Positions 1 through 64,000 of a stretch of DNA of 64,000 nt are shown here, piece by piece. Below the pieces are notes generated by a model. It had not been told where the DNA came from. It saw only the letters and a list, made by a program, of their open reading frames with translations, and did not search any database. The position numbers and the translations under genes are program-made. The DNA is from Closterium sp. NIES-65. Taxonomy: Eukaryota > Streptophyta > Zygnematophyceae > Desmidiales > Closteriaceae. The stretch's first letter is position 1. Every line of letters begins with the position of its first letter. The stretch spans positions 1,508,501-1,572,500 of the forward strand of contig CANXME010000320.1 in NCBI GenBank assembly GCA_948144175.1, written 5' to 3'.

Positions 1-2363
1 CCTCCTGAGCTGGAGACGAGCTGCGCGGATCCAGTCGATCAACACCTCAGTGACATCACCCTTGCTGCGCAAGGGGAAGACTGTGGTGTAACGCGAGTAG
101 TCGTCAACCACCAGCAGGAAGTAGCGCTCGTGACCGTGTCCACGGACGCGGGCCGGGCCCCACACGTCCATGTGAAGCGTCTGCAGAGGAGCCTCTGTCG
201 GGGGAAACTGGGAGGAGTGAGGGGCAGCCCGGAGCCGCCCCTCGACATAGGGGACACAGGAAGGTCCTGGCCCCGAAGGAAGGGGAGGGAGAGACCGAGG
301 GAGACCAGAGACAAGGACACGGGAAGCCATGCCCCGAAGACGGGGCAAGGAGGGGTGGCCAAGACGGTGGTGCCACAAGAGAGTCTCGTGAGACAGGAGT
401 CGACACGAGCAGGGGGCAGACTCAGGACCAGACCTGGACGCAGCAGCAAACACCTGACCCGACGCAGCTACCTGGCCAGACGCAGGGACAGGAGGAAACT
501 CAGTGGTGAGGGTGTAGAGACTCGACCCTTGGCCTGACGCGAAAACGTGGCCAGGTGTCGGCCTGTGCGGGCGTCCGAGCAGTGGGTCACCCGCTGACTC
601 GCAGGAGTAAACTGGTGAACCCCCGCATCCTGCAGATCAGCACCACTCACCAAGTTCGTCGAGAACGAGGGGAGGTACAGACCAGACAGGGTGCCCGAGG
701 GGGCAGCCGGACACGGGAGGATAGTGGAGAAGTGAGAGAGGACAGGACCCCCAGAGGGGTCAGCCAGGGAGACTGCAACCGGTCGACCAAGCGGCGTGAG
801 TGCGGTGCGGTCTCGAAAGAAGGAGCGAGAAGCCCCTGAGTCAAGTGTGAAGGTGAGGGAGGCCAAAGCCGACGCAGTACCTGAGAGCGCAGCCTCACCA
901 GTACCTGAGAGCGCAGACGCACTGGCACCTAGAGCAGCAGCCTCACAAGCACCTAGCGCAGCAGTACCAATGCCCGGGTCGGGCGGGAAACACCGGTAAC
1001 AGTCACCCTCATCACTAATAGACACAGCATACATGGCCGCAAGGATAGCATCAAAGTCAAGATCAAAGATAGCGACGCCAGCCCTAGATAGCTCTCCCCA
1101 GCGGGGAATCTCACTAGCCTCGGGGAACTGCTGACGCCAAGCGTCCGTCAGGCGGCCAAAGCAGCGCTGGGTGGGGTGGGCACCCCCACACTGCTCACCC
1201 GCGCGGTCGCCGGAACGAAGGACGTAGGTGCACGGACCAAAACCCCCACCACGCTGACGCTGCGTGTACCACTCACGGAGCTGCTGAGGCGGGGGGATGT
1301 CCCGAGAACGCTGCTGCTGCTACTGGCGCTGACCACCACCAGAGCCGCTCCGCTGCGAGGCACTACCCGGACCGGCTCCACCACCTCCGCCACCGCCGCC
1401 TCCACCTCCGCCACCACCGCCGCCTCCGCTCCCACCGCCGCCGCCGCCACCGCCTCCGCCTCCGCCGCTGCCACTACCACCACCACCCCCGCCACCACTC
1501 CCACCGCCACCCCCACTCCCTCCGCTGCCTCCACTGCCACCTCCACCGCCCCCGCCAGCTCCACCCGCGCCCTTGCCCCCCTTGCCCTTGCCAGGGCGGC
1601 GTCTCCCGCTAGGGGCAGACGCCGCGCTGATCGAATCAAGACCAAGCAGGTCGGCAGCAGCAGCAGAGGCAACAGAGGGCAGCAGGGGGGAAGTAGAACA
1701 CCCCTCAAAGATGGGGGTACGAGGGTCACCACGGGAGGCGCCTACAGCGACGATGCTCTTCTCCGCCGCCAGGAGGGCCTTCTCAAGGAGGTCAACAGTG
1801 AGAGTGGTGGGACAGACTGAGAGGAAGTGGTCCCTGACTACGCAAAGGGAGTGAGGGAGGCGTGTGACTATGTAATAGAGAGCGATGTACATGGGTGGGG
1901 GGTTCTTGGCGCAGAACTCAGCAGGAAGCGCGGCGCGGTAGCGAGTGTCACTAGTGCGGAGGTGCGTGATGAGGTCAGCGACTGTGGGAAAGGCAGCAAG
2001 GTCAGGAAAGAGGTACGGTAGCATGAGGCGGCTCAGTGCAGGAGTGGCAGGGGAAGAGTAGCGCGCTACTACAGCGTCGTACAAGGTCTGAGCACTCTTG
2101 TACTAACTCAAGTGCGCGCGCTCAGTGGTAGGCAGGTGGCGACGCACAGCAAGACGTGCAGCAGCATCGCAGGTGGCCCACTGAGAGCGAATAGTGGGGT
2201 CAGCATCAGCAGCAAGGGCAGGAGAGGCGCCAGAGGTGAGGGCAAAGAGAGAAAGACCGTCCGCCCTATCGCACTGTAAAAACAGCTGCAGGTCGTCGAC
2301 CCAGACCTCAAAGTCAATGGCTCGACCCTCAGCGTCAAAAGCGAGGACACTAGGGGTAGCCAT
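1..2363 (-). pseudogene. Copia A Gag-protease-integrase polyprotein, broken, partial
   Basis: The start ATG is at 2363 (MATPSVLAFDAEGR). A UBN2-like Gag region runs to about 1640, then a Gly-rich linker (about 1570-1350), a zinc-like motif ending CFGRLTDAWRQQF (about 1250-1130), the protease active site LDSGAS (about 840), the LLWHHRLGHPSLPR pre-integrase motif (about 390-340) and the integrase start with MDVWGPARVRG and VVDDYSRYTTVF (about 180-90). Breaks: TAG at 2103-2105 in place of the Gln of SQYKSAQ; TAG at 1320-1322 in a Gln run; two extra bases near 520-535 that shift the frame between protease and integrase. Relative D shows the unbroken reading at all three places. In an intact copy the product would form the capsid, mature itself and integrate the cDNA. 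Confidence 0.9.
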
Positions 2364-2399
2364 GAGGACGAGAGACTAGCAGTAGGGGAAGGGCACGCA

Positions 2400-3500
2400 G
2401 TAACGGTGGGGCTGTGCTCACCGGACAGGGCAGGTCGGGCGGCTCGGCAGTCGGGCGGCTCGGCTGCTGGGCGGCTTGGCAGTGGGGCGGCTCGGCTGCT
2501 GGGCGGCTCGGCAGTGGGGCGGCTCGGCTGCTGGGCGGCTCGGCAACTGGGCGGCTCGGCGGCTCGGCGGCTCGGGTGCTGGGCGGCTCGGCTGCAGGGC
2601 GGCTCGGCGGCAGGGCGGCTCGGCTCCCGGGCGGCTCGGCGGCAGGGTGGCTCGGCGGCTGGGCGGCTCGGCTCCCGGGCGGCTCGGTTGCTGGGCGGCT
2701 CGGCGGCAGGGCGGCTTGGCTCCCGGCGGTTCTTCTGCTAGGCGGCTCTGGTGCAGGGCGGCGCGGTGGCGCTGGTACAGGGCGGCGCGGCGGTCGTAGA
2801 TAGGGCGGCGGGTGAGCCGCAAGTAGGGCGGCGGGAGAGCCACAGGTAGGGCGGCGGGTGGGCCGCAGGTAGGGCGGCGGTAGGGCCGCAGGTAGGGCGG
2901 CGGGTGGGCCGCAGGTAGGGCGGCGGGTGGGCCGCAGGTAGGGCGGCGGTAGGGCCGCAGGTAGGGTGGCGGGTGGGCCGCAGGTAGGGCGGCGGGTAGG
3001 CCGCAGGTAGGGCTGCGGTAGGGCCGCAGGGAGGGCGGAGACAGGGCCGCAGGTAGGGCGGCGGGTGGGCCGCAGGTAGGGCGGCGGGTGGGCCGCAGGT
3101 AGGGAGGCGGCAGGGCCGCAGGTAGGGCGGCGGCAGGGCCGCGCGACGGAGCAGCGGGGCCGCGAGGAAGGGCGGCGGGGCCGCTCGACGGGGCGGCGGG
3201 GCCGCGAGGAAGGGCGGCGGGGCCGCGAGAAAAGGGCGGCGGGGCCGCTCGACTGGGCGGCGGGGCCGCGAGGAAGGAGCGGGGGGGCCGCGTGATGGGG
3301 CGGCGGGGCTGCGAGGAAGGGCGGCGGGGCCGTGAGGAAAGGGCGGCGGGGCCGCGCGATGGGGCGGCGGGGCCGCGAGGTAGGGTGGCGCGGCAGGCCG
3401 CTGCAAGGGCGGCGCGTCGTTGCCGTTAGGGCGGCTCGACGCGACCGTAAAGGGCGGCGCGACAGGCGGCTAGGGGCGACACGGCGGGTCGCTAAAAAAA
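2400..3500 (-). repeat. GC-rich short-period repeat leader of Copia A
   Basis: Between the primer-binding site and gag lie three blocks of imperfect tandem repeats. 2430-2740 has units near GGGCGGCTCGGCTGCT, 2790-3130 units near GTAGGGCGGCGGGTGGGCC, and 3140-3400 units near GGGCGGCGGGGCCGCGAGG. Long open frames cross it on both strands, but they are only a by-product of the period and lack of A/T. I treat it as an untranslated leader. Confidence 0.75.
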
Positions 3501-3534
3501 AAGAGTGAGAGCGCGACTCAAGGCGCGCTTCGGT

Positions 3535-3578
3535 GGGCCCTAGGAACAGTCCCTAGGAGGGGACCTGCTCTGATTCCA
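3535..3578 (-). promoter_or_regulatory. Copia A primer-binding site, post-PBS hairpin and GGGCCC palindrome
   Basis: On the minus strand the LTR ends in CA and is followed by TGGAATCAGAGCAGG, which matches the tRNA-primed PBS of plant LTR elements with one change (TGGTATCAGAGC). Next comes a hairpin with stem GTCCC/GGGAC (3549-3553 with 3560-3564), then GGGCCC (3535-3540). The same layout recurs in D, E, F and G. Confidence 0.7.
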
Positions 3579-3704
3579 TGTGAAGATGAGAACGAGAATG
3601 AAATGACTAAGTGAAAGTTGGGTACATTTACAACCCTAGAAAGCTGTACCCCATATGTGCTACCCCACTATAGCCTAAAATAGCTATGTCATATATGTCT
3701 GACA
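3579..3704 (-). repeat. 5' LTR of Copia A
   Basis: A 126-bp LTR read on the minus strand from TGTCAGACATATATGACATA to TTCACA. It contains the family core TATAGTGGGGTAGCACATAT and AACCCAAC-like downstream sequence shared with the other Copia LTRs here. Confidence 0.88.
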
Positions 3705-3989
3705 TGAGGTTGAGGGGGGTGGCTGAAAGAGGGTGTGGACTTGGGGGTTTGTAAGAGGGGCTCGCCACGCTTAGCTCCCCCCACCTCTCCTCCCTCTCTC
3801 ACCCTCCCCTCCTTTGTAAAAAGGGGGTTCGTAAGAGGGGCTCGTCGCGCTTGGCTCCCCACACCTCCTCTCCTCATCCCTCTCTCACCCTACCCCCCTT
3901 TGTAAAACGGGGGTTCGTAAGAGGGGCTCGCCGCATGGCTCCCCCACCTCCTCTCCTTATCCCTCTCCTCTCTCTCTCTCTCTCTCTCA
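3705..3989. repeat. Three direct copies of an ~83-bp unit, ending in (CT)n
   Basis: The unit runs from GTAAGAGGGGCTCGCC to TTTGTAAAAAGGGGG. Copies start near 3749, 3829 and 3915; the third is truncated and passes into a (CT) tract at about 3965-3989. No coding evidence. The (CT) tract is the 3' border of the non-LTR element. Confidence 0.75.
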
Positions 3990-4445
3990 AGCAGTCCTTC
4001 ATTGATAGGTTCATAGGGGTACAGGCATGGCAAGAACAGGTGCAGAACATCCCTAGTACTGCGAGCAGCCGGTAATGCTTGGCAAGGCCGAGGTGGGCAC
4101 CACGGGTGGCCAGGCTAGCAAATCCTGTGTGACAGTGGGTCAGGAATTTGGGGGCAAGTGAGGGGGTGCAAAACACACAGAACAGGCCCACAAAGCAAGG
4201 CCCACCCGAGCCAGGCAAGCAAGGCAAGGCAAGGCAATCCACAGAGGCCTGAGCCAGAGAAGCATTTGGCTAACACTTAGCCAGACCCCATGCAGTATCT
4301 ATCCCGCTCACTGACCCATCACCCCATCCATCTCATCCTCCAGGACTTGCCAGAGATCCCCTAGGCTAGATTCCCAGGGGTCCCTGGCAACCTGTGAGAA
4401 GGCTGCCACGTCCCCTATGTTCGACTTGTTCAGGAATGACGAGGC

Positions 4446-7325
4446 CTATGAGCGCTGGAGCATAACGCTGAAGCGCTGCCTGTAGTGAGCGGTGAGCCGA
4501 GCAGTGGTGGTGGTGAGCCTCCCCTGGCGGAACCTGGTTTTCGCCGTCGAGGTTGCTAGCAAGCGGATGAACTGTTGGGTATCCGTAGCCAGGGCACCGT
4601 ATGTTTCCACTGCCAACCCGAAGAAACCCACGTAGTCAGGCCGCCCCTCATAGAGCCTGTGTTTCTTCTCTGAGGCTTCTCGTGCCGCCCATCCAGGCGG
4701 CTTCCGGGCGCGCTTGTCACGGCACTGCAGCACTGGGTCGGTCACTGTCACGTCTGTGACCCAAGTCGCATTTGACTCCTTGTCGCGAATAGCCAGGTCT
4801 CCTCTCTTCCTCAGCACCGGTGGGGAAAAGGCGGTGGTTTCGTGGAAAACCGTGAAGTCGGCCTCCTTTGCCATCCGGAGCAGAGTAAACACTAGAGCAT
4901 CATGTGTGCGGACTACATCTCCTCCGTGCCCACACCGTAAGAGGTGGTTTGCCAAGCTCGTGTCCGTGATTGCAGTGTTGGCTCGCTTGCACGGGCAGGT
5001 GGTTGTGACTGGCAGAGCCATTCCGAGGCGGAAGCCAAGTGCCAACGAGAACTGACCAGGGGCGAAAGTAAGGTCAGATCTCGTTGGGACGGCATGGAGC
5101 CAATCCCCCGCGCCTACCCCTTGCAGGCTGATGAGCCGCAATGCGTGCCCACGGTCCTTCCCTGGGCGGTCTTCTATTGTGTCGGCCAGCAGCTCCGCCG
5201 CTCTCGTCTCGTTGATGTGGCGGGACAGGGTCAGTTAAAGGTTCCCCTGTCTCGCCGGCTGCTCCCTGTAAGTGTGCAGTGCCGCCCGTGCCGCTAGGGG
5301 TAGCCCGGCCTCCAGTGTTGTCAGGGGGTTGATGCTAGGCGGGGCTGGGGTCCAATCAGGGCAGAGCAGCTCGACCGCCCTGCTCAAGAGATAGGCCTCA
5401 GGCAAGTTCATCTGGCTCAGCAGCTGCTGCGCCGCTGTGACCGAGGCGATGTAGGCCGCAGGTGCCTCGGAGACTGGGTCAAGAATCCCCAGGCCTCCCA
5501 GCCTGATCGGCAGACTCCCCTGGCGCCACAACAAACTCCTCTCCAGCTAATCTGAGGGTACTCGGAGCTTCGCTGCTGCTAGAGCCGTTGCCATCAGGTT
5601 CTCACTCCAGCTCCTCCACTCATCTCTCCCCAGGACTTCCGCCGGTGTCGTCCGCAGGAAGTAGGACATTCGGCGGGATATGCTCCTCGTGAGGATGAGC
5701 ATTGCACTCTGCGGGTGGAGCTGCGCCACCAAGGGCAGCGGGGCCGACGCCTCAACAAGCCGTGTTTGTGCTTGGGTGGTGCAGAAGGTGGGCACGCCTA
5801 CTGGGCTGCCTAGGACTCGGATCCCGTCGGTGGTCTGTTGCAGGCTGATGGGAGGTGGCGTGCTGCCGTCTTCCGCCAACGACTGTCCCCAGGCCGACGA
5901 TTTTGCGATGTTGCAGCGGAGGCCGAGTGTTGCCAGCTCCCTGGTAATGGCCCCAAAGGCCTCATAGCAAGCCTCCTTTGGCCCCACGATCGTTATGTCG
6001 TCGGCGTAGGCTACTATCGCGACTTCCGGTAGGAGGGTCGCCGTACTTAGCAGGCATGGTTGAATAGCTGCCGCGAAGAGTAGTGGACCGAGCGGGTCCC
6101 CTTGACGCACTCCGCGTGACGAGAGGATTTGGTTCACTCCGAACCGCTCGTCAACCAAGAGTGGCAACGGTGCCTCATAGAGTGTTCGGGCCAGGGGCAT
6201 TAGCTGCAGTAGACTGGACTAGGAGAGAGCGTTGAAGAAAGCCGCCCGTTCGACACTGTTGAAGGCGTTTTCTATGTCCAACTGCAGTGCTACTCGTGTG
6301 TCATCGTCTCTCAGTAGCGATCTGACGGAGTGGACGATACACTCCGCGCCACCCGGTATCGCTACCCCAAACTGGACTGGTAGGAAAAAGGCCTTAATGT
6401 TCTCGGTTAAACCACGCAGTGCCGCCTTAGCTACAACTCGAAGGATGGCCTCCCCTATCGCAATAGGCCGGACTCCACCGCCTGGTTTTTCTAGAGCGAT
6501 CAACCATGATGGCAGCAGCAGATCTCGGGTCGTTTGTGTTTGGAACGTGCTCAGCAGGTACGTCACCACCTTAGCGAGTAGAATAAGCACCTCCCCGTTT
6601 GCCAGTGCCGGATCCTTGAGGTGTTCAAAACAGGTGCCAGATGGGCCGGCTCCAACCCCGTTCGGGCATTTCTTCAAAATTTCGTGAAGTTCGTCTGTTG
6701 ATACACTAAGGGTCGAACGGTTGAACCCTGTAACCGGTCCTGGTACCGAAGTTTCGGCCGCGGGGTGTTTCGCTTGAAGTGCAGTCAATGTTTCTGCCGT
6801 CGCTTTCGCGAGCGGTGTAGTTCGTAACGCTGCTACCGCCTTGGAAATGTTTCCTTTTTGTATCAATCCTTCCGCCCTCGCGCATAAACCTGCGTCATCC
6901 GGCTGGTGTCGTGTCGGGTTTTCATTGTCGGGGATAACACATGCGTCGGTGTACAGAGCCTGACAGCTGCCGAGTTGGAACTGGTGCAGGCGCAGCTCTA
7001 TTTCTGTCCACCGGCTGCCTTCAACAGGTTCGGAGGCCGGGCGTAGCGTCAGCCTCGGCAGATACAGCAATATCGCCCATGCACCTGGGCAGACAGGATT
7101 CTTCGAGAGTCGAATGAGGGGCGCCAGGAGACAGAGCGAGTAACTTTCCAGGATCGTGGGCGGCATTCTGCGGACCAAGAAGGGTTGATCCCCTTTTTGG
7201 AGTGGGTATTTATCCCACGTGGCTGCCAGCTCCCAGATGGCAGAATCCTCTACCAGGTCAGACGGTGATCTGACCCCAGAGTCGCTCTGTCCCTCGTTGG
7301 TTGCGTCCCCATTTTCTCCCACCAC
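4446..7325 (-). pseudogene. LINE reverse transcriptase plus restriction-like endonuclease, broken by in-frame stops
   Basis: All pieces are in one frame. RT motifs in order: GAGPSGTCFEHL (about 6660-6620), LIALEKPGGGVRPIAIGE (about 6500-6440), ALQLDIENAFNSVERAAFF (about 6285-6230, catalytic Asp), GVRQGDPLGPLLFAA (about 6110-6070) and YADD (about 6010). Downstream is GSLPIRLGGLGI (about 5510), then a CPC-x-H-x-C zinc motif (about 5000-4925) and the endonuclease core with KRGDLAIRDKES and WVTDVTVTDP (about 4815-4735). Stops TAG at 6217-6221, TAG near 5547 and TAA near 5235 interrupt the frame with no frameshift. The RT would copy element RNA at the nick made by the endonuclease. The family is not recognised beyond REL-type LINE. 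Confidence 0.85.
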
Positions 7326-7424
7326 ACTTGGGTTCCCCCTTGCTCTTGGCGCTCCCTCGTTCCCAATTCCCGCACCCTGTGGGTTATCGCCCCGGGGGTT
7401 TACCCCATTGTTCTGGGTTCTCCT

Positions 7425-9215
7425 TCACTCCCCAGTTGTTCTCGTCATGTGTGTTCCCTCCTCCTCCTCCAACGAGATTTCCTCCGATGGTTCCGCCGAC
7501 TCAGCTACATAATCACCCCCCTCATCGGTGTTTTCATTAGCTTCGTCGTTTTGATTCGGTGTATGCTCCGCTTGCTCCGGTCGCTCGTGGCGTTCCCGCC
7601 ACGTTCCTGTTCTCACGAGCGCGGCCCTTCCGCCGACAATTGGGCCTCTCCCGCTGAGTCCCCTTCTGGCCCCTCGCACTCCTCCCCTTGCTCTGCGGGC
7701 CATTTCTCCCCCCCGAAGGCCGGTGTTCTGCTCGACTCGGCCCGCCCGTTGCGGTGCTCCCGCCGGGATCCACGGTGTCACCATCGGCGTTGCCTGGCCA
7801 GCCCTTGGCTGGCCCCAGGTGATGCATTGCGCCCTCGTGGCACTGCGGGTTTCGCGCCGAGGAGTCTGTTGAGCCGTGGCGGCAGCCGTGGTCGTTCCCT
7901 CCTCTCCGCCTGTCGAGTTCCGCAATTCTTGACGCGGGGGTTGTTGCATTGCAGGGTCCGCCCTCGTGTTCCCTGTCACTATGGTCGGTGTGGGTGTGGG
8001 CCTGATCCCGTCGCTTGCTTCCCCTCTCCCGTCACTTGTTCCCGCAGATGGCAAATGACGCTCTTGCCCTTGTGGCAACTGCCCTTGCAGAAGCCAGCCC
8101 AGGAGGGGTCCCGGGGGACCAAGTCCCAGCCCTACTCCGGGCCGCCTCGGTGCTGGCCGGGCTCGAGGCGCCATTTTCCCGCGGGCGGCGCCGGCAGTCC
8201 CGTCAGCTCCGCGGCCCTGTCTACCGCTCCCCCCCAGGTCGTGTCCCTGCGTGCTTGCGCCTTCGGCAGCTACACAGGTTTCGGCGTCCGCACCGGCGAC
8301 CGGCGCATCCTCCTCGGTCCGGGCTCCGCCCTGTTCCCCTGTCGCCGCAGTCGCCACCGCAGCCGGTGCAGACGCCGTTACAGGCTCCGGTGACGCCGTC
8401 AGCTCCACCGCCACGGTCGGTTCCTGAGCCACTCGTGGTCCCGTCTCCCCCGGTTGCCGTGCCTGGGGGATGGGAGAGGGTGAGGCTGAGCCGCCGCCAG
8501 AGGCAGCGTCAGGCCCGCCAGGCTCAACAGCAGCCGTCGTCTCAGTTGCCTCAGCAGCAACCCCCTCCAGCCCCGCAGCAGCTGCATCCTCAACCGTCGC
8601 GGCCACCTCTGTCTCAGACCCCATTGCGCCACTTCCCCCTGTCGCCTCGGCCGCAGCCGCCTCGCCCCCCGTCGTCTCCTGTTCCTCCGGCGCCTCCCGA
8701 TGTGCAGTTATTCCCACACGTTCCACGGGATCCTCATGTTGCCGCGCATGTGGTAGCGACTCCTTTCCACGTCGAGCAGCGCGTGATGCACGTGGGGACG
8801 TGTTTGACGTTGCTATCCTACGTGCTGGATCAACTCCATGTGTGTCTGGCGCGGCAGGGTGTGGAGGTTGGGGGGATGTTGCCGTCGGAGCAGTCAGCGG
8901 CGGTGTCCGCCGCAAGGGAGATGCTGCATTATCTCCCCCTGATCGGGCTTGTCCAGGGCGCCCCTGGTGCTGCGCTCGGATCCGGCCCTGGGGCAATGCT
9001 GCGGCTTGCTGAGTCTGCGCAGGGGGCCCCTCTTGGTCTTGTATCAGCCGCCGCATCCGTCCTACGCTGGATGGACGGGAGGCTGTGCTGGATACGCTCC
9101 GAGTAGCCGGCTTGTCCCCTCTGCTTTCCCCCTTCCCAGCGGGTTTAGCCTTGGGCTTCCCCATGGCGGTGTAGGCACGCCCGAGGGTGTTGCTTTTGCT
9201 GTAGGGCCCTACCAC
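7425..9215 (-). CDS. Putative LINE N-terminal/ORF1 region, low complexity
   Basis: An open frame of 596 residues lies directly upstream of the RT and in the same frame, separated by one TGA near 7425. It starts MVGPYSKSNTLGRAY and is rich in Ala, Gly, Glu, Pro and Arg, with no zinc finger or other domain I can name. In its favour are position and frame. Against it are the GC-rich composition, which keeps frames open by chance, and a competing open frame on the other strand. It may be ORF1, the N-terminal part of a single ORF, or non-coding leader. Confidence 0.4.
   Translation of the reverse strand: MVGPYSKSNTLGRAYTAMGKPKAKPAGKGESRGDKPATRSVSSTASRPSSVGRMRRLIQDQEGPPAQTQQAAALPQGRIRAQHQGRPGQARSGGDNAASPLRRTPPLTAPTATSPQPPHPAAPDTHGVDPARRIATSNTSPRASRAARRGKESLPHARQHEDPVERVGITAHREAPEEQETTGGEAAAAEATGGSGAMGSETEVAATVEDAAAAGLEGVAAEATETTAAVEPGGPDAASGGGSASPSPIPQARQPGETGPRVAQEPTVAVELTASPEPVTASAPAAVATAATGEQGGARTEEDAPVAGADAETCVAAEGASTQGHDLGGSGRQGRGADGTAGAARGKMAPRARPAPRRPGVGLGLGPPGPLLGWLLQGQLPQGQERHLPSAGTSDGRGEASDGIRPTPTPTIVTGNTRADPAMQQPPRQELRNSTGGEEGTTTAAATAQQTPRRETRSATRAQCITWGQPRAGQATPMVTPWIPAGAPQRAGRVEQNTGLRGGEMARRARGGVRGARRGLSGRGPIVGGRAALVRTGTWRERHERPEQAEHTPNQNDEANENTDEGGDYVAESAEPSEEISLEEEEGTHMTRTTGE
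8048..9106 (+). CDS. Antisense open frame of unknown function over the LINE 5' region
   Basis: About 350 residues from the ATG at 8048 (MANDALALVATALAEAS). An upstream in-frame ATG at 8015 exists, but TTCCCGCAG just before 8048 looks like a splice acceptor. The protein has a helical start, a Pro/Gln-rich middle with a basic run (RLSRRQRQRQARQAQQQP) and a helical C-terminal part (YVLDQLHVCLARQGVEVGG). Its C-terminal third looks more protein-like than the opposite-strand frame. Not recognised; it may be chance. Confidence 0.3.
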   Translation: MANDALALVATALAEASPGGVPGDQVPALLRAASVLAGLEAPFSRGRRRQSRQLRGPVYRSPPGRVPACLRLRQLHRFRRPHRRPAHPPRSGLRPVPLSPQSPPQPVQTPLQAPVTPSAPPPRSVPEPLVVPSPPVAVPGGWERVRLSRRQRQRQARQAQQQPSSQLPQQQPPPAPQQLHPQPSRPPLSQTPLRHFPLSPRPQPPRPPSSPVPPAPPDVQLFPHVPRDPHVAAHVVATPFHVEQRVMHVGTCLTLLSYVLDQLHVCLARQGVEVGGMLPSEQSAAVSAAREMLHYLPLIGLVQGAPGAALGSGPGAMLRLAESAQGAPLGLVSAAASVLRWMDGRLCWIRSE

Positions 9216-9276
9216 TGCATGTTGTATCGAATGCTATTATGAATCATGTCATTGGAATTTCCTTGCCGCACCTCAC

Positions 9277-9295
9277 GCGCGGCCGCAGGCCGCGC
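9277..9295. other. Perfect 8-bp GC hairpin near the LINE 5' end
   Basis: GCGCGGCC, loop GCA, GGCCGCGC. It is followed by a second weaker GGCGGCC-type inverted repeat up to about 9335. It lies upstream of the first ATG of the LINE frame. Confidence 0.6.
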
Positions 9296-9482
9296 CGGCG
9301 AGCGGCGGCCGCCGAAGGCGGCCGGCGCGAGCCGCCGGTTTTGGAGAGTGAACTAGACTCACCAGTGAAGAATGAGCTCACAGGGATAGGTTTAGGGGCT
9401 TTATACTAGGGGAAGTACTCTAAAAACGGGACTAGATCCTAGGGGAGAAGGTCTAAAAACGGCTAAGGACTGAACTAGGCTA

Positions 9483-9484
<2 letters not shown>

Positions 9485-9575
<91 letters not shown>

Positions 9576-9611
9576 CTCTCGAACGAGCCGCCGGTTTTGG
9601 AGAGTGAACTA

Positions 9612-9690
<79 letters not shown>
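9485..9690. repeat. Two long (CT)n tracts split by a 33-bp direct repeat
   Basis: (CT)n covers about 9485-9580 and 9614-9690. The 33 bp between them (9584-9616, starting CGAGCCGCCGGTTTTGG) are an exact copy of 9328-9360 inside the LINE 5' region. This looks like a partial duplication of the element tip together with its microsatellite border. Confidence 0.85.
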
Positions 9691-9693
<3 letters not shown>

Positions 9694-10229
9694 CTCCTCC
9701 TCCTCCCCCTCATTTACCTCCTTACCGTCTTCCATTGCGCGTGGTGTACCCCTTCCGGGGGTGTTTATGCACATGGTTCTTCACTGCAGGCAGTTAGGGG
9801 GTGTGCCAGAATGTAATTGTATACATTACTATAACTGCCTATAGTGTAGACCTAGTGTAGTTCTATTGCTTTCCTGCTAGGTGGTGCACCCTTTGGCTTA
9901 CTATAACTTGCAACTTTTCTCATAATGAACACCATTCTCGTTTCTCCTTTGGTCAACACCCTCGACATTCCCTTTGCTTCTCTCGCACTAACTAAACCTT
10001 AGGCTACTAAGCCTACTAACTTAAGAACCTTTTTCGACAGTGACAAATTACAGTACAACATGCACATCGAGCTAGACAATATAAGTGCTAGTACATGTCA
10101 TGATACTACCTATCAATCATTGTACTAGCCATCAAGCATTCTACGTGCGTACCACCTATCATTGTACTAACTATCTGTCCTCCTGTTCAAGCGGCGGCAC
10201 GGATGTCCATCGGTGTTGGGGCGGGGGGT
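9691..10229. other. Intergenic stretch, no gene seen
   Basis: It begins with a short (CTC)n run, then moderate-GC sequence with no domain-bearing frame. It contains several CTACTAACT/GTACTAACTA-like words near 10010-10170. Nothing functional is supported. Confidence 0.5.
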
Positions 10230-10342
10230 GGGAGAGTTGCATGAGCCGTTTGAAAAATGACAGACGTGGGTGGAGGGAAATGAGCTCCAGCCCACGATTT
10301 GTAGTTGCAGAAGGTCGTTTAGCGTGCTTCGACGATGCAAAA
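10230..10342 (-). repeat. Left terminal repeat of element Y, first half
   Basis: From GAGAGTTGCAT to GATGCAAAA it matches 33115-33228 closely. The match resumes at 29655 after the 19.3-kb Copia B insertion. The pre-insertion repeat is about 200 bp and in the same orientation as the right copy. Confidence 0.85.
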
Positions 10343-10475
10343 TGTCAAGATAGCAAGCATTAATGGATGCATTGAAAGAAATGTGGGTACAAGTACTAAC
10401 CCTAACTTCGGGTTGTACCCCATATGGGCTACCCCACTATAGCCTACACAAAACTAACACATGTATAGTTTGACA
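10343..10475 (-). repeat. 3' LTR of Copia B
   Basis: 133 bp; on the minus strand it starts TGTCAAACTATACATGTG and ends TGACA. It is preceded on that strand by the polypurine hairpin at 10476-10500, whose stem is partly mutated (TATAAGGG instead of TATGGGGG). Confidence 0.9.
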
Positions 10476-10701
10476 CACCCTTATAGGCAAAGTGGGGGAG
10501 AACAAGGGGTCACAAGACCAGTCAATAAAATTAAAGCAAGCTCTGGGTGGATCACAACGTCACCACACACTCGAGCACAAGCAAAGGGCCACAAGGCCAG
10601 TTCACATGCAGATTATATATGCAACAACAACAGTACAGTGATCAATACCTAGCAAGAGCAAGCATGCAGGTATATATATATATATCAGAGTACAAGCAAA
10701 G

Positions 10702-13561
10702 TCACGAAGTGAGCAAGTGAGACGAAACAGGCAAAAGGCCTAACATGGTACAGAAGCGCTGATGATCACTAGACGGAAGTGCCTTGGTGAATATATCAGC
10801 AGTGTTGGCCCGAGTGGCCACATGAGCAAGGCGAAGCTGCCCACGCTGCTGCAACTTTCGAGCCAGGAAGTAATGGAGAGCGATGTGCTTCGTTCTATGC
10901 TCCAGTCTGTGCTCCTGACACAAGGCAATGGCGGCCTTGTTGTCTACGTACAAAACTGGAGGAGAACGAGGCCTCTCTCCCAAGTCGGTCAGCAGGTAGG
11001 TGAGCCAGCGTAATGCCTTTGCAGCCATGGCTGTGGTGTAGATCTCAACCTCACAACTGGAGCTGATAACAGAAGACGAGCGGGTAGACCGCCAAGAAAC
11101 AGAGCCGCAGCCAAGGCTGAAAATGTAACCCTGTACGACCGCAGCATAGCCAGGTCGTCGGCCCAAGAAGCGTCGGAGTGTCCTGTGAGGACAACCAAGC
11201 TCCGCCCTCCAAGCACGAGCCCCATGCCCAATGTACTGCACAGGTAGCATAGTACCCTCTTCGCAGCATCCATGTGCACCTTTTGGTGCCTACCAGGAGC
11301 GACGTAGCGTGTCAGAAGGCCAAGAGGGTACGCAAGGTCAGGACCATTGCAGGTCATCGGTACATGTGGTAGCCCACTAGCTCTACGGGCCACTCGGCTC
11401 TACAGACTCGTCCAAAGGTGGAGCTGAGAGCGAGTGACCTATAGCCAGAGGAGTGGACTGTGGCGAGGACCAAGTGAAGCTGAAGCGCTGAAGGACCTGC
11501 TGCACCGTGTGTGACTGAGTCAGGATGATGGTGCGGCGTGCTCTGTCCCGAGTGATCTGCAAGCCAAGGAAACTGCGCAACTCACCCAGGTCTGTGCACG
11601 TGTGTCTCTTCTGCAGCTCCAACTTCACAAGGGCGAGAGCCTCAGTGTCAGCAGTGGCAAAGACCAAGTGGTCAACGTATACGAGGATGTGGAACGGCGG
11701 CAGTGAAGTGTCGGTGTGTAGAAACAGCGACGGGTCAGCAGTCGAAGGGGCAAACCCAAGAGCCGCAAGTGTCGTCTTCAATGTGTCGTGCCACTCACGA
11801 GGCGCCTGATGTGCTAGACACTAAGGACGGAGTCTAGAAGCTTAGGAGCCGAAATTATCACAAAATCGTTGGCTTAGAATTCTGGACAGAAAGGTCGCGC
11901 TCACAAGAAACGCCGTCGACTAAACGTTCACAGTTTAAACTTCACCAAACTCAAATATGTTGTAGCTCTACTCCGTGGCTACAATTCCCAAGTTGAACCG
12001 TATGGAAAGGTGAAGTATTTCTTTAGTTATCAATTTCGGCGCACTAGGGGGTATGCTGCCATAGAATCTTAACTCAATCACAAGAGTTCTCACAATTACA
12101 CAATTACTACGCAAGAGAGTTAGAGTAGCACTAAACCAGGTGGGAGGGAATAAGGAGGACGAGAGGGAAGGTCCCAAGAGATTCCCCAACCAAAGAAACC
12201 CCATGCCACACAATTTCCTTCCCAATAGGCAACCCAACTTTGACCTTTGTCACTATCCCAATCCCCACAATCCACCTCAACCCAACTCGGCCACACTTGC
12301 CAACCTGGTTTGGTTTCTCCCAACCATTTAGCAGCAACTACAGTGATAGTGACGAATTTCCCAACCCCCAAAAATCTGTACCCCATATTGAGTCAACCCC
12401 ACAACTCTCCATGGTCACCACAAACAAATATCAAAAGCATACGAACTTCAAATGTTCGTAACTTTCTTGTTCATGCTCCGATTGAAGCGATACTTGGCTC
12501 GACTGAAAGCTCTTGAGCAGAGGAGTCACTTCAGATATCTGCTCAAGCCAAATAACATTCACACACACTCAGAAAATCCAAACCACAGAAAACACAGATT
12601 CTTGCACACGATCACACCACGCATGCAACGCACGAACATGTGATGGGAGGCAGACAGACGTGAATGCGAATGATTGCATCACACAACATGATGGAGATCG
12701 TAGACTGGCCGACAGAGGCTCCACTAGGTACCAGGACAGAACGACCCAGTGAAGCCAGGTGGGCGGCGCAGCCAGATCTCCTCGTGCAGACTGCCCTGTA
12801 AGAACGCTGTGCTAAAGTCCAGAGAGTGAAGCTCGTAGTCACGCTGAGCAGCAACGTGCAGCAGCACGCAAAGAGTGGTCATCTTCGGGGTGGGGGAGAA
12901 GGTCTGGAAGAAGTCAACTCCCTGTCGCTGTCTGAAGCCTCGTGCAACGTAACGAGCCTTGAAGACGGGCAAAGAACCCGGCGGCCGCTTCACCCTAAAA
13001 ATACACATGCCATCGACGATGTTCGCCCCAGGAGGGGGAACCTCATCGACGTAAGTGCCTGTGGGCTTCCAGGATGCCATCTCTGCGTAAATGGCTGTCT
13101 GCCACTGAGAGGAGTGGGGACCCGCGATCGCCTCAGCGTAAGAACGCGGAGTCGGGATGTCTGGTGCATCCGGGTCTCCCTCAGGGGCAAGCAGCATGGC
13201 CACGAGATGAGGCGCAGCGGCTGCAAGACACTAAAAGTCCTCATGCCTGTCCTCAAGGACGTCCGTGCCAAGAGCACACTCACCCCTGACGGACGAAGGA
13301 CGGACAGACTCAGACTCGGCAACAAGACTAGCAGCGTAGTCTAGACGACAGGCAGCAACAAAGTTAACGAGCTTAGAGACTAAGGCAGACGCAGCAGCAG
13401 ACTCAAACGACGGGTCAGTGACAACAATGGCAAGCAGACGCGTGACATTAGGGTGAGGAGCACGAACCAGGTCAGACTCAGGGTCCTGAATGTCAGGCAG
13501 AGAAGACGCGGGAGGAGACGGTAGGGGAGCACGTTTTGGAACAGAGGAAGGACGAAGTGCC
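10702..13561 (-). pseudogene. Copia B reverse transcriptase and RNase H, split by a solo LTR
   Basis: The RT begins in the segment 13561-12689, with VPPPGANIVDGMCIFRVKR, ARYVARGFRQRQGVDFFQ and LDFSTAFLQGSLHEEIWL (catalytic Asp). It resumes after the solo LTR at 11806 with ILVYVDHLVFATADT, where the YVDD box has become YVDH. RNase H follows (LTGHSDASWADD about 11180, CEVEIYTTAMAAK about 11055, VLYVDNKAAIALC about 10955, ATRANTADIFTKAL about 10790) and ends with TGA at 10702. A TAG at 12724-12726 replaces the Gln of GTQWSLRRP, and there are frameshifts near 11380 and 11250. Confidence 0.88.
11812..12688. mobile_element. 877-bp solo LTR (probably Gypsy-like)
   Basis: It is bounded by TG (TGCTAGACAC) and CA (CACAACA), with perfect 5-bp duplications TGATG at 11807-11811 and 12689-12693. 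The GC content is clearly lower than in the host. It carries a CGTAACTTTCTTGTTCATGC / CTCCGATTGAAGCGAT stretch of the kind seen in plant Gypsy LTRs (on the + strand). No gene. Family assignment is from memory of such LTRs and is tentative; the boundaries are firm. Confidence 0.8.
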
Positions 13562-13697
13562 TGTTAGAATAGGGTGATAGGGATGATTCAACTATCGAGA
13601 AGGTTTGGTACAAGAGTGAAACCTAAGGGGTTGTACCCCACAGTGAGTACCCCACTAAAGCCTACCTAAACTATAATATATAAACATATGTTTGACA
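13562..13697 (-). repeat. 3' LTR of Copia C
   Basis: 136 bp, TGTCAAACATATGTTTAT to CTAACA on the minus strand. The terminal CA is kept. Confidence 0.88.
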
Positions 13698-13925
13698 CAC
13701 CCCCATAGGCAAAGTGGGGGAGAGCAAGGGGTCAGAAGACCAGTCAAGAAAGGCAAAGCAAGCTAAGGGTGGATCACAACGTCACCACACTCACTGAGCA
13801 CAAGGAAAGGGCCACAAGGCCAGTTCACATGCAGAGGCATATATGTAACACAAACATCACAGTGATCTCTACCTAGCAAAGCAAGCATGCAGGTATGTAT
13901 ATATAGATCACAGTACAAGCAAGGC

Positions 13926-15266
13926 CTACAGCAAGTGAGGAAAAGTGGACACAAGCCCTAGCATAGTGCAGACACGCTGATGATTACCAGCCTGAAGTGC
14001 CTTGGTGAATATATCAGCAGTGTTGGCCCGAGTGGCCACGTAACGCAGGCGAAGCTGACCACGCTGCTGCAACTCACGAGCCAGAAAGTAACGTAGAGCG
14101 ATGTGCTTCGTTCTGTGCTCCAGTCTGTGCTCCTCACACAAGGCAATGGCAGCCTTGTTGTCGACGTACAGCACTGGAGGAGAACGAGGCCGCTCTTCCA
14201 AGTCAGTCAGCAGGTAGGTGAGCCAGTGTAACTCCTGTGCAGCCATGGCTGTGGCGTAGATCTCAGCCTCACAACTGGAGCTGAGAACAGAAGACGAGCG
14301 TGTGGAACGCCACGAAACTGAACCAGAGCCAAGGCTGAAGGTGTAACCCTGTGACGACCGCTGAGTACCCTGGTCGTCAACCCAAGAAGCGTCTGAGTGC
14401 CCTGTGAGAACAACTGAGCTCCTCCCTCTAAGCACGAGCCCAACGCCTGATATACTACACAAGTAGCGTAGTACCCTCTTAGCAGCATCCATGTGCACCT
14501 TTCGGTGCCGACCAGGAGCCACGTAGCGAGCCACAAGGCCAAGAGGGTACGCAAGGTCAGGACGAGTGTAGGTCATCAGGTACATGAGGCAGCCAACTAG
14601 CTTTGGGTAAGGACCACTCGGCTCTACGGACTTGTCCGAAGGTGGAGCTGAGAGCGAGTGACCTATAGCCAGAGGAGTGGCATGTGTCGAGGACCAGGTG
14701 AAGCCGAAGCGCTTAAGGACCTGCTGCACCATGTGTGGGTGAGTCAGTGTGATGGTGCGGCGTGCTCTATCCCGGGTGATCCGCAAGCCAAGATAGCTTG
14801 TCAGCTCACCTAGGTCTGTGCACGTGTGTCCCTTCAGTTGCTCCGACTTCACGTGGGCGAGAGCCTTAGTGTCAGCAGTGGCAAAGACCAAGTCGTCGAC
14901 GTACACGAGGATGTAGAACGGCGACAATGAATTGTCGGTGCGTAGAAACAGCGACGGGTTAGCAGTCGACAGAGCAAACCCAAGAGCCGAAAGTGTCGTC
15001 CTCAGTGTGTCGTGCCACTCACGTGGCGCCAAGCGGAGAACCTGGCGCCGCTTCACCCTGAAAATCCACATGCCACTGACGATGTTTGCCCCAGGTGGGG
15101 GAACCTCGTCCACGTAGGTGCCTGTGGACTTCCAGGATGCCATCTCTGCGTCCATGGCTGTTTGCCACTGAGAGGAGCGGGGACCCGCGATCGCCTCAGC
15201 GTAAAAGCGCGGGGTTGGGATGTTTGGAGCATCCGGGTCTCCCTCAGGGGCAAGCAGCATGGACAC
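13926..15266 (-). CDS. Copia C residual polyprotein: RT lacking its core, plus RNase H
   Basis: 446 residues without a stop, from MSMLLAPEGDPDAP to a TAG at 13926; the frame is also open further upstream toward 15600. It reads GANIVSGMWIFRVKRRQ and then jumps to LAPREWHDTLRTTLSALGF. About 100 residues present in D and F are absent, including the LDFSTAFLQG catalytic Asp, and the deletion is in frame. FYILVYVDDLVFATAD and a complete RNase H remain (LTGHSDASWVDD, CEAEIYATAMAAQE, VLYVDNKAAIALC, TADIFTKAL). It cannot polymerise DNA by itself. Whether it is expressed is unknown; the open frame suggests either youth or selection. Confidence 0.75.
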   Translation of the reverse strand: MSMLLAPEGDPDAPNIPTPRFYAEAIAGPRSSQWQTAMDAEMASWKSTGTYVDEVPPPGANIVSGMWIFRVKRRQVLRLAPREWHDTLRTTLSALGFALSTANPSLFLRTDNSLSPFYILVYVDDLVFATADTKALAHVKSEQLKGHTCTDLGELTSYLGLRITRDRARRTITLTHPHMVQQVLKRFGFTWSSTHATPLAIGHSLSAPPSDKSVEPSGPYPKLVGCLMYLMTYTRPDLAYPLGLVARYVAPGRHRKVHMDAAKRVLRYLCSISGVGLVLRGRSSVVLTGHSDASWVDDQGTQRSSQGYTFSLGSGSVSWRSTRSSSVLSSSCEAEIYATAMAAQELHWLTYLLTDLEERPRSPPVLYVDNKAAIALCEEHRLEHRTKHIALRYFLARELQQRGQLRLRYVATRANTADIFTKALQAGNHQRVCTMLGLVSTFPHLL

Positions 15267-15609
15267 GAGATGAGGCGCAGCGGCTGCAAGACACTCAAGG
15301 TCCTCCTGCCTGTCCTCAAGGACGTCCGTGCTAAGAGCACACTCACCCCCAACGAACGGAGGACAGACAGACTCAGACTCAGCAATAAGACTAGTGGCGT
15401 AGTCTAGACGACAAGCAGCAGCAAAGTCAACAAGCTCAGCAATTAAGGCAGACGTAGTAGCAGACTCAAGCGATGGGTCACTGACAACAGTGGCTAGCAG
15501 ACGCGTAACAGTAGGGTGCTCAGCACGAAACCGGTCAGACTCGGGGTCCGCAACGACAGGCAGAGAAGATGCAGGAGGGGACGGCAGAGAAACACGCTGT
15601 GGAGGAGAG

Positions 15610-15647
15610 CCTAAACCCTAAACCCTAAACCCTAAACCCGAAACCCT
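15610..15647. repeat. Interstitial telomeric repeat (CCCTAAA)n
   Basis: About five and a half units of CCCTAAA, the last two imperfect (CCCGAAA, CCCTACC). It lies between the RT-side spacer of C and an Ala/Pro-coding spacer, exactly where integrase, protease and gag should be. The plant-type heptamer supports a green-plant-lineage host. Confidence 0.9.
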
Positions 15648-15654
15648 ACCTCCG

Positions 15655-16525
15655 GCGGCAGAGCCCCGAGCTCAAGAAGCGCGACCCTGACAGCGACCGT
15701 ACCAGTCGTGCAGCTGCTGCGAGGTGAGAGGCACACGCAGACGAAGGCGGCTACTCCAAGGAAGCCGCGCAACAGCAGACTCAGAACCCTCAGCGCCAGC
15801 ACCCTCAACAGCTCCAGAACCTCCAGCGCCAGCACCCTTAGCAGCTCCAGAACCTCCAGCTCCAGCGCCACCAGCGCCAGTACCTCCAGCAGCTCCAGAA
15901 CCTCCAGCGCCAGCACCCTCAGCAGCTCTAGAACCTCCGGCTCCAGCGCCCTCAGCAGCTCCAGAACCTCCGGCAGAAACAACTCCAGTGGCAGAGTCAC
16001 CAGCTCCAGCGCCTCCCGTAGCAGGGCCCCTAGCTCCAGCAGCGCCACCCTGACGGCCAGCGTACCACTCAGGCAGCTGCTGTGGGGAGAGAGGGAGTCG
16101 ACGACGAGAGTGCAGCGGCGAGGCACCAGCAGAGCGACTACGGAGACGGCCGCTCTCGGGAGACTCAGTGCCCCCAGGCTCAGCACCCCCAGACTACTCA
16201 CACCCAGGACCAGCACCTACAGTCTCCGCACCCCCAGGCTCCGCACCTCCAGGCTCAGCACCCCCACGCTCAGCACCCCCAGGCTCTGCACCCCCAGGCT
16301 CAGCACCCCCAGCAGCAGCTGTCAGAATCCCAACCAGTAGACCATTGGGATAAAAGGGCTTGTTAAGTAGCAGGTCAGTACGCCTATAACCCCCCAGGCC
16401 AACATGTCTGTAACCCTTCCTAGGATCAATCGGGGATCACCAGTGGACCTCTGACACCCCCCCGCACTGGGATGCCCGAAGTGCACACACTGGGATTCGA
16501 ACCCGAGACCTTCGCTCTGATACCA
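15655..16525 (-). other. Copia C spacer and leader
   Basis: 15655-16320 carries short repeats (GCTCCAGAACCTCC and CAGCACCCCCAGGCT types), coding Ala/Gly/Glu/Pro in the Copia frame, as in the integrase-RT spacer of D. 16321-16525 has no recognised content except a GGGTTCGAATCCC tRNA T-arm-like word beside the PBS. Confidence 0.6.
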
Positions 16526-16676
16526 TGTCAGAATCCCTGATGGGTGATAGGGATGATAGGGATGATTCAACTATCGAGAAGGTTTGGTACAAGAGTGAAA
16601 CCTAAGGGGTTGTACCTCACCGTGAGTACCCCACTAAAGCCTACCTAAACTATAATATATACACATATGTTTGACA
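16526..16676 (-). repeat. 5' LTR of Copia C
   Basis: 151 bp; same sequence as 13562-13697 apart from a tandem GATAGGGATGAT gain and a few substitutions. Confidence 0.88.
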
Positions 16677-17159
16677 GTGCCATAACGTGTGTGCCAGGGA
16701 CAGGAGGCGGACGCTCACGAGGAACATGACGACCAGTGCGACGCGCGCGAACAGGCAAGGCAGGACGAGACGCAGGCTCACGAAGCTCTGTAAGCAAATC
16801 TGTCGGCTCAGTGTAAGGAGAAGGAGCAGGCAGTGGTGCGCCGGGCTGTAACGGGAGGCCAGTAGAAGACGGGAGGCTAAGAACCTGGCAAAGCACAGAA
16901 TCAGGCGGCGGCAGAGACGACGATAACGGCGAAGCGAAAAACAGTCGCAACAGTGCAGTGCCACCAGTAACAGTAGCTCCAGCGCCTCCAGCAGCTCCAG
17001 ATACTTCAGCTCCAGTGCCTCCAGCAGCAACACCTCTAACTCCAGTGACTCCAGCAGCAGCACCTCCAGCTCCAGTGCCCCCAGCAGCTCCAGAACCTCC
17101 AGCTCCAGCGACTCCAACAGCAGCACCTCCAGCTCCAGCGCCTCCAGCAGCTCCAGAAC

Positions 17160-17285
17160 TGTCATAATATTATGCTCTAGCCTGTAGTGGGGTGCTCTAT
17201 AGCGAGTACAACCCTTCTAGGGTTTTGCTATTTGTATCCTCATTCCTGCTAGTTCAACCTCTCTTTCTTTCTTCTAATTTTGACA
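17160..17285 (+). repeat. 5' LTR of the TRIM
   Basis: 126 bp, TGTCATAATATTATGCTC to AATTTTGACA, with the family core CTGTAGTGGGGTGCTC. Confidence 0.9.
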
Positions 17286-18468
17286 TGCTATCAGAGCAGG
17301 TCGATCCCCTTGGATCGATCCTGTGGGTGGGCTTACCACCTCCTTGCTTCCGCTGCACCTACTATTACTACACTCTGTGCCACACGCCCTGTGGCGTGTG
17401 GCAGTTATTCTTCCCGCCGTGCGCCCCGAGGCGCGCGGCGGTTTTCTTCCCGCCGTGCGCCCCGAGGCACGCGGCGGTTTTCTGCCCGCCGTGCGCCCCG
17501 AGGCGCGCGGCGGTTCTCTGCCCGCTGTGCGCCCCGAGGTGCGCGGCGGGCTTCGGCCCCGTCGGCCGGCGCGTCGCCCTCGGGAGGCGCCGCGACGGGC
17601 GACGGGGACCCGGTCGTCACCCCCCCGTCGCCCGTCGTGGCAGCGCGCGGCCCGTACGGGCTGCGCCAGGCCCGCGGGTCATCCGTACGGGCTGCGCCAG
17701 GCCCGCGCGCGGCCCGTACGGGCGGCGCCAGGCCCGCGCGCGACTCGGGCCGCCTGCGCGCGGCTCGGGCGACCCTACCAGGCTTGTGGTGGGCCCCTTC
17801 CTCGACACCGCCTCCCCCCCCCCCTTTTCCCGTCGCTTGTCGAGGCGACCTGAGGGGGCCGCCCTGGGGGTGGCGGGTGTGTGGTCTCCCCTACTCCTCC
17901 TCCTCCTCTGTCTCCCACTGCTGCAGCTACCGCTGAGGGGGGTGGGTGTGTGGGATTCGACGGAGTGGTGCTAGGGGGTGGGGTGGGAGTGCAGCTAGGG
18001 GTGTAGCAGCGGGTGTGTGTTAGGGGGGTGGGACAGTTTGGGGAAGTTGCACGGAGGTTGCCGTCGAGTCGCCAGCAGCACCTGTATTCCGGGGACTTCG
18101 CCCGGTAGCCCAGTCGTAGCCAGCTGTGCCAGCCGCCCGTGGGTCCGTTGCTCGTCTGCCGCTACTTTAGCCGCGGGGCCTGTTACTCCTGTATTCCGGG
18201 GACTTCGCCCGGTAGCCGCTGTGCGAGTCTGCCTCCTGTTGCCCGTGTGTCTGCAGCTTCAGCCGTCGCCTCCTATCTCCTCTCCCCTCACTCTCTCCTC
18301 CTCCTCACTTGCCCGTTGTGACTACCACTAGCTTTGCTCATAATTGTGAACTCTAAACTATTGCTTCTTGAACTTGTGCTCAGAATGTGTGCTGACATTG
18401 TGATCCACCCTGAGCTTGTACTGCTTTGCCTGCTCTGCTGATTACACCCCACTTTGGCTATGGGGGTG

Positions 18469-18593
18469 TGTCAGAATATTATGCTCTAGCCTGTAGTGGG
18501 GTGCTCTATAGCGAGTACAACCCTTCTAGGGTTTTGCTATTTGTATCCTCATTCCTGCTAGTTCAACTCCTCTTCCTTCTTCTAATTTTGACA
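18469..18593 (+). repeat. 3' LTR of the TRIM
   Basis: 125 bp; differs from the 5' LTR at one base near the start and in the CT-rich tail. Confidence 0.9.
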
Positions 18594-19241
18594 AGAACCT
18601 CCAGCTCCAGTGCCTCCAGCAACAGCACCTCCAGCTCCAGGGACTTCAGCAGCAGTACCTCCAGCTCCAGCGCCTCCAGCAGCTCCAGAACCTCCAGCTC
18701 CAGCGCCACCAATAGCAGCACCCCCAGAACCGGCACCTCGAGCCTCAAGGTCCCCAACTGCAGGGTCGACAGGACCAGCGCCAGGGCCTCCAGCAGCAGC
18801 ACCCGCAGAACTGGCACCTCCAGCTCCAGGGTCTCCAACGCCAGGGTCGACAGCACCAGCTCCAGGGCCTTCAGCCCCAGTACCTCCAGTAGCAGCAACC
18901 CCTGAACCGACACCTCCAGCTTCAGGAGCAGTACCAGTCCCGGCAGCTCCAGTACCTCCAGTACGAGCACCTTTAGGACCAGAGACACCAGCACTCCCAA
19001 CACCTCCACGATGAGCAGCTCCAGCAGCATGACTCCTCAGGTGGGTACGTAACGCAAGCCACTCTCGTGCCTACTGTGGTGAGACAGGTCCACGTCGTAA
19101 AAAGAGACCCAGAGGAACGCGCAGACTCAGCACCCCCAGGCTCCGCACCCTCTGGCACCTCACGGACGGGCTCAGCACCCAGACTCCGCAGCCGCAGGCT
19201 TTGCATCCCCAACAGCACCTCCCGCAGCAGCACCTGAGTCG

Positions 19242-21471
19242 CTAGTGACCTCTACAGGCACAGCTAAGGGGGGCGGGTCTACCTGAGACACACCTCAAGG
19301 AGCACGACCCTGAGGGGGGGAGAGGGTCTGCTAGAGGGGGACCTGGAGCGAGGAAAAGCGACGGGGGAGGGAGAGGGGCAGTGCGGTAGGGGAAGAGACG
19401 GTAGAAAGGAATCGACTCGTCAAAGGTGACGTCCTGAGAGGGGAAGACACGGCGCGAGGTGGGGTGGTAAAACTGCCAGCCAGGCGCATCAGGGACAAAG
19501 CCAAGGAAGACACATGGAATGGTGCGGGAGGAGAGCTTGTCCGCGGACGTATCGCGGACAAGGGCACGAGCACCCCAGACCCGGAAATGCAACGCATCGC
19601 CAACCTCCCCCATCCAACGCAGTGTAGGCGAGGTCTCTGGCAAGGAGACACGGGGCCAGAGGTTGAGCTGCTGCGCGGCGTACCAGACCGCAAACGGCCA
19701 CAGAAAATGGGGAGCCGCCGCATGAATCAACGAGGTATGAGCGACCTCCATGACTAAGCCAATGCGGCGCTCAGCAACCCCATTTTGCTGTGGTGAGCCC
19801 GGAAGCGTGAACGACTGCTCGATGCCCTCCCCCTGACAGAAGGCCCGCAAGAGGTTGGAGGTGAACTCACCACCTCTGCCGGATGCAGACGCAGGACACA
19901 AAGGTCCTGGCGGAACCTGCGGTAGAGCCGGAGACAAACTGCTAGGATCCAAGGGATCAGGACAGCAGGGACCTCACCCTTGGTGCGCAAGGGGAAGACC
20001 GCAGTGTACCGCGAGTAGTCGTCGACAACCAGCAAAAAGTATCGCTCACCGCCCTGTCCACGAACGCGGGTTGGGCCCCACATGTCCAGGTGGAGGGTCT
20101 GCAGAGGAGCCTCTGTGGGGGGAAACGAGGAGTGAGGAGCGGCGCGCAGCCGCCCTCGACGCAAGGAAGGCAGGGCAGTGCAGGCGAGGCAGGGAGGGGA
20201 GGGAGAGACTTGGGAAGACTAGACACAAGGAGGCGACGGTGCATGCCACGTAGACGTGGCAATGAGGGGTGACCCAGGCGGTGGTGCCAGAGAAGAGTCT
20301 GGTGCGACAGAGAGCGACACTCACAAGGGGAGGCTACCTGACCTGACGCAGACACCTGACCAATAGGAGCTACCTGAGGAGGCGCAGTCGTCAGTGTGTA
20401 AAGACTCGACCCTGGCCGACGGGTAAACGTGGCCAGGTGGCGGCCGGTCCGGAAGCACGTACAGATCGCCACACGTTGTCCTCCAGGTGTAAAGGTGTCA
20501 ACCCACTGGTTCTCGAGAACTGCGTTGCTCACCAAGTTCGTATAGAACGAGGGGAGGTGGAAGCCTGTCAGTGAGCCAGACGGAACCACCGGGCACGGAA
20601 GCACAGTGGTGGACCGTGCAAGAACTGGGCCCCCTGAGGGGTCAGCCAGAGAGACTGTAACTGGTGCAGTGAGTGGTGTGAGTGCAGTACTGTCACGAAA
20701 GAAACAGCGGGAAGCACATGAGTCAAGCGTGAAGGTGTGTAAGGCCTCAGCAGGCGCAGTACCTGAGGAAGCAGACTCGCTAGCACCTAAGGCAGCAGCC
20801 TCACTAGCACCTAGAGCAGCAACCTCTATACCGGGGTCGTACTGCACACATGGGTGATAGTCACTCTCAGCACCACCATGCAAAGCAGACATGGCAGTAA
20901 AGATGGCGTCATAGTCTAAAGCAAAGACAGCAACGCCTGACCTAAGCAACTCAAGCCAAGGGGGGATCTCAGCCTCGTCGCCAAACTCTGTGCGCCAAGC
21001 TTCAATCAAATAGGCGAAGCAGAGGGACTGTGCGTGGCCATGTGTCCCACAGGTCTCACCAGCTCGACGACTTGTGCGAATGACGTACGGGCAGCGACCT
21101 GGACTCGGAGACGGCCCACGCTGGTAAACCCACTCACGAAGCTGCCGGGGCGTAAGGGTCGGACGCCGCCGTAGCTGCATTTGGCCACCGCCAGACACTT
21201 CGCACCAAACAGCGTCACAGTGACTGCTACTACGGCCGCCACCACTCCCACTGCTACCACCACCGACGTCACCAGTCCAACCGATACGACAAAGGGAATT
21301 CATGGCGGGCAAGCTAGGAGGAGCGCGACTTCTAGGGCAGTACAGAGTGAAGGCAGTAGCACGAGTAGTAGCAACAGCAGGAAGAGCAGCAGGGCGGCGC
21401 GCGGCCAGAGCAGGGCGGCGTCCAGCCAAAGCAGGGCGGCGCGCGGCCAGAGCAGGGCGACGCGCGGCCAC
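19242..21471 (-). pseudogene. Copia B zinc-like motif, protease and integrase; capsid region absent
   Basis: Reading leftward: leader-derived RRPALAARRPAL repeats pass directly into GGGQMQLRRRP and LTPRQLREW, with no MATPSVLAF-type capsid region. Then come the zinc-like motif CGTHGHAQSLC, LDSCASRCFF (protease site, with Gly of DSG changed to Cys), LLWHHRLGHPSLPRLRG (about 20310-20260), LHLDMWGPTRVRGQGGERY (about 20090), SPQQNGVAERRIG (about 19790) and the C-terminal GWQFYHPTSRRVFPSQDV (about 19480-19430). Frame changes occur near 20125 and 19880. The absence of capsid is shared with F. Confidence 0.85.
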
Positions 21472-21895
21472 AGCAGGGCAGTAGTAGGCAGTAGGGCCTT
21501 TTTTTTAATTATTTTAATTTTATTTAGGGTTTAGCAGGGCGCTGGCGCAGGGCAGGGCGCGGGCACAGGGCAGGGCGCTGGCGCAGGCTGCAGCAGTGCG
21601 TGACGCGAGGGGCAGCAGAGCGCGACGCGACGGGCTGCCTTAGGGCGCGACGCACTGGCTGCAGCAGAGCGCGGCGTGCGAGGCAGCATCGCGCGACTCG
21701 TAGGCCGCCGTAGGGCGCGATGCGCGGGGCAGCAGCGCGCGACGCGCGGGGTGCCATAGGGCGCGACGCGCAGGGCAGTAGCGCGGGCGTAGGGCAGGGC
21801 GCATGCGCAGAGCAAGGCGCTAGGAAGGGCGTGTGCGAGGCAGCGCGACGCGGCAGGGCGTGCGCGGGGTAGCGCGTCGCAAGGTAGTATGGTGG
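21472..21895 (-). repeat. Copia B leader, lower part
   Basis: Repeats such as GCAGGGCGGCGCGCGGCCAGA, and GCGACGCGCGGGG-type words, around a T-rich insert with TTTAGGGTTTAG (about 21500-21536). It continues beyond D at 29387. Confidence 0.65.
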
Positions 21896-22026
21896 TGTGA
21901 AATGTGTAAGCAGGAATGGGAATGACTAAGTCAGAGTTGGGTACAAATACAACCCTAGAAAACTGTACCCCATATGTGCTACCCCACTATAGCCTACAAA
22001 CATGCATCAGCTATGATAATCTGACA
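21896..22026 (-). repeat. 3' LTR of Copia D
   Basis: 131 bp, identical to 29256-29386; on the minus strand TGTCAGATTATCATAGCTG to CATTTCACA. Confidence 0.95.
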
Positions 22027-22050
22027 CACCCCCATAGGCAAAGTGGGGGA
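22027..22050 (-). promoter_or_regulatory. Polypurine-tract hairpin of Copia D
   Basis: On the minus strand CCCCCA, nine loop bases CTTTGCCTA, TGGGGG, then TGTG and the LTR. The plus-strand DNA primer region is short and lies in one arm of the stem. The same hairpin stands before the 3' LTRs of C, E, F and the TRIM. Confidence 0.65.
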
Positions 22051-22237
22051 GAACAAGGGGTCACAAGACCAGTCAAGCAAAGTAAAACAAAGCAAGCTCA
22101 GGGTGGATCACAAAGTCACCACACAGTCCGAGCACAAGAGCAGGGCCAGAGGCCAGTTCACATGCAGGAGTACAGACATATATATAAAACTAGACAAGCA
22201 AGAGCAGGTATATATATATGTCACAGTACAAGTAAAG

Positions 22238-25200
22238 TCAAGAGGAGAGCAAGTGAGGCAAGACAGGCACAAGACCCAGCTGGGTGCAAAAGCGCTGATG
22301 GTCACAAGGCGCGAGTGCCTTGGTGAACACATCAGCAGTGTTGGCCTCAGAGGCCACGTACGCAAGTCGCAACTGACCACGCTGCTGCAGCTCACGAGCA
22401 AGAAAGTAGCGGAGAGCAATGTGCTTCGTTCTGTGCTCCAAGCGCTGCTCTCGACACAAGGCCAGCATAGCCTTGTTGTCTACGTACAGCACTGGAGGAG
22501 AACGAGGCGGCTCTCCAAGGTCAGTCAGCAGGTAGGTGAGCCAGCGAAGCTCCTGTGCAGCCATGGCCCCGGCGTAGATCTCAGCCTCACAACTGGAGCC
22601 GAGAACCGAAGACGAGCGAGTAGACCGCCACGAGACAGAGCCGGAACCAAGGCTGAAGGTGTAGCCCTGTGACGACCGCTGCGTAGCCTGGTCGTCAGCC
22701 TAAGAAGCGTCCGCGTGGCCGGTAAGGACCACTGGACTCCGCCCTCCAAGCACTAGCCCCATGCCCGACGTACTGCACAGGTAGCGCAATACCCTCTTCG
22801 CTGCAGCCATGTGCTCCGGTCTGTGTCTCCCAGGAGCAACATAGCGTGCAAGAATGCTCAGAGGGTATGCAAGGTCAGGTCGTGTGCAGGTCATCAGGTA
22901 CATGAGGCAGCCAACAAGCTCTGCATACGGACCACTCGACTCTACGGACTCATCCGAAGGCAGAGCTGAGAGTGAGTGGCGAGTAGGCAGAGGAGTGGCC
23001 TGAGGCGAGGAGTACGTGAAGCCGAAGCGCTGAAGGACCTGCTGCACCATGTGTGACTGAGTCAAGGTAATGGTGCGGCGTGCTCTGTCCCGAGTGATCT
23101 GCAAGCCAAGGTAGCTGCGCAGTTCACCCAGGTCTGTGCACGTGTGTCTCTTCAGCAGCTCGGACTTCACGTAGGCGAGTCCAGCAGTGTCCGCTGTGGC
23201 AAAGACCAAGTCGTCGACGTACACGAGGATGTAGAACGGCGGCAGGGAAGTGTCGGTGCGAAGAAACAGCGACGGGTCAGCAGTAGAAGGAGCAAACCCA
23301 AGAGCCGCAAGCGTAGTCCTCAGTGTGTCGTGCCACTCACGCGGTGCCTGGCGGAGACCGTAGACTGGCCGTCGGAGGCTCCACTGGGTGCCAGGAGGGA
23401 AAGTCCCAGTGAAGCCAGGTGGACGGCGAAGCCAGATCTCCTCGTGCAGGCTACCCTGCAGGAACGCAGTGCTGAAGTCGAGAGAGTGAAGCTCGTAGTC
23501 GCGCTGAGCGGCTATGTGCAGCAGCACCCGAAGAGTGGTCATCTTCGGGGTGGGAGAGAAGGTCTGAAAGTAGTCGACTCCCTGCCGCTGACTGAAGCCA
23601 CGAGCAACGTACCGTGCCTTGAAGACAGGTGGAGAGCCCGGCGGCCGCTTCACCCTGAAGATCCACATGCCACTGACGATGTTCGCCCCAGGAGGGGAAA
23701 CCGCGTCAACGTAGGTGCCTGTGGACTTCCAGGAAGCCATCTCTGCATCCATAGCTGCCTGCCACTGAGAGGAGTAGGGACCCTCTACGGCCTCCGCGTA
23801 AGAACGCGGAGTCGGGATGTCTAGTGCATCCGGGTCTCCCTCAGGGGCAAGCAGTACAGACGCGAGATGAGGTGAAGCAGCCGCTAGACACTGTAACTCC
23901 TCCTGCCTGTCCTCTAGGACGTCCGTGCCAAGAGCACACTCACCCCCGACGGACGGAGGACAGACAGACTCAGCAACAAGACTAGCAGCGTAGTCGAGAC
24001 GACAGCGGGCAGCAAAGTCAACGAGCTCAGCGACTAGAGCACACGCAGCAGTGGACTCAAAAGAGGGGTCAGTGACGACAGTAGCAAGCAGACGCGTGAC
24101 AGTAGGACTCGCAGCGCGAAGAGAGTCCGACTCAGGGTCGGCAAGCGCAGGAAGAGAGGACTCAGGAGGAGAAGGCAAAGGGGCACGCAGAGGAGCAGTG
24201 GACGGACGCAGAGACATCCGGTGCGTGCCAGGGACAGGAGGAGGACGCTGACGCGAACTGCGACCACTAGCGCGAGCAGCACGAACAGGCGACGCGGGAC
24301 GAGACGCAGGCTCACGACGCTCAGCAAGACCTCCAGTAGGACCAGTGTAAGGAGAGGGAGCAGGCAGTGGAGAGGAAGGCTCCAGTAGGGACTGCGACTG
24401 GACAGGCGGTGGACCCTCTACTGGAGGAGAAAGACCAAGAACCTGCTGCAGGAGCGGAACGAAGTACGGCCGAGGCCGCGCGGCAGCTCCAGACTCAGCA
24501 GGGACAGCACCAGCACCCTCAGCTACAGCACCAGCGCCACCCACACCTCCAGCGGCAGGACCAACAGCAGCAGGCTCAGCACGAACGCCCTCAGCAGCTC
24601 CAGCTCCAGGAGGACCCGCAGGTCCAGCAGCTCCGGGACCGGCAGCACCCGCACCCTCGACGGTCGAAGAAGCTCCAGCTCCAGCACCAGCAGCACCTCC
24701 AGACTCAGCAGCACGCCTCCAGCGGCGAGCGAACCACTCGCGCAGCTCCTGTGGAGAGAGGGGCTCCCGGCGAGACGCAGCAGCAGGAGAAACCCCAGGC
24801 TCAGCAGCTCCAGACGCAGCACCCCCAGGCTCAGCAGCTCCCAGCTCAGCACCCCCAGGCTCAGCAGCTCCCGACCCAGCACCCCCAGACCCAGCACCTC
24901 CAGGCACAGCACCCCCCGGCTCAGCACCCCCAGGCTCCGCACCCTCAGGAGTAGCACCCTCAGGCCCAGCACCCCCAGCCGTAGCACCCCCAGGCTCAGC
25001 ACCCCCGCGCACAGCACCCCCAGAGTCAGCACCCCTAGGCTCAGCACCCGCAGCAGCACCAGAGTCACCAGTAACCTCGACCGGGTCAACGGCGTCTACC
25101 TGGGACACACCTGAGGGGGCAGGAACCTGAGGGGGGAGGGGGTCTACCGGGGGGGGAACCGGCACAAGGAAGTCCGGGGGAGGGGGGAGGGAAGGAGTGC

Positions 25201-28139
25201 GGTGGGGGAAGAGACGGTAGAAGGGGACTGACTCGTCGAACGTGACGTCCTGGGAGGACAGAACACGACGAGAGGAGGGGTGGTAAAACTGCCACCCTGG
25301 GGCGTCAGTGGGGAAGCCAAGGAAGACACAGGGAGCAGCACGAGGGGACAGCTTGTCCGCAGACAAGTCGCGGACAAACGCCCGAGATCCCCAGACACGG
25401 AACACAGACGCATCGCCAACCTTCCCCGTCCACAGCAAGACTGGGGACATCGCAGGCCGAGAGACCCGGGGGTGAAGGTTGAGCTGATGCGCCGCGTACC
25501 TCACCGCAAACGGCCACAGAAAATGGGGGGCAGCCGCATGCATCATGGACGTACGAGCGACATCCATGACCATGCCAATGCGGCGCTCAGCAATCCCATT
25601 TTGCTGTGGTGAGTCCGGAAGGGTGAAGGTCTGGCGGATCCCCCGTGCACGACAGTAGTCCCGCAGAAGGCGAGAAGAGAACTCTTCGCCTCTGTCAGAG
25701 TGCAGACGCAGAACAGGAAAGTCCGAGCCGAAGCTCTTCCTGAGCTGGAGACGAGCCTCGCGGATCCAGTCGATCAGCACCTCAGTGACCGCACCCTTGC
25801 TGCGCAAGGGGAGGACTGTGGTGTAACGCGAGTAGTCGTCAACCACCAACAGGAAGTAGCGCTCGTAACCCTGCCCACGGACGGGGGCTGGGCCCCACAC
25901 ATCCATGTGAAGCGTCTGCAAGGGAGCCTCTGTCGGGGGGAAGTGGGAGGAGTGAGGAGTAGCCCGGAGGCGACCCTCGACACAGGGGACACAGGAAGGT
26001 CCTGGCCCGGAGGGGAGAGGAGGGAGAGACTGGGGAAGACCAGAGACAAGGACACGGGAAGCCATGCTCCGAAGACGGGGCAAGGAGGGGTGGCCAAGAC
26101 GGTGGTGCCACAGGAGAGTCTCGTGAGACAGGAGGCGACAAGAACAGGGGGCAGACTCAGGACCTGACCGGGACGCAGCAGCAAGTACCTGACCCGACGC
26201 AGCCACCTGACCAGACGCAGGGACAGGAGGAGACTCAACGGTCAGGGTGTAGAGACTCGACCCCGGCCGACGCGAGAACGTGGCCAGGTGTCGGCCTGTG
26301 CGTGCCTCCGTGCAGTGGGTCACCCGCTGACTCGCAGGAGTGAACTGGTGAACACCCCCATCCTGCAGGTCCGCTCCACTCACCAAGTTCGTGGAGAACG
26401 AGGGAAGGTACAGACCCGACAGGGTGCCCGAAGGGGCAGCCGGACACGGGAGGACAGTGGAGAAGTGAGACAGGACAGGACCTCCAGAGGGGTCAGCAAG
26501 GGAGACTGCAACCGGCCGGCCGAGCGGCGTAAGGGTAGTGCGGTCGCGAAAGAAGGAGCGAGAAGCTCCGGAGTGAAGTGTGAAAGTGAGGGAGGACGAG
26601 GACGACGCAGTACCTGAGAGCGCAGTCTCACCAGTACCTGAGAGCGCAGACGCACTGGCACCTAGAGCAGCAGCCTCACAAGCACCTAGCGCAGCAGTAC
26701 CAATGCCCGGGTCGGGCCGGAAACAACGGTAACCCTCATTCTCCTCACTATAATCCACAACATACATAGCAGTAAGGATAGCATCAAAATCAAGATCAAA
26801 GATCGCTACACCAGCCCTGAGAAGCTCATCCCAGCGAGGGATCTCACTAGCCCCAGGGAACTGCTGACGCCAGGCGTCCGTCAGGCGGCCAAAGCAGCGC
26901 TGGGTGGCGTGGGCACCCCCACACTGCTCACCCGCGCGGTCGCCGGAACGAAGAACGTAGGTGCAGGGACCAGTACCCCCACCCCTCTGACGCCCAGCGT
27001 ACCACTCACGAAGCTGCTGAGGCGAAGGGATGTCCCGCGAGCGCTGCTGCTGCTGCCGGTGCGAGCGCTGGCCACCACCACCACCGCTACGCTGCTGGGT
27101 ACCACCCCGACCAGCTCCACCTCCTCCACCACCACTGCCTCCTCCGCTGCCGCCTCCACCGCCTCCACCTCCGCCGCCTCCACCTCCGCCGCTGCCTCCA
27201 CCACCACCGCTGGCTCCACCACCACCGTCTCCGCCGCTGCCGCCACCACCACCACCACCACCTCCGCCACTAGTCCCGCCGCCACCCCCACTCCCTCCGC
27301 CGCCACCGCCGCCACCGCCACCGCCCCCTCCAGCTCCACCCGCGCCCTTGCCCCCCTTGCCCTTGCTTGAGCGACGTCTCCCACTAGGGGCAGACGCCGC
27401 GCCGACCGACTCAAGACCAAGCAGGTCGGCAGCAGCAGCAGAGGCAACAGAGGGCAGCAAGGGGGAAGGAGAGCACCCCTCAAAGATGGGGGTGCGAGGG
27501 TCACCACGAGAAGCACCTACAGCGACTATGCTCTTCTCCGCTGCAAGGAGGGACTTCTCGAGGAGGTCGACGGTGAGGGTGGTGGGACAGACTGCGAGAA
27601 AGTGGTCCCTGACTACGCGAAGGGAGTCAGGGAGGCGCGCGACTACGTAGTAGAGAGCGATGTACATGGGGGGGGGGGTTCTTAGCGCAGAACTCAGCAG
27701 GAAGGGCGGCGCGGTAGCGAGTGTCACTAGTGCGGAGGTGCGTAATGAGGTCAGCGACAGTGGGAAAGGCAGAGAGGTCAGGAAAGAGGTAGGGAAGCAT
27801 GAGACGGCTCAGTGCAGCAGTGGCAGGGGAGGAGTAGCGCGCAACTACAGCGTCGTACAAGGTCTGAGCACTCTTGTACTGACTAAAGTGCGCACGCTCA
27901 GAGGTAGGGAGGTGGCGACGCACAGCAAGACGTGCAGCAGCATCGCGGGTGGCCCACTTAGAGCGGACAGCGGGATCAGCATCAGCAGCAGGAGCAGGAG
28001 AGGCGCCAGAGGTGAGGTCAAAGAGAGAAAGGTCGTCAGCCCTGTCGCACTGTAAGTACAGCTGCAGGTCGTCTAACCAGACCTCAAAATCAATGGCGCG
28101 ACCCTCAGCGTCAAAAGCTAGGACACTAGGGGTAGCCAT
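22238..28139 (-). pseudogene. Copia D Gag-Pol polyprotein (about 1,970 codons), two breaks
   Basis: Start ATG at 28139 (MATPSVLAFDAEGR). Capsid-like Gag runs to about 27420, a Gly-rich linker to about 27080, and the zinc-like motif CTYVLRSGDRAGEQC then GGAHATQRCF is at about 26970-26900. Protease (about 26590) reads LHSGAS, with His for the catalytic Asp. LLWHHRLGHPSLPRLRS is at about 26115 and the integrase is at about 25960-25560 (MDVWGP, LHSDRGEEF, NGIAERRIG). A GGAEPGGA linker follows (25100-24400), then RT with LDFSTAFLQGSLHEEIWL (about 23480) and ILVYVDDLVFATADT (about 23230), then RNase H. Breaks: a run of ten G (27668-27677) shifts the frame inside NPPPMYIALYY, and TAG at 22700-22702 replaces the Trp of DASWADDQ. 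It stops with TGA at 22238. Confidence 0.93.
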
Positions 28140-28179
28140 GGCGACGACAGCGACGCAGTGCAAGCAGTAGGGAAAGAGC

Positions 28180-29213
28180 TCGCAGTGGCAGTGGGACTGT
28201 GCTCACCAGGCAGGGCAGGTCGAGTAGGGATGCAGAAAGGCGGCTCAGCGACCTGGCGGTTGGGTGCTGGGCGGCTCGGGCGCAGGGCGGCTCGGCTCCC
28301 GGGCGGCTCGGCGGCAGGGCAGCTCGGGGGCAGGGCGACTCGGCTCCCGGGCGGCTCGGCGACAGGGCGGCTCGGGCGGCTCGGCGACAGGGCGGCTCGG
28401 GTGCAGGGCGGCTCGGCTCCCGGGCGGCTCGGCTGCAGGGCGGCTCGGCTCCCGGTAGTAGGGGGGGGGGGGGGGGGGGGCCGCGGTCGAGCAGGCGGCC
28501 GGGGCCGCGGTAGTAGCTGGCGGCGAGGCCGTGCGAGCAGGCAGCCGGGGCCGCGACAGGAGCGGGCGGCGGGGCCGCGGTCGAACAGGCGGCTGGGGCC
28601 GCGGTCGTAGCAGGCGGCCGGGGCCGCGATCGTAGTGGGCGGCGGCCGCGGCGTAGCGGGCGGCAGGGCCGCGTCGAGCAGGCGGCTGGGGGCTGCGTCG
28701 AGCAGGCGGCTGGGGGCCGCGACAGGAGCGGGCGGCGGGGCCGCGGTCGAACAGGCGGCTGGGGCCGCGGTCGTAGCAGGCGGCCGGGGCCGCGGTCGTA
28801 GCAGGCGGCGGCCGCGGCGTAGCGGGCGGCAGGGCCGCGTCAAGCAGGCGGCTGGGGGCCGCGTCGAGCAGGCGGCTGGGGGGGGGGGCCGCGACAGGAG
28901 CGGGCGGCGGGGCCGCGGTCGAACAGGCGGCTGGGGGCCGCGGTCGTAGCAGGCGGCCGGGGCCGCGGCGTAGCGGGCGGCAGGGCCGCGTCGAGCAGGC
29001 GGCTGGGGGCCGCGTCGAGCAGGCGGCTGGGGGCCGCGTCGAGCAGGCGGCTGGGGCCGCGTCGAGCAGGCGGCTGGGGCCGCGTCGAGCAGGCGGCTGG
29101 AGCCGCGATCGTAGCGGGCGGCTGGGGCCGCGACTTAGCGGGAGGGAGGCGACACGGAGGGTCGCTCGATAGCGGAAAAAAAAGGTTGAGCGCGCCTCGG
29201 GGCGCGCTTCGGT
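28180..29213 (-). repeat. GC-rich repeat leader of Copia D
   Basis: GGGCGGCTCGG-type units (28250-28450), a run of about 18 G (28461-28480), then GCGGGCGGCAGGGCCGCGTCG / GAGCAGGCGGCTGGGGGCC repeats to about 29110. Same position as in A, E, F and G, but with its own repeat units. Confidence 0.75.
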
Positions 29214-29255
29214 GGGCCCTAGGCAGAGTTCCACAGGGAACCCGCTCTGATACCA
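29214..29255 (-). promoter_or_regulatory. Copia D primer-binding site, hairpin and GGGCCC
   Basis: TGGTATCAGAGCGGG directly follows the LTR. Hairpin GTTCC/GGAAC at 29228-29232 with 29237-29241, then GGGCCC at 29214-29219 and a GCGCGCC-CGAG-GCGCGC hairpin just beyond (about 29190-29208). Confidence 0.75.
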
Positions 29256-29386
29256 TGTGAAATGTGTAAGCAGGAATGGGAATGACTAAGTCAGAGTTGG
29301 GTACAAATACAACCCTAGAAAACTGTACCCCATATGTGCTACCCCACTATAGCCTACAAACATGCATCAGCTATGATAATCTGACA
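29256..29386 (-). repeat. 5' LTR of Copia D
   Basis: 131 bp, identical to the 3' LTR. Confidence 0.95.
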
Positions 29387-29391
29387 GGTGG

Positions 29392-29522
29392 GCCCGGAAA
29401 AAAAAAAAACAAACAAACAAACAAACAAAAAAAAAACAAAAAAAAAAACAAAAAAAAAAAACAAAACAAAACAAAAACAAAAAAAAAACAACCAAAAAAA
29501 AAAAACACGGTCCTACGGACCA
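29392..29522. repeat. A-rich tract of the Copia B leader and its shortened PBS
   Basis: About 110 nt of A runs with C interruptions (AAAC type), then GGTCCTACGGACC against the LTR. On the minus strand the LTR is followed by TGGTCCGTAGGACC. The ATCAGAGCAGGT part of a normal PBS is missing, consistent with a deletion between two GGT words. Confidence 0.7.
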
Positions 29523-29654
29523 TGTCAAGATAGCAAGCATGAATGGATGCTTTGAAAGAAGTGTGGGTACAAGTACTAACCCTAACGTTGGGCTGTACCC
29601 CATATGGGCTACCCCACTATAGCCTACACACACGAACACATGTATAGTTTGACA
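29523..29654 (-). repeat. 5' LTR of Copia B
   Basis: 132 bp; matches 10343-10475 with about nine differences. It is followed by the resumed terminal repeat of Y. Confidence 0.9.
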
Positions 29655-29783
29655 CCAAATCTGCGTTATAGGCAGCTACGCTTTCAAAATACGTTATTAA
29701 AAAAAAAAACACTTCGAATGTTTAAAAATTATCATATTTAGAAAGCTTGCTTTTTATAATTATCATTCGGCGTCGTTCTCAAT

Positions 29784-30780
29784 TCAAATCGGGTCTCTTT
29801 GACATGGGTAGCAGGGGCTTTCGAGTGCCTCTGCGTGTAGTGTTGAAGAAGGGGCGTAAGTGAGATCTTGCAACTGACGGGAAGCGCTGATGAGATGTTT
29901 GACGTTGGGCGTGACGTACATCTCCTTCGTTGTGTCGCTACGCCATCTGCTCAGTTGTTTGAGGATTCTGTATGGCACACTAGTGTTTTCCGCAGTAGTG
30001 GCTGCTCCTTTGCAAAAGGAGTGAGTGCAAAGTTGCTGTTCCCATAGCCTGATCTTCTTCTTTGCACCAGTTTTGGATCGTCGGGTATGATGGCGGCCTT
30101 GCTTGGCCACCTTGGGGTGAACCGCGTCCAAAGATGTGAATCATTGGCCCCACGAATTGCCGGTCGTATCCCGCGAGTTGAATGATTCGTCAGGTGCAGC
30201 GGGCAAGGCAGAAGGGATCATGAGTTGCAGCAATGGGTATCCATGTGCCCCTCCCAGCTTGGTCCGTCTTGGAGTACGGAATTGGGATCCACGTGACCTC
30301 GTTGTCGAACTGGATGTCTTGCCACTCGATGATGATGAGGTCCGAATATCTTAGGAATCCGGTGTACATGAGGATAGGGATTAGCCCCTTTTGGAACTCC
30401 CCGGTTGTCGGATTGCACTTAGCTCGAAGACATGTCGTGGACTTGTTGCAGCGAGACATGCTCCTTCACTTGCGTGGGGTGAGGGCAGTGCCTTTTTGCA
30501 AAGTCGCGTACTTGAGTGGTGAATGGTCCGATCGTTGGGCATATGCTTCCGGTCACACAGTATGCAAAGCTCACGGCTGAGCATGTGAGTTGTACCATGG
30601 ACATGGTAGCTTTGTGTTGGATAGCGTACACCAGGTACAGCGTTAGGGTCATGTCCGCTGTGGGAAGGAATGGGAGGTTCACCTTTGCACAAAAGGCTCA
30701 AAACTTGACCCAGCATGGCTCGTATGTTCGAATCGTTGAATCGGCCCGAGACTGTGAGAGCATCTTTAGAAGCTAGACTT
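29784..30780 (-). pseudogene. Tyrosine recombinase of element Y, decayed
   Basis: Three frames must be joined. 30682-30419 holds the core-binding part (LPTADMTLTLYLVYAIQHKA). 30459-30190 holds the box with the first catalytic Arg, LMYTGFLRYSDLIIIEWQDI, and PYSKTDQAGRGTWIPI. 30131-29784 holds THSFCKGAATTAE, LSRWRSDTTKEMYV and the Tyr of EMYVTP. The H-x-x-R box reads HSFC, so the second catalytic Arg is Cys (TGC, one step from CGC). It would join circular cDNA to the target without target duplication. Frameshifts near 30450 and 30180 and this substitution make it inactive. Confidence 0.82.
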
Positions 30781-31163
30781 GTAGCTTCGGCAACACGTCT
30801 GCGCGAAGGAATACGGGGTGGGCTAGTTAAAGACCATTCGTAGTGCGATTATTGTGCTATGAGGTAGTCCTGTGCCTGAGAAGGCAGTGCGGTGCGTTCA
30901 TACTGCTAGGCATTGGCTGCCATGCGTCAGGGGAATTTGCGCTCGGATGTGCGGGGCCCAGTTAGGTGGGGAGGGTTGTAGAAGTGGCCACCAATTAGGG
31001 TGAATGATGCGTAGGTGCGTTGTGCGTGGTGGATGACTGATGGGATCAACTAGGGTGGTGCGAACGCGAAGCCAGTCTTGGTTGTCCATGAGCATGAGAA
31101 TGCATCAACCGTAGTAGCCTCTGGGCGGGGGATCTTTGAGCAGAATCGTGGCAGATGCGAGTT

Positions 31164-31689
31164 TCAATAGTTCACGAAGAGGTTGATTGACTGGGGTCCC
31201 CAACGGCGATCAAGGATTCGGAACCACGGTTGCTTCAAAGAGTAATCGTCATGGTCGATCCGTTTCAACAGCTCGTCAGCATGGGAGTTAAGCTTGCGCG
31301 GGATCCATTCAGCAATTAGTCGAGTGCCGAGCTCCATGCAGATGCGGATGATGTCCTTGCAAGCAGTGGTCAGGTCGAGGGTGCACGAACCGCCTTTGCG
31401 ACGGATGAAGAAGACCCCTTGCAAGGTTGTCCACCCTCACGAGCACATATTTTCGTTGGACCTTGTTCGCGTACGTTCGGAGGGCCCAAAGGACACCTTC
31501 AATTTCCCGTCGGGTGCTGGACGTTGCTTGCAGTGGTCCTAGCATGGCTGCACTGGCTTCTTCAAGTTCGCCAGGGAAGGTGAGCAGATTGGCACCCCAA
31601 CTGTGGGAACTGGCGTCCACGTGGATTATTGCATCGTAACTATTCCGGACGTGGAATGGTGCGCCATTGAATCTGTCCCTCCCCCTCAT
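31164..31689 (-). pseudogene. RNase H domain of element Y
   Basis: IIHVDASSHSWGANLLTF (first Asp), STRREIEGVLWALRTYANK (Glu), KYVLVRVDNLARGLL (Asp), then after a frameshift near 31420 WIPRKLNSHADELLKRIDHD and RRWGPQSINLFVN. The last two are the usual tail of DIRS-type RNase H. No RT palm motifs precede it. Confidence 0.8.
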
Positions 31690-31829
31690 CCTAGGCCTCT
31701 AGCCTATTAATCACCCCTAACTAGGGCTGGCCAACCGCCACCGCTAACCCCTTTGGGTTGCCCACGGTCTTAGCACATGACGTGCACCGTGCCACGCGCA
31801 CAAGGCGCAATCGCTCAAGGCCCGCCCCT

Positions 31830-33005
31830 ACACCACGAGTGCAGGACCTTGGCCACCGTTCCCGTTCCTCGGGCAGCCACTTGCCACGTGACCCGGCTGG
31901 CCACAATGGAAGCACACTCCACGAAGCCATGGAAGCCACCCGTGGGCGGTGGTCCACGCTTTGGGGTGTATGATGTCGGCCGTGCCCTCCGACGCGGTGG
32001 GAATGAGCGTACGCGCTCTCCGCACGATCCATAGCCGCCATATTAGCTACCGCTTGCTTGAACGGGCGGGAATTAAGGAGAATCTTTTGTTGGTAGAGCT
32101 TGAATCGCTTCGCCACGCGGTCATCAATGTGGTCCTCGACTTGAAACATCACGAAACGCTTTGAGATGTAGTCGAGGGCGTTCATGACCATTTCGAGTCC
32201 ACCCGGCGTATCGTCGTGGTGCAGCTTGTACTCCGCGTGTTTCAGGTAGGCCCTCACGTCCTCCAGGGGCTCCGCTTTCGCGCGCATGATCGGCTTCATG
32301 AAGTTTGTCGCCGAAAAAGTGGGGGCGGTGGAAGGAAGGGGGGGGAGGGGGGGGGCGGGGGAGATTTTCCATGGATGTGAATCTGCTGCGTTGATCGGAG
32401 CCTCACCAGCGTCGTCGTCTGAATTGTCGAAGTCGTGATCGTCGGCTGCGGCTTCGGGAACGCTGGTAGCTGCCTCCTTGTTGTGGCGGCGTGTTGATGT
32501 TCCTTTCGCTCCCTTCTCCTTTTTCAGAATTTCGTTTTTAGCAGAAATCGATGTCGCTGGTTGTGTAGTTTCGGCTTCAATGACGCTGGCGGGTCGCTGA
32601 TGTAACAGGGACAGAAGCGCCTTAACTTGGTCCAGAGTCAACGCTTGGGTCAAGTCAGGGTCAACAGTCGCATCAGACGAAGCGGCCGTGTGGCGCCTCT
32701 GGCGCTGACGTGACTCCCTATGGGGCGCGTGCTCCGCGTCAGTTGCGTGTGGCGTCACGTTCGCCACTGGTGACACAGGTGCCACTGGCGCAACAGGCAC
32801 CACAGGTGCCACTGGCGCCGAAGGGTGCTGCTGGTGTCGCTCGGCGTTTTAGTTGACCTTGAGCTGGGGCGTACGTTTCGTCGTCTGCCTGGCGCTTGTT
32901 GCGGCGCTCGGCCGATGTTTCCCGAGCGTTACGATCGGTGTCGAATATATTCGGGTCATTGACGACAGTGTTGTTCGCGCGGTTAAGTGTCGGCGTAGCA
33001 GCCAT
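31830..33005 (-). pseudogene. Gag-like protein of element Y with CCHC knuckle
   Basis: From MAATPTLNRANNTVVNDP (33005) through a charged N-terminus. A stop and frame change lie near 32850-32820. Then come a Pro/Val repeat, an acidic stretch DDHDFDNSDDDAGEAP and a helical region (FMKPIMRAKAEPLEDVRAYL to LYQQKILLNSRPFKQAVANM, about 32310-32070). Another frame change near 32000 leads to the knuckle CFHCGQPGHVASGC (C-x2-C-x4-H-x4-C, about 31915-31875). It would bind element RNA. Confidence 0.72.
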
Positions 33006-33114
33006 CGTCGTGCGGTTGTGGTTGAGAATGTCGGCTAATAAGGTTGACGGTGAAACGCCTCTAGGTAGAGAGCGAGTTCTAGACAGCTTGAACTGAAAAC
33101 TAGAAATGAGCTCG

Positions 33115-33331
33115 AGGGACTGAGAGTTGCATCCGTTTGAAAAATGAGAAACGTGGGTGGAGGGAAATGAGCTCCAACCCACGATTTGTAGTTGGAGAAG
33201 GGCGTTTAGCGTGCTTCGACGATGCAAAATCTGCGTTACAGGCAGCTGCGCTCTTGAAATACGTAAATAAAATAAATTAAAAGAGAGAGAGAAAAAAAAA
33301 TTCGTGTGTTCAAAAATTATCATATTTTTTC
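33115..33331 (-). repeat. Right terminal repeat of element Y
   Basis: It runs from GAGAGTTGCATCCG to AAAATTATCATATTT and keeps the uninterrupted GATGCAAAATCTGCG site where Copia B entered the left copy. Confidence 0.85.
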
Positions 33332-33390
33332 AATTCCGAAAACTACAGTAGTATCGCAGTATTTCTATACATGCATATTATTGTAGCAGG

Positions 33391-33673
33391 TGTCCCTTTG
33401 CGTAAGTTACAGGTAGTAGTGCGAACAGTCTCGTGACTGTTCGCATGACACAGGATTATACCTCTTCGTAGAGTCGATTCGATCTCTAGCCCGCTTCATG
33501 AACAGGTACATTTCTGAATAGGTACTTGCCTAGACTATAGATTTCTTGTATGTTTTCTTTATTAATTAATTATTGTTCTCATAATCTACCACCACAAGAA
33601 TTGAAGTGTTCCGCTGCAGTACTGTACAGATGCTAAAATCTAAAAAATCCTAAGGCTTTTTCTCAGCCCAACA
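33391..33673 (+). repeat. Putative 5' LTR of Copia fragment H
   Basis: It ends CCCAACA directly before a PBS, TGGTATGAGAGCAGG (33674-33688). The start at TGTCCCTTTG (33391) is a guess; no second copy is in the window. A hairpin AGGAGA/TCTCCT (33686-33691 with 33700-33705) overlaps and follows the PBS. Confidence 0.5.
33421..33444. other. Perfect 10-bp hairpin in the putative LTR of fragment H
   Basis: GCGAACAGTC, loop TCGT, GACTGTTCGC. It lies 230 bp before the PBS of H, so it may be part of that LTR. Role unknown. Confidence 0.6.
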
Positions 33674-33760
33674 TGGTATGAGAGCAGGAGAGTTTACGAT
33701 CTCCTAGTCTTACAAATCCTCAGTCATCGAAGCCTTCATTATCGGGGCTAACTTACAGTC

Positions 33761-34970
33761 ATGACGGATAGCAACAACGGTAAATCCCACTTGCAAAGTG
33801 GAGATTGTGGGTCACAGCAGCCCTCTGCACCACCACTACCTGGTTCCGGCTTCTCAAGAGTAACCTTTGGTGACTCTGCTCCAACAGCTGCACCAACAAT
33901 TGGACCAGGAGGCGCTGGAGGATTGTGCCAGTCCTTCACGTTTAACGCTGCAACATGAGATGGTTCTGCTGCAGGTGATGGTGCAGCAGGTCTCGATACT
34001 GTGATACAACAAGTGTTTCAAGCCATGTCAGCGTTCATGGCTTCAGCTCAAGCACAACAAGCACCACAATTATCGTCGTCAGTGAACATGGGAACGGCAC
34101 CTATGAGTATTGATGGGACGTCACTCACTGAACAACAAGGCATCAGATCATACATGGAGTTTGCGAACTCAGCAGAGTTAGCATGGCAAAATCTAAAGCG
34201 ACTTTATCAAGCATCAGACTATGTAACACATATCAGACTCATGTTGCAGCTGAACAACGTGCAAATGAAGCCAGGAGAGCATGCGGTGCAGTACATCAAC
34301 GGATTCTGAGAGCTACGTGACCAGTTTAATCGAAATGGAAGAAGCTTCCTTGAGTCAATGTTCCTAACAGTTGTCATCGCGGGACTTGGACCTCAGTGGC
34401 GTAATACACGCTCTCTTCTTTGCACTCAAGGAAATGTCTCAGAGGTGCACCTCTGCGCAACACTCCTCGCAGAACAGCAAGATATGGATCTGTACAATAG
34501 CCAAGGAAACAAAAAGGTGAATCAGTTCGCTTTCATAGCACACAGTCAAGTCGAGCCACTCAAGCAACAACGAAAAAAACATTTTCAGCAGTAGCAGAAG
34601 CAGCCACAATAGCTGCCGAGGCAGCAGCGACAGCAGTACTACGTACCTCAGTTTTGTCACATCTACAAGACTTCAAGTCATTCTCGTGATCACTGTACTC
34701 AGTGTCAACGGTTTACACCTCATCGCCCAGATGCTGCTCCTCCACAGGTTGCAGCCGCTACTACATCAGCTGCATAGAGTACCCCACAGACCACGTCAGC
34801 ATCAAAGGGAAGAAACGTGTTCGCTTGTATGGCTCACGCAGATTCATGCATCACAGGCTCACCTCCAGCCTTTGCTCCAGATGAAGTCCCGGAGGAAGTT
34901 CCAACGAATCTTCAAGTCAACCCACAATACGCCAGTGTCGCAGCTACCGCCAAATACGGTCCAGGTTAGG
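33761..34970 (+). pseudogene. Copia H Gag fragment (different lineage), with stops
   Basis: The frame from MTDSNNGKSHLQSGD (33761) continues past several stops: TGA near 33956, TGA at 34307-34309 in place of Arg, TAG at 34592-34594. UBN2-type Gag words are LAWQNLKRLYQASDYVTH, MKPGEHAVQYINGF and VIAGLGPQWRNTRSLL. A decayed knuckle reads CHIYKTSSHSRDHC, the second Cys changed to Tyr. GC content and codon use are far from the GC-rich Copia family. Nothing of pol follows. Confidence 0.75.
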
Positions 34971-35113
34971 GTAAAATTCTGGAAAACAAAAGTTACACTG
35001 ATTGTTGAATTAATCTTCGCAATTCACACTAATAATCAAGGTTTTGGTAAAAAACTAGATTGATAATCAGAGTAGAAAATATGTATGTGTGTGTATATAA
35101 ATATAATCCCTAA

Positions 35114-35260
35114 TCAGAATATTATGCTTGTCTAGTCTGTAGTGGGGTACTCAATAGTGAGTATAACACTTTTGGGCTTGTTATTTGTACCTCCCCTCCT
35201 TTCTAGTTCAAACCTCTTTTGCCTATTCTCTCTTGCCTAGCTTGCTAAACCCTAGCTATG
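35114..35260 (+). repeat. Degenerate LTR related to the TRIM LTR
   Basis: TCAGAATATTATGCTTG and CTGTAGTGGGGTACTCA parallel the TRIM LTR; the first TG is mutated. No partner LTR is found. Confidence 0.55.
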
Positions 35261-35279
35261 GCTCCTTCATTCTAGCTAC

Positions 35280-36110
35280 TATCGTGCCACAGAAAAATTT
35301 GACGGCGGATTAACAGCCCAACCCCGCTGAGAACTCGGAAGAGACAAAGACAATGTGCACTGTTGCCCCGGAACAAGTGATACAACGACTATCAACATTG
35401 GAGCAAGGGCTCCAAACTTTACACGATGGCGACGCATAAATGTTCTCTCAAGCTGCACAACCAGTCAAATGATGATGCCATCCTCTCAGCTCAATCAAAG
35501 TTCTTGAAAATCTCAAAATTCAAGACAATCACCATATTGGACGAGAAATACTACTTGGAGCTTCAAGTTAATGTTACTGCTGCAAAACGCGCAAAAGCTA
35601 CCCACTACTTTGACAGAAGCTACACATGCCCAGCGACGAGCACCAACGACGCTATAACACAGTATAACAATGACTAGCTCATGGTGTAGAGTGTACGTTT
35701 ACGCAATATGTCGCCTACGGAGCAACTTGGCATTCACTCGTTTAGGGCAAATCCGCCTCCAGAATAGGAGGCATAGAGATACCTCACGAAGTTGTACCAG
35801 CCCAAGGACTCCGTGTCATTGAGAAGGCTCCTCCAGAAGCTAATGGAGGTGAAGATGGGGCCAGAAGAGAAAGCGAATTAGTACATCAACCGCTGTTGGA
35901 GCATCCGCGATCAAATCGTGAAACACGGAAGTGCAATATCAAAAGATATAGTTGTCACAATTGTGCTGGCGGGACTCGGACCTGAGTGGAGGCTCTGCAA
36001 GGTGCTACTCCGCCAACAGGGAGCAATATTGGAAGCCTCCCTATGCACCGACCTTCTCGTTGAACAGCAAGACATGGACATGCACAACGAACGCCTCGCG
36101 ACGCAATGAT
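35280..36110 (+). pseudogene. Copia I Gag fragment, heavily decayed
   Basis: Only scattered frames remain. 35918-36109 reads IVLAGLGPEWRLCKVLL and LVEQQDMDMHNERLATQ, the same Gag positions as AGLGPQWR and AEQQDMDLYN in H. So this is a second, diverged copy of the H lineage downstream of its own LTR remnant. No pol motif follows. Confidence 0.65.
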
Positions 36111-37440
36111 AAAGCATGCTTTCTACACTAACAACAAAGAAGAGCGACGACCAAGGCGCCTTAACTCTGCCACTTGGCAGAGCGATGCAGATTCCAGTCC
36201 AACTCTCGCCACCCAAGCTCCTCCCAAACCAACAATTGTGTTGACAGCTATAACGATATGCGGAGGCACTTAAACTGGAACTACAGACAAAGCTCAGCAA
36301 CACTTAACATCACTTGTAGCCCTTCGAGCGTGACAGCCTGTCACCTCCTAGCCAAGGGCGTAATAAATCGCAAGTGAGTAGTTATGCCTTACTCATGCTT
36401 GTAGAACAAGTAAACTCGTCAAGCCAAGATTCGGGAGCACCATGATCGTTTCTACTCTCGTCAATACGAAGTAGTAGAATTCAAACTTGAAAAACTGCGA
36501 ATGCATTGAGACTTGTTTCGACAAGTACAAGCATACATTTATATAGATTCTACGCACAGGCAAGGGCAGGCACAAAACAGTTGTTCAACGAATCCAAAAG
36601 ATTTCGCCACGCAGTATTTGAAAACGGTTGCTCAACTCCTTGAGCATTTGGCTTTATCCTCCTCTTGTTTGAAACCGTCTTCAAACTGTACTTGTAACAG
36701 TTTGCCCCTGTTGACTAATGTGTGCACTCATGAGACTCGCATGTGGCTCCAATGTCTTCATGCGAGCTCACTGTTATATAACGGTTTTTACCGTTTGAAA
36801 AACGGAGTAACCGATTTGCACCAGTGTCGAAATGATTCCGCAAAGCGAAATGACTTTCGCGAGAAATTTCCCGTCCCGTGAGTCAACTCGGAAAACAGTT
36901 TTTCAACTGTAAATTCCGAGCACCCCTCAGTACACCACCCGCTCGCATGAAACCCAAATGAGCCTCGCATGAAAATTCAAGACTCATGGGACTTTCATGG
37001 TCGCTCGCATGAGCCTCGCATGAAACATTGAAGTCCCATGCGTGCTACATTTGAGCTCCATAATATCTTCATTTGAGCCTCATTTGAGGGCTTCGCATGA
37101 GTCTCATTTGAGAGCTTCGCATGAGTCTCATTTGAGCACATCATGAGGGCCTCATTTGAGCGCTTCATGGGAGCTTCATGAGAACAGTGAAAACGAAACT
37201 GAAAATGCAAAAACACAAAATGCAATTACAAATGAAAACGAAACACACAAAATGCAAAACAAATGTGCACAGAACACACACAAAATGCGCACACACAAAA
37301 TGCAAAATGAAATGACATTTCTCACGCCACAAATTACCTTCAAACAAGACTCCCCATTTTCTTTTACCGTCGTCGAATAGTCGGCAGGTTGATGTGCAAA
37401 TAAATATTTGCACCCAACAAATTGGGCCGGCCGAAATGAC
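36111..37440. repeat. Non-coding stretch with degenerate CATGAG/CATTTGAG repeats
   Basis: 36111-36950 has no supported gene. 36950-37185 is built from words such as CGCATGAG, TCATTTGAG and GCTTCGCATGAGTCTC in irregular order. 37195-37320 is A-rich with repeated ACACAAAATGC. No conserved reading frame. Confidence 0.55.
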
Positions 37441-37575
<135 letters not shown>

Positions 37576-38681
37576 ACCGGCACAACCTGGGGGCACCAGA
37601 AACGTCATCAACAATATGGGTCGACTTCGCCAAAACCACCTGGGACAAAGCTCGCACACCCCTACAGAACTTCGTTGTCCAATTACCAGGTTGACCAGAA
37701 GACGACGCTAAAGCGGCTCGACTTCGTCATAAGTCGGTGCCATGTCGATGGTCACCTTCATTGACCGCCGAGACCCGACGCCATTCGCCGAATTCGTCGG
37801 CTTCACTGTGGTTGACTTTGTCATGGCTGACTTCAATGTGGTCGGCTTCACCAAAGTCGGCTCACCAGACCAGCCGACTTGCTCTTCCAAGTCGGTGTCG
37901 TCCAAGAAGTTCAGACGGCTGCACAAATTGCACACTGGACAACAAAGTCGGCTTCGCAGTTTGGTGACATCGGCTTTGCAGTAGGCGTCACCGAAGTCGG
38001 TCAACTGTAGAATTTGTCTCCACCGAGGTCGACCAAGCAAGCCTAGCCAATCACACAAGCTGACTTCGCCCAAACGAGAGGGGTGGGGCCTTTTATCGTC
38101 AACAAGGGGTTGGGAGGACGAACAAAAAAAACGAGGGAAACGGAACCCACAGCTGCCCCTCTCACTGCACTCATAACTGCCCCACTCACTGCACTCATAA
38201 CCTCCCATAGCAGCACACCATAGCTGTGGTGAGAAAACCAGCACATGGAGAAATAGAATGACGCTATGAAGTGAGAGGATGACTGGCTTCTATCTTATCA
38301 CGTCCAGCAATGCATGTGAATGGTCTAAGATGCATGTCTCAAAGCACCATGAGATCAGTGGAATGGTTTGTGCGATTGAAACTCACACCTTTTTCTACTT
38401 GTGCCGAGTCGTTTTTCTTTGGCCCTTTTGTCCACGGTGGGGTGGGCTTGCTTAGTTTCCTATTTCTGCCCCTTTTTCAAGCACCCACCGGTGCACATGA
38501 GCCATGGGGGTGGCCTTGCTGGTGCACGAGAAAGCCTAGTCAACATAGCCTGAAGTGCTCATTATTTCCACTCTTATGTTGTGTCTCCTGTTCTCCAACC
38601 TTCTTCATCTTACTACCCTTTTCTCCCTCTGCTTTCCCTGCGATTGATTATCTGCTCCCTGCATACTTTCACGCCACTCCT
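37576..38681. other. Intergenic stretch, no gene seen
   Basis: 37680-38040 is rich in GTCGGCTTC / AAGTCGGT words on the + strand. 38150-38225 has two CACTGCACTCATAAC repeats. The rest has no coding or structural signal I can defend. It joined 46071 directly before Copia E inserted. Confidence 0.45.
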
Positions 38682-38815
38682 TCTCAGAATAGGTAGCGTG
38701 AATGGATTGAACTATGAATCAAAACAGAACAAGTACCAACCCTAATTGGGTTGTACCCCTTATGGGCTACCCCACTACAGCCTACACAACATGCATCAGC
38801 TATAATAATCTGACA
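38682..38815 (-). repeat. 3' LTR of Copia E
   Basis: 134 bp, TGTCAGATTATTATAGCTG to TTCTGAGA on the minus strand. The polypurine hairpin follows at 38816-38840 (stem CCCCCA with TGGGGG, one loop change). Confidence 0.92.
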
Positions 38816-39019
38816 CACCCCCATAGACAAAGTGGGGGAGAACAAGGGGTCACAAGACCAGTCAAGCAAAGCAAAGCAAGCTCAGGGTGGATCTCAACGT
38901 CACCACACATTCCGAGCACAAGTTCAAGGCCACAAGGCCAGTTCACATGCAGGAGAGCATATATATAACAGTGCTAAACAAGCAAGAGCAGGTATATATA
39001 TGCAACAGTACAAGCAAGG

Positions 39020-42000
39020 TCAAGAGGTAAGCAAGTGAGGCCCAGTGGGCACAAGGCCAAGAAGAGTGCAAAAGCGCTGATGGTCACAAGGCGGAAGCGC
39101 CTTGGTGAAAACATCAGCAGTGTTGGCCTCAGTGGCCACGTAACGCAGACGAAGCTGACCACGCTGCTGCAGCTCTCGAGCAAGAAAGTAGCGGAGAGCA
39201 ATGTGCTTCGTCCTGTGCTCCAGTCTGTGCTCCTCACAAAAGGCAATGGTTGCCTTGTTGTTGACGTACACCACTTGAGGAGAACGAGGCCGCTCTCCAA
39301 GGTCAGTCAGCAGGTACGTGAGCCAGCGTAGCTCGTGGGCAGCCATGGCCGTGGCGTAGATCTTAGCCTCACAGCTGGAGCTGAGAACAGAAGAAGAGCG
39401 CGTAGAACGCCAAGAGACAGAGCCAGAACCAAGACTGAAGGTGTAACCCTGAGACGACCGCTGAGTAGCCTGTTCGTCCGCCCAGGAAGCGTCTGAGTGA
39501 CCAGTGAGAACAACCCGGTCTCGCCCTCCAAGCACTAGCCCCATGCCCGACGTACTGCACAAGTAGCGCAACACCCTCTTAGCTGCATCCATGTGCTCCT
39601 TCCGGTGACGACCGGAGCGACATAGCTTGCAAGGATGCTAAGAGGGTATGCGAGGTCAGGTCGCGTGCAGGTCATCAGGTACATGAGGCAGCCCACAAGC
39701 TCTGGATACGGGCCACTCGGCTCTACGGACTCATCCGAAGGCAGAGCTGAGAGCGAGTGACCTGTAGGCAGAGGAGTGGACTGAGGCGAGGAGTACGTGA
39801 AGCCGAAGCGCTGAAGGACCTGCTGCACCATGTGTGATTGAGTTAGGGTGATGGTGCGCCGTGCTCTGTCCCGAGTGATCCGCAAGCCAAGATAGCTTGT
39901 CAGTTCACCCAGGTCTATGCACGTGTGTCTCTTCTGCAGCTCGGACTTCACGTGGGCGAGTCTAGTAGTGTCCGCAGTGGCAAAGACCAAGTCGTCGACG
40001 TACACGAGGATGTAGAACGGCGGCAGCGAGGTGTCGGTGCGTAGAAACAACGACGGGTCAGCAGTAGAGGGAGCGAACCCAAGAGCCGCAAGTGTAGTCC
40101 TCAGTGTGTCGTGCCACTCGCGTGGCGCCTGGCGAAGACCGTAGACTGGCCGCCGGAGGCTCCACTGGGTACCAGGAAGGAACGACCCAATGAAGCCAGG
40201 AGGGCGGCGCAGCCAGATCTCCTCGTGCAGGCTGCCGTGTAGGGAAGCAGTGCTGAAGTCAAGAGAGTGGAGCTCGTAGTCACACTGAGCGGCGACGTGC
40301 AGTAGAACCCGAAGAGTGGTCATCTTCGGGGTCGGGGAGAAGTTCTGGAAGAAGTCAACTCCCTGCCGCTGACTTAAGCCACGAGCCACGTAACGCGCCT
40401 TGAAGAAGGGCGGAGAACCCGGCGGCCGCTTCACCCTGAAAATCCACATGCCACTGACGATGTTCGCCCCAGGTGGGGGAACCTCATCGACGTAGGTGCC
40501 TGTGGACTTCCAGGAAGCCATCTCTGCGTCCATGGCTGACTGCCACTAAGAGGAGTAGGGACCGGCCGTCGCCTCTGCGTAAGAGCGTGGGGTCGGGATG
40601 TCTAGAGCATCCGGGTCTCCCTCAGGGGCAACAAGCATGGACACGAGATGGGGTAGAGCGGCGGCAAAGCACTGCAACTCATCCTGCCTGTCCTCAAGGA
40701 CGTCCGTGCGAAGAGCACACTCACCCTTAACGGACGGAGAACAGGCAGACTTAGACTCAGCAACAAGACTCGCGGCATAGTCTAGACGACAGGCGGCAGC
40801 AAAGTCGACCAGCTCAGCAACTACGGCAGACGCAGCAGCGAATTCAAAGGAAGGGTTAGTGACAACAGTAGCAAGGAGACGCGTGATAGTAGGACTGGCA
40901 GCACGAAGAGAGTCCGACTCCGGGTCGGCAAGAGCAGGAAGAGAGGACTGAGGAGGAGAAGGCAAAGGGGCACGCAGAGGAGCAGTGGACGGACGTAGAG
41001 ACATCCTGTCCGTGCCAGGGATAGGAGGAGGACGCTGACGCGAACCGCGACCACTAGGGCGAGCAGCACGGACAGGCGACGCAGGGCAAGACGCAGGCTC
41101 ACGACGCTCAGCAAGACCTCCAGTAGGACCAGTGTAGGGAGACGGAGCAGGCAGTGGGGAGGCGGGCTGTAACTGTAACTGCGACGGGACAGACTGCGGA
41201 CACTCTAAGGGAGGAGAAGGACTAGTGGAAGACGGGAGTCCAAGAACCTGCTGAAGGAGCGGAACGAAGTACGGCCGAGGCTGCTCAGCAGCTCCAGACA
41301 CAGCAGAGACAGCACCAGCACCTCCAGAGGCAGCACCAGCACCAGTAGCAGCTCCAACTCCAGCACCTCCAGCAGCGCGAGTAGTACCCCCAGCAGGACC
41401 ACCTCCAGGACCGACAGCAGTAGCCTCCGCGCCAACACCTGCCGCAGCTCCAGCTCCAGAGGTACCCACAGGTCCGGCAGCTCTAGTACTCCCAGTACGA
41501 GCACCTCCAGGACCCGCGGCACCAGCTCCCTGAGTAGCAACAGAACCTCCAGTGCCCGCAGTACCTCCAGCTCGAGCAGCTCGCCTCCAGCGCAGGGCAA
41601 ACCACTCATGCAGCTCCAGTGGAGAGAGAGGCTCCCGGCGAGAAGAAGGACCCGGAGAGCCGGCAGGAACAGCACCAGCAGGCTCAGCACCCCCATGCGT
41701 AGCACCCCCAGGCTCAGCACCCCCAGGCTCAGCACCCCCAGGCATAGCACCCCCGGGCTCAGCACCCCCAGGCTTAGCACCCCCAAGCGTAGCACCCCCA
41801 GGCTCAGCACCCCCAGGCTCAGCACCCCCAGGCTCAGCACCCCGAGAGGCAGCACCCCCAGGCCCAGCACCCGAAGCAGCACTAGAGTCACCAGTGACCT
41901 CGACAGGCTCAACAGCGTCTACCTGGGACACACCCGAAGGGGCAGGACCCTGAGGGGGCAGGGGGTCGACCGGGGGGGGACCTGGGACAAGGAAGAGCGG

Positions 42001-44949
42001 TGGGGGGGGGAGGGACGGAGTGCGGTAGGGGAAGAGCCGATAGTAGGGGACCGACTCGTCGAACATGACGTCCTGGGAGGACAGAACACGACGAGAGGTG
42101 GGGTGGTAGAACTGCCACACTGATGCGTCAGGGGGGAAACCCAGGAAGACGCAGGGAGCAGCACGAGGGGACAGCTTGTTCGCAGACAAGTCGCGGACAA
42201 ACGCCCAAGATCCCCAGACATGGAACACAGACGCATCGCCAACCTTCCCCGTCCACAGCAGAGCTGGGGAGGTCTCCGGCATGGAGACCCTGGGCTGAAG
42301 GTTGATCTGATGCGCCGCGTACCGAACCGCAAACGGCCACAGAAAATGGGGGGCAGCCGCATGCATCATGGACGTATGAGCGACGTCCATGACCATGTCG
42401 ATGCGGCGCTCAGCAATCCCATTCTGCTGTGGAGAGTCCGGAAGCGTGAAGGTCAGGCGGATGCCTCATGCACGACAGTAGGCTCGCAGAAGGCCAGAGG
42501 AGAACTCTCCGCTTCTGTCCGAGTGCAAACGCAGAACAGGAAAGTCCGAGCCGAAGCTCCGCCTAAGCTGGAGACGAGCTGCGCGGATCCAGTCGATCAA
42601 CACCTCAGTGACATCACCCTTGCTGCGCAAGGGGAAGACTGTGGTGTAACGCGAGTAGTCGTCAACCACCAGCAGGAAGTAGCGCTCGTGACCCTGTCCA
42701 CGGACGCGGGCTGAGCCCCACACGTCCATGTGAAGCGTCTGCAGTGGGGCCTCTGTCGGAGGAAACTGGGAGGAGTGGGGGGTAGCCCGCTGCCGTCCCT
42801 CAACACAAGGAACGCAGGTCGGGCCAGGCCCCGGAGGAAGGGGAGGGAGGGACTGGGGAAGACCAGAGACAAGGACACGGGAGGCCATGCTCCGGAGACG
42901 AAGCAGGGAGGAATCACCAAGACGATGGTGCCAGAGGAGAGTCTTGTGAGACAGGAGGCGACACGAGCAGGGGGCAGACTCAGGACCAGACCTGGACGCA
43001 GCAGCAAACACCTGACCGGACGCAGCTACCTGGCCAGAAGCAGGGACAGGAGGAGACTCAGTGGTGAGGGTGTAGAGACTGGACCCTGGCCGACGCGTAA
43101 ACGTGGCCAAGTGTCGGCCTGTGTCCGCGTCCGTGCAGTGGGTCACCCGCTGGCGCGCAGGGGTGAACTGGTCAACCCCCCCATCCTGTAGGTCAGCACC
43201 CGCCACCAAGTTCGTAGAGAACGAGGGGAGGTAAAGGCCTGACAGGGAGCCAGACGGGACCGCAGGGCACGGAAGGACAGTGGAGTAGTGAGCCAGAACA
43301 GGACCCCCAGAGGGGTCTGCCAGGGAGACTGCAACTGGCCGACTAAGCGGCGTGAGTGTGGTGCGGTCTCGAAAGAAGGAGCGAGACGCCCCCGAGTCAA
43401 GTGTGAAGGTGTGGGAGGCCGGAGCCGACGCGGTACCTGAGAGAGCAGACTCACTAGCACGTGAGGAAGCAGACTCACTGGCACCTAGAGCAGCAGCCTC
43501 ACCAGCACCTGGAGTAGCAGCCTCACCAGTACCTAGAGCAGTAGTCCCAATGCCCGGGTTGGGCGGGAAACACCGGTAATAGTCACCCTCATCACTAATA
43601 GTTACAGCATACATGGCACAAAGAATAGCATCAAAGTCAAGATCAAAGATAGCTACTCCTGCCCTAGACAGCTGGTCCCAGCGAGGGATCTCAGTGGCGT
43701 CAGGGAACTGGCGACGCCAAGCGTCAGTCAGGCGGCCAAAGCAGCGTTGGGTGGGGTGCAGACCCCCACACGGCTCACCCGCACGGTCGCCAGTGCGCAG
43801 GACGTAGGTGCACAGACCAGTACCCCCACCTCGCTGGCGTGCAGCGTACCACTCACGGAGCTACTGAGGGGAGAGGGTCTCCTGACTGCGCTGCTGCTGC
43901 TGGCGCTGAGGACCACCGGAGTCACTCCTCTGCGACGAGCCACGACCTCCTCCTCCTCCTCCTCCACCACCGCCTCCACCACCTCCGCCACCGCCACTAC
44001 CTCCACTCCCACCACCGCCGCCGCCGCCGCCGCCGCCTCCGCCTCCACTGCCGCCACTGACACCTCCGCCCCCGCCACCACTCCCACCACCACCCCCACC
44101 TCCTCCGCTGCCTCCACCGCCGCCTCCACTGCCCCCGCCAGCTCCTCCAGCGCCCCTGCCCCCCTTGCCTTTGCCAGAGCGACGTCTCCCACTAGGGGCA
44201 GGCGCCGCACCGACCGACTCTAAACCAACGAGGTCGGTCGTAGCAGCAGAGGCAACGGAGGGCAAAAGGGGGGAGGGGGAACACCCCTCAAAGATGGGGG
44301 TGCGCAGGTCACCACGAGAGGCTCCTACAGCTAGTATGCTCTTCTCTGCTGCTAGGAGGGCCTTCTCAAGGAGGTCAACAATGAGAGTGGTGGGGCAGAC
44401 TGAGACGAAGTGGTCCCTGACTACGCGAAGGGAGTCAGGGAGTCGGGTCACTATGTAGTAGAGGGTGATGTACATGGGGGGGGGGGGGTTCTTGGCGCAG
44501 AACTCAGCAGGAAGCGCAGCGCGGTAGCGAGTGTCACTAGTTTGGAGGTGTGTAATGAGGTCAGCGAATGTGGCAAAGGCAGCAAGGTCAGGGAAGAGGT
44601 ACGGTAGCATGAGGCGGCTCAGTGCAGCAATGGCAGGGGAGGAGTAGCGTGCAACTACAGCATCGTACAAGGTCTGAGCACTCTTGTACTAGCTAAAGTG
44701 TGCACGCTCAGAGGTAGGCAGGTGGCGACGCACAGCAAGACGTGCAGCAGCATCGCGTATGGCCCACTGTGAGCGAACAGTGGCGTCAGCATCGGCAGCG
44801 GGGGCAGGGGAGGCACCAGAAGTGAGGTCAAAGAGGGAGAGGTCGTCTGCCCTATCGCACTGTAAGAAAAGCTGCAGGTCGTCTACCCAGACGTCAAAGT
44901 CAATGGCCCGACCCTTAGCGTCAAAAGTGAGGACACTGGGGGTAGCCAT
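39020..44949 (-). pseudogene. Copia E Gag-Pol polyprotein, four stops and one frameshift
   Basis: Start 44949 (MATPSVLTFDAKGR). Capsid-like Gag, Gly-rich linker (about 44150-43950), zinc-like motif, protease LDSGAS (about 43395), LLWHHRLGDSSLLRLRS (about 42935), integrase (MDVWGSARVRGQGHERY, LHSDRSGEFSSGLL), GGAEPGGAEPGG linker (about 41880-41600), RT with LDFSTASLHGSLHEEIWL and ILVYVDDLVFATADT (about 40000), RNase H to TGA at 39020. Stops: TAG 44689-44691 (Gln), TAG 43861-43863 (Gln), TGA 42466-42468 (Arg), TAG 40546-40548 (Gln). A one-base loss near 39615 shifts RNase H. The segments either side of each stop stay in one frame. Confidence 0.92.
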
Positions 44950-44999
44950 GACAGCAGTAGACTAGCAGCGCAGGCAGTGGGGTGAGGGCAGTGCTGAGA

Positions 45000-45880
45000 G
45001 AAAGGCGCTGCTCTTACCGGACAGGGCGGCTCGGGCGGCTCGGCTGCAGGGCGACTCGGCGGCTCGGCTGCTGGGCGGCTCGGCGGCTGGGCGGCTCGGC
45101 TGCTGGGCGGCTCGGCTGCTGGGCGGCTCGGCTGCTGGGCGGCTGGGTGGCTCGGCGGCTCGGCTGCTGGGCGGCTCGGCTGCTGGGCGGCTTGGCGGCT
45201 CGGCTGCTGGGCGGCTCGGCGGCTCGGCTGCTGGGCGGTGCGGCGGCTCGGCGGCTCAGCCGCTGGGCGGCTCAGCGGCTCGGCGGCTCGGCTGCTAGGC
45301 GGCGCGGCGGCTCGGCGGCTCGGCTACTGGGCGGCGCGGCTGCTGGGCGGCGTGGTGGGGCCGCAAGTAGAAGCGCGGGGGGCCGCACGTGTAGGTGGCG
45401 GGGCCGCACGAAGGAGCGGGGGCCGCACGTAGGAGCGGGGGCCGCACGTAGGAGCGGGGGCCGCACAGGTAGGTGGCGGGGCCGCAAGTAGGAGCGCGGG
45501 CCGCACAGGTAGGTGGCGGGGCCGCAAGTAGGAGCGGGGGCCGCACAGGTAGGTGGCGGGGCCGCACAGGTGGCGGAGCCGTCAAAGGTAGGTGGCGGGG
45601 GGCCGCACAAGTAGGTGGCGGGGCCGCAGGCGGCTGCAGGAGCCGGTAGGCGCGGCGCGAGGGCCGCGAGGGTGGGGCGACGAGGTCGCAGGGGCGGCGC
45701 GACGAGGCCGCGAGGGCGGCGCGACGCGGCCGCGAGGGCGACGCGACGAAGCCGCGAGGGTGGCTCGACGGAGTCGCGAGGGCGGCGCGAAAGGGCCGCT
45801 AGGGCGACGCGACGGGGCCGCTAGGGGTCGAGAGAGGGGGAGCGCGACTCGGGGAGGAGAGGAGGGCGCTCCGGGCAGGA
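45000..45880 (-). repeat. GC-rich repeat leader of Copia E
   Basis: 45010-45350 has GGGCGGCTCGGCTGCT units; 45355-45620 has GTAGGTGGCGGGGCCGCA / GGAGCGGGGGCCGCAC units; 45660-45830 has GGCGCGACGAGGCCGCGAG units. No gene. Confidence 0.75.
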
Positions 45881-45893
45881 AAACAAATGCGGT

Positions 45894-45936
45894 GGGCCCT
45901 AAGAACAGTTCCCACGAGGGAACCTCCTCGATACCA
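45894..45936 (-). promoter_or_regulatory. Copia E PBS, post-PBS hairpin and GGGCCC
   Basis: TGGTATCGAGGAGG beside the LTR, then hairpin GTTCCC-TCGT-GGGAAC read on the minus strand (45908-45923), then GGGCCC (45894-45899). Confidence 0.75.
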
Positions 45937-46070
45937 GCTCAGAATAGGTAGCGTGAATGGATTGAACTATGAATCAAAACAGAACAAGTACCAACCCTAA
46001 TTGGGTTGTACCCCTTATGGGCTACCCCACTACAGCCTACACAACATGCATCAGCTATAATAATCTGACA
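45937..46070 (-). repeat. 5' LTR of Copia E
   Basis: 134 bp, identical to 38682-38815 apart from the inner terminal base. Confidence 0.92.
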
Positions 46071-46546
46071 CTCCTCTCTCCCCTGGTGGCCCCTTTCTCA
46101 AAACAGGCTGCACAGGCAACATGTCTCTCCAGCTCCTCAGAAACCTCATCTCAAAGCCAACTGCCCTTATTCGTTGCACTATTCTTACCTGTATCCAGAG
46201 CTGTTTTCAGAATACATTGGCATTGAAACAAAAATTACAGATACAGAAGCAAACAACAAAAATTAAGCATCCAATTTCCAGCCACAAAGCAGATCGGCAC
46301 GGGAAGCGAGCAGTCCAGAATCCTGCATCATGTATTATGCTCACCCCTTGGGCTGGATGGCCAACCCATGCATTCCCCAACATCTTCAAAAATACTTGTT
46401 TAAACTAAATCTATTTAACTAAATATCTTGCGCGTGCCACTTACCATCTAGGTGCAATGCGTCATGCATGCAACGCATTTGATGATTGATTGTTGAGGCT
46501 GTTTGAGGAGTAGGAAGCATGTAAGTGCACCACATGCGAACTTAGT
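46071..46546 (-). other. Region downstream of the LRR gene (likely 3' UTR and flank)
   Basis: AT-richer than its surroundings and without a supported gene. It begins just after the TAG stop at 46547-46549 and runs to the Copia E target duplication. I could not single out a polyadenylation signal. Confidence 0.45.
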
Positions 46547-49500
46547 CTACACCTTATCAGCAACACCTGGTTGGTAACCAGCATTAGGCTTGTACTGGTC
46601 TCCAGCTGGGTATGACCCCATGGCTGGATAGCCTGTTGCTGCTGCAGATGAAGGATATTCCACCTCAATGTCTGGAAAAGGGCACGAAAAGAAGGCCAGG
46701 TGAATGGATGTGTTTTACATAAGAGCTTAAGGAAAGAAGCAGATTGGCGGACCAAAGCACGTAGGACTGAATGTTGGCTTGTTGATATGACAGAGTAAGG
46801 CAACAAGTGTTGTGAATGTACATTCATACACATTTCCACTGTTTTGGATTGTGAATAAGGAGAAAGGAGAGATAAAGGGGTTACGGAAGGTGAGGAGAAC
46901 CAAAAGGGGGAAACGAAGAAAGGTGGGCAAGGGTGGAAAGAGCAGTACGCAAGGGCTTCAAGCTTTGAAAGGAGTGATTTTCTTCCGAGATGTTCCGAGA
47001 TGTTGTTCACTGATGAGCTCACCTTCTGTCTTCTTGCAACACTGAATAATGATGAACACGACTGCAACGGCGCCAATGACCACCAGAATCACCCCCACCA
47101 CAATCCCCACGATTGCTCCAGTGGACATGCCAGAGGAGGAAGAAGAGGCTGTGCTGTTGGCATTAGAGGAGCTCTGCACACTGTTGTCGATGATGTTGGT
47201 GGTGCTGCTGCTGGTACTACTAGTGCCCGAGGATGTGGGGTCGGTTGGGTTAGAGGTCCCATTACCAGGAGGAGGAGTGGAAGGAGGGGATAAAGAAGGA
47301 GGCGCAATGGAGGGGGGTGTGTACGGAGGCTCATAATCGTCGATTGGGGGGGATTCGGAAGATGGTGCAGCAGAGGAAGGTGCAGCAGAGGAAGGTGCAG
47401 CAGAGGAAGGTGCTGCAGAGGAGGTTTCAGCAGAAGGGGGTGCTGCAGAGGAAGGTGCAGCAGACGAAGGGGCTGCACACAAAGAACACAAGAAGAGGGG
47501 GGGATATTCCCATTAGACACTCTCAAGTATTCGGCCATTCAAATTTTCAACATGCAGCACTTCAGTTTGAAACATGAAATTTCAACATACGGCCATTTGA
47601 AAATTATCAATTATGAAGATGCAGTTTGAAAAAGAAATTTCAACATACTAGCTTTGCCCAGGTTGAAGGATAGCTAATCTGGGCTGATCAATTTTGCATG
47701 AAACAGGGAGTTCAATAGGCGTTACGAAGTAGGAGTGGCAGAAAGCCAGCTCACCTGCAGGCGGGGAGATACAGGACTGGCAGAAAGACTGGCAGGCGAT
47801 GCATAACCGCCTCCGTGAAAGGAGGACTGCTCTCGGACATTTCATAACTGGCTTCGTGAAAAGACAGCTCACCTGCAGGCGGGGAGATGCAGGACTGGCA
47901 GAAGGAATAGCAGGCGATGCAGAACTGGCTCTCGAGCGACTGCTCCACCACACAGTCAGTGCTGTTGGGACATTGCACTGTGAAGTCATACTCCCTGGTG
48001 GGGCATGCAGGGCGTGATTAGATATAAATGGACTTAGATGGAGTGAGGTGGGTCAGGTTCAGAGCAGCTGTTTATTCGAAATGCCCCTAGACACAATTCT
48101 TGTGCACCAAGGTTGAGCGGAGCAACATAAATCCTGAGTAGATCTATGGTTCTGGCATGCTTGGTCTGGTTGGTCTGATGCTGGCAGCAATGGCAGAGCA
48201 ATGAGAACAAAAGTAACTCCAGTGATGCACATGGTCAGCACTAGAGAGCAAGCCATGTAGGTGTGCGGTGCGTATGACCGGAGCAGGTTGGCAACGTATG
48301 CACAAATGTGAGGTCTGTTTCTTATAGAGTGCTTCATGCTTTGGTTAAATGACTCCCTTAGGCGACTCCCTTGTAGCATGAGCGTTAAGATAGTTTCTTA
48401 CAGTTCACTTTTCAGCTGGCTCGAAAGTCACTTCAAGCATGAGCGATTCCCTTTAAGGTAGTTTCTTACAGTTCATCGAGGTTGAGTGCGCCAAGGGTGG
48501 CCGGCAGGGATCCCGTGAGGTAGTTTCCTTTGATGCCACTGCAATGGTGCGCGGATGGCATGTCGATGTCATTTGGATGGCATGTGGATGGCATGTGGAA
48601 GGCACGTGAATGGAATGTGGATGGAACGGCACGTGGATGGCCTGTGGATGCCATGTGAATGGGATGTAATATGTGGTTGAAATGTGGATGGCACATGGGT
48701 TGAAATGGTGGCGGTGTGATTGTGTCAGATTCGTGCCTAGAAAAATGACCGGATATGCCAAGCATCGAGTCGTGACAGTTGTGAATGTTACAAGGGAGGT
48801 GAGTGTTATAATCAGCATGCACACACTCGGTTATGTGCATGCATAATTCATCCACCTGCATGCATACATTCAGCTTTATGCACGGAAACACTCAGCCATT
48901 TGCGTGTAAGAAACTCAGCCATCTGCATGCAAGAACTCAGCCATATGCATTTAAACTCTCAGCCATATGCATGTAGACACTCAGCCATATGCATGTAAAC
49001 ACTCAGCCATATGCATGTAAGCACCCAGCCATATGCATGTAAGCACCCAGCCATTTGCATGTAAGCACCCAGCCATATGCATGTAAGCACCCAGCCATAT
49101 GCATGTAAGCACCCAGCCATATGCATGTAAGCACCCAGCCATTTGCATGTAAGCACCCAGCCATATGCACGTAAGCACCCAGCCATATGCACGTAAGCAC
49201 CCAGCCATATGCACGTAAGCACCCAGCCATATGCATGTAAGCACCCAGCCATATGCACGTAAGCACCCAGCCATATGCATGTAAGCACCCAGCCATATGC
49301 ATGTAAGCACCCAGCCATATGCATGTAAGCACCCAGCCATATGCATGTAAGCACCCAGCCATATGCATGTAAGCACCCAGCCATATGCATGTAAGCACCC
49401 AGCCATATGCATGTAAGCACCCAGCCATATGCATGTAGACACCCAGCCATATGCATGTAAGCACCCAGCCATATGCATGTAAGCACCCTGCCATATGCAT

Positions 49501-52500
49501 GTAAGCACCCAGCCATATGCACGTAAGCACCCAGCCATATGCATGTATACACCCAGCCATATGCATGTAAGCACCCAGCCAAATGCATGTAAGCACCCAG
49601 CCATATGCATGTAGACACTCCGCCAAACGCATCCATATGCATGCATACGCACAGATAGGTAAGGAGAGGGAGCTCCCCCAAAAAGGCCGGCACGGAGCCC
49701 ACAAAGTTGTTGTATCGAAGGCTCCTGTTCGCTCGCAAGTGGTTGGTATAGACGCACATGTGATTGTAGGTTGGTATAGACGCACATGTGATTGTAGGTT
49801 GGTATAAACGCACATGTGTTTGTAGGGAAGGGACGGTTATGGAACGTCATGCCGTATGAGTTGATGGGAAGTAAATTAGAGGAAGCTCTTCCAGAAAGGC
49901 CGGCATTGATCTGACCAGGTTGTTGTATCTAAGGCTTCTGTTTTCGCGCTTATCTAAGGTTGTGTAAGCCATGGATGGTGAGGCCACAATTTTGGACAAA
50001 TAAATGGTCATGTTGCTGCTTATCCATGTAATGCCAAGGTCATGAGTTGCTGAGGGAATACGGAGTCCCCTTGAGGCAAGATGGGTGCAACCATTCAACA
50101 ACCCGTGGACTACCCTCTAGTCGATAATCTAGAAATACCATTTGAAATGCGTGAAGATCCAGGAAGAGCATGAAACTCGATTTTTGAGTCGACTCAGAAA
50201 TCGTGAAGATCCATGATGCGCATGAAACTCACAGCATTTGAAGTCCTGTGAGAGCACTCATCCCTGAAGGAATGGAGCCGTTGATCTGTGAGTTGTAGAA
50301 GCTTCTGATGGGGGTAGTCATGCCATCAAAACAAGTGGTGTAGATGGGTTAGGAGGGGCACACTCATGTGAAGGCACATGGATGAAGGTGCAATCCATGA
50401 GGTATGATGCTGGACAAAACGGGGCAAGAGAGAAGATACCACTAGACGGCATGTTTATCCACGTATGCCTTAAAAAAAAAAAGGTTATAAGGTGACAATA
50501 TGGGGTTGGATGCATGCGAAAAGGCTTGCATTTCGAGGATAAAAGGCTTTTCGAGAAGGGCTCAAAGCTCCACGAGATTGGTGAGAGCAGAGACGGTGCG
50601 GGGTTTTTAAGGTGCCTCAATACTCTTTCCTTGAAAGCGAAAAAGAGCAAGAGAGCGTGACTTGCAGAAGACTTACAGCTCTACTAGGTTGGTGAGAGCA
50701 GAGATGGTGCTGGGGATGGTGTTGCCTGTGCGGTTGTTGCTTTTCAAGTTCCTGGTTGTCGGTGAGGGGGTGGGGGGAGATTAAAGGAAGTGGGAGAATT
50801 GGGAGGGGCATACACATGCAAGTGATGTGCATGACACTGGGTTTGCATGGCAGGGGGTGTGCACGGCACGTGATGCCAGTCATGCTGGGTGTGGATTGTG
50901 TACGATGCTGGTTGCCCTTGTTTGTGGGGGAGGAGGTGTTGTCACGAATCTTCTACACGCACTGCCCATGCAGCGGACCATCACATGCAGCGGACCATCA
51001 CATGCAGCGGACCATCACATAGAGCGGACCATCACATGTAGCGGACCATCACATGCAGCGGACCATCACATGCAGCGGACCATCACATGCAGGGTACCAT
51101 CACATGCAGGGTACCATCACATGCAGGGTACCATCACATGCAGGGTACCATCACATGCAGGGTACCATCACATGCAGGGTACCATCACATGCAGGGTACC
51201 ATCACATGCAGGGTACCATCACATGCAGGGTACCATCACATGCAGGGTACCATCACATGCAGGGTACCATCACATGCAGTGTAACATCACATGCAGTGTA
51301 CCATCGTATGCAGCATGCAACCTCATGCATTGAACCAACAAGTGCTGCTTACCATAATATACAGATCACGCAATCTTTTGTTCGCACAGATGCTTACAAG
51401 ATTCGAAGATTCGTCAGCTTCCCAATGCTGTCTGTCAGCGGGCCAATCGCGTTACCCTCCAGCGTCCTGCAGGGGGTGTGGTTGGCAAAGAGTATTGTTT
51501 AGTGTTTTTTGGCATAAAATAACCTGTCGTTCGTACTATACTGTAGCTCAACAGGTGCTTATCATTAAACCGAGGGAGTTTAGAAAGCCCTTTTTCGGCA
51601 CATCAAAGGCAGATTTATGACGGCTTAGTGAGATTGTTGAGTCTGGATTGGGATTCAAGGAGCGAGGGGCGCGTGTGGCGTGTGGCGTGTGGCGTGTGGT
51701 TGGGGTGAGGGGTGCGTGTCATGTGCAGATTGCTTACAGCTCAGTGAGATTGTTGAGTTTGGACAAGGAGTCCGGGATGGACCCAGTGAGCTTGTAGTCC
51801 ACTCCATCCCCAGATATGATCCTGGGTAAAAGAAGGAGTAACAGTGGCGATGAGACTTGGGAGGAGAGGTAGCTGGAGAAAGCGAGACAGAGAGAAGGAG
51901 AGGGGTGGAGAGGGATAGCGAGGGAGAGAGAGGGAGAAAGAGGGAGAGAGATGGAGAGAGAGGGAAAGAGAGGGAGAGAGAGGGAGAGAGAGGTAGAGAG
52001 AGCTAAAACGATCATTGAATAGTTTTCACCCCTAGGGTTATTAACCCTGAGCGTGATTTTCAGCAACTGCAACCAAGGGCGCATGAGAGTGCCTCACAGG
52101 TACTGCAGGCTTGACATGTTGCCAAAGGACTCGGGAATGCTGCCGTTCTCTATTTTATCAATCTTCCTGTGAAGGTAGTGGCGTGGCAGGTGGGGAGTGG
52201 CACGGGGGGATTGGAATGGAAGAACAGAGAGCATCAAAGAGCAGGGCTGATAAAAGGGCAGAACTAAGCATGAAGGAGCGGCATGCATGAAGCAACATTG
52301 AGCGTGAAAGTGAAGAAAAAGAAGGGAATTATACACGGATAAGAGACAAAAATCGAAGAGAAACAGGGAACAGAAACATACAGCCCTTGCAGGTTTACAA
52401 GGCTGCCCAAGCCAGAAGGGAGACTGCCTCCAACATCCGCAGTGCCAAGATACCTGCCACCACAACAGATGAGCTTTTGAGACCACGGTTTCTCAGAAAT

Positions 52501-53738
52501 CCGTCATGATGATCGGCCATGGAGTAGAAGAGGATGAAACGAAGAGGTTGAAACGAAGAGGATGAAACGAAGAGGATGAAACGAAGAGGATGAAACGAAG
52601 AGGATGAAACGAAGAGGTTGAAACGAAGAGGATGAAACGACGAGGTTGAAACGAAGAGGATGAAACGACGAGGTTGACCCGAAGAGGATGAAACGACGAG
52701 GTTGAAATGAAGAGGTTGAAACGAAGAGGATGAAACAAAATTGCGTCTTTGCTCTCTCCCTTAATCAATATTTCATATACCTCTTTCTTTTCTTCATCCT
52801 CAATCGACCCCTTCCCCCCTCTTGTCGACTCCCTCTCTACCAGTCTCCCTCTCTCCCCCTCTCATCCTTCTCTCTCCCTCTCAAGCACTCTCAACCTCTT
52901 CCTTACAGGCTTGTGAGCCGAGAGAGGCCACTAATGGCGTTTGGAATGGTGGGAATGCCGAGCATAGGGGACCTGTATCAGGGTATTTGGAAGGGGGGGG
53001 GGGAGCAAGGGGTCAGTGGGGAGGTGGAGAGAAAGGGTGGAGAATACTCCTCTTTTTTCAGACGACTCCAAGACCATGTCTAACATAAGGCTGCATCGAA
53101 AGCAGGACTGAGTGACGGAGTTCACGTGCGAACCACTGCTATGTGGTGAACGAAGAGGGAGTTGTGCAACACGAAACGAAATGTTTAAATTATCATGTTG
53201 TGCAACTTTAATCTGCTGCTTACTGTAGGGAGATTATGTATCCCTCAGCATCGCAATCCCGATAATAGCTTGAGGTGCAGTCCCGATCGGAAATGAGGGT
53301 AACGCCCCATGCCGTCTCTAATGCCTCCAAAAAAGGGACTGGTTGAGTGGGTTGTGAGAAGGCGGGGGATTGGCGGGATTAGATTTTTGGGCCGTGCACA
53401 ATGTAGTGCGAGCATGATGCTTTGCACGCAATATGTCAGCAATGAACATGGTATTATGTACTTTCTTTTCTCTGCAGGATCATACCTGAAAATGACTCGT
53501 TATCACAGCTTGAGCTAAATTGTGTCGTATTTGTTATTAGTGTTTTCTTGTAGGTGATGGCCGCACAACTCACTTATGCAACGCCAGTGGCGTTAGATTA
53601 CTTCTAGTACTACTACTCACTCTGCGACGGGTGTATGAACGGCAGCGCTGCTACAAGCCGTTGGTCGCAGGAGTGGAGAAGGAAAAGGAAGAGGAGGAGA
53701 AGACCAGAGGCTGGCGTGGTTTTAGGTAACATGGCCAT
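46547..53738 (-). CDS. LRR receptor-like membrane protein without kinase, 14 exons, 508 residues
   Basis: Exons (high to low): 53738-53621, 53514-53486, 53324-53224, 52453-52382, 52166-52098, 51821-51738, 51466-51398, 50751-50677, 50304-50233, 49724-49653, 48538-48470, 47994-47873, 47472-47023, 46671-46547. All introns are GT-AG and the lengths total 1527 nt. Residues 1-30 are a signal peptide (MAMLPKTTPASGLLLLFLFL). 40-83 are an LRR N-cap (ALETAWGVTLISDRDC, RDCDAEGYIISL). 83-277 are eight LRRs, one per 69-84-nt phase-2 exon (for example LTGSIPDSLSKLNNLTEL). 277-317 are Cys-rich (SQFCIACYSFCQSC). 318-435 are a Pro/Ala/Ser stalk, 436-461 the membrane helix, and 462-508 a tail with GYPAMGSYPAGDQYKPNAGY. 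The ectodomain pattern is that of plant LRR receptor kinases, but no kinase domain is present. A role in ligand sensing with a partner kinase is inference. Confidence 0.85.
47750..47812 (-). pseudogene. Partial duplicate of the Cys-rich exon
   Basis: Reads CIACQSFCQSCISPPAG followed by GTGAGCTGGC, the same end and splice donor as exon 12 (47873-47994), inside the next intron. A 5' acceptor and the exon's first half are lacking, but the donor is intact. Confidence 0.75.
48890..49648. repeat. 22-bp minisatellite in intron 10, about 33 units
   Basis: Unit CCATATGCATGTAAGCACCCAG with changes at a few positions (CATTTG, CACG, CACTC). The array ends only 4-5 bp beyond the exon 10 splice donor. Long open frames on the minus strand in all three frames arise because 22 is not a multiple of 3 and the unit has no stop there; they are not genes. 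Confidence 0.93.
49737..49826. repeat. Three copies of a ~28-bp unit
   Basis: TTGGTATAGACGCACATGTG plus ATTGTAGG, repeated three times just upstream of exon 10 in intron 9. Confidence 0.85.
49862..49935 (-). pseudogene. Decayed duplicate of LRR exon 10
   Basis: An acceptor-like ACAG is followed by SLRYNNLVRSMPAFLEELPL, matching SLRYNNFVGSVPAFLGELPL of exon 10. The donor is lost and the frame runs to a TGA, so inclusion would truncate the protein. Confidence 0.8.
50560..50612 (-). pseudogene. Decayed duplicate of the 3' half of LRR exon 8
   Basis: Its minus strand contains CACCGTCTCTGCTCTCACCA, matching the exon 8 end, with the GTAAGT donor changed to TTGAGC. Confidence 0.7.
50966..51310. 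repeat. 17-bp minisatellite in intron 7, about 20 units
   Basis: Two sub-arrays: ACCATCACATGCAGCGG (left, about six units) changing to ACCATCACATGCAGGGT (right, about twelve), then degenerate units. The switch is sharp near 51090. Confidence 0.92.
51612..51652 (-). pseudogene. Decayed duplicate of the 3' end of LRR exon 6
   Basis: The minus strand reads GACTCAACAATCTCACTAAG, close to the end of exon 6 (51738-51821) with its donor lost. It is followed by GTGTGGC repeats (51670-51700). Confidence 0.65.
51885..52000. repeat. GA-rich imperfect repeat in intron 5
   Basis: AGAGAGAGGGAGAG-type units on the + strand, that is CT-rich on the gene strand, 60-180 bp upstream of the exon 6 acceptor. Confidence 0.8.
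52524..52735. repeat. 14-bp minisatellite in intron 3, about 15 units
   Basis: Unit GATGAAACGAAGAG alternating with GTTGAAACGAAGAG or GACGAG variants. The opposite strand reads as SSFHPLRF repeats, which is an artefact. Confidence 0.92.
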
Positions 53739-55090
53739 CGCACGTTCGCCCGACATAGGATTTGAAGTGCGTACTAGTATGAGTCTGAAATGCTAATGGA
53801 GTCTTGATTGGCGAGGTAGGTAGGCGATGAGTTAGAATGTAGGCGTCGGGCGTTTGTGCTGTGGGTTGAGTCAAAATTTTATACATTCAAATTTTCAAGG
53901 ATGGGGGAGAAAGTATGTGAAAAGAATATTCCCGCCTCGTTCAGTGTGGTGTGGTGTGGAATTTTTTTACATGCTTTGAATCCTTGCCCAGCGACAGCGA
54001 GGAAAAGTGTACGCGTCAGCATTAGCTGAATCAATGACACGGCGTTGAATGCAGGCGCGGTCAACGCGCTCCAGCACTTCCTCTTCGGAGTCAAAGCTAG
54101 TCATCATCGTGTTTCGCAATGGTCTTCCTGGGTCCTTGTGGTATCTGACAGGTTACCCAGTCGTTCCACCCAAGAACGCAAGTAACGTGCGGGGAACAAT
54201 CGCAGACGCGAACTTCGTCAGACTAGGCGTGGAATTCGTAGTTCGTGATGGATCACGAACGAATCTGAAGTAACTGTTTTCGCAAAGCTGTCAACGCTAT
54301 CGCACGTTGTCGGCGATTCACTAATGAAATTCGGGATAAGGGCGTATCAGAGAAACGCTAACGGGGTTTTTAGTCGCGATGACTTCTGTCCAGTTTGCCC
54401 CAATATTTGACACTTTTGTTCTGTACACAAACCTGAACGGCCACCCAAATATCGTTAGGGCGTGTAACATTGTTGCGACCGAGGCCAAAATCCGACCAAT
54501 TGGTCGTTGTATTCGACTTGCGAGGGTTGTCTGAACAAACACCTGGGGCGTCTGCTGTAAATTCAAAATGAACATGGTTTTTGTTGAGGTCGAATTTACA
54601 GGTTTGGGGTTTCGGGTTGTTCATCGAAATTGTTCGCGACACTATGAAGAGTCACCAGCTTTCGGTGCGAAACCAGACGTGCACATAACGAAAGGTGACC
54701 AAAAATGTTGCGACAGGGCAGGGCTGTTTTTGTGTCTAATTTGGTCGCACGTATGGTTTTTCATTTGGGGCGATTCCCGACATGGTCATTTATGCAGTCG
54801 TTTTTTCAGAAAATCTCGCATTCATCGCCATCGTGTACCCCCTTCGCTCCGCTTGAACCGACCAAATGGTCTGATTTCGGCCTCGGTCGCTCAAATGTTA
54901 CACGCCCTTAGGCTGGTTTTCCCGCCCCATTCACGTTCAGGGTTTCGAGTCCAAGCCAAGTCGGTACTTCAACTGTCACGAACGATGGACGAAATACGTA
55001 GCGAACGTAATGTGGCTTCGTCCTGCGCTGGTTACCCTTGAAAGAAATCATTTCTGACGGAAGAGTTCATCTCTCTGTTCTTGTTGTCAA
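53739..55090. other. Region upstream of the LRR gene, with an imperfect inverted repeat
   Basis: No gene supported. It should contain the LRR promoter, but I saw no convincing TATA box. 54463-54520 and 54855-54911 are imperfect inverted copies of about 57 bp (core GGCCTCGGTCGC...ATGTTACACGCCC). They give similar WSDFGLGR-like readings in opposite strands. This may be an old inverted-repeat transposon or hairpin source. Confidence 0.55.
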
Positions 55091-55221
55091 TGTCAGAACA
55101 TTATAGCTTATGCTGTTGTGTAGGCTGTAGTGGGGTATCCCATAGGGGGTACAACCCAATTAGGGTTAGTACTTGTACCCACTTCTTCCATAATTCATCC
55201 ATTCTCGTTTCAGTTTTCTCA
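55091..55221 (+). repeat. 5' LTR of Copia F
   Basis: 131 bp, TGTCAGAACATTATAGCTT to TTTTCTCA; core GGCTGTAGTGGGGTATCCC. Confidence 0.93.
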
Positions 55222-55264
55222 TGGTATCGAGCAGGTTCCCTCGTGGGAACTGTTCCTAGGGCCC
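55222..55264 (+). promoter_or_regulatory. Copia F PBS, post-PBS hairpin and GGGCCC
   Basis: TGGTATCGAGCAGG, then hairpin GTTCCC-TCGT-GGGAAC (55235-55250), then TGTTCCTA and GGGCCC (55259-55264). Confidence 0.78.
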
Positions 55265-55299
55265 TACTACTGCTTCCGCTGCTACTCGATCTGTCGCAC

Positions 55300-56020
55300 G
55301 CCCCGTGGCGTGCGACCTATTTTGGCGCGCGGCGATCTTCTTTCTGGCGCGCGCCCCGAGGCGCGCGGCCCCGCTACCCCGTCGCGCCGCCCTAGCGGCC
55401 GCGTCGCGCCGCCCTCGCGGCCCCGATCCGCCGCCCTAGTGGCCCCGTCACCTACCCCTGCGGCCTCAGCGCCGCCCTTCCCGGCCCCGGCTCCGCCCTT
55501 CCCGACCCCGGCGCCACCTCGGCTGGCCCCGTCGCCTACCCCGGCGACCCCGACGCCACTCTTCCCGACCCGGCCCCGCCTCTGCTGGCCCCGTCGCCTA
55601 CCCCTGCGGCCCCGGCGCTGCCCTTCCCGGCCCCGGCGCCGCCTCTGCTGGCCCGGTCGCCTACCCTGCGGCCCCGGCGCCGCCTCTGCTGGCCCCGTCG
55701 CCGCTCCACCCGGCCACGCCGCCGTCCCCAAGCGGCCCCGCCGTCACCACCGAGCCGCCGGCGCCGCCGACCTAGTGCCGAGCCGCCCGAGCCACCCGAG
55801 CCGCCGAGTCGCCGAGCCGCCGAGCTGCAGTTGCTGCCGAGCCGACGTACCGCCGAGCCGCCCGAGCCGCCGAGCCGCCAAGCCGCCCGAGTCGCCTGAG
55901 CCGCCGAGCCGCCCGAGTCGCCCGAGCCGCCGAGCCACAGTTGCTGCCGTGCCGCCGTGCCGCCGAGCCGCCCGAGCCGCCCGCACCGCCGAGTCGCCGA
56001 GTCGTCGAGCCTGCTCTTCC
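55300..56020 (+). repeat. GC-rich repeat leader of Copia F
   Basis: CCCCGTCGCCTACCC / GCGCCGCC units to about 55760, then GAGCCGCCGAGCCGCC units to about 56010. Frames across it give Pro/Ala/Arg repeats. Confidence 0.72.
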
Positions 56021-56099
56021 CACCACTGGTGAGCCCCTGCCTTACTACTTGGCTGCCTGCCTTACTGCTGCTACTCCTGCTCTTGCTTCTACTGGCGGA

Positions 56100-59000
56100 G
56101 CCAGATGCAGCCCCAGCGACGTCCAAGAGTCCCTCTCGCCCCAGCAGCTGCGTGAGTGGTACGCTGGTTGGGGTTGTAGGGGTGGTGGCGCTACTACTGC
56201 TACTACTACTGGCGACGGCCAGATGCAGCTCTAGCGACGCCCATGCGGGTCTCTCACGCCCCAGCAGCTTCGTGAGTGGTACGCTCAGAGTAGAGGGTCT
56301 CTCAGTTCTGTTCGCTGCTCTTACGTGATTTGCACTGGTGCTCGGACTGGTCAGCCTTGTGGGACGCCTAGTCACACACAGTCACGCTGCTTCGCCCGTC
56401 TGAGCGACGCCTGGCGTACCGAGTTTGGCGACAAGGCTGAGCTCCCCGACTGGGTGGAGTTGCTTAGGCAGAGGGTAGATATATTTGCTCTTGACTATGA
56501 TGCTATTCTCACTGCCATGTATGCTTTGCCTACTAGTGCTGACCGTGCCGGTCAGCTGTGCGTACCGCCTGACCCAGGAATAGAGCCTGCTGCTCTAGCT
56601 GCTGGTGAGGCTGCTGCTTTGGGTGCTAGTGAGTCTCCTGCTCCAGGTACAGGTGCGGCTGCTGCTCTAGGTGCTAGTGAGTCTGCTTCCTCAGGTGCTG
56701 GTGAGTCTGCGCTCTCAGGTACTGCGTCGGCTTCGGCCTCCCACACATTCACACTTGACTTGGGGGCTTCTCGCTCCTTCTTTCGAGACCACACCACACT
56801 CACGCCGCTTGGTCGGCCAGTTGCAGTCTCCCTGGCAGACCCCTCTGGGGGTCCTGTCCTTGCTCACTTCTCCACTGTCCTCCCGTGTCCGGCGGCCCCC
56901 TCTGGCACCCTGTCTGGTCTTTACCTCCCCTCGTTCTCTACGAACTTGGTGAGTGGTGCTGACCTACAGGATGCGGGGGTTCACCAGTTCACTCCTGCGA
57001 GCCAGCGGGTGACCCACTGCAAGGACGCTTGGACGGGCCGACACTTGGCCACGTTTACTCGTCGGCCGTGGTCGAGCCTGTACACACTGACCACTGCGTC
57101 CCCTCCAGCCATTGCGTCTGCTCAGGTAGCTGCGTCGGGTCAGGTGTTTGCTGCAGCGTCCAGGTCTGGTCCTGAGTCTGCCCCCTGCTCGTGTCGCCTC
57201 CTGTCTCACGAGACTCTCCTCTGGCACCACCGCCTTGGTCACCCCTCCCTGCTTTGTCTCCGAGGCATGGCCTCCCGTGTCCTTGTCTCTGGTCTTCCCC
57301 GGTCCCTCCCTCCCCTTCCTCCAGGGCCTGGCCCTACCTGCGTCCCCTGTGTCGAGGGGCGGCAGCGGGCTGCCCCTCACTCCTCCCAGTTTCCTCCGAC
57401 AGAGGCTCTGCTGCAGACGCTTCACATGGACGTGTGGGGCCCGGCCCGCGTCCGTGGACAGGGTCACGAGCGCTACTTCCTGCTGGTGGTTGACGACTAC
57501 TCGCGTTACACCACAGTCTTCCCCTGGCGCAGCAAGGGTGATGTCACAGAGGTGTTGATCGACTGGATCCGCGCAGCTCGTCTCCAGCTCAGGCGGAGCT
57601 TCGGCTCGGACTTTCCTGTTCTGCGTCTGCACTCTGACAGAGGCGGAGAGTTTTCCTCTGGCCTTCTGAGAGCCTACTGTCACGCACGAGGCATCCGTCA
57701 GACCTTCACGCTTCCGGACTCCCCGCAGCAAAATGGGATTGCTGAGCGCCGCATTGGCATGGTCATGGACGTCGCCCGTACGTCCATGATGCATGCGGCT
57801 GACCCCCATTTCCTGTGGCCGTTTGCGGTCCGGTACGCGGTGCATCAGATCAACCTTCAGCCCAAGGTCTCCATGCCAAAGACCTCCCCTGCTTTGCTGT
57901 GGACGGGGAAGGTTGGCGATGCGTCTACGTTCCGTGTCTGGGGATCTCGGCGTTTGTCCGCGACTTGTCTGCAGACAAGTTGTCCCCTCGTACTGCTCCT
58001 TGCGTCTTCCTGGGTTTCCCCCCTGACGCGCCAGGGTGGCAGTTCTACCACCCCACCTCTTGCCGTGTTCTGTCCTCCCAGGACGTCACGTTCGACGAGT
58101 CGGTCCCCTACTACCGTCTCTTCCCCTACCGCACTCCGTCCCTCCCCCAGCCACCACTCTTCCTTGTGCCAGGTCCCCCCACGGTAGACCCCCTCCCCCC
58201 TCAGGGTCCTGCCCCGGTAGACGCTCTTGAGCCTGTCGAGGTCGCTGGTGACTCTGGTGCTGCTGAGGGTGCTGAGCCTAGGGGTGCTGACTCTGGGGGT
58301 GCTAGGCGTGTGGGTGCTACGCCTGGAGGTGCTGAGCCTGGGGGTGCGGAGCCTGAGGTAGCTGGGCCTGCTCGTGTGGCGACTGGCGGTGCTGTGCCTG
58401 GCAGTACTTCGGGTGCTTCGTCTTGCTGGGAGCCAATCTCTCCACAGGAGCTGCGTGAGTGGTTTGCCCGGCGCTGGAGGCGAGCTGCTGGAGCTGGAGG
58501 TGCTGCGGGTACTGGAGGTTCTACTGCTGCTGAGGGTCCTGGTGCCGCGGGTCCCGGAGGTGCTCGTACTGGGAATCCTGGAGCTGCTGGGCGTGCGGGT
58601 ACTTCTGGAGCTGGAGCTGCTGCGGGAGTTGGCGCAGAGGCTACTGCTGTCGGTCCTGGAGGCGGTCCTGCTGGGGGTGCTCCTGGTGCTGCTGGAGGTA
58701 CTGGAGCTGGAGGTGTTGCTGGTGCTGGTGCTGCCGCTGGGGGTGCTGAGCCTGGGGGTGTTGTGCCTGGGGGTGCTACGCCTGGGGGTGCTTTGCCTGG
58801 GAGTGCTACACCTGGGGGTGCTGAGCCTGGGGGTACTGTGCTTGGAGGTGCTACGCCTGGAGGTTCTCCGGGTGCTTTGTCTCTGCGGGAGCCACTCTCT
58901 CCACAGGAGCTGCGCGAGTGGTTTGCCCGGCGCTGGAGCCGTGCTGCTGGAGCTGGAGGTTCTTCGGCTACTGAGGGTGCTGCTGTCGCGGGTCCCGGAG

Positions 59001-61480
59001 GTGCTCGTAGTGTTAGTACTGGAGCTGCTGGGCCTGCGGGTTCGACTGGAGCTGGTGCTGCTGAGGGTGTTGGCGTTGAGACTACTGCTAACGGTCCTGC
59101 TGGGGGTACTCCTGGTGTTGCTGGAGGTTCTGGAGCTGCTGGAGGTGCTGCTGGAGCGGGCGCTCCTGCTGGGGGTACTGGTGCTGTCCCTGCTGTGTCT
59201 GGCGTTGCCGCGCAGCCCCGACATTACTTCGTTCCACTCCTGCAGCAGGTTCTTGGTCTTTCGCCTTCTACTGGTCCTCCTCCTCCTCCCTTAGAGTGTC
59301 CACAGCCTGTCCCGTCGCAGTTACAGTTATTGCCAGCCTCCCCACTTCCTGCTCCTTCTCCCTACACTGGTCCTACTGGAGGTCTTCCTGAGCGTCGTAA
59401 GCCTGCGTCTCGCCCTGCGTCGCCTGTCCGTGCTGCTTGCACTAGTGGTCGTGGTTCGCATCAGCGTCCTCCTCCTGTCCCTGGCACGCACAGGATGTCT
59501 TTGGGTCCCTCCACTGCTCCTCTGCGTGCCCCTTTGCCTTCTCCTCCTGAGTCCTCTCTGCCTTCTCTTGCCGACCCGGAGTCGGAATCTCTTCGTGCTG
59601 CCAGTCCTACTGTCACGCGTCTCCTTGCTACTGTCGTCACTGACCCTTCCTTTGAGTCCACTGCTGCGTCTGCCCTAGTTGCTGAGCTCGTAGACTTTGC
59701 TGCTCGCTGTCGCCTAGACTACGCTGCTAGTCTTGTCGCTGAGTCTGAGTCTGTCTGTCCTCCATCCGTTGGGGGTGAGTGTGCCCTTGGCACGGACGTC
59801 CTTGAGGACAGGCAGGAGAAGTTCCAGTGTCTGGCTGCTGCTTCACCTCATCTCGTGTCCGTACTGCTTACCCCTGAGTGAGACCCGGATGCACTTGACA
59901 TCCCGACTCCGCGCTCTTACGCGGAGGCGATAGAGGGTCCCTACTCCTCTCAGTGGCAGGCAACTATGGACGCAGAGATGGCTTCCTGGAAGTCCACAGG
60001 CACCTACGTTGACGAGGTTCCCCCGCCTGGGGCGAACATCGTCAGTGGCATGTGCATCTTCAGGGTGAAGCGGCCGCCGGGTTCTCCGCCTGTCTTCAAG
60101 GCATGGTACGTGGCTCGTGGCTTCAGTCAGCGGAAGGGAGTTGACTACTTTCAGACCTTCTCTCCCACCCCGAAGATGACCACTCTTCGGGTACTGCTGC
60201 ACGTTGCTGCTCACCGTGACTACGAGCTACACTCTCTTGACTTCAGCACTTCTTTCTTGCAGGGCAGCCTGCACGAGGAGATCTGGCTGTGCCGCCCACC
60301 TGGCTTCACTGGGTCGTTCCCTCGTGGTACCCAGTGGAGTCTCCGGGGTCCAGTCTACGGTCTCCGCCAGGCGCCACGTGAGTGGCACAACACACTGAGG
60401 ACTACGCTTGCGGCTCTTGGGTTTGCTCCTTCTACTGCCGACCCATCGCTGTTTCTACGCACCGACATCTCTCTGCCGCTGTTCTACATCCTCGTGTACG
60501 TCGACGACTTGGTATTTGCCACAGCTGAGACTGCTCGACTCGCCTACGTGAAGTCCGAGCTGCAGAAGAGACACACGTGCACAGACCTGGGTGAACTGCG
60601 CAACTACCTTGGCTTGCAGATCACCCGGGACAGAGCACGCCGCACCATTACCCTGACTCAGTCACATATGGTGCAGCAGGTCCTTCAGCGCTTCGGCTTC
60701 ACGTACTCCTCGCCTCAGGCCACTCCTCTGCCTACTCGCCAGTCGCTCTCAGCTCTGCCTTCGGATGAGTCCGTAGAGTCGAGTGGCCCGTATCCAGAGC
60801 TTGTTGGCTGCCTCATGTACCTGATGACCTGCACACGACCTGACCTTGCATACCCTCTTAGCATTCTTGCACGTTATGTTGCTCCTTGGAGACACCGACC
60901 AGAGCACATGGCTGCAGCGAAGAGGGTGTTGCGCTACTTGTGCAGTACGTCGGGCATGGGGCTAGTGCTTGGAGGGCGCAGTCCAGTGGTCCTCACTGGG
61001 CACGCAGACGTTTCTTGGGCTGACGACCAGGCTACGCAGCGGTCGTCACAGGGTTACACCTTCGGCCTTGGTCCCGGCTCTGTCTCGTGGCGGGCTACTC
61101 GCTCGTCTTCTGTTCTCGGCTCCAGTTGTGAGGCTGAGATCTACGCTGGGGCTATGGCAGCACAGGAGCCTCGCTGGCTCACCTACCTGCTGACTGACCT
61201 CGGAGAGCTGCCTCGTTCTCCTCTAGTTCTGTACGTAGACAACAAGGCCATGATGGCCTTGTGTCGAGAGCAGCGACTGGAGCATAGAACAAAGCACATT
61301 GCTCTCCGCTACTTCCTTGCTTGTGAGCTACAGCAGCGTGGACAGTTGCGGCTTGCGTACGTGGCCTCTGAGGCCAACACTGCTGATGTCTTCCCCAAGG
61401 CACTTGCGCCTTGTGATCATCAGCGCTTCTGCACTCAGCTGGGTCTTGTCCCTGTCTTGCCTCACTTGCTCACCTCTTGA
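56100..61480 (+). pseudogene. Copia F zinc-protease-integrase-RT-RNase H polyprotein
   Basis: SLSPQQLREWYAG appears twice (about 56130 and 56255), with a TAG between the copies after GDGQMQL. Zinc-like CGTPSHTQSRCFARL is at about 56360. The protease is LDLGAS (Ser of DSG replaced by Leu, about 56755), then LLWHHRLGHPSLLCLRG (about 57225), integrase with MDVWGPARVRG, LHSDRGGEFSSGLL and NGIAERRIGMV, a GGAEPGGA linker (58250-59200), RT with LDFSTSFLQGSLHEEIWL (about 60240) and ILVYVDDLVFATAET (about 60490), and RNase H to TGA at 61480. Loss of one G near 57947 shifts the integrase frame; TGA at 59879-59881 replaces a Gly. From 59966 the RT-RNase H part is uninterrupted. Confidence 0.92.
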
Positions 61481-61659
61481 CCTTTCTTGTACTGTTACAT
61501 ATATTTATACCTGCTCTCGCTTGTCTAGCCTTATATATATATGTAATCCTGCATGTGAACTGGCCTTGTGGCTTTGAACTTGTGCTCGGAATGTGTGGTG
61601 ATTTTGTGATCCACCATGAGCTTGCTTTGCTTTGCTTTGCTTGACTGGTCTTGTGACCC

Positions 61660-61690
61660 CCTGTTCTCCCCCATTTTGCCTATGGGGGTG
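61660..61690 (+). promoter_or_regulatory. Polypurine-tract hairpin of Copia F
   Basis: CCCCCA-(9 nt, TTTTGCCTA)-TGGGGG directly before TGTG and the 3' LTR. Confidence 0.65.
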
Positions 61691-61821
61691 TGTCAGAACA
61701 TTATAGCTTATGCTGTTGTGTAGGCTGTAGTGGGGTATCCCATAGGGGGTACAACCCAATTAGGGTTAGTACTTGTACCCACGTCTTCCATAGTTCATCC
61801 ATTCTCGTTTCATTTTTCTCA
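61691..61821 (+). repeat. 3' LTR of Copia F
   Basis: 131 bp; three substitutions against the 5' LTR. Confidence 0.93.
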
Positions 61822-62769
61822 GTCAACGGCCGCCGTCACTGTTGGTTGGTGATGCAAGAAATAAATCAGGCTCGGAGTGGCCCATTGGTTTCATTTGCAG
61901 CTCGCCGTGGCCTCGCCAGTTGCAGAAGCATGCTTCACCCAGCAAACGGCCGGACATGGACACACACTCTGGGTTGAGTGCCTCCGCTCCGCCTCAAACA
62001 TAACCCTCGTTTTGACCCAGTGGGTAGCGAGGTGTTACATCAGAGGCGGTGCGTGGTGGCGAGGTGGGATGTCGTGGCCCGTGGGATACCATTGAGGGCT
62101 CGTCAGGTCGCATAGAAACTACCGAACTCGCAGAAGTAACCACGAAGCCGTTTCTTTTAGCGAGGATGGGGCGAACCGGTTTTGTTACTGCAACTACCCT
62201 CCAACAAGCGCATGCGCGTCGAACGAGCAGTCAGCGGAAGTATTTCAATGGGACGGAGCAGCAAACTCGCCGGTTAGCGTTCCTCTTTCCGACGCTGCTA
62301 TTTGCGCCTCTTGCTCCGCTACTAGGTGCGGCAAAGTACATGCTCCCCAAACGCATCGACACAGTAGATCTACATTGCCAGATTCCTAGGTCCCAGAAGC
62401 TTCCCGAAAGTATCCCGCGAGAGACATTCGGGACATTTTGCAACCCCATCCCGAAAGTGTCCTTTGGGAAGTCTGTGGTGACGTTTCAAAGAGTCTTGAA
62501 ACCATCCCGCAGGACTCTTTTGAACTGGCTCGAAAGTCTTTTTCGGGACTGACGTGGACATTTCCAGGACATTAGGAGGACACATTTGGGACGAGTCACG
62601 AGCCAATCACCTTTGAGCGCGGTTCGGATATATGCGGTTCGGAATTCGTGGGTATGGACATGCGGTCCAACATTTCGATTTGATATACACGCCCTCAGTA
62701 CAACATTAAAACTACATAATATATATTGTTTACAAAATATCTTCAACAGAATTACACTGGTGAACATTT
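61822..62769. other. Intergenic stretch, no gene seen
   Basis: Frames are short and without motifs. 62395-62560 repeats words such as CCCGAAAGT and GGGACATTT. It is continuous with the sequence left of 55091 across the F target site. Confidence 0.45.
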
Positions 62770-64000
62770 TGTCGAACTTATATACTATAGTCTGTTTAGG
62801 CTGTAGTGGGGTAGACAATATGGGGTCCAACACTTTAGGGTTTCCTACTTGTACTCCTCATGCTGCTCAATGCAATCATTCCTTCCTCAGATTCTCACAT
62901 GGTATAGAGCAGGTTCCCTAGTGGGAACGCTTCCTAAGGGCCCACCTCTAAAAAAAAATTCTGCCCGGAGCGCGCTCCTCTCCTGCCCGAGTCGCGCCCC
63001 GTGTGCCCTCCCTCCCGTCGCGTCCTAGCCCTTGGCGGCCCGTCGCGCCCTCCTCAGGCCCCTAGCGGCCCCTTTCGCGGCCCCTCGCGGCCCCTCTCAC
63101 GGCCCTGTCGCCGCCCTGCCGGCCCCATTGCCGACCCTAGCGGCCCCGTAGCCGACCCTAGCGGCCCCGTCGCCACCCTGACGGCCCCGTTGCCGACCCT
63201 AGCGGCCCCGTAGCCGCTCTAAGCGGCCCCGTCGCCGCCCTATCGGCCCTGTCGCCGACCCTTGCGGCCCCGTTGCCGCCCTAAGCGGCCCCGTCGCCGC
63301 CTTATCGGCCCCGTCGCCGACCCTTGCGGCCCCGTCGCGGCCCTACGCGGACCCGTCACCGCCCTATCGGCCCCGTCGCCGACCCTTGCGGCCCCGTCGC
63401 CCCGTCGCCGCCCTAAGCGGCCCCGTCGCTGCCCTATCGGCCCCTTCGCTGCCCTATCGGCCCCGTCGCCGACCCCTGCGGCCCCGTCGCCGCCCTAAGC
63501 GGCCCCGTTGCCGACCCTACCGGCCCCGTCGCTGCCCTACCGGCCCCGTCGCCGCCCTAAGCGGCCCCGTTGCCGGCCCTACCGGCCCCGTCGCCGCTCT
63601 ACCGGCCCTGTCGCCGCCCTAAGTGGCCCCGTCGCCGACCCTACCGGCCTTGTCGCCGCCCTCAGCGGCCCCGTTGCCGCCCTGCCGGCCCCGTCGCCGA
63701 CCCTAGCGGCCCGGTAGCCGCCCTCAGCGGCCCCGTCGCCGCCCCTTCACGGCCCCGTCGCCGTCTCTACCGGCCCCTTCAACGTCGCTAGCAGCCCAGC
63801 AGCCGAGGCGCCCGCCAACCGAGCCGCCGAGCCGCCCAGCAGCCGAGCCGCCAAGCCGCCCAGCAGCCAAGCCGCCGAGCCGGCCAGCCGCCAAGCAGCC
63901 CAGCAGGGGAGCCGCTGAGCTGCCCAGCAGCTGAGCCGCCGATCCGCCCAGCAGCCGAGCCGCCGAGCCACCGAGCCGCCCAGCAGCCGAGCCGCCGAGC
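62770..64000 (+). mobile_element. Copia element G, 5' LTR and leader (cut by the window end)
   Basis: LTR 62770-62899 (TGTCGAACTTATATACT to TTCTCACA; core GGCTGTAGTGGGGTAGAC). PBS TGGTATAGAGCAGG at 62900. Hairpin GTTCCC/GGGAAC at 62913-62918 with 62923-62928, then GGGCCC at 62938-62943. From 63000 the GC leader has GGCCCCGTCGCCGCCCT units, changing near 63800 to GAGCCGCCCAGCAGCC units. No gag is reached. Confidence 0.85.

Follow-up and report, generated by a model that had tools for sequence, protein, structure and literature searches.

A leader complementary to initiator tRNA-Met in a Copia lineage and its TRIMs in Closterium sp. NIES-65

INTRODUCTION

Why would a hairpin directly 3' of the primer-binding site (PBS) keep its shape in one retrotransposon after another while its bases change? 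The question is raised by a 64,000-nt stretch of Closterium sp. NIES-65 (contig CANXME010000320.1, positions 1,508,501 to 1,572,500; hereafter the window), in which a first-pass annotation had described such stems in elements A, D, E, F and G, in a gene-less TRIM and in a fragment, H. It had also noted a nearby GGGCCC palindrome in A, D, E, F and G, and had proposed a packaging or genome-dimerisation signal.

MATERIALS AND METHODS

The leader-blind sample comprised 72 of the 100 PBS places that head the list of 17,425. All of these lie on contigs C1-C10, roughly half of them on C10, and L178, which sits at a contig end, was dropped. Two junction variants, which alone occupy 1,861 and 330 genome places (2,191 in total), were sampled in listing order at 40 and 20 sites, with 6 and 3 already-sampled sites skipped; by eye, 39/40 and 19/20 of the sites read have the lineage leader type. 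The TRIM sample, chosen by similarity to one query, took 30 of 41 matches, window copy included. For the C1779 family we took 20 of the other 27 places and measured variability from an alignment holding all copies (21/21). Leaders L323 and L327 were counted in the lineage for the half-swap, tRNA-complement and stem counts and fall outside the classifier of the GGGCCC tally, and L207 was classed as 'other' in the z test with tRNA nt 1-57 and as lineage in the stem counts and primer-specificity scores. The global alignment was not applied to type I leaders, whose D block it overmatches.

RESULTS

Copia elements and a TRIM in the window

The features on which the analysis rests are as follows, in window positions.

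3567..3578, minus strand: element A PBS, one mismatch to the 12-mer
3549..3564, minus: element A hairpin GTCCC/GGGAC
3532..3540, minus: element A GGGCCCACC, complement of the tRNA-iMet anticodon-stem side
17160..17285, plus: TRIM 5' LTR, 96% identical to 18469-18593
17286..17297, plus: TRIM PBS, TGC in place of TGG
17301..17318, plus: TRIM hairpin TCGATCC/GGATCGA
17323..17340, plus: TRIM GTGGGTGGGCTTACCACC, gapped match to the anticodon-arm complement
17346..17356, plus: TRIM GCTTCCGCTGC, perfectly complementary to 11 nt in the D arm of tRNA-iMet
18469..18593, plus: TRIM 3' LTR
29244..29255, minus: element D PBS, exact 12-mer
29228..29241, minus: element D hairpin GTTCC/GGAAC
29211..29219, minus: element D GGGCCCACC
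29256-29386 and 21896-22026: element D LTR ends, 100% identity over 131 nt
33674..33705, plus: fragment H PBS-like site and stem, unrelated to the group
33686-33705, plus: fragment H stem AGGAGA/TCTCCT
45926..45936, minus: element F PBS, degenerate
45908..45923, minus: element F hairpin GTTCCC/GGGAAC
45891..45899, minus: element F GGGCCCACC
55222..55232, plus: element E PBS, one base short of the 12-mer
55235..55250, plus: element E hairpin GTTCCC/GGGAAC
55259..55264, plus: element E GGGCCC, followed by TACTAC
55272..55282, plus: element E GCTTCCGCTGC, D-arm complement
62900..62910, plus: element G PBS, degenerate
62913..62928, plus: element G hairpin GTTCCC/GGGAAC
62938..62946, plus: element G GGGCCCACC

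The 12-mer PBS is the complement of the 3' end of the host initiator tRNA-Met (iMet) plus CCA; the match is exact in D, has one mismatch in A and the TRIM, and has a base missing or changed in E, F and G. Paired LTRs are 100% identical in D (131 nt), 97.7% in E (131 nt) and 99.3% in F (137 nt), and no LTR pair was found in the window for A and G, both at window ends, or for H. In element D, the one whose frame was searched for domains, a frame piece matches the Copia reverse transcriptase (RVT_2, PF07727, E 7e-51; 22930-23827, minus strand), with the integrase domain rve (PF00665, E 1.7e-12; 25000-26050, minus) placed before it, and pieces of A, E and F are 81-86% identical to D in DNA sequence. 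By this reverse transcriptase, the integrase-first domain order, the paired LTRs and the iMet PBS, the elements are Copia (Ty1-type) LTR retrotransposons. The TRIM (17160-18593) is a short element with a PBS and LTRs 96% identical over 126 nt; it is presumed to lack gag-pol on account of its length (1.4 kb) and of the comparison of the window with itself, and a mechanical 260-aa frame lies at 17192-17974. An extra exact PBS 12-mer at 16514-16525 (minus) has GGGTTCGAATCCC and lacks a leader of the lineage type. Fragment H does carry the stem described for it, but its PBS is unrelated; having neither GGGCCC nor a match to the tRNA complement, it was rejected as a member of the group.

A hairpin kept in shape

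All the stems reported in A, D, E, F, G, the TRIM and H are present, and in A, D, E, F and G GGGCCC follows 3' of the stem at a spacing of 8-9 nt. Of the 49 distinct lineage leaders, 36 have a perfect stem of 5 bp or more that begins at leader nt 1-5, as do 2 of 43 other leaders (H and L196) and 2.1% of shuffles; since the leaders share descent, neither these counts nor the leader counts below are independent events. L196 looks by eye like a truncated leader of the lineage type. When hairpin halves were swapped among the 49 distinct leaders, all of the same genome, the hairpins became less stable, and none of 2000 permutations (kinship ignored) reached the real mean. Pair types, read by register from the predicted folds of 44 of the 49 leaders, change at nt 5 (C-G 24, U-A 17), nt 6 (C-G 34, G-C 5), nt 7 (C-G 23, U-A 10, A-U 6) and nt 8 (C-G 18, U-A 8). 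The half-swap result and the pair types indicate that compensatory changes keep the stem and, with the stem enrichment, support the proposal of a selected RNA hairpin. Single window leaders have unremarkable folding energies (z -0.07 to -1.78), and the 37-nt minimum-energy fold of A, D, F and G pairs through GGGCCC, with the stem not formed.

The leader as a complement of the primer

Complementarity of the leader to the host initiator tRNA-Met extends past the 12-nt PBS to much of the molecule. Reading the tRNA from its 3' end, through the acceptor and T stem, the T arm with the variable loop, the anticodon stem and the D arm, gives the collinear counterpart of PBS, hairpin, GGGCCCACC and, in some families, GCTTCCGCTGC; GGGCCCACC is the complement of the anticodon-stem side, and GCTTCCGCTGC, kept in E and the TRIM, that of the D arm. 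When the window was scanned with the tRNA complement, PBS letters excluded, the TRIM ranked first (score 55) and E second (50), against 39 for the best of 8 shuffled queries. Two non-PBS places, at 39 and 37, ranked above F (36), A (32) was lower, and the D and G leaders were absent from the 30 best places. Taken alone against shuffles, D (34/2000) and A (11/2000) are weak and G is not significant (219/2000).

The signal extends across the genome. Six host genes agree with a plant iMet query at every position of nt 1-72. Run against the genome, the query gave 34 matches, two of which are LTR/PBS/leader junctions reaching CCA; the leader of the C822 copy is a 90% match to the tRNA across 50 nt, that of the C1779 copy an 81% match across 62 nt. 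Conversely, one leader used as genome query matches tRNA-iMet genes at E 2.5e-7. Against the complement of tRNA nt 1-57, the 71 distinct lineage leaders have a mean z of 4.27, with z>3 in 49/71, and the 54 other leaders a mean of 0.67, with z>3 in 1/54 (L207); with the reversed tRNA query, z>3 was reached by 0/71 and 1/54. L207 has GGCCCAC. Lineage leaders score on average 30.6-32.4 with the eight best host iMet variants, 14.5-18.4 with 13 non-host tRNAs and 16.3-16.8 with two host tRNA-Ser genes, and other leaders 16.0-17.5 with the same iMet variants. Run on both strands of the E and TRIM leaders, the Rfam tRNA model gave no match at a cut-off as loose as E=10, Rfam at gathering threshold found nothing relevant in the whole window, and ARAGORN found no tRNA in the window or in leaders L248 and L249. 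No relatives were found in viral contigs or prokaryote genomes; 169 PBS 12-mers taken as chance sites reach at most 31 in the score of the window scan.

Constraint within families

Among the 30 TRIM copies, variable sites number 0/12 in the PBS, 1/27 in the hairpin, 2/21 in the anticodon part and 0/11 in the D block, then 14/30 and 28/60 downstream and 56/80 at the LTR end. In the 21 copies of the C1779 family the least variable segment is the D block, GCTTCCGCT (pairwise difference 0.041), followed by the GGGCCCACC stretch (0.094), the PBS (0.126), the next 25 nt (0.127), the following 30 nt (0.242) and the LTR end (0.390). The comparisons of leaders and copies show that the module is present in TRIMs as well as in gag-pol elements. 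The PBS mismatch TGC stands in 30/30 copies fetched by similarity to the window TRIM, its own copy included. For this subfamily, that points to inheritance of the region with the element rather than to renewed copying from the tRNA every cycle. TGC is not general, since a TGG pattern retrieved nine TRIM-type leaders that carry TGG.

GGGCCC as part of a longer unit

GGGCCC occurs in 10/72 sites of the leader-blind sample and in 31/40 and 19/20 sites of the two junction variants, and it continues as GGGCCCACC in 56 of these 60 leaders (9/10, 28/31 and 19/19). The palindrome as the conserved unit was rejected. It is commoner than six decoy palindromes, the nearest of which, GCGCGC, occurs in 6, 21 and 16 sites of the same samples of 72, 40 and 20. 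In the window TRIM, GTGGGTGGGCTTACCACC stands where the others have GGGCCC; here and in the nearest copies the tRNA-complementary frame is kept and the palindrome is gone (GGGCTT, GGGTTA), and two other TRIM-type leaders, L307 and L337, have GGGCCC. Folds predicted for the free RNA allow GGGCCC to pair within the leader.

DISCUSSION

The reading we favour, with reasonable confidence, is that the leaders of one Copia lineage and its TRIMs contain a multi-part docking site for the primer tRNA, comparable to the Ty1 boxes. The blocks past the PBS are complementary to other arms of the primer, as in a Ty1-type leader, which suggests that these elements may hold their primer through several contacts and not a single one. 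On this reading the leader, over its initial 45-75 nt, would be a reworked reverse complement of the priming initiator tRNA-Met. It would select or hold that tRNA by binding it at three places at most: the 3' end would pair with the PBS, the anticodon stem and the beginning of the loop with GGGCCCACC, and the D arm with GCTTCCGCTGC. Because GCTTCCGCTG occurs in few sampled sites (0/72, 9/40 and 1/20), most leaders would have at most two of the three contacts. The part facing the T arm would have given up that pairing and become a self-pairing hairpin, which would explain why the hairpin is kept in shape and the flanking blocks in sequence; TRIMs, apparently gene-less, would retain the module through their dependence on that primer. 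The tRNA complement probably goes back to one or a few events in which reverse transcription ran on along the primer beyond position 58, and selection may since have retained pieces of it. The whole course of events, in which a copy of nearly the entire primer tRNA, made by read-through of the usual stop at modified base 58, became a three-point docking site, exchanged its T-arm contact for a hairpin and was kept and reshaped in many families by autonomous elements and TRIMs alike, we put forward tentatively, as something short of probable. In Ty1 the primer tRNA sequence is reportedly not inherited, so a copying origin here would be unusual.

Several other explanations have to be set against multi-part docking. 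An ancestor might have captured a copy of its primer tRNA beside the PBS, the remains now decaying with no present role; the collinear matches of the C822 copy (50 nt) and the C1779 copy (62 nt) and the graded loss across families are what such a fossil would leave. Its decay should be even, however, and in two families variability in the D block and the hairpin is below that of the LTR end and of most downstream sequence, and the hairpin covaries, so we regard a mere imprint as unlikely. The GC-rich, low-complexity leaders, with their unremarkable single-sequence folds and with non-PBS window places scoring up to 39, might instead invite the idea of chance similarity, which we find scarcely credible given that shuffles, other PBS families, the reversed query and decoy tRNAs do not reproduce the match and that one leader recovers the iMet genes genome-wide.

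The packaging or dimerisation signal of the first-pass annotation, with Gag binding the hairpin and GGGCCC pairing two genomes, would fit a hairpin whose shape is kept and which is common to TRIMs, and the excess of GGGCCC over decoy palindromes. In plants, BARE1 and BARE2 have packaging and dimerisation signals in their leaders, common to elements without genes; unlike there, we see no sign here of the palindrome as the conserved feature. A dimer initiation site is a conserved palindrome in an exposed loop, and GGGCCC lies outside the hairpin loop, belongs to the longer GGGCCCACC and is broken in the window TRIM and its nearest copies, though kept in L307 and L337. Dimerisation through GGGCCC is not supported, because the window TRIM lacks it, and the proposal as a whole seems to us rather improbable. 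Nor is it at all likely that what is kept, in the leader or in its complementary strand, is an independent tRNA-like fold (a tRNA mimic) rather than pairing with the primer. An anti-tRNA could in principle mirror the cloverleaf, and TTGC-TTCCGCT-GCAA in several TRIM copies might by eye form a short anti-D stem, but Rfam detected no tRNA in the E or TRIM leader, nor did ARAGORN in the window, L248 or L249, and, by inspection, the register of the hairpin differs from that of a mirrored T arm.

Multi-part docking has its closest parallel in Ty1, also Copia-type and primed by initiator tRNA-Met, where the PBS is joined by Box 0, Box 1 and Box 2.1, blocks of 6-7 nt further along the leader with complementarity to the T or D hairpins. 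The Closterium leaders differ in having blocks of 9-11 nt in tRNA order with the anticodon stem included, a covarying hairpin between the PBS and the first block and, in the two best leaders, a match over 50-62 nt. In Ty3 the PBS is bipartite and the acceptor, T and D arms of the initiator tRNA contact the element RNA (PMC5371799), with the second part about 4800 nt away in U3, whereas the Closterium module lies entirely within 75 nt. Helenus TRIMs have a tRNA-like Pol III promoter in the LTR, and complementarity was reportedly sought there without success (PMC10886601); like them, the window TRIM carries tRNA-related sequence, but antisense, 3' of the PBS and matching the primer itself. A plant TRIM survey names the 12-mer (PMC4717578), and titles and abstract openings of open-licence papers described no such anti-tRNA plant leader.

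The finding bears on two old questions, namely what, apart from the short PBS, lets plant-type LTR elements pick and retain a primer tRNA, and whether the sequence of the primer is heritable. The many genome copies amount to a ready-made alignment, against which an invariant host RNA shows the blocks that may pair with the tRNA as distinct from those that pair with themselves.

Leader sequences and initiator tRNA-Met

The window contains one TRIM and several LTR elements of a single Copia lineage (A, D, E, F and G), with LTR matches 126-137 nt long and with RVT_2 and integrase domains in element D. The small stems that the first-pass annotation placed after the primer binding site (PBS) are present at those positions in A, D, E, F, G and the TRIM, as is the GGGCCC that follows the stem in A, D, E, F and G; the TRIM carries GTGGGTGGGCTTACCACC in its place, and the PBS-like fragment H is a different sequence from these leaders. 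The feature that this annotation overlooked is a complement of initiator tRNA-Met (iMet) past the stem: GCTTCCGCTGC, downstream of the stem in E and the TRIM, and GGGCCCACC, in A, D, F and G, are parts of the reverse complement of the plant tRNA. When 90 nt of each leader, PBS letters excluded, was aligned to the tRNA complement and compared with 2000 shuffles, the E and TRIM leaders outscored every shuffle; the F leader was equalled or exceeded by 2, A by 11, D by 34 and G by 219, and neither H nor the PBS at 16525 gave a match. Scanning both strands of the whole window with the PBS excluded ranked the TRIM leader first (55) and the E leader second (50), the best score of shuffled queries being 39. 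Two places without a PBS (39 and 37) outranked the F leader (36); A was lower (32), and D and G were absent from the 30 best places.

Our query, the plant iMet sequence, matched six genes of this genome (874 Mb in 2400 contigs, including the window) without a difference over nt 1-72; a second isotype, with T stem CGAGG/CCTCG, was commoner among the 30 genes fetched. The PBS 12-mer occurs 17,425 times and its reversed control 8 times. The tRNA search also matched two places extending to CCA, which is absent from these genes, and both (on contigs C822 and C1779) consist of an LTR end, PBS and leader. The C822 match is 90% over 50 nt, spanning T arm, variable loop and anticodon arm; that of C1779 is 81% over 62 nt, spanning T arm, anticodon stem and D arm. 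The C1779 leader is found at 28 genome places at 79-100%, after which its next matches (E 2.5e-7) fall on the opposite strand of tRNA-iMet genes. By eye, the best tRNA imprint (L248, C822:285400-287000) directly adjoins an apparent C-terminal part of Copia reverse transcriptase, and this locus therefore looks like an internally deleted copy.

Because copying of the primer in plus-strand synthesis normally halts at modified A58, the complement of tRNA nt 1-57 was tested alone on 125 distinct leaders, which are related by descent. The 71 lineage leaders had a mean z of 4.27, with z>3 in 49; the 54 others averaged 0.67, with z>3 only in L207, which has GGCCCAC and may be a diverged lineage member. 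A reversed query gave z>3 in 0 of 71 and 1 of 54, respectively. Lineage leaders scored 30.6-32.4 against the eight best host iMet variants, versus 14.5-18.4 against 13 non-host tRNAs and 16.3-16.8 against two host tRNA-Ser, so the match is specific to the primer.

Hairpin and GGGCCC

The annotation had also proposed that pairing is kept while bases change, and this holds as covariation in the plain sense, kinship ignored. Over the first 26 nt, 49 distinct leaders had a mean folding energy of -11.28 at 25 C, compared with -8.61 for 2282 chimeras joining the 5' half of one leader to the 3' half of another; 0 of 2000 half-swap permutations reached the real mean, and pair types vary at four adjacent positions (44 of 49 leaders; pairs taken from the predicted fold). 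Single window leaders have unremarkable folding energies, and GGGCCC takes part in an alternative predicted fold of A, D, F and G. By inspection, the helix is equivalent to the pairing of GGTTTC and GGGACC in the tRNA complement, where this pairing is already latent, and not to the mirrored T stem. A tRNA bound to GGGCCCACC would leave the hairpin free to form, and a packaging role for it is possible.

The dimerisation role that the annotation guessed for GGGCCC fails on the palindrome itself, given the TRIM's substitute and the ACC directly following GGGCCC in 56 of 60 cases, as in the tRNA complement. In our least selected sample (72 PBS sites in listing order, from few contigs), GGGCCC lies within 90 nt at 10 sites, 9 of them GGGCCCACC. 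The remaining samples were picked by junction or by similarity: GGGCCC occurs at 31 of 40 sites with junction CATGGTATCAGAGCAGGT and at 19 of 20 with CATGGTATCAGAGCGGGT (exception L344). The nine CATGGTATCAGAGCAGGT sites without it comprise seven TRIM-type leaders with GGGCTT, GGGTTA or GGACTT, one with AGGCCC (L323) and one leader that is unrelated by eye (L300).

Other leaders at the same PBS

By eye, the commonest leader among the 72 sites is TGCGTTATAGTGATCCTCG, which follows an LTR end not finishing in CA (many of L179-L188 and L250-L267); no tRNA complement was seen in these leaders. At 13 of the 72, GGGTTCGAATCCC, which resembles a B box, or a close variant comes after the PBS.

Sites listed for the B-box-like leader
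Window 16514-16525, minus strand: PBS with B-box-like leader
Genome loci L170, L189, L200, L202, L204, L206, L215, L216 and L267: PBS with B-box-like leader

Since 10 of the 13 also have the A-box-like TGGTCTAGTGG or a close variant directly before the PBS, the LTR/PBS junction may be spanned by a tRNA-type Pol III promoter. ARAGORN called no tRNA in the loci tested, a set that L204 lay outside. Three sites (L208, L215 at 200 and L199 at 558) are apparent mosaics by eye, combining a Copia-like LTR end with a B-box leader or an A-box LTR end with the GGGCCCACC leader, as would be expected from recombination between families at the PBS.

The E leader stretch (window 55210-55305) is found at 100% over 96 nt at at least 28 places, the window copy counted, pointing to a recent burst. 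At C320:132687-135527, four consecutive E-type leaders (99% over 96 nt) are spaced 915 bases apart, which suggests a short element arrayed in tandem.

Constraint and origin of the leader

Across 30 TRIM copies, 3 of 71 sites vary from the PBS through the D block (the stretch complementary to the tRNA D arm), followed by 14 of the next 30 and then 28 of 60, and the LTR end varies at 56 of 80. In the C1779 family (21 copies), variability is lowest of the measured segments in the D block (0.041), with 0.126 in the PBS, 0.127 in the next 25 nt, 0.242 in later sequence and 0.390 in the LTR end. In each of the 30 TRIM copies, TGC replaces the TGG of the tRNA complement; conservation in that subfamily is therefore not explained by per-cycle rewriting from the tRNA. 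TGG is present in nine TRIM-type leaders that were found through a TGG pattern. TGC for TGG at the PBS start, mismatching the universal CCA end, was observed in several families (window 17286-17297; L361, L362, L366, L368, L371-L375 and L377).

Sequence is conserved in the blocks predicted to lie opposite the invariant tRNA, and shape in the part between them. The long tRNA complement in two families suggests that the leader would have originated by copying of the primer itself.
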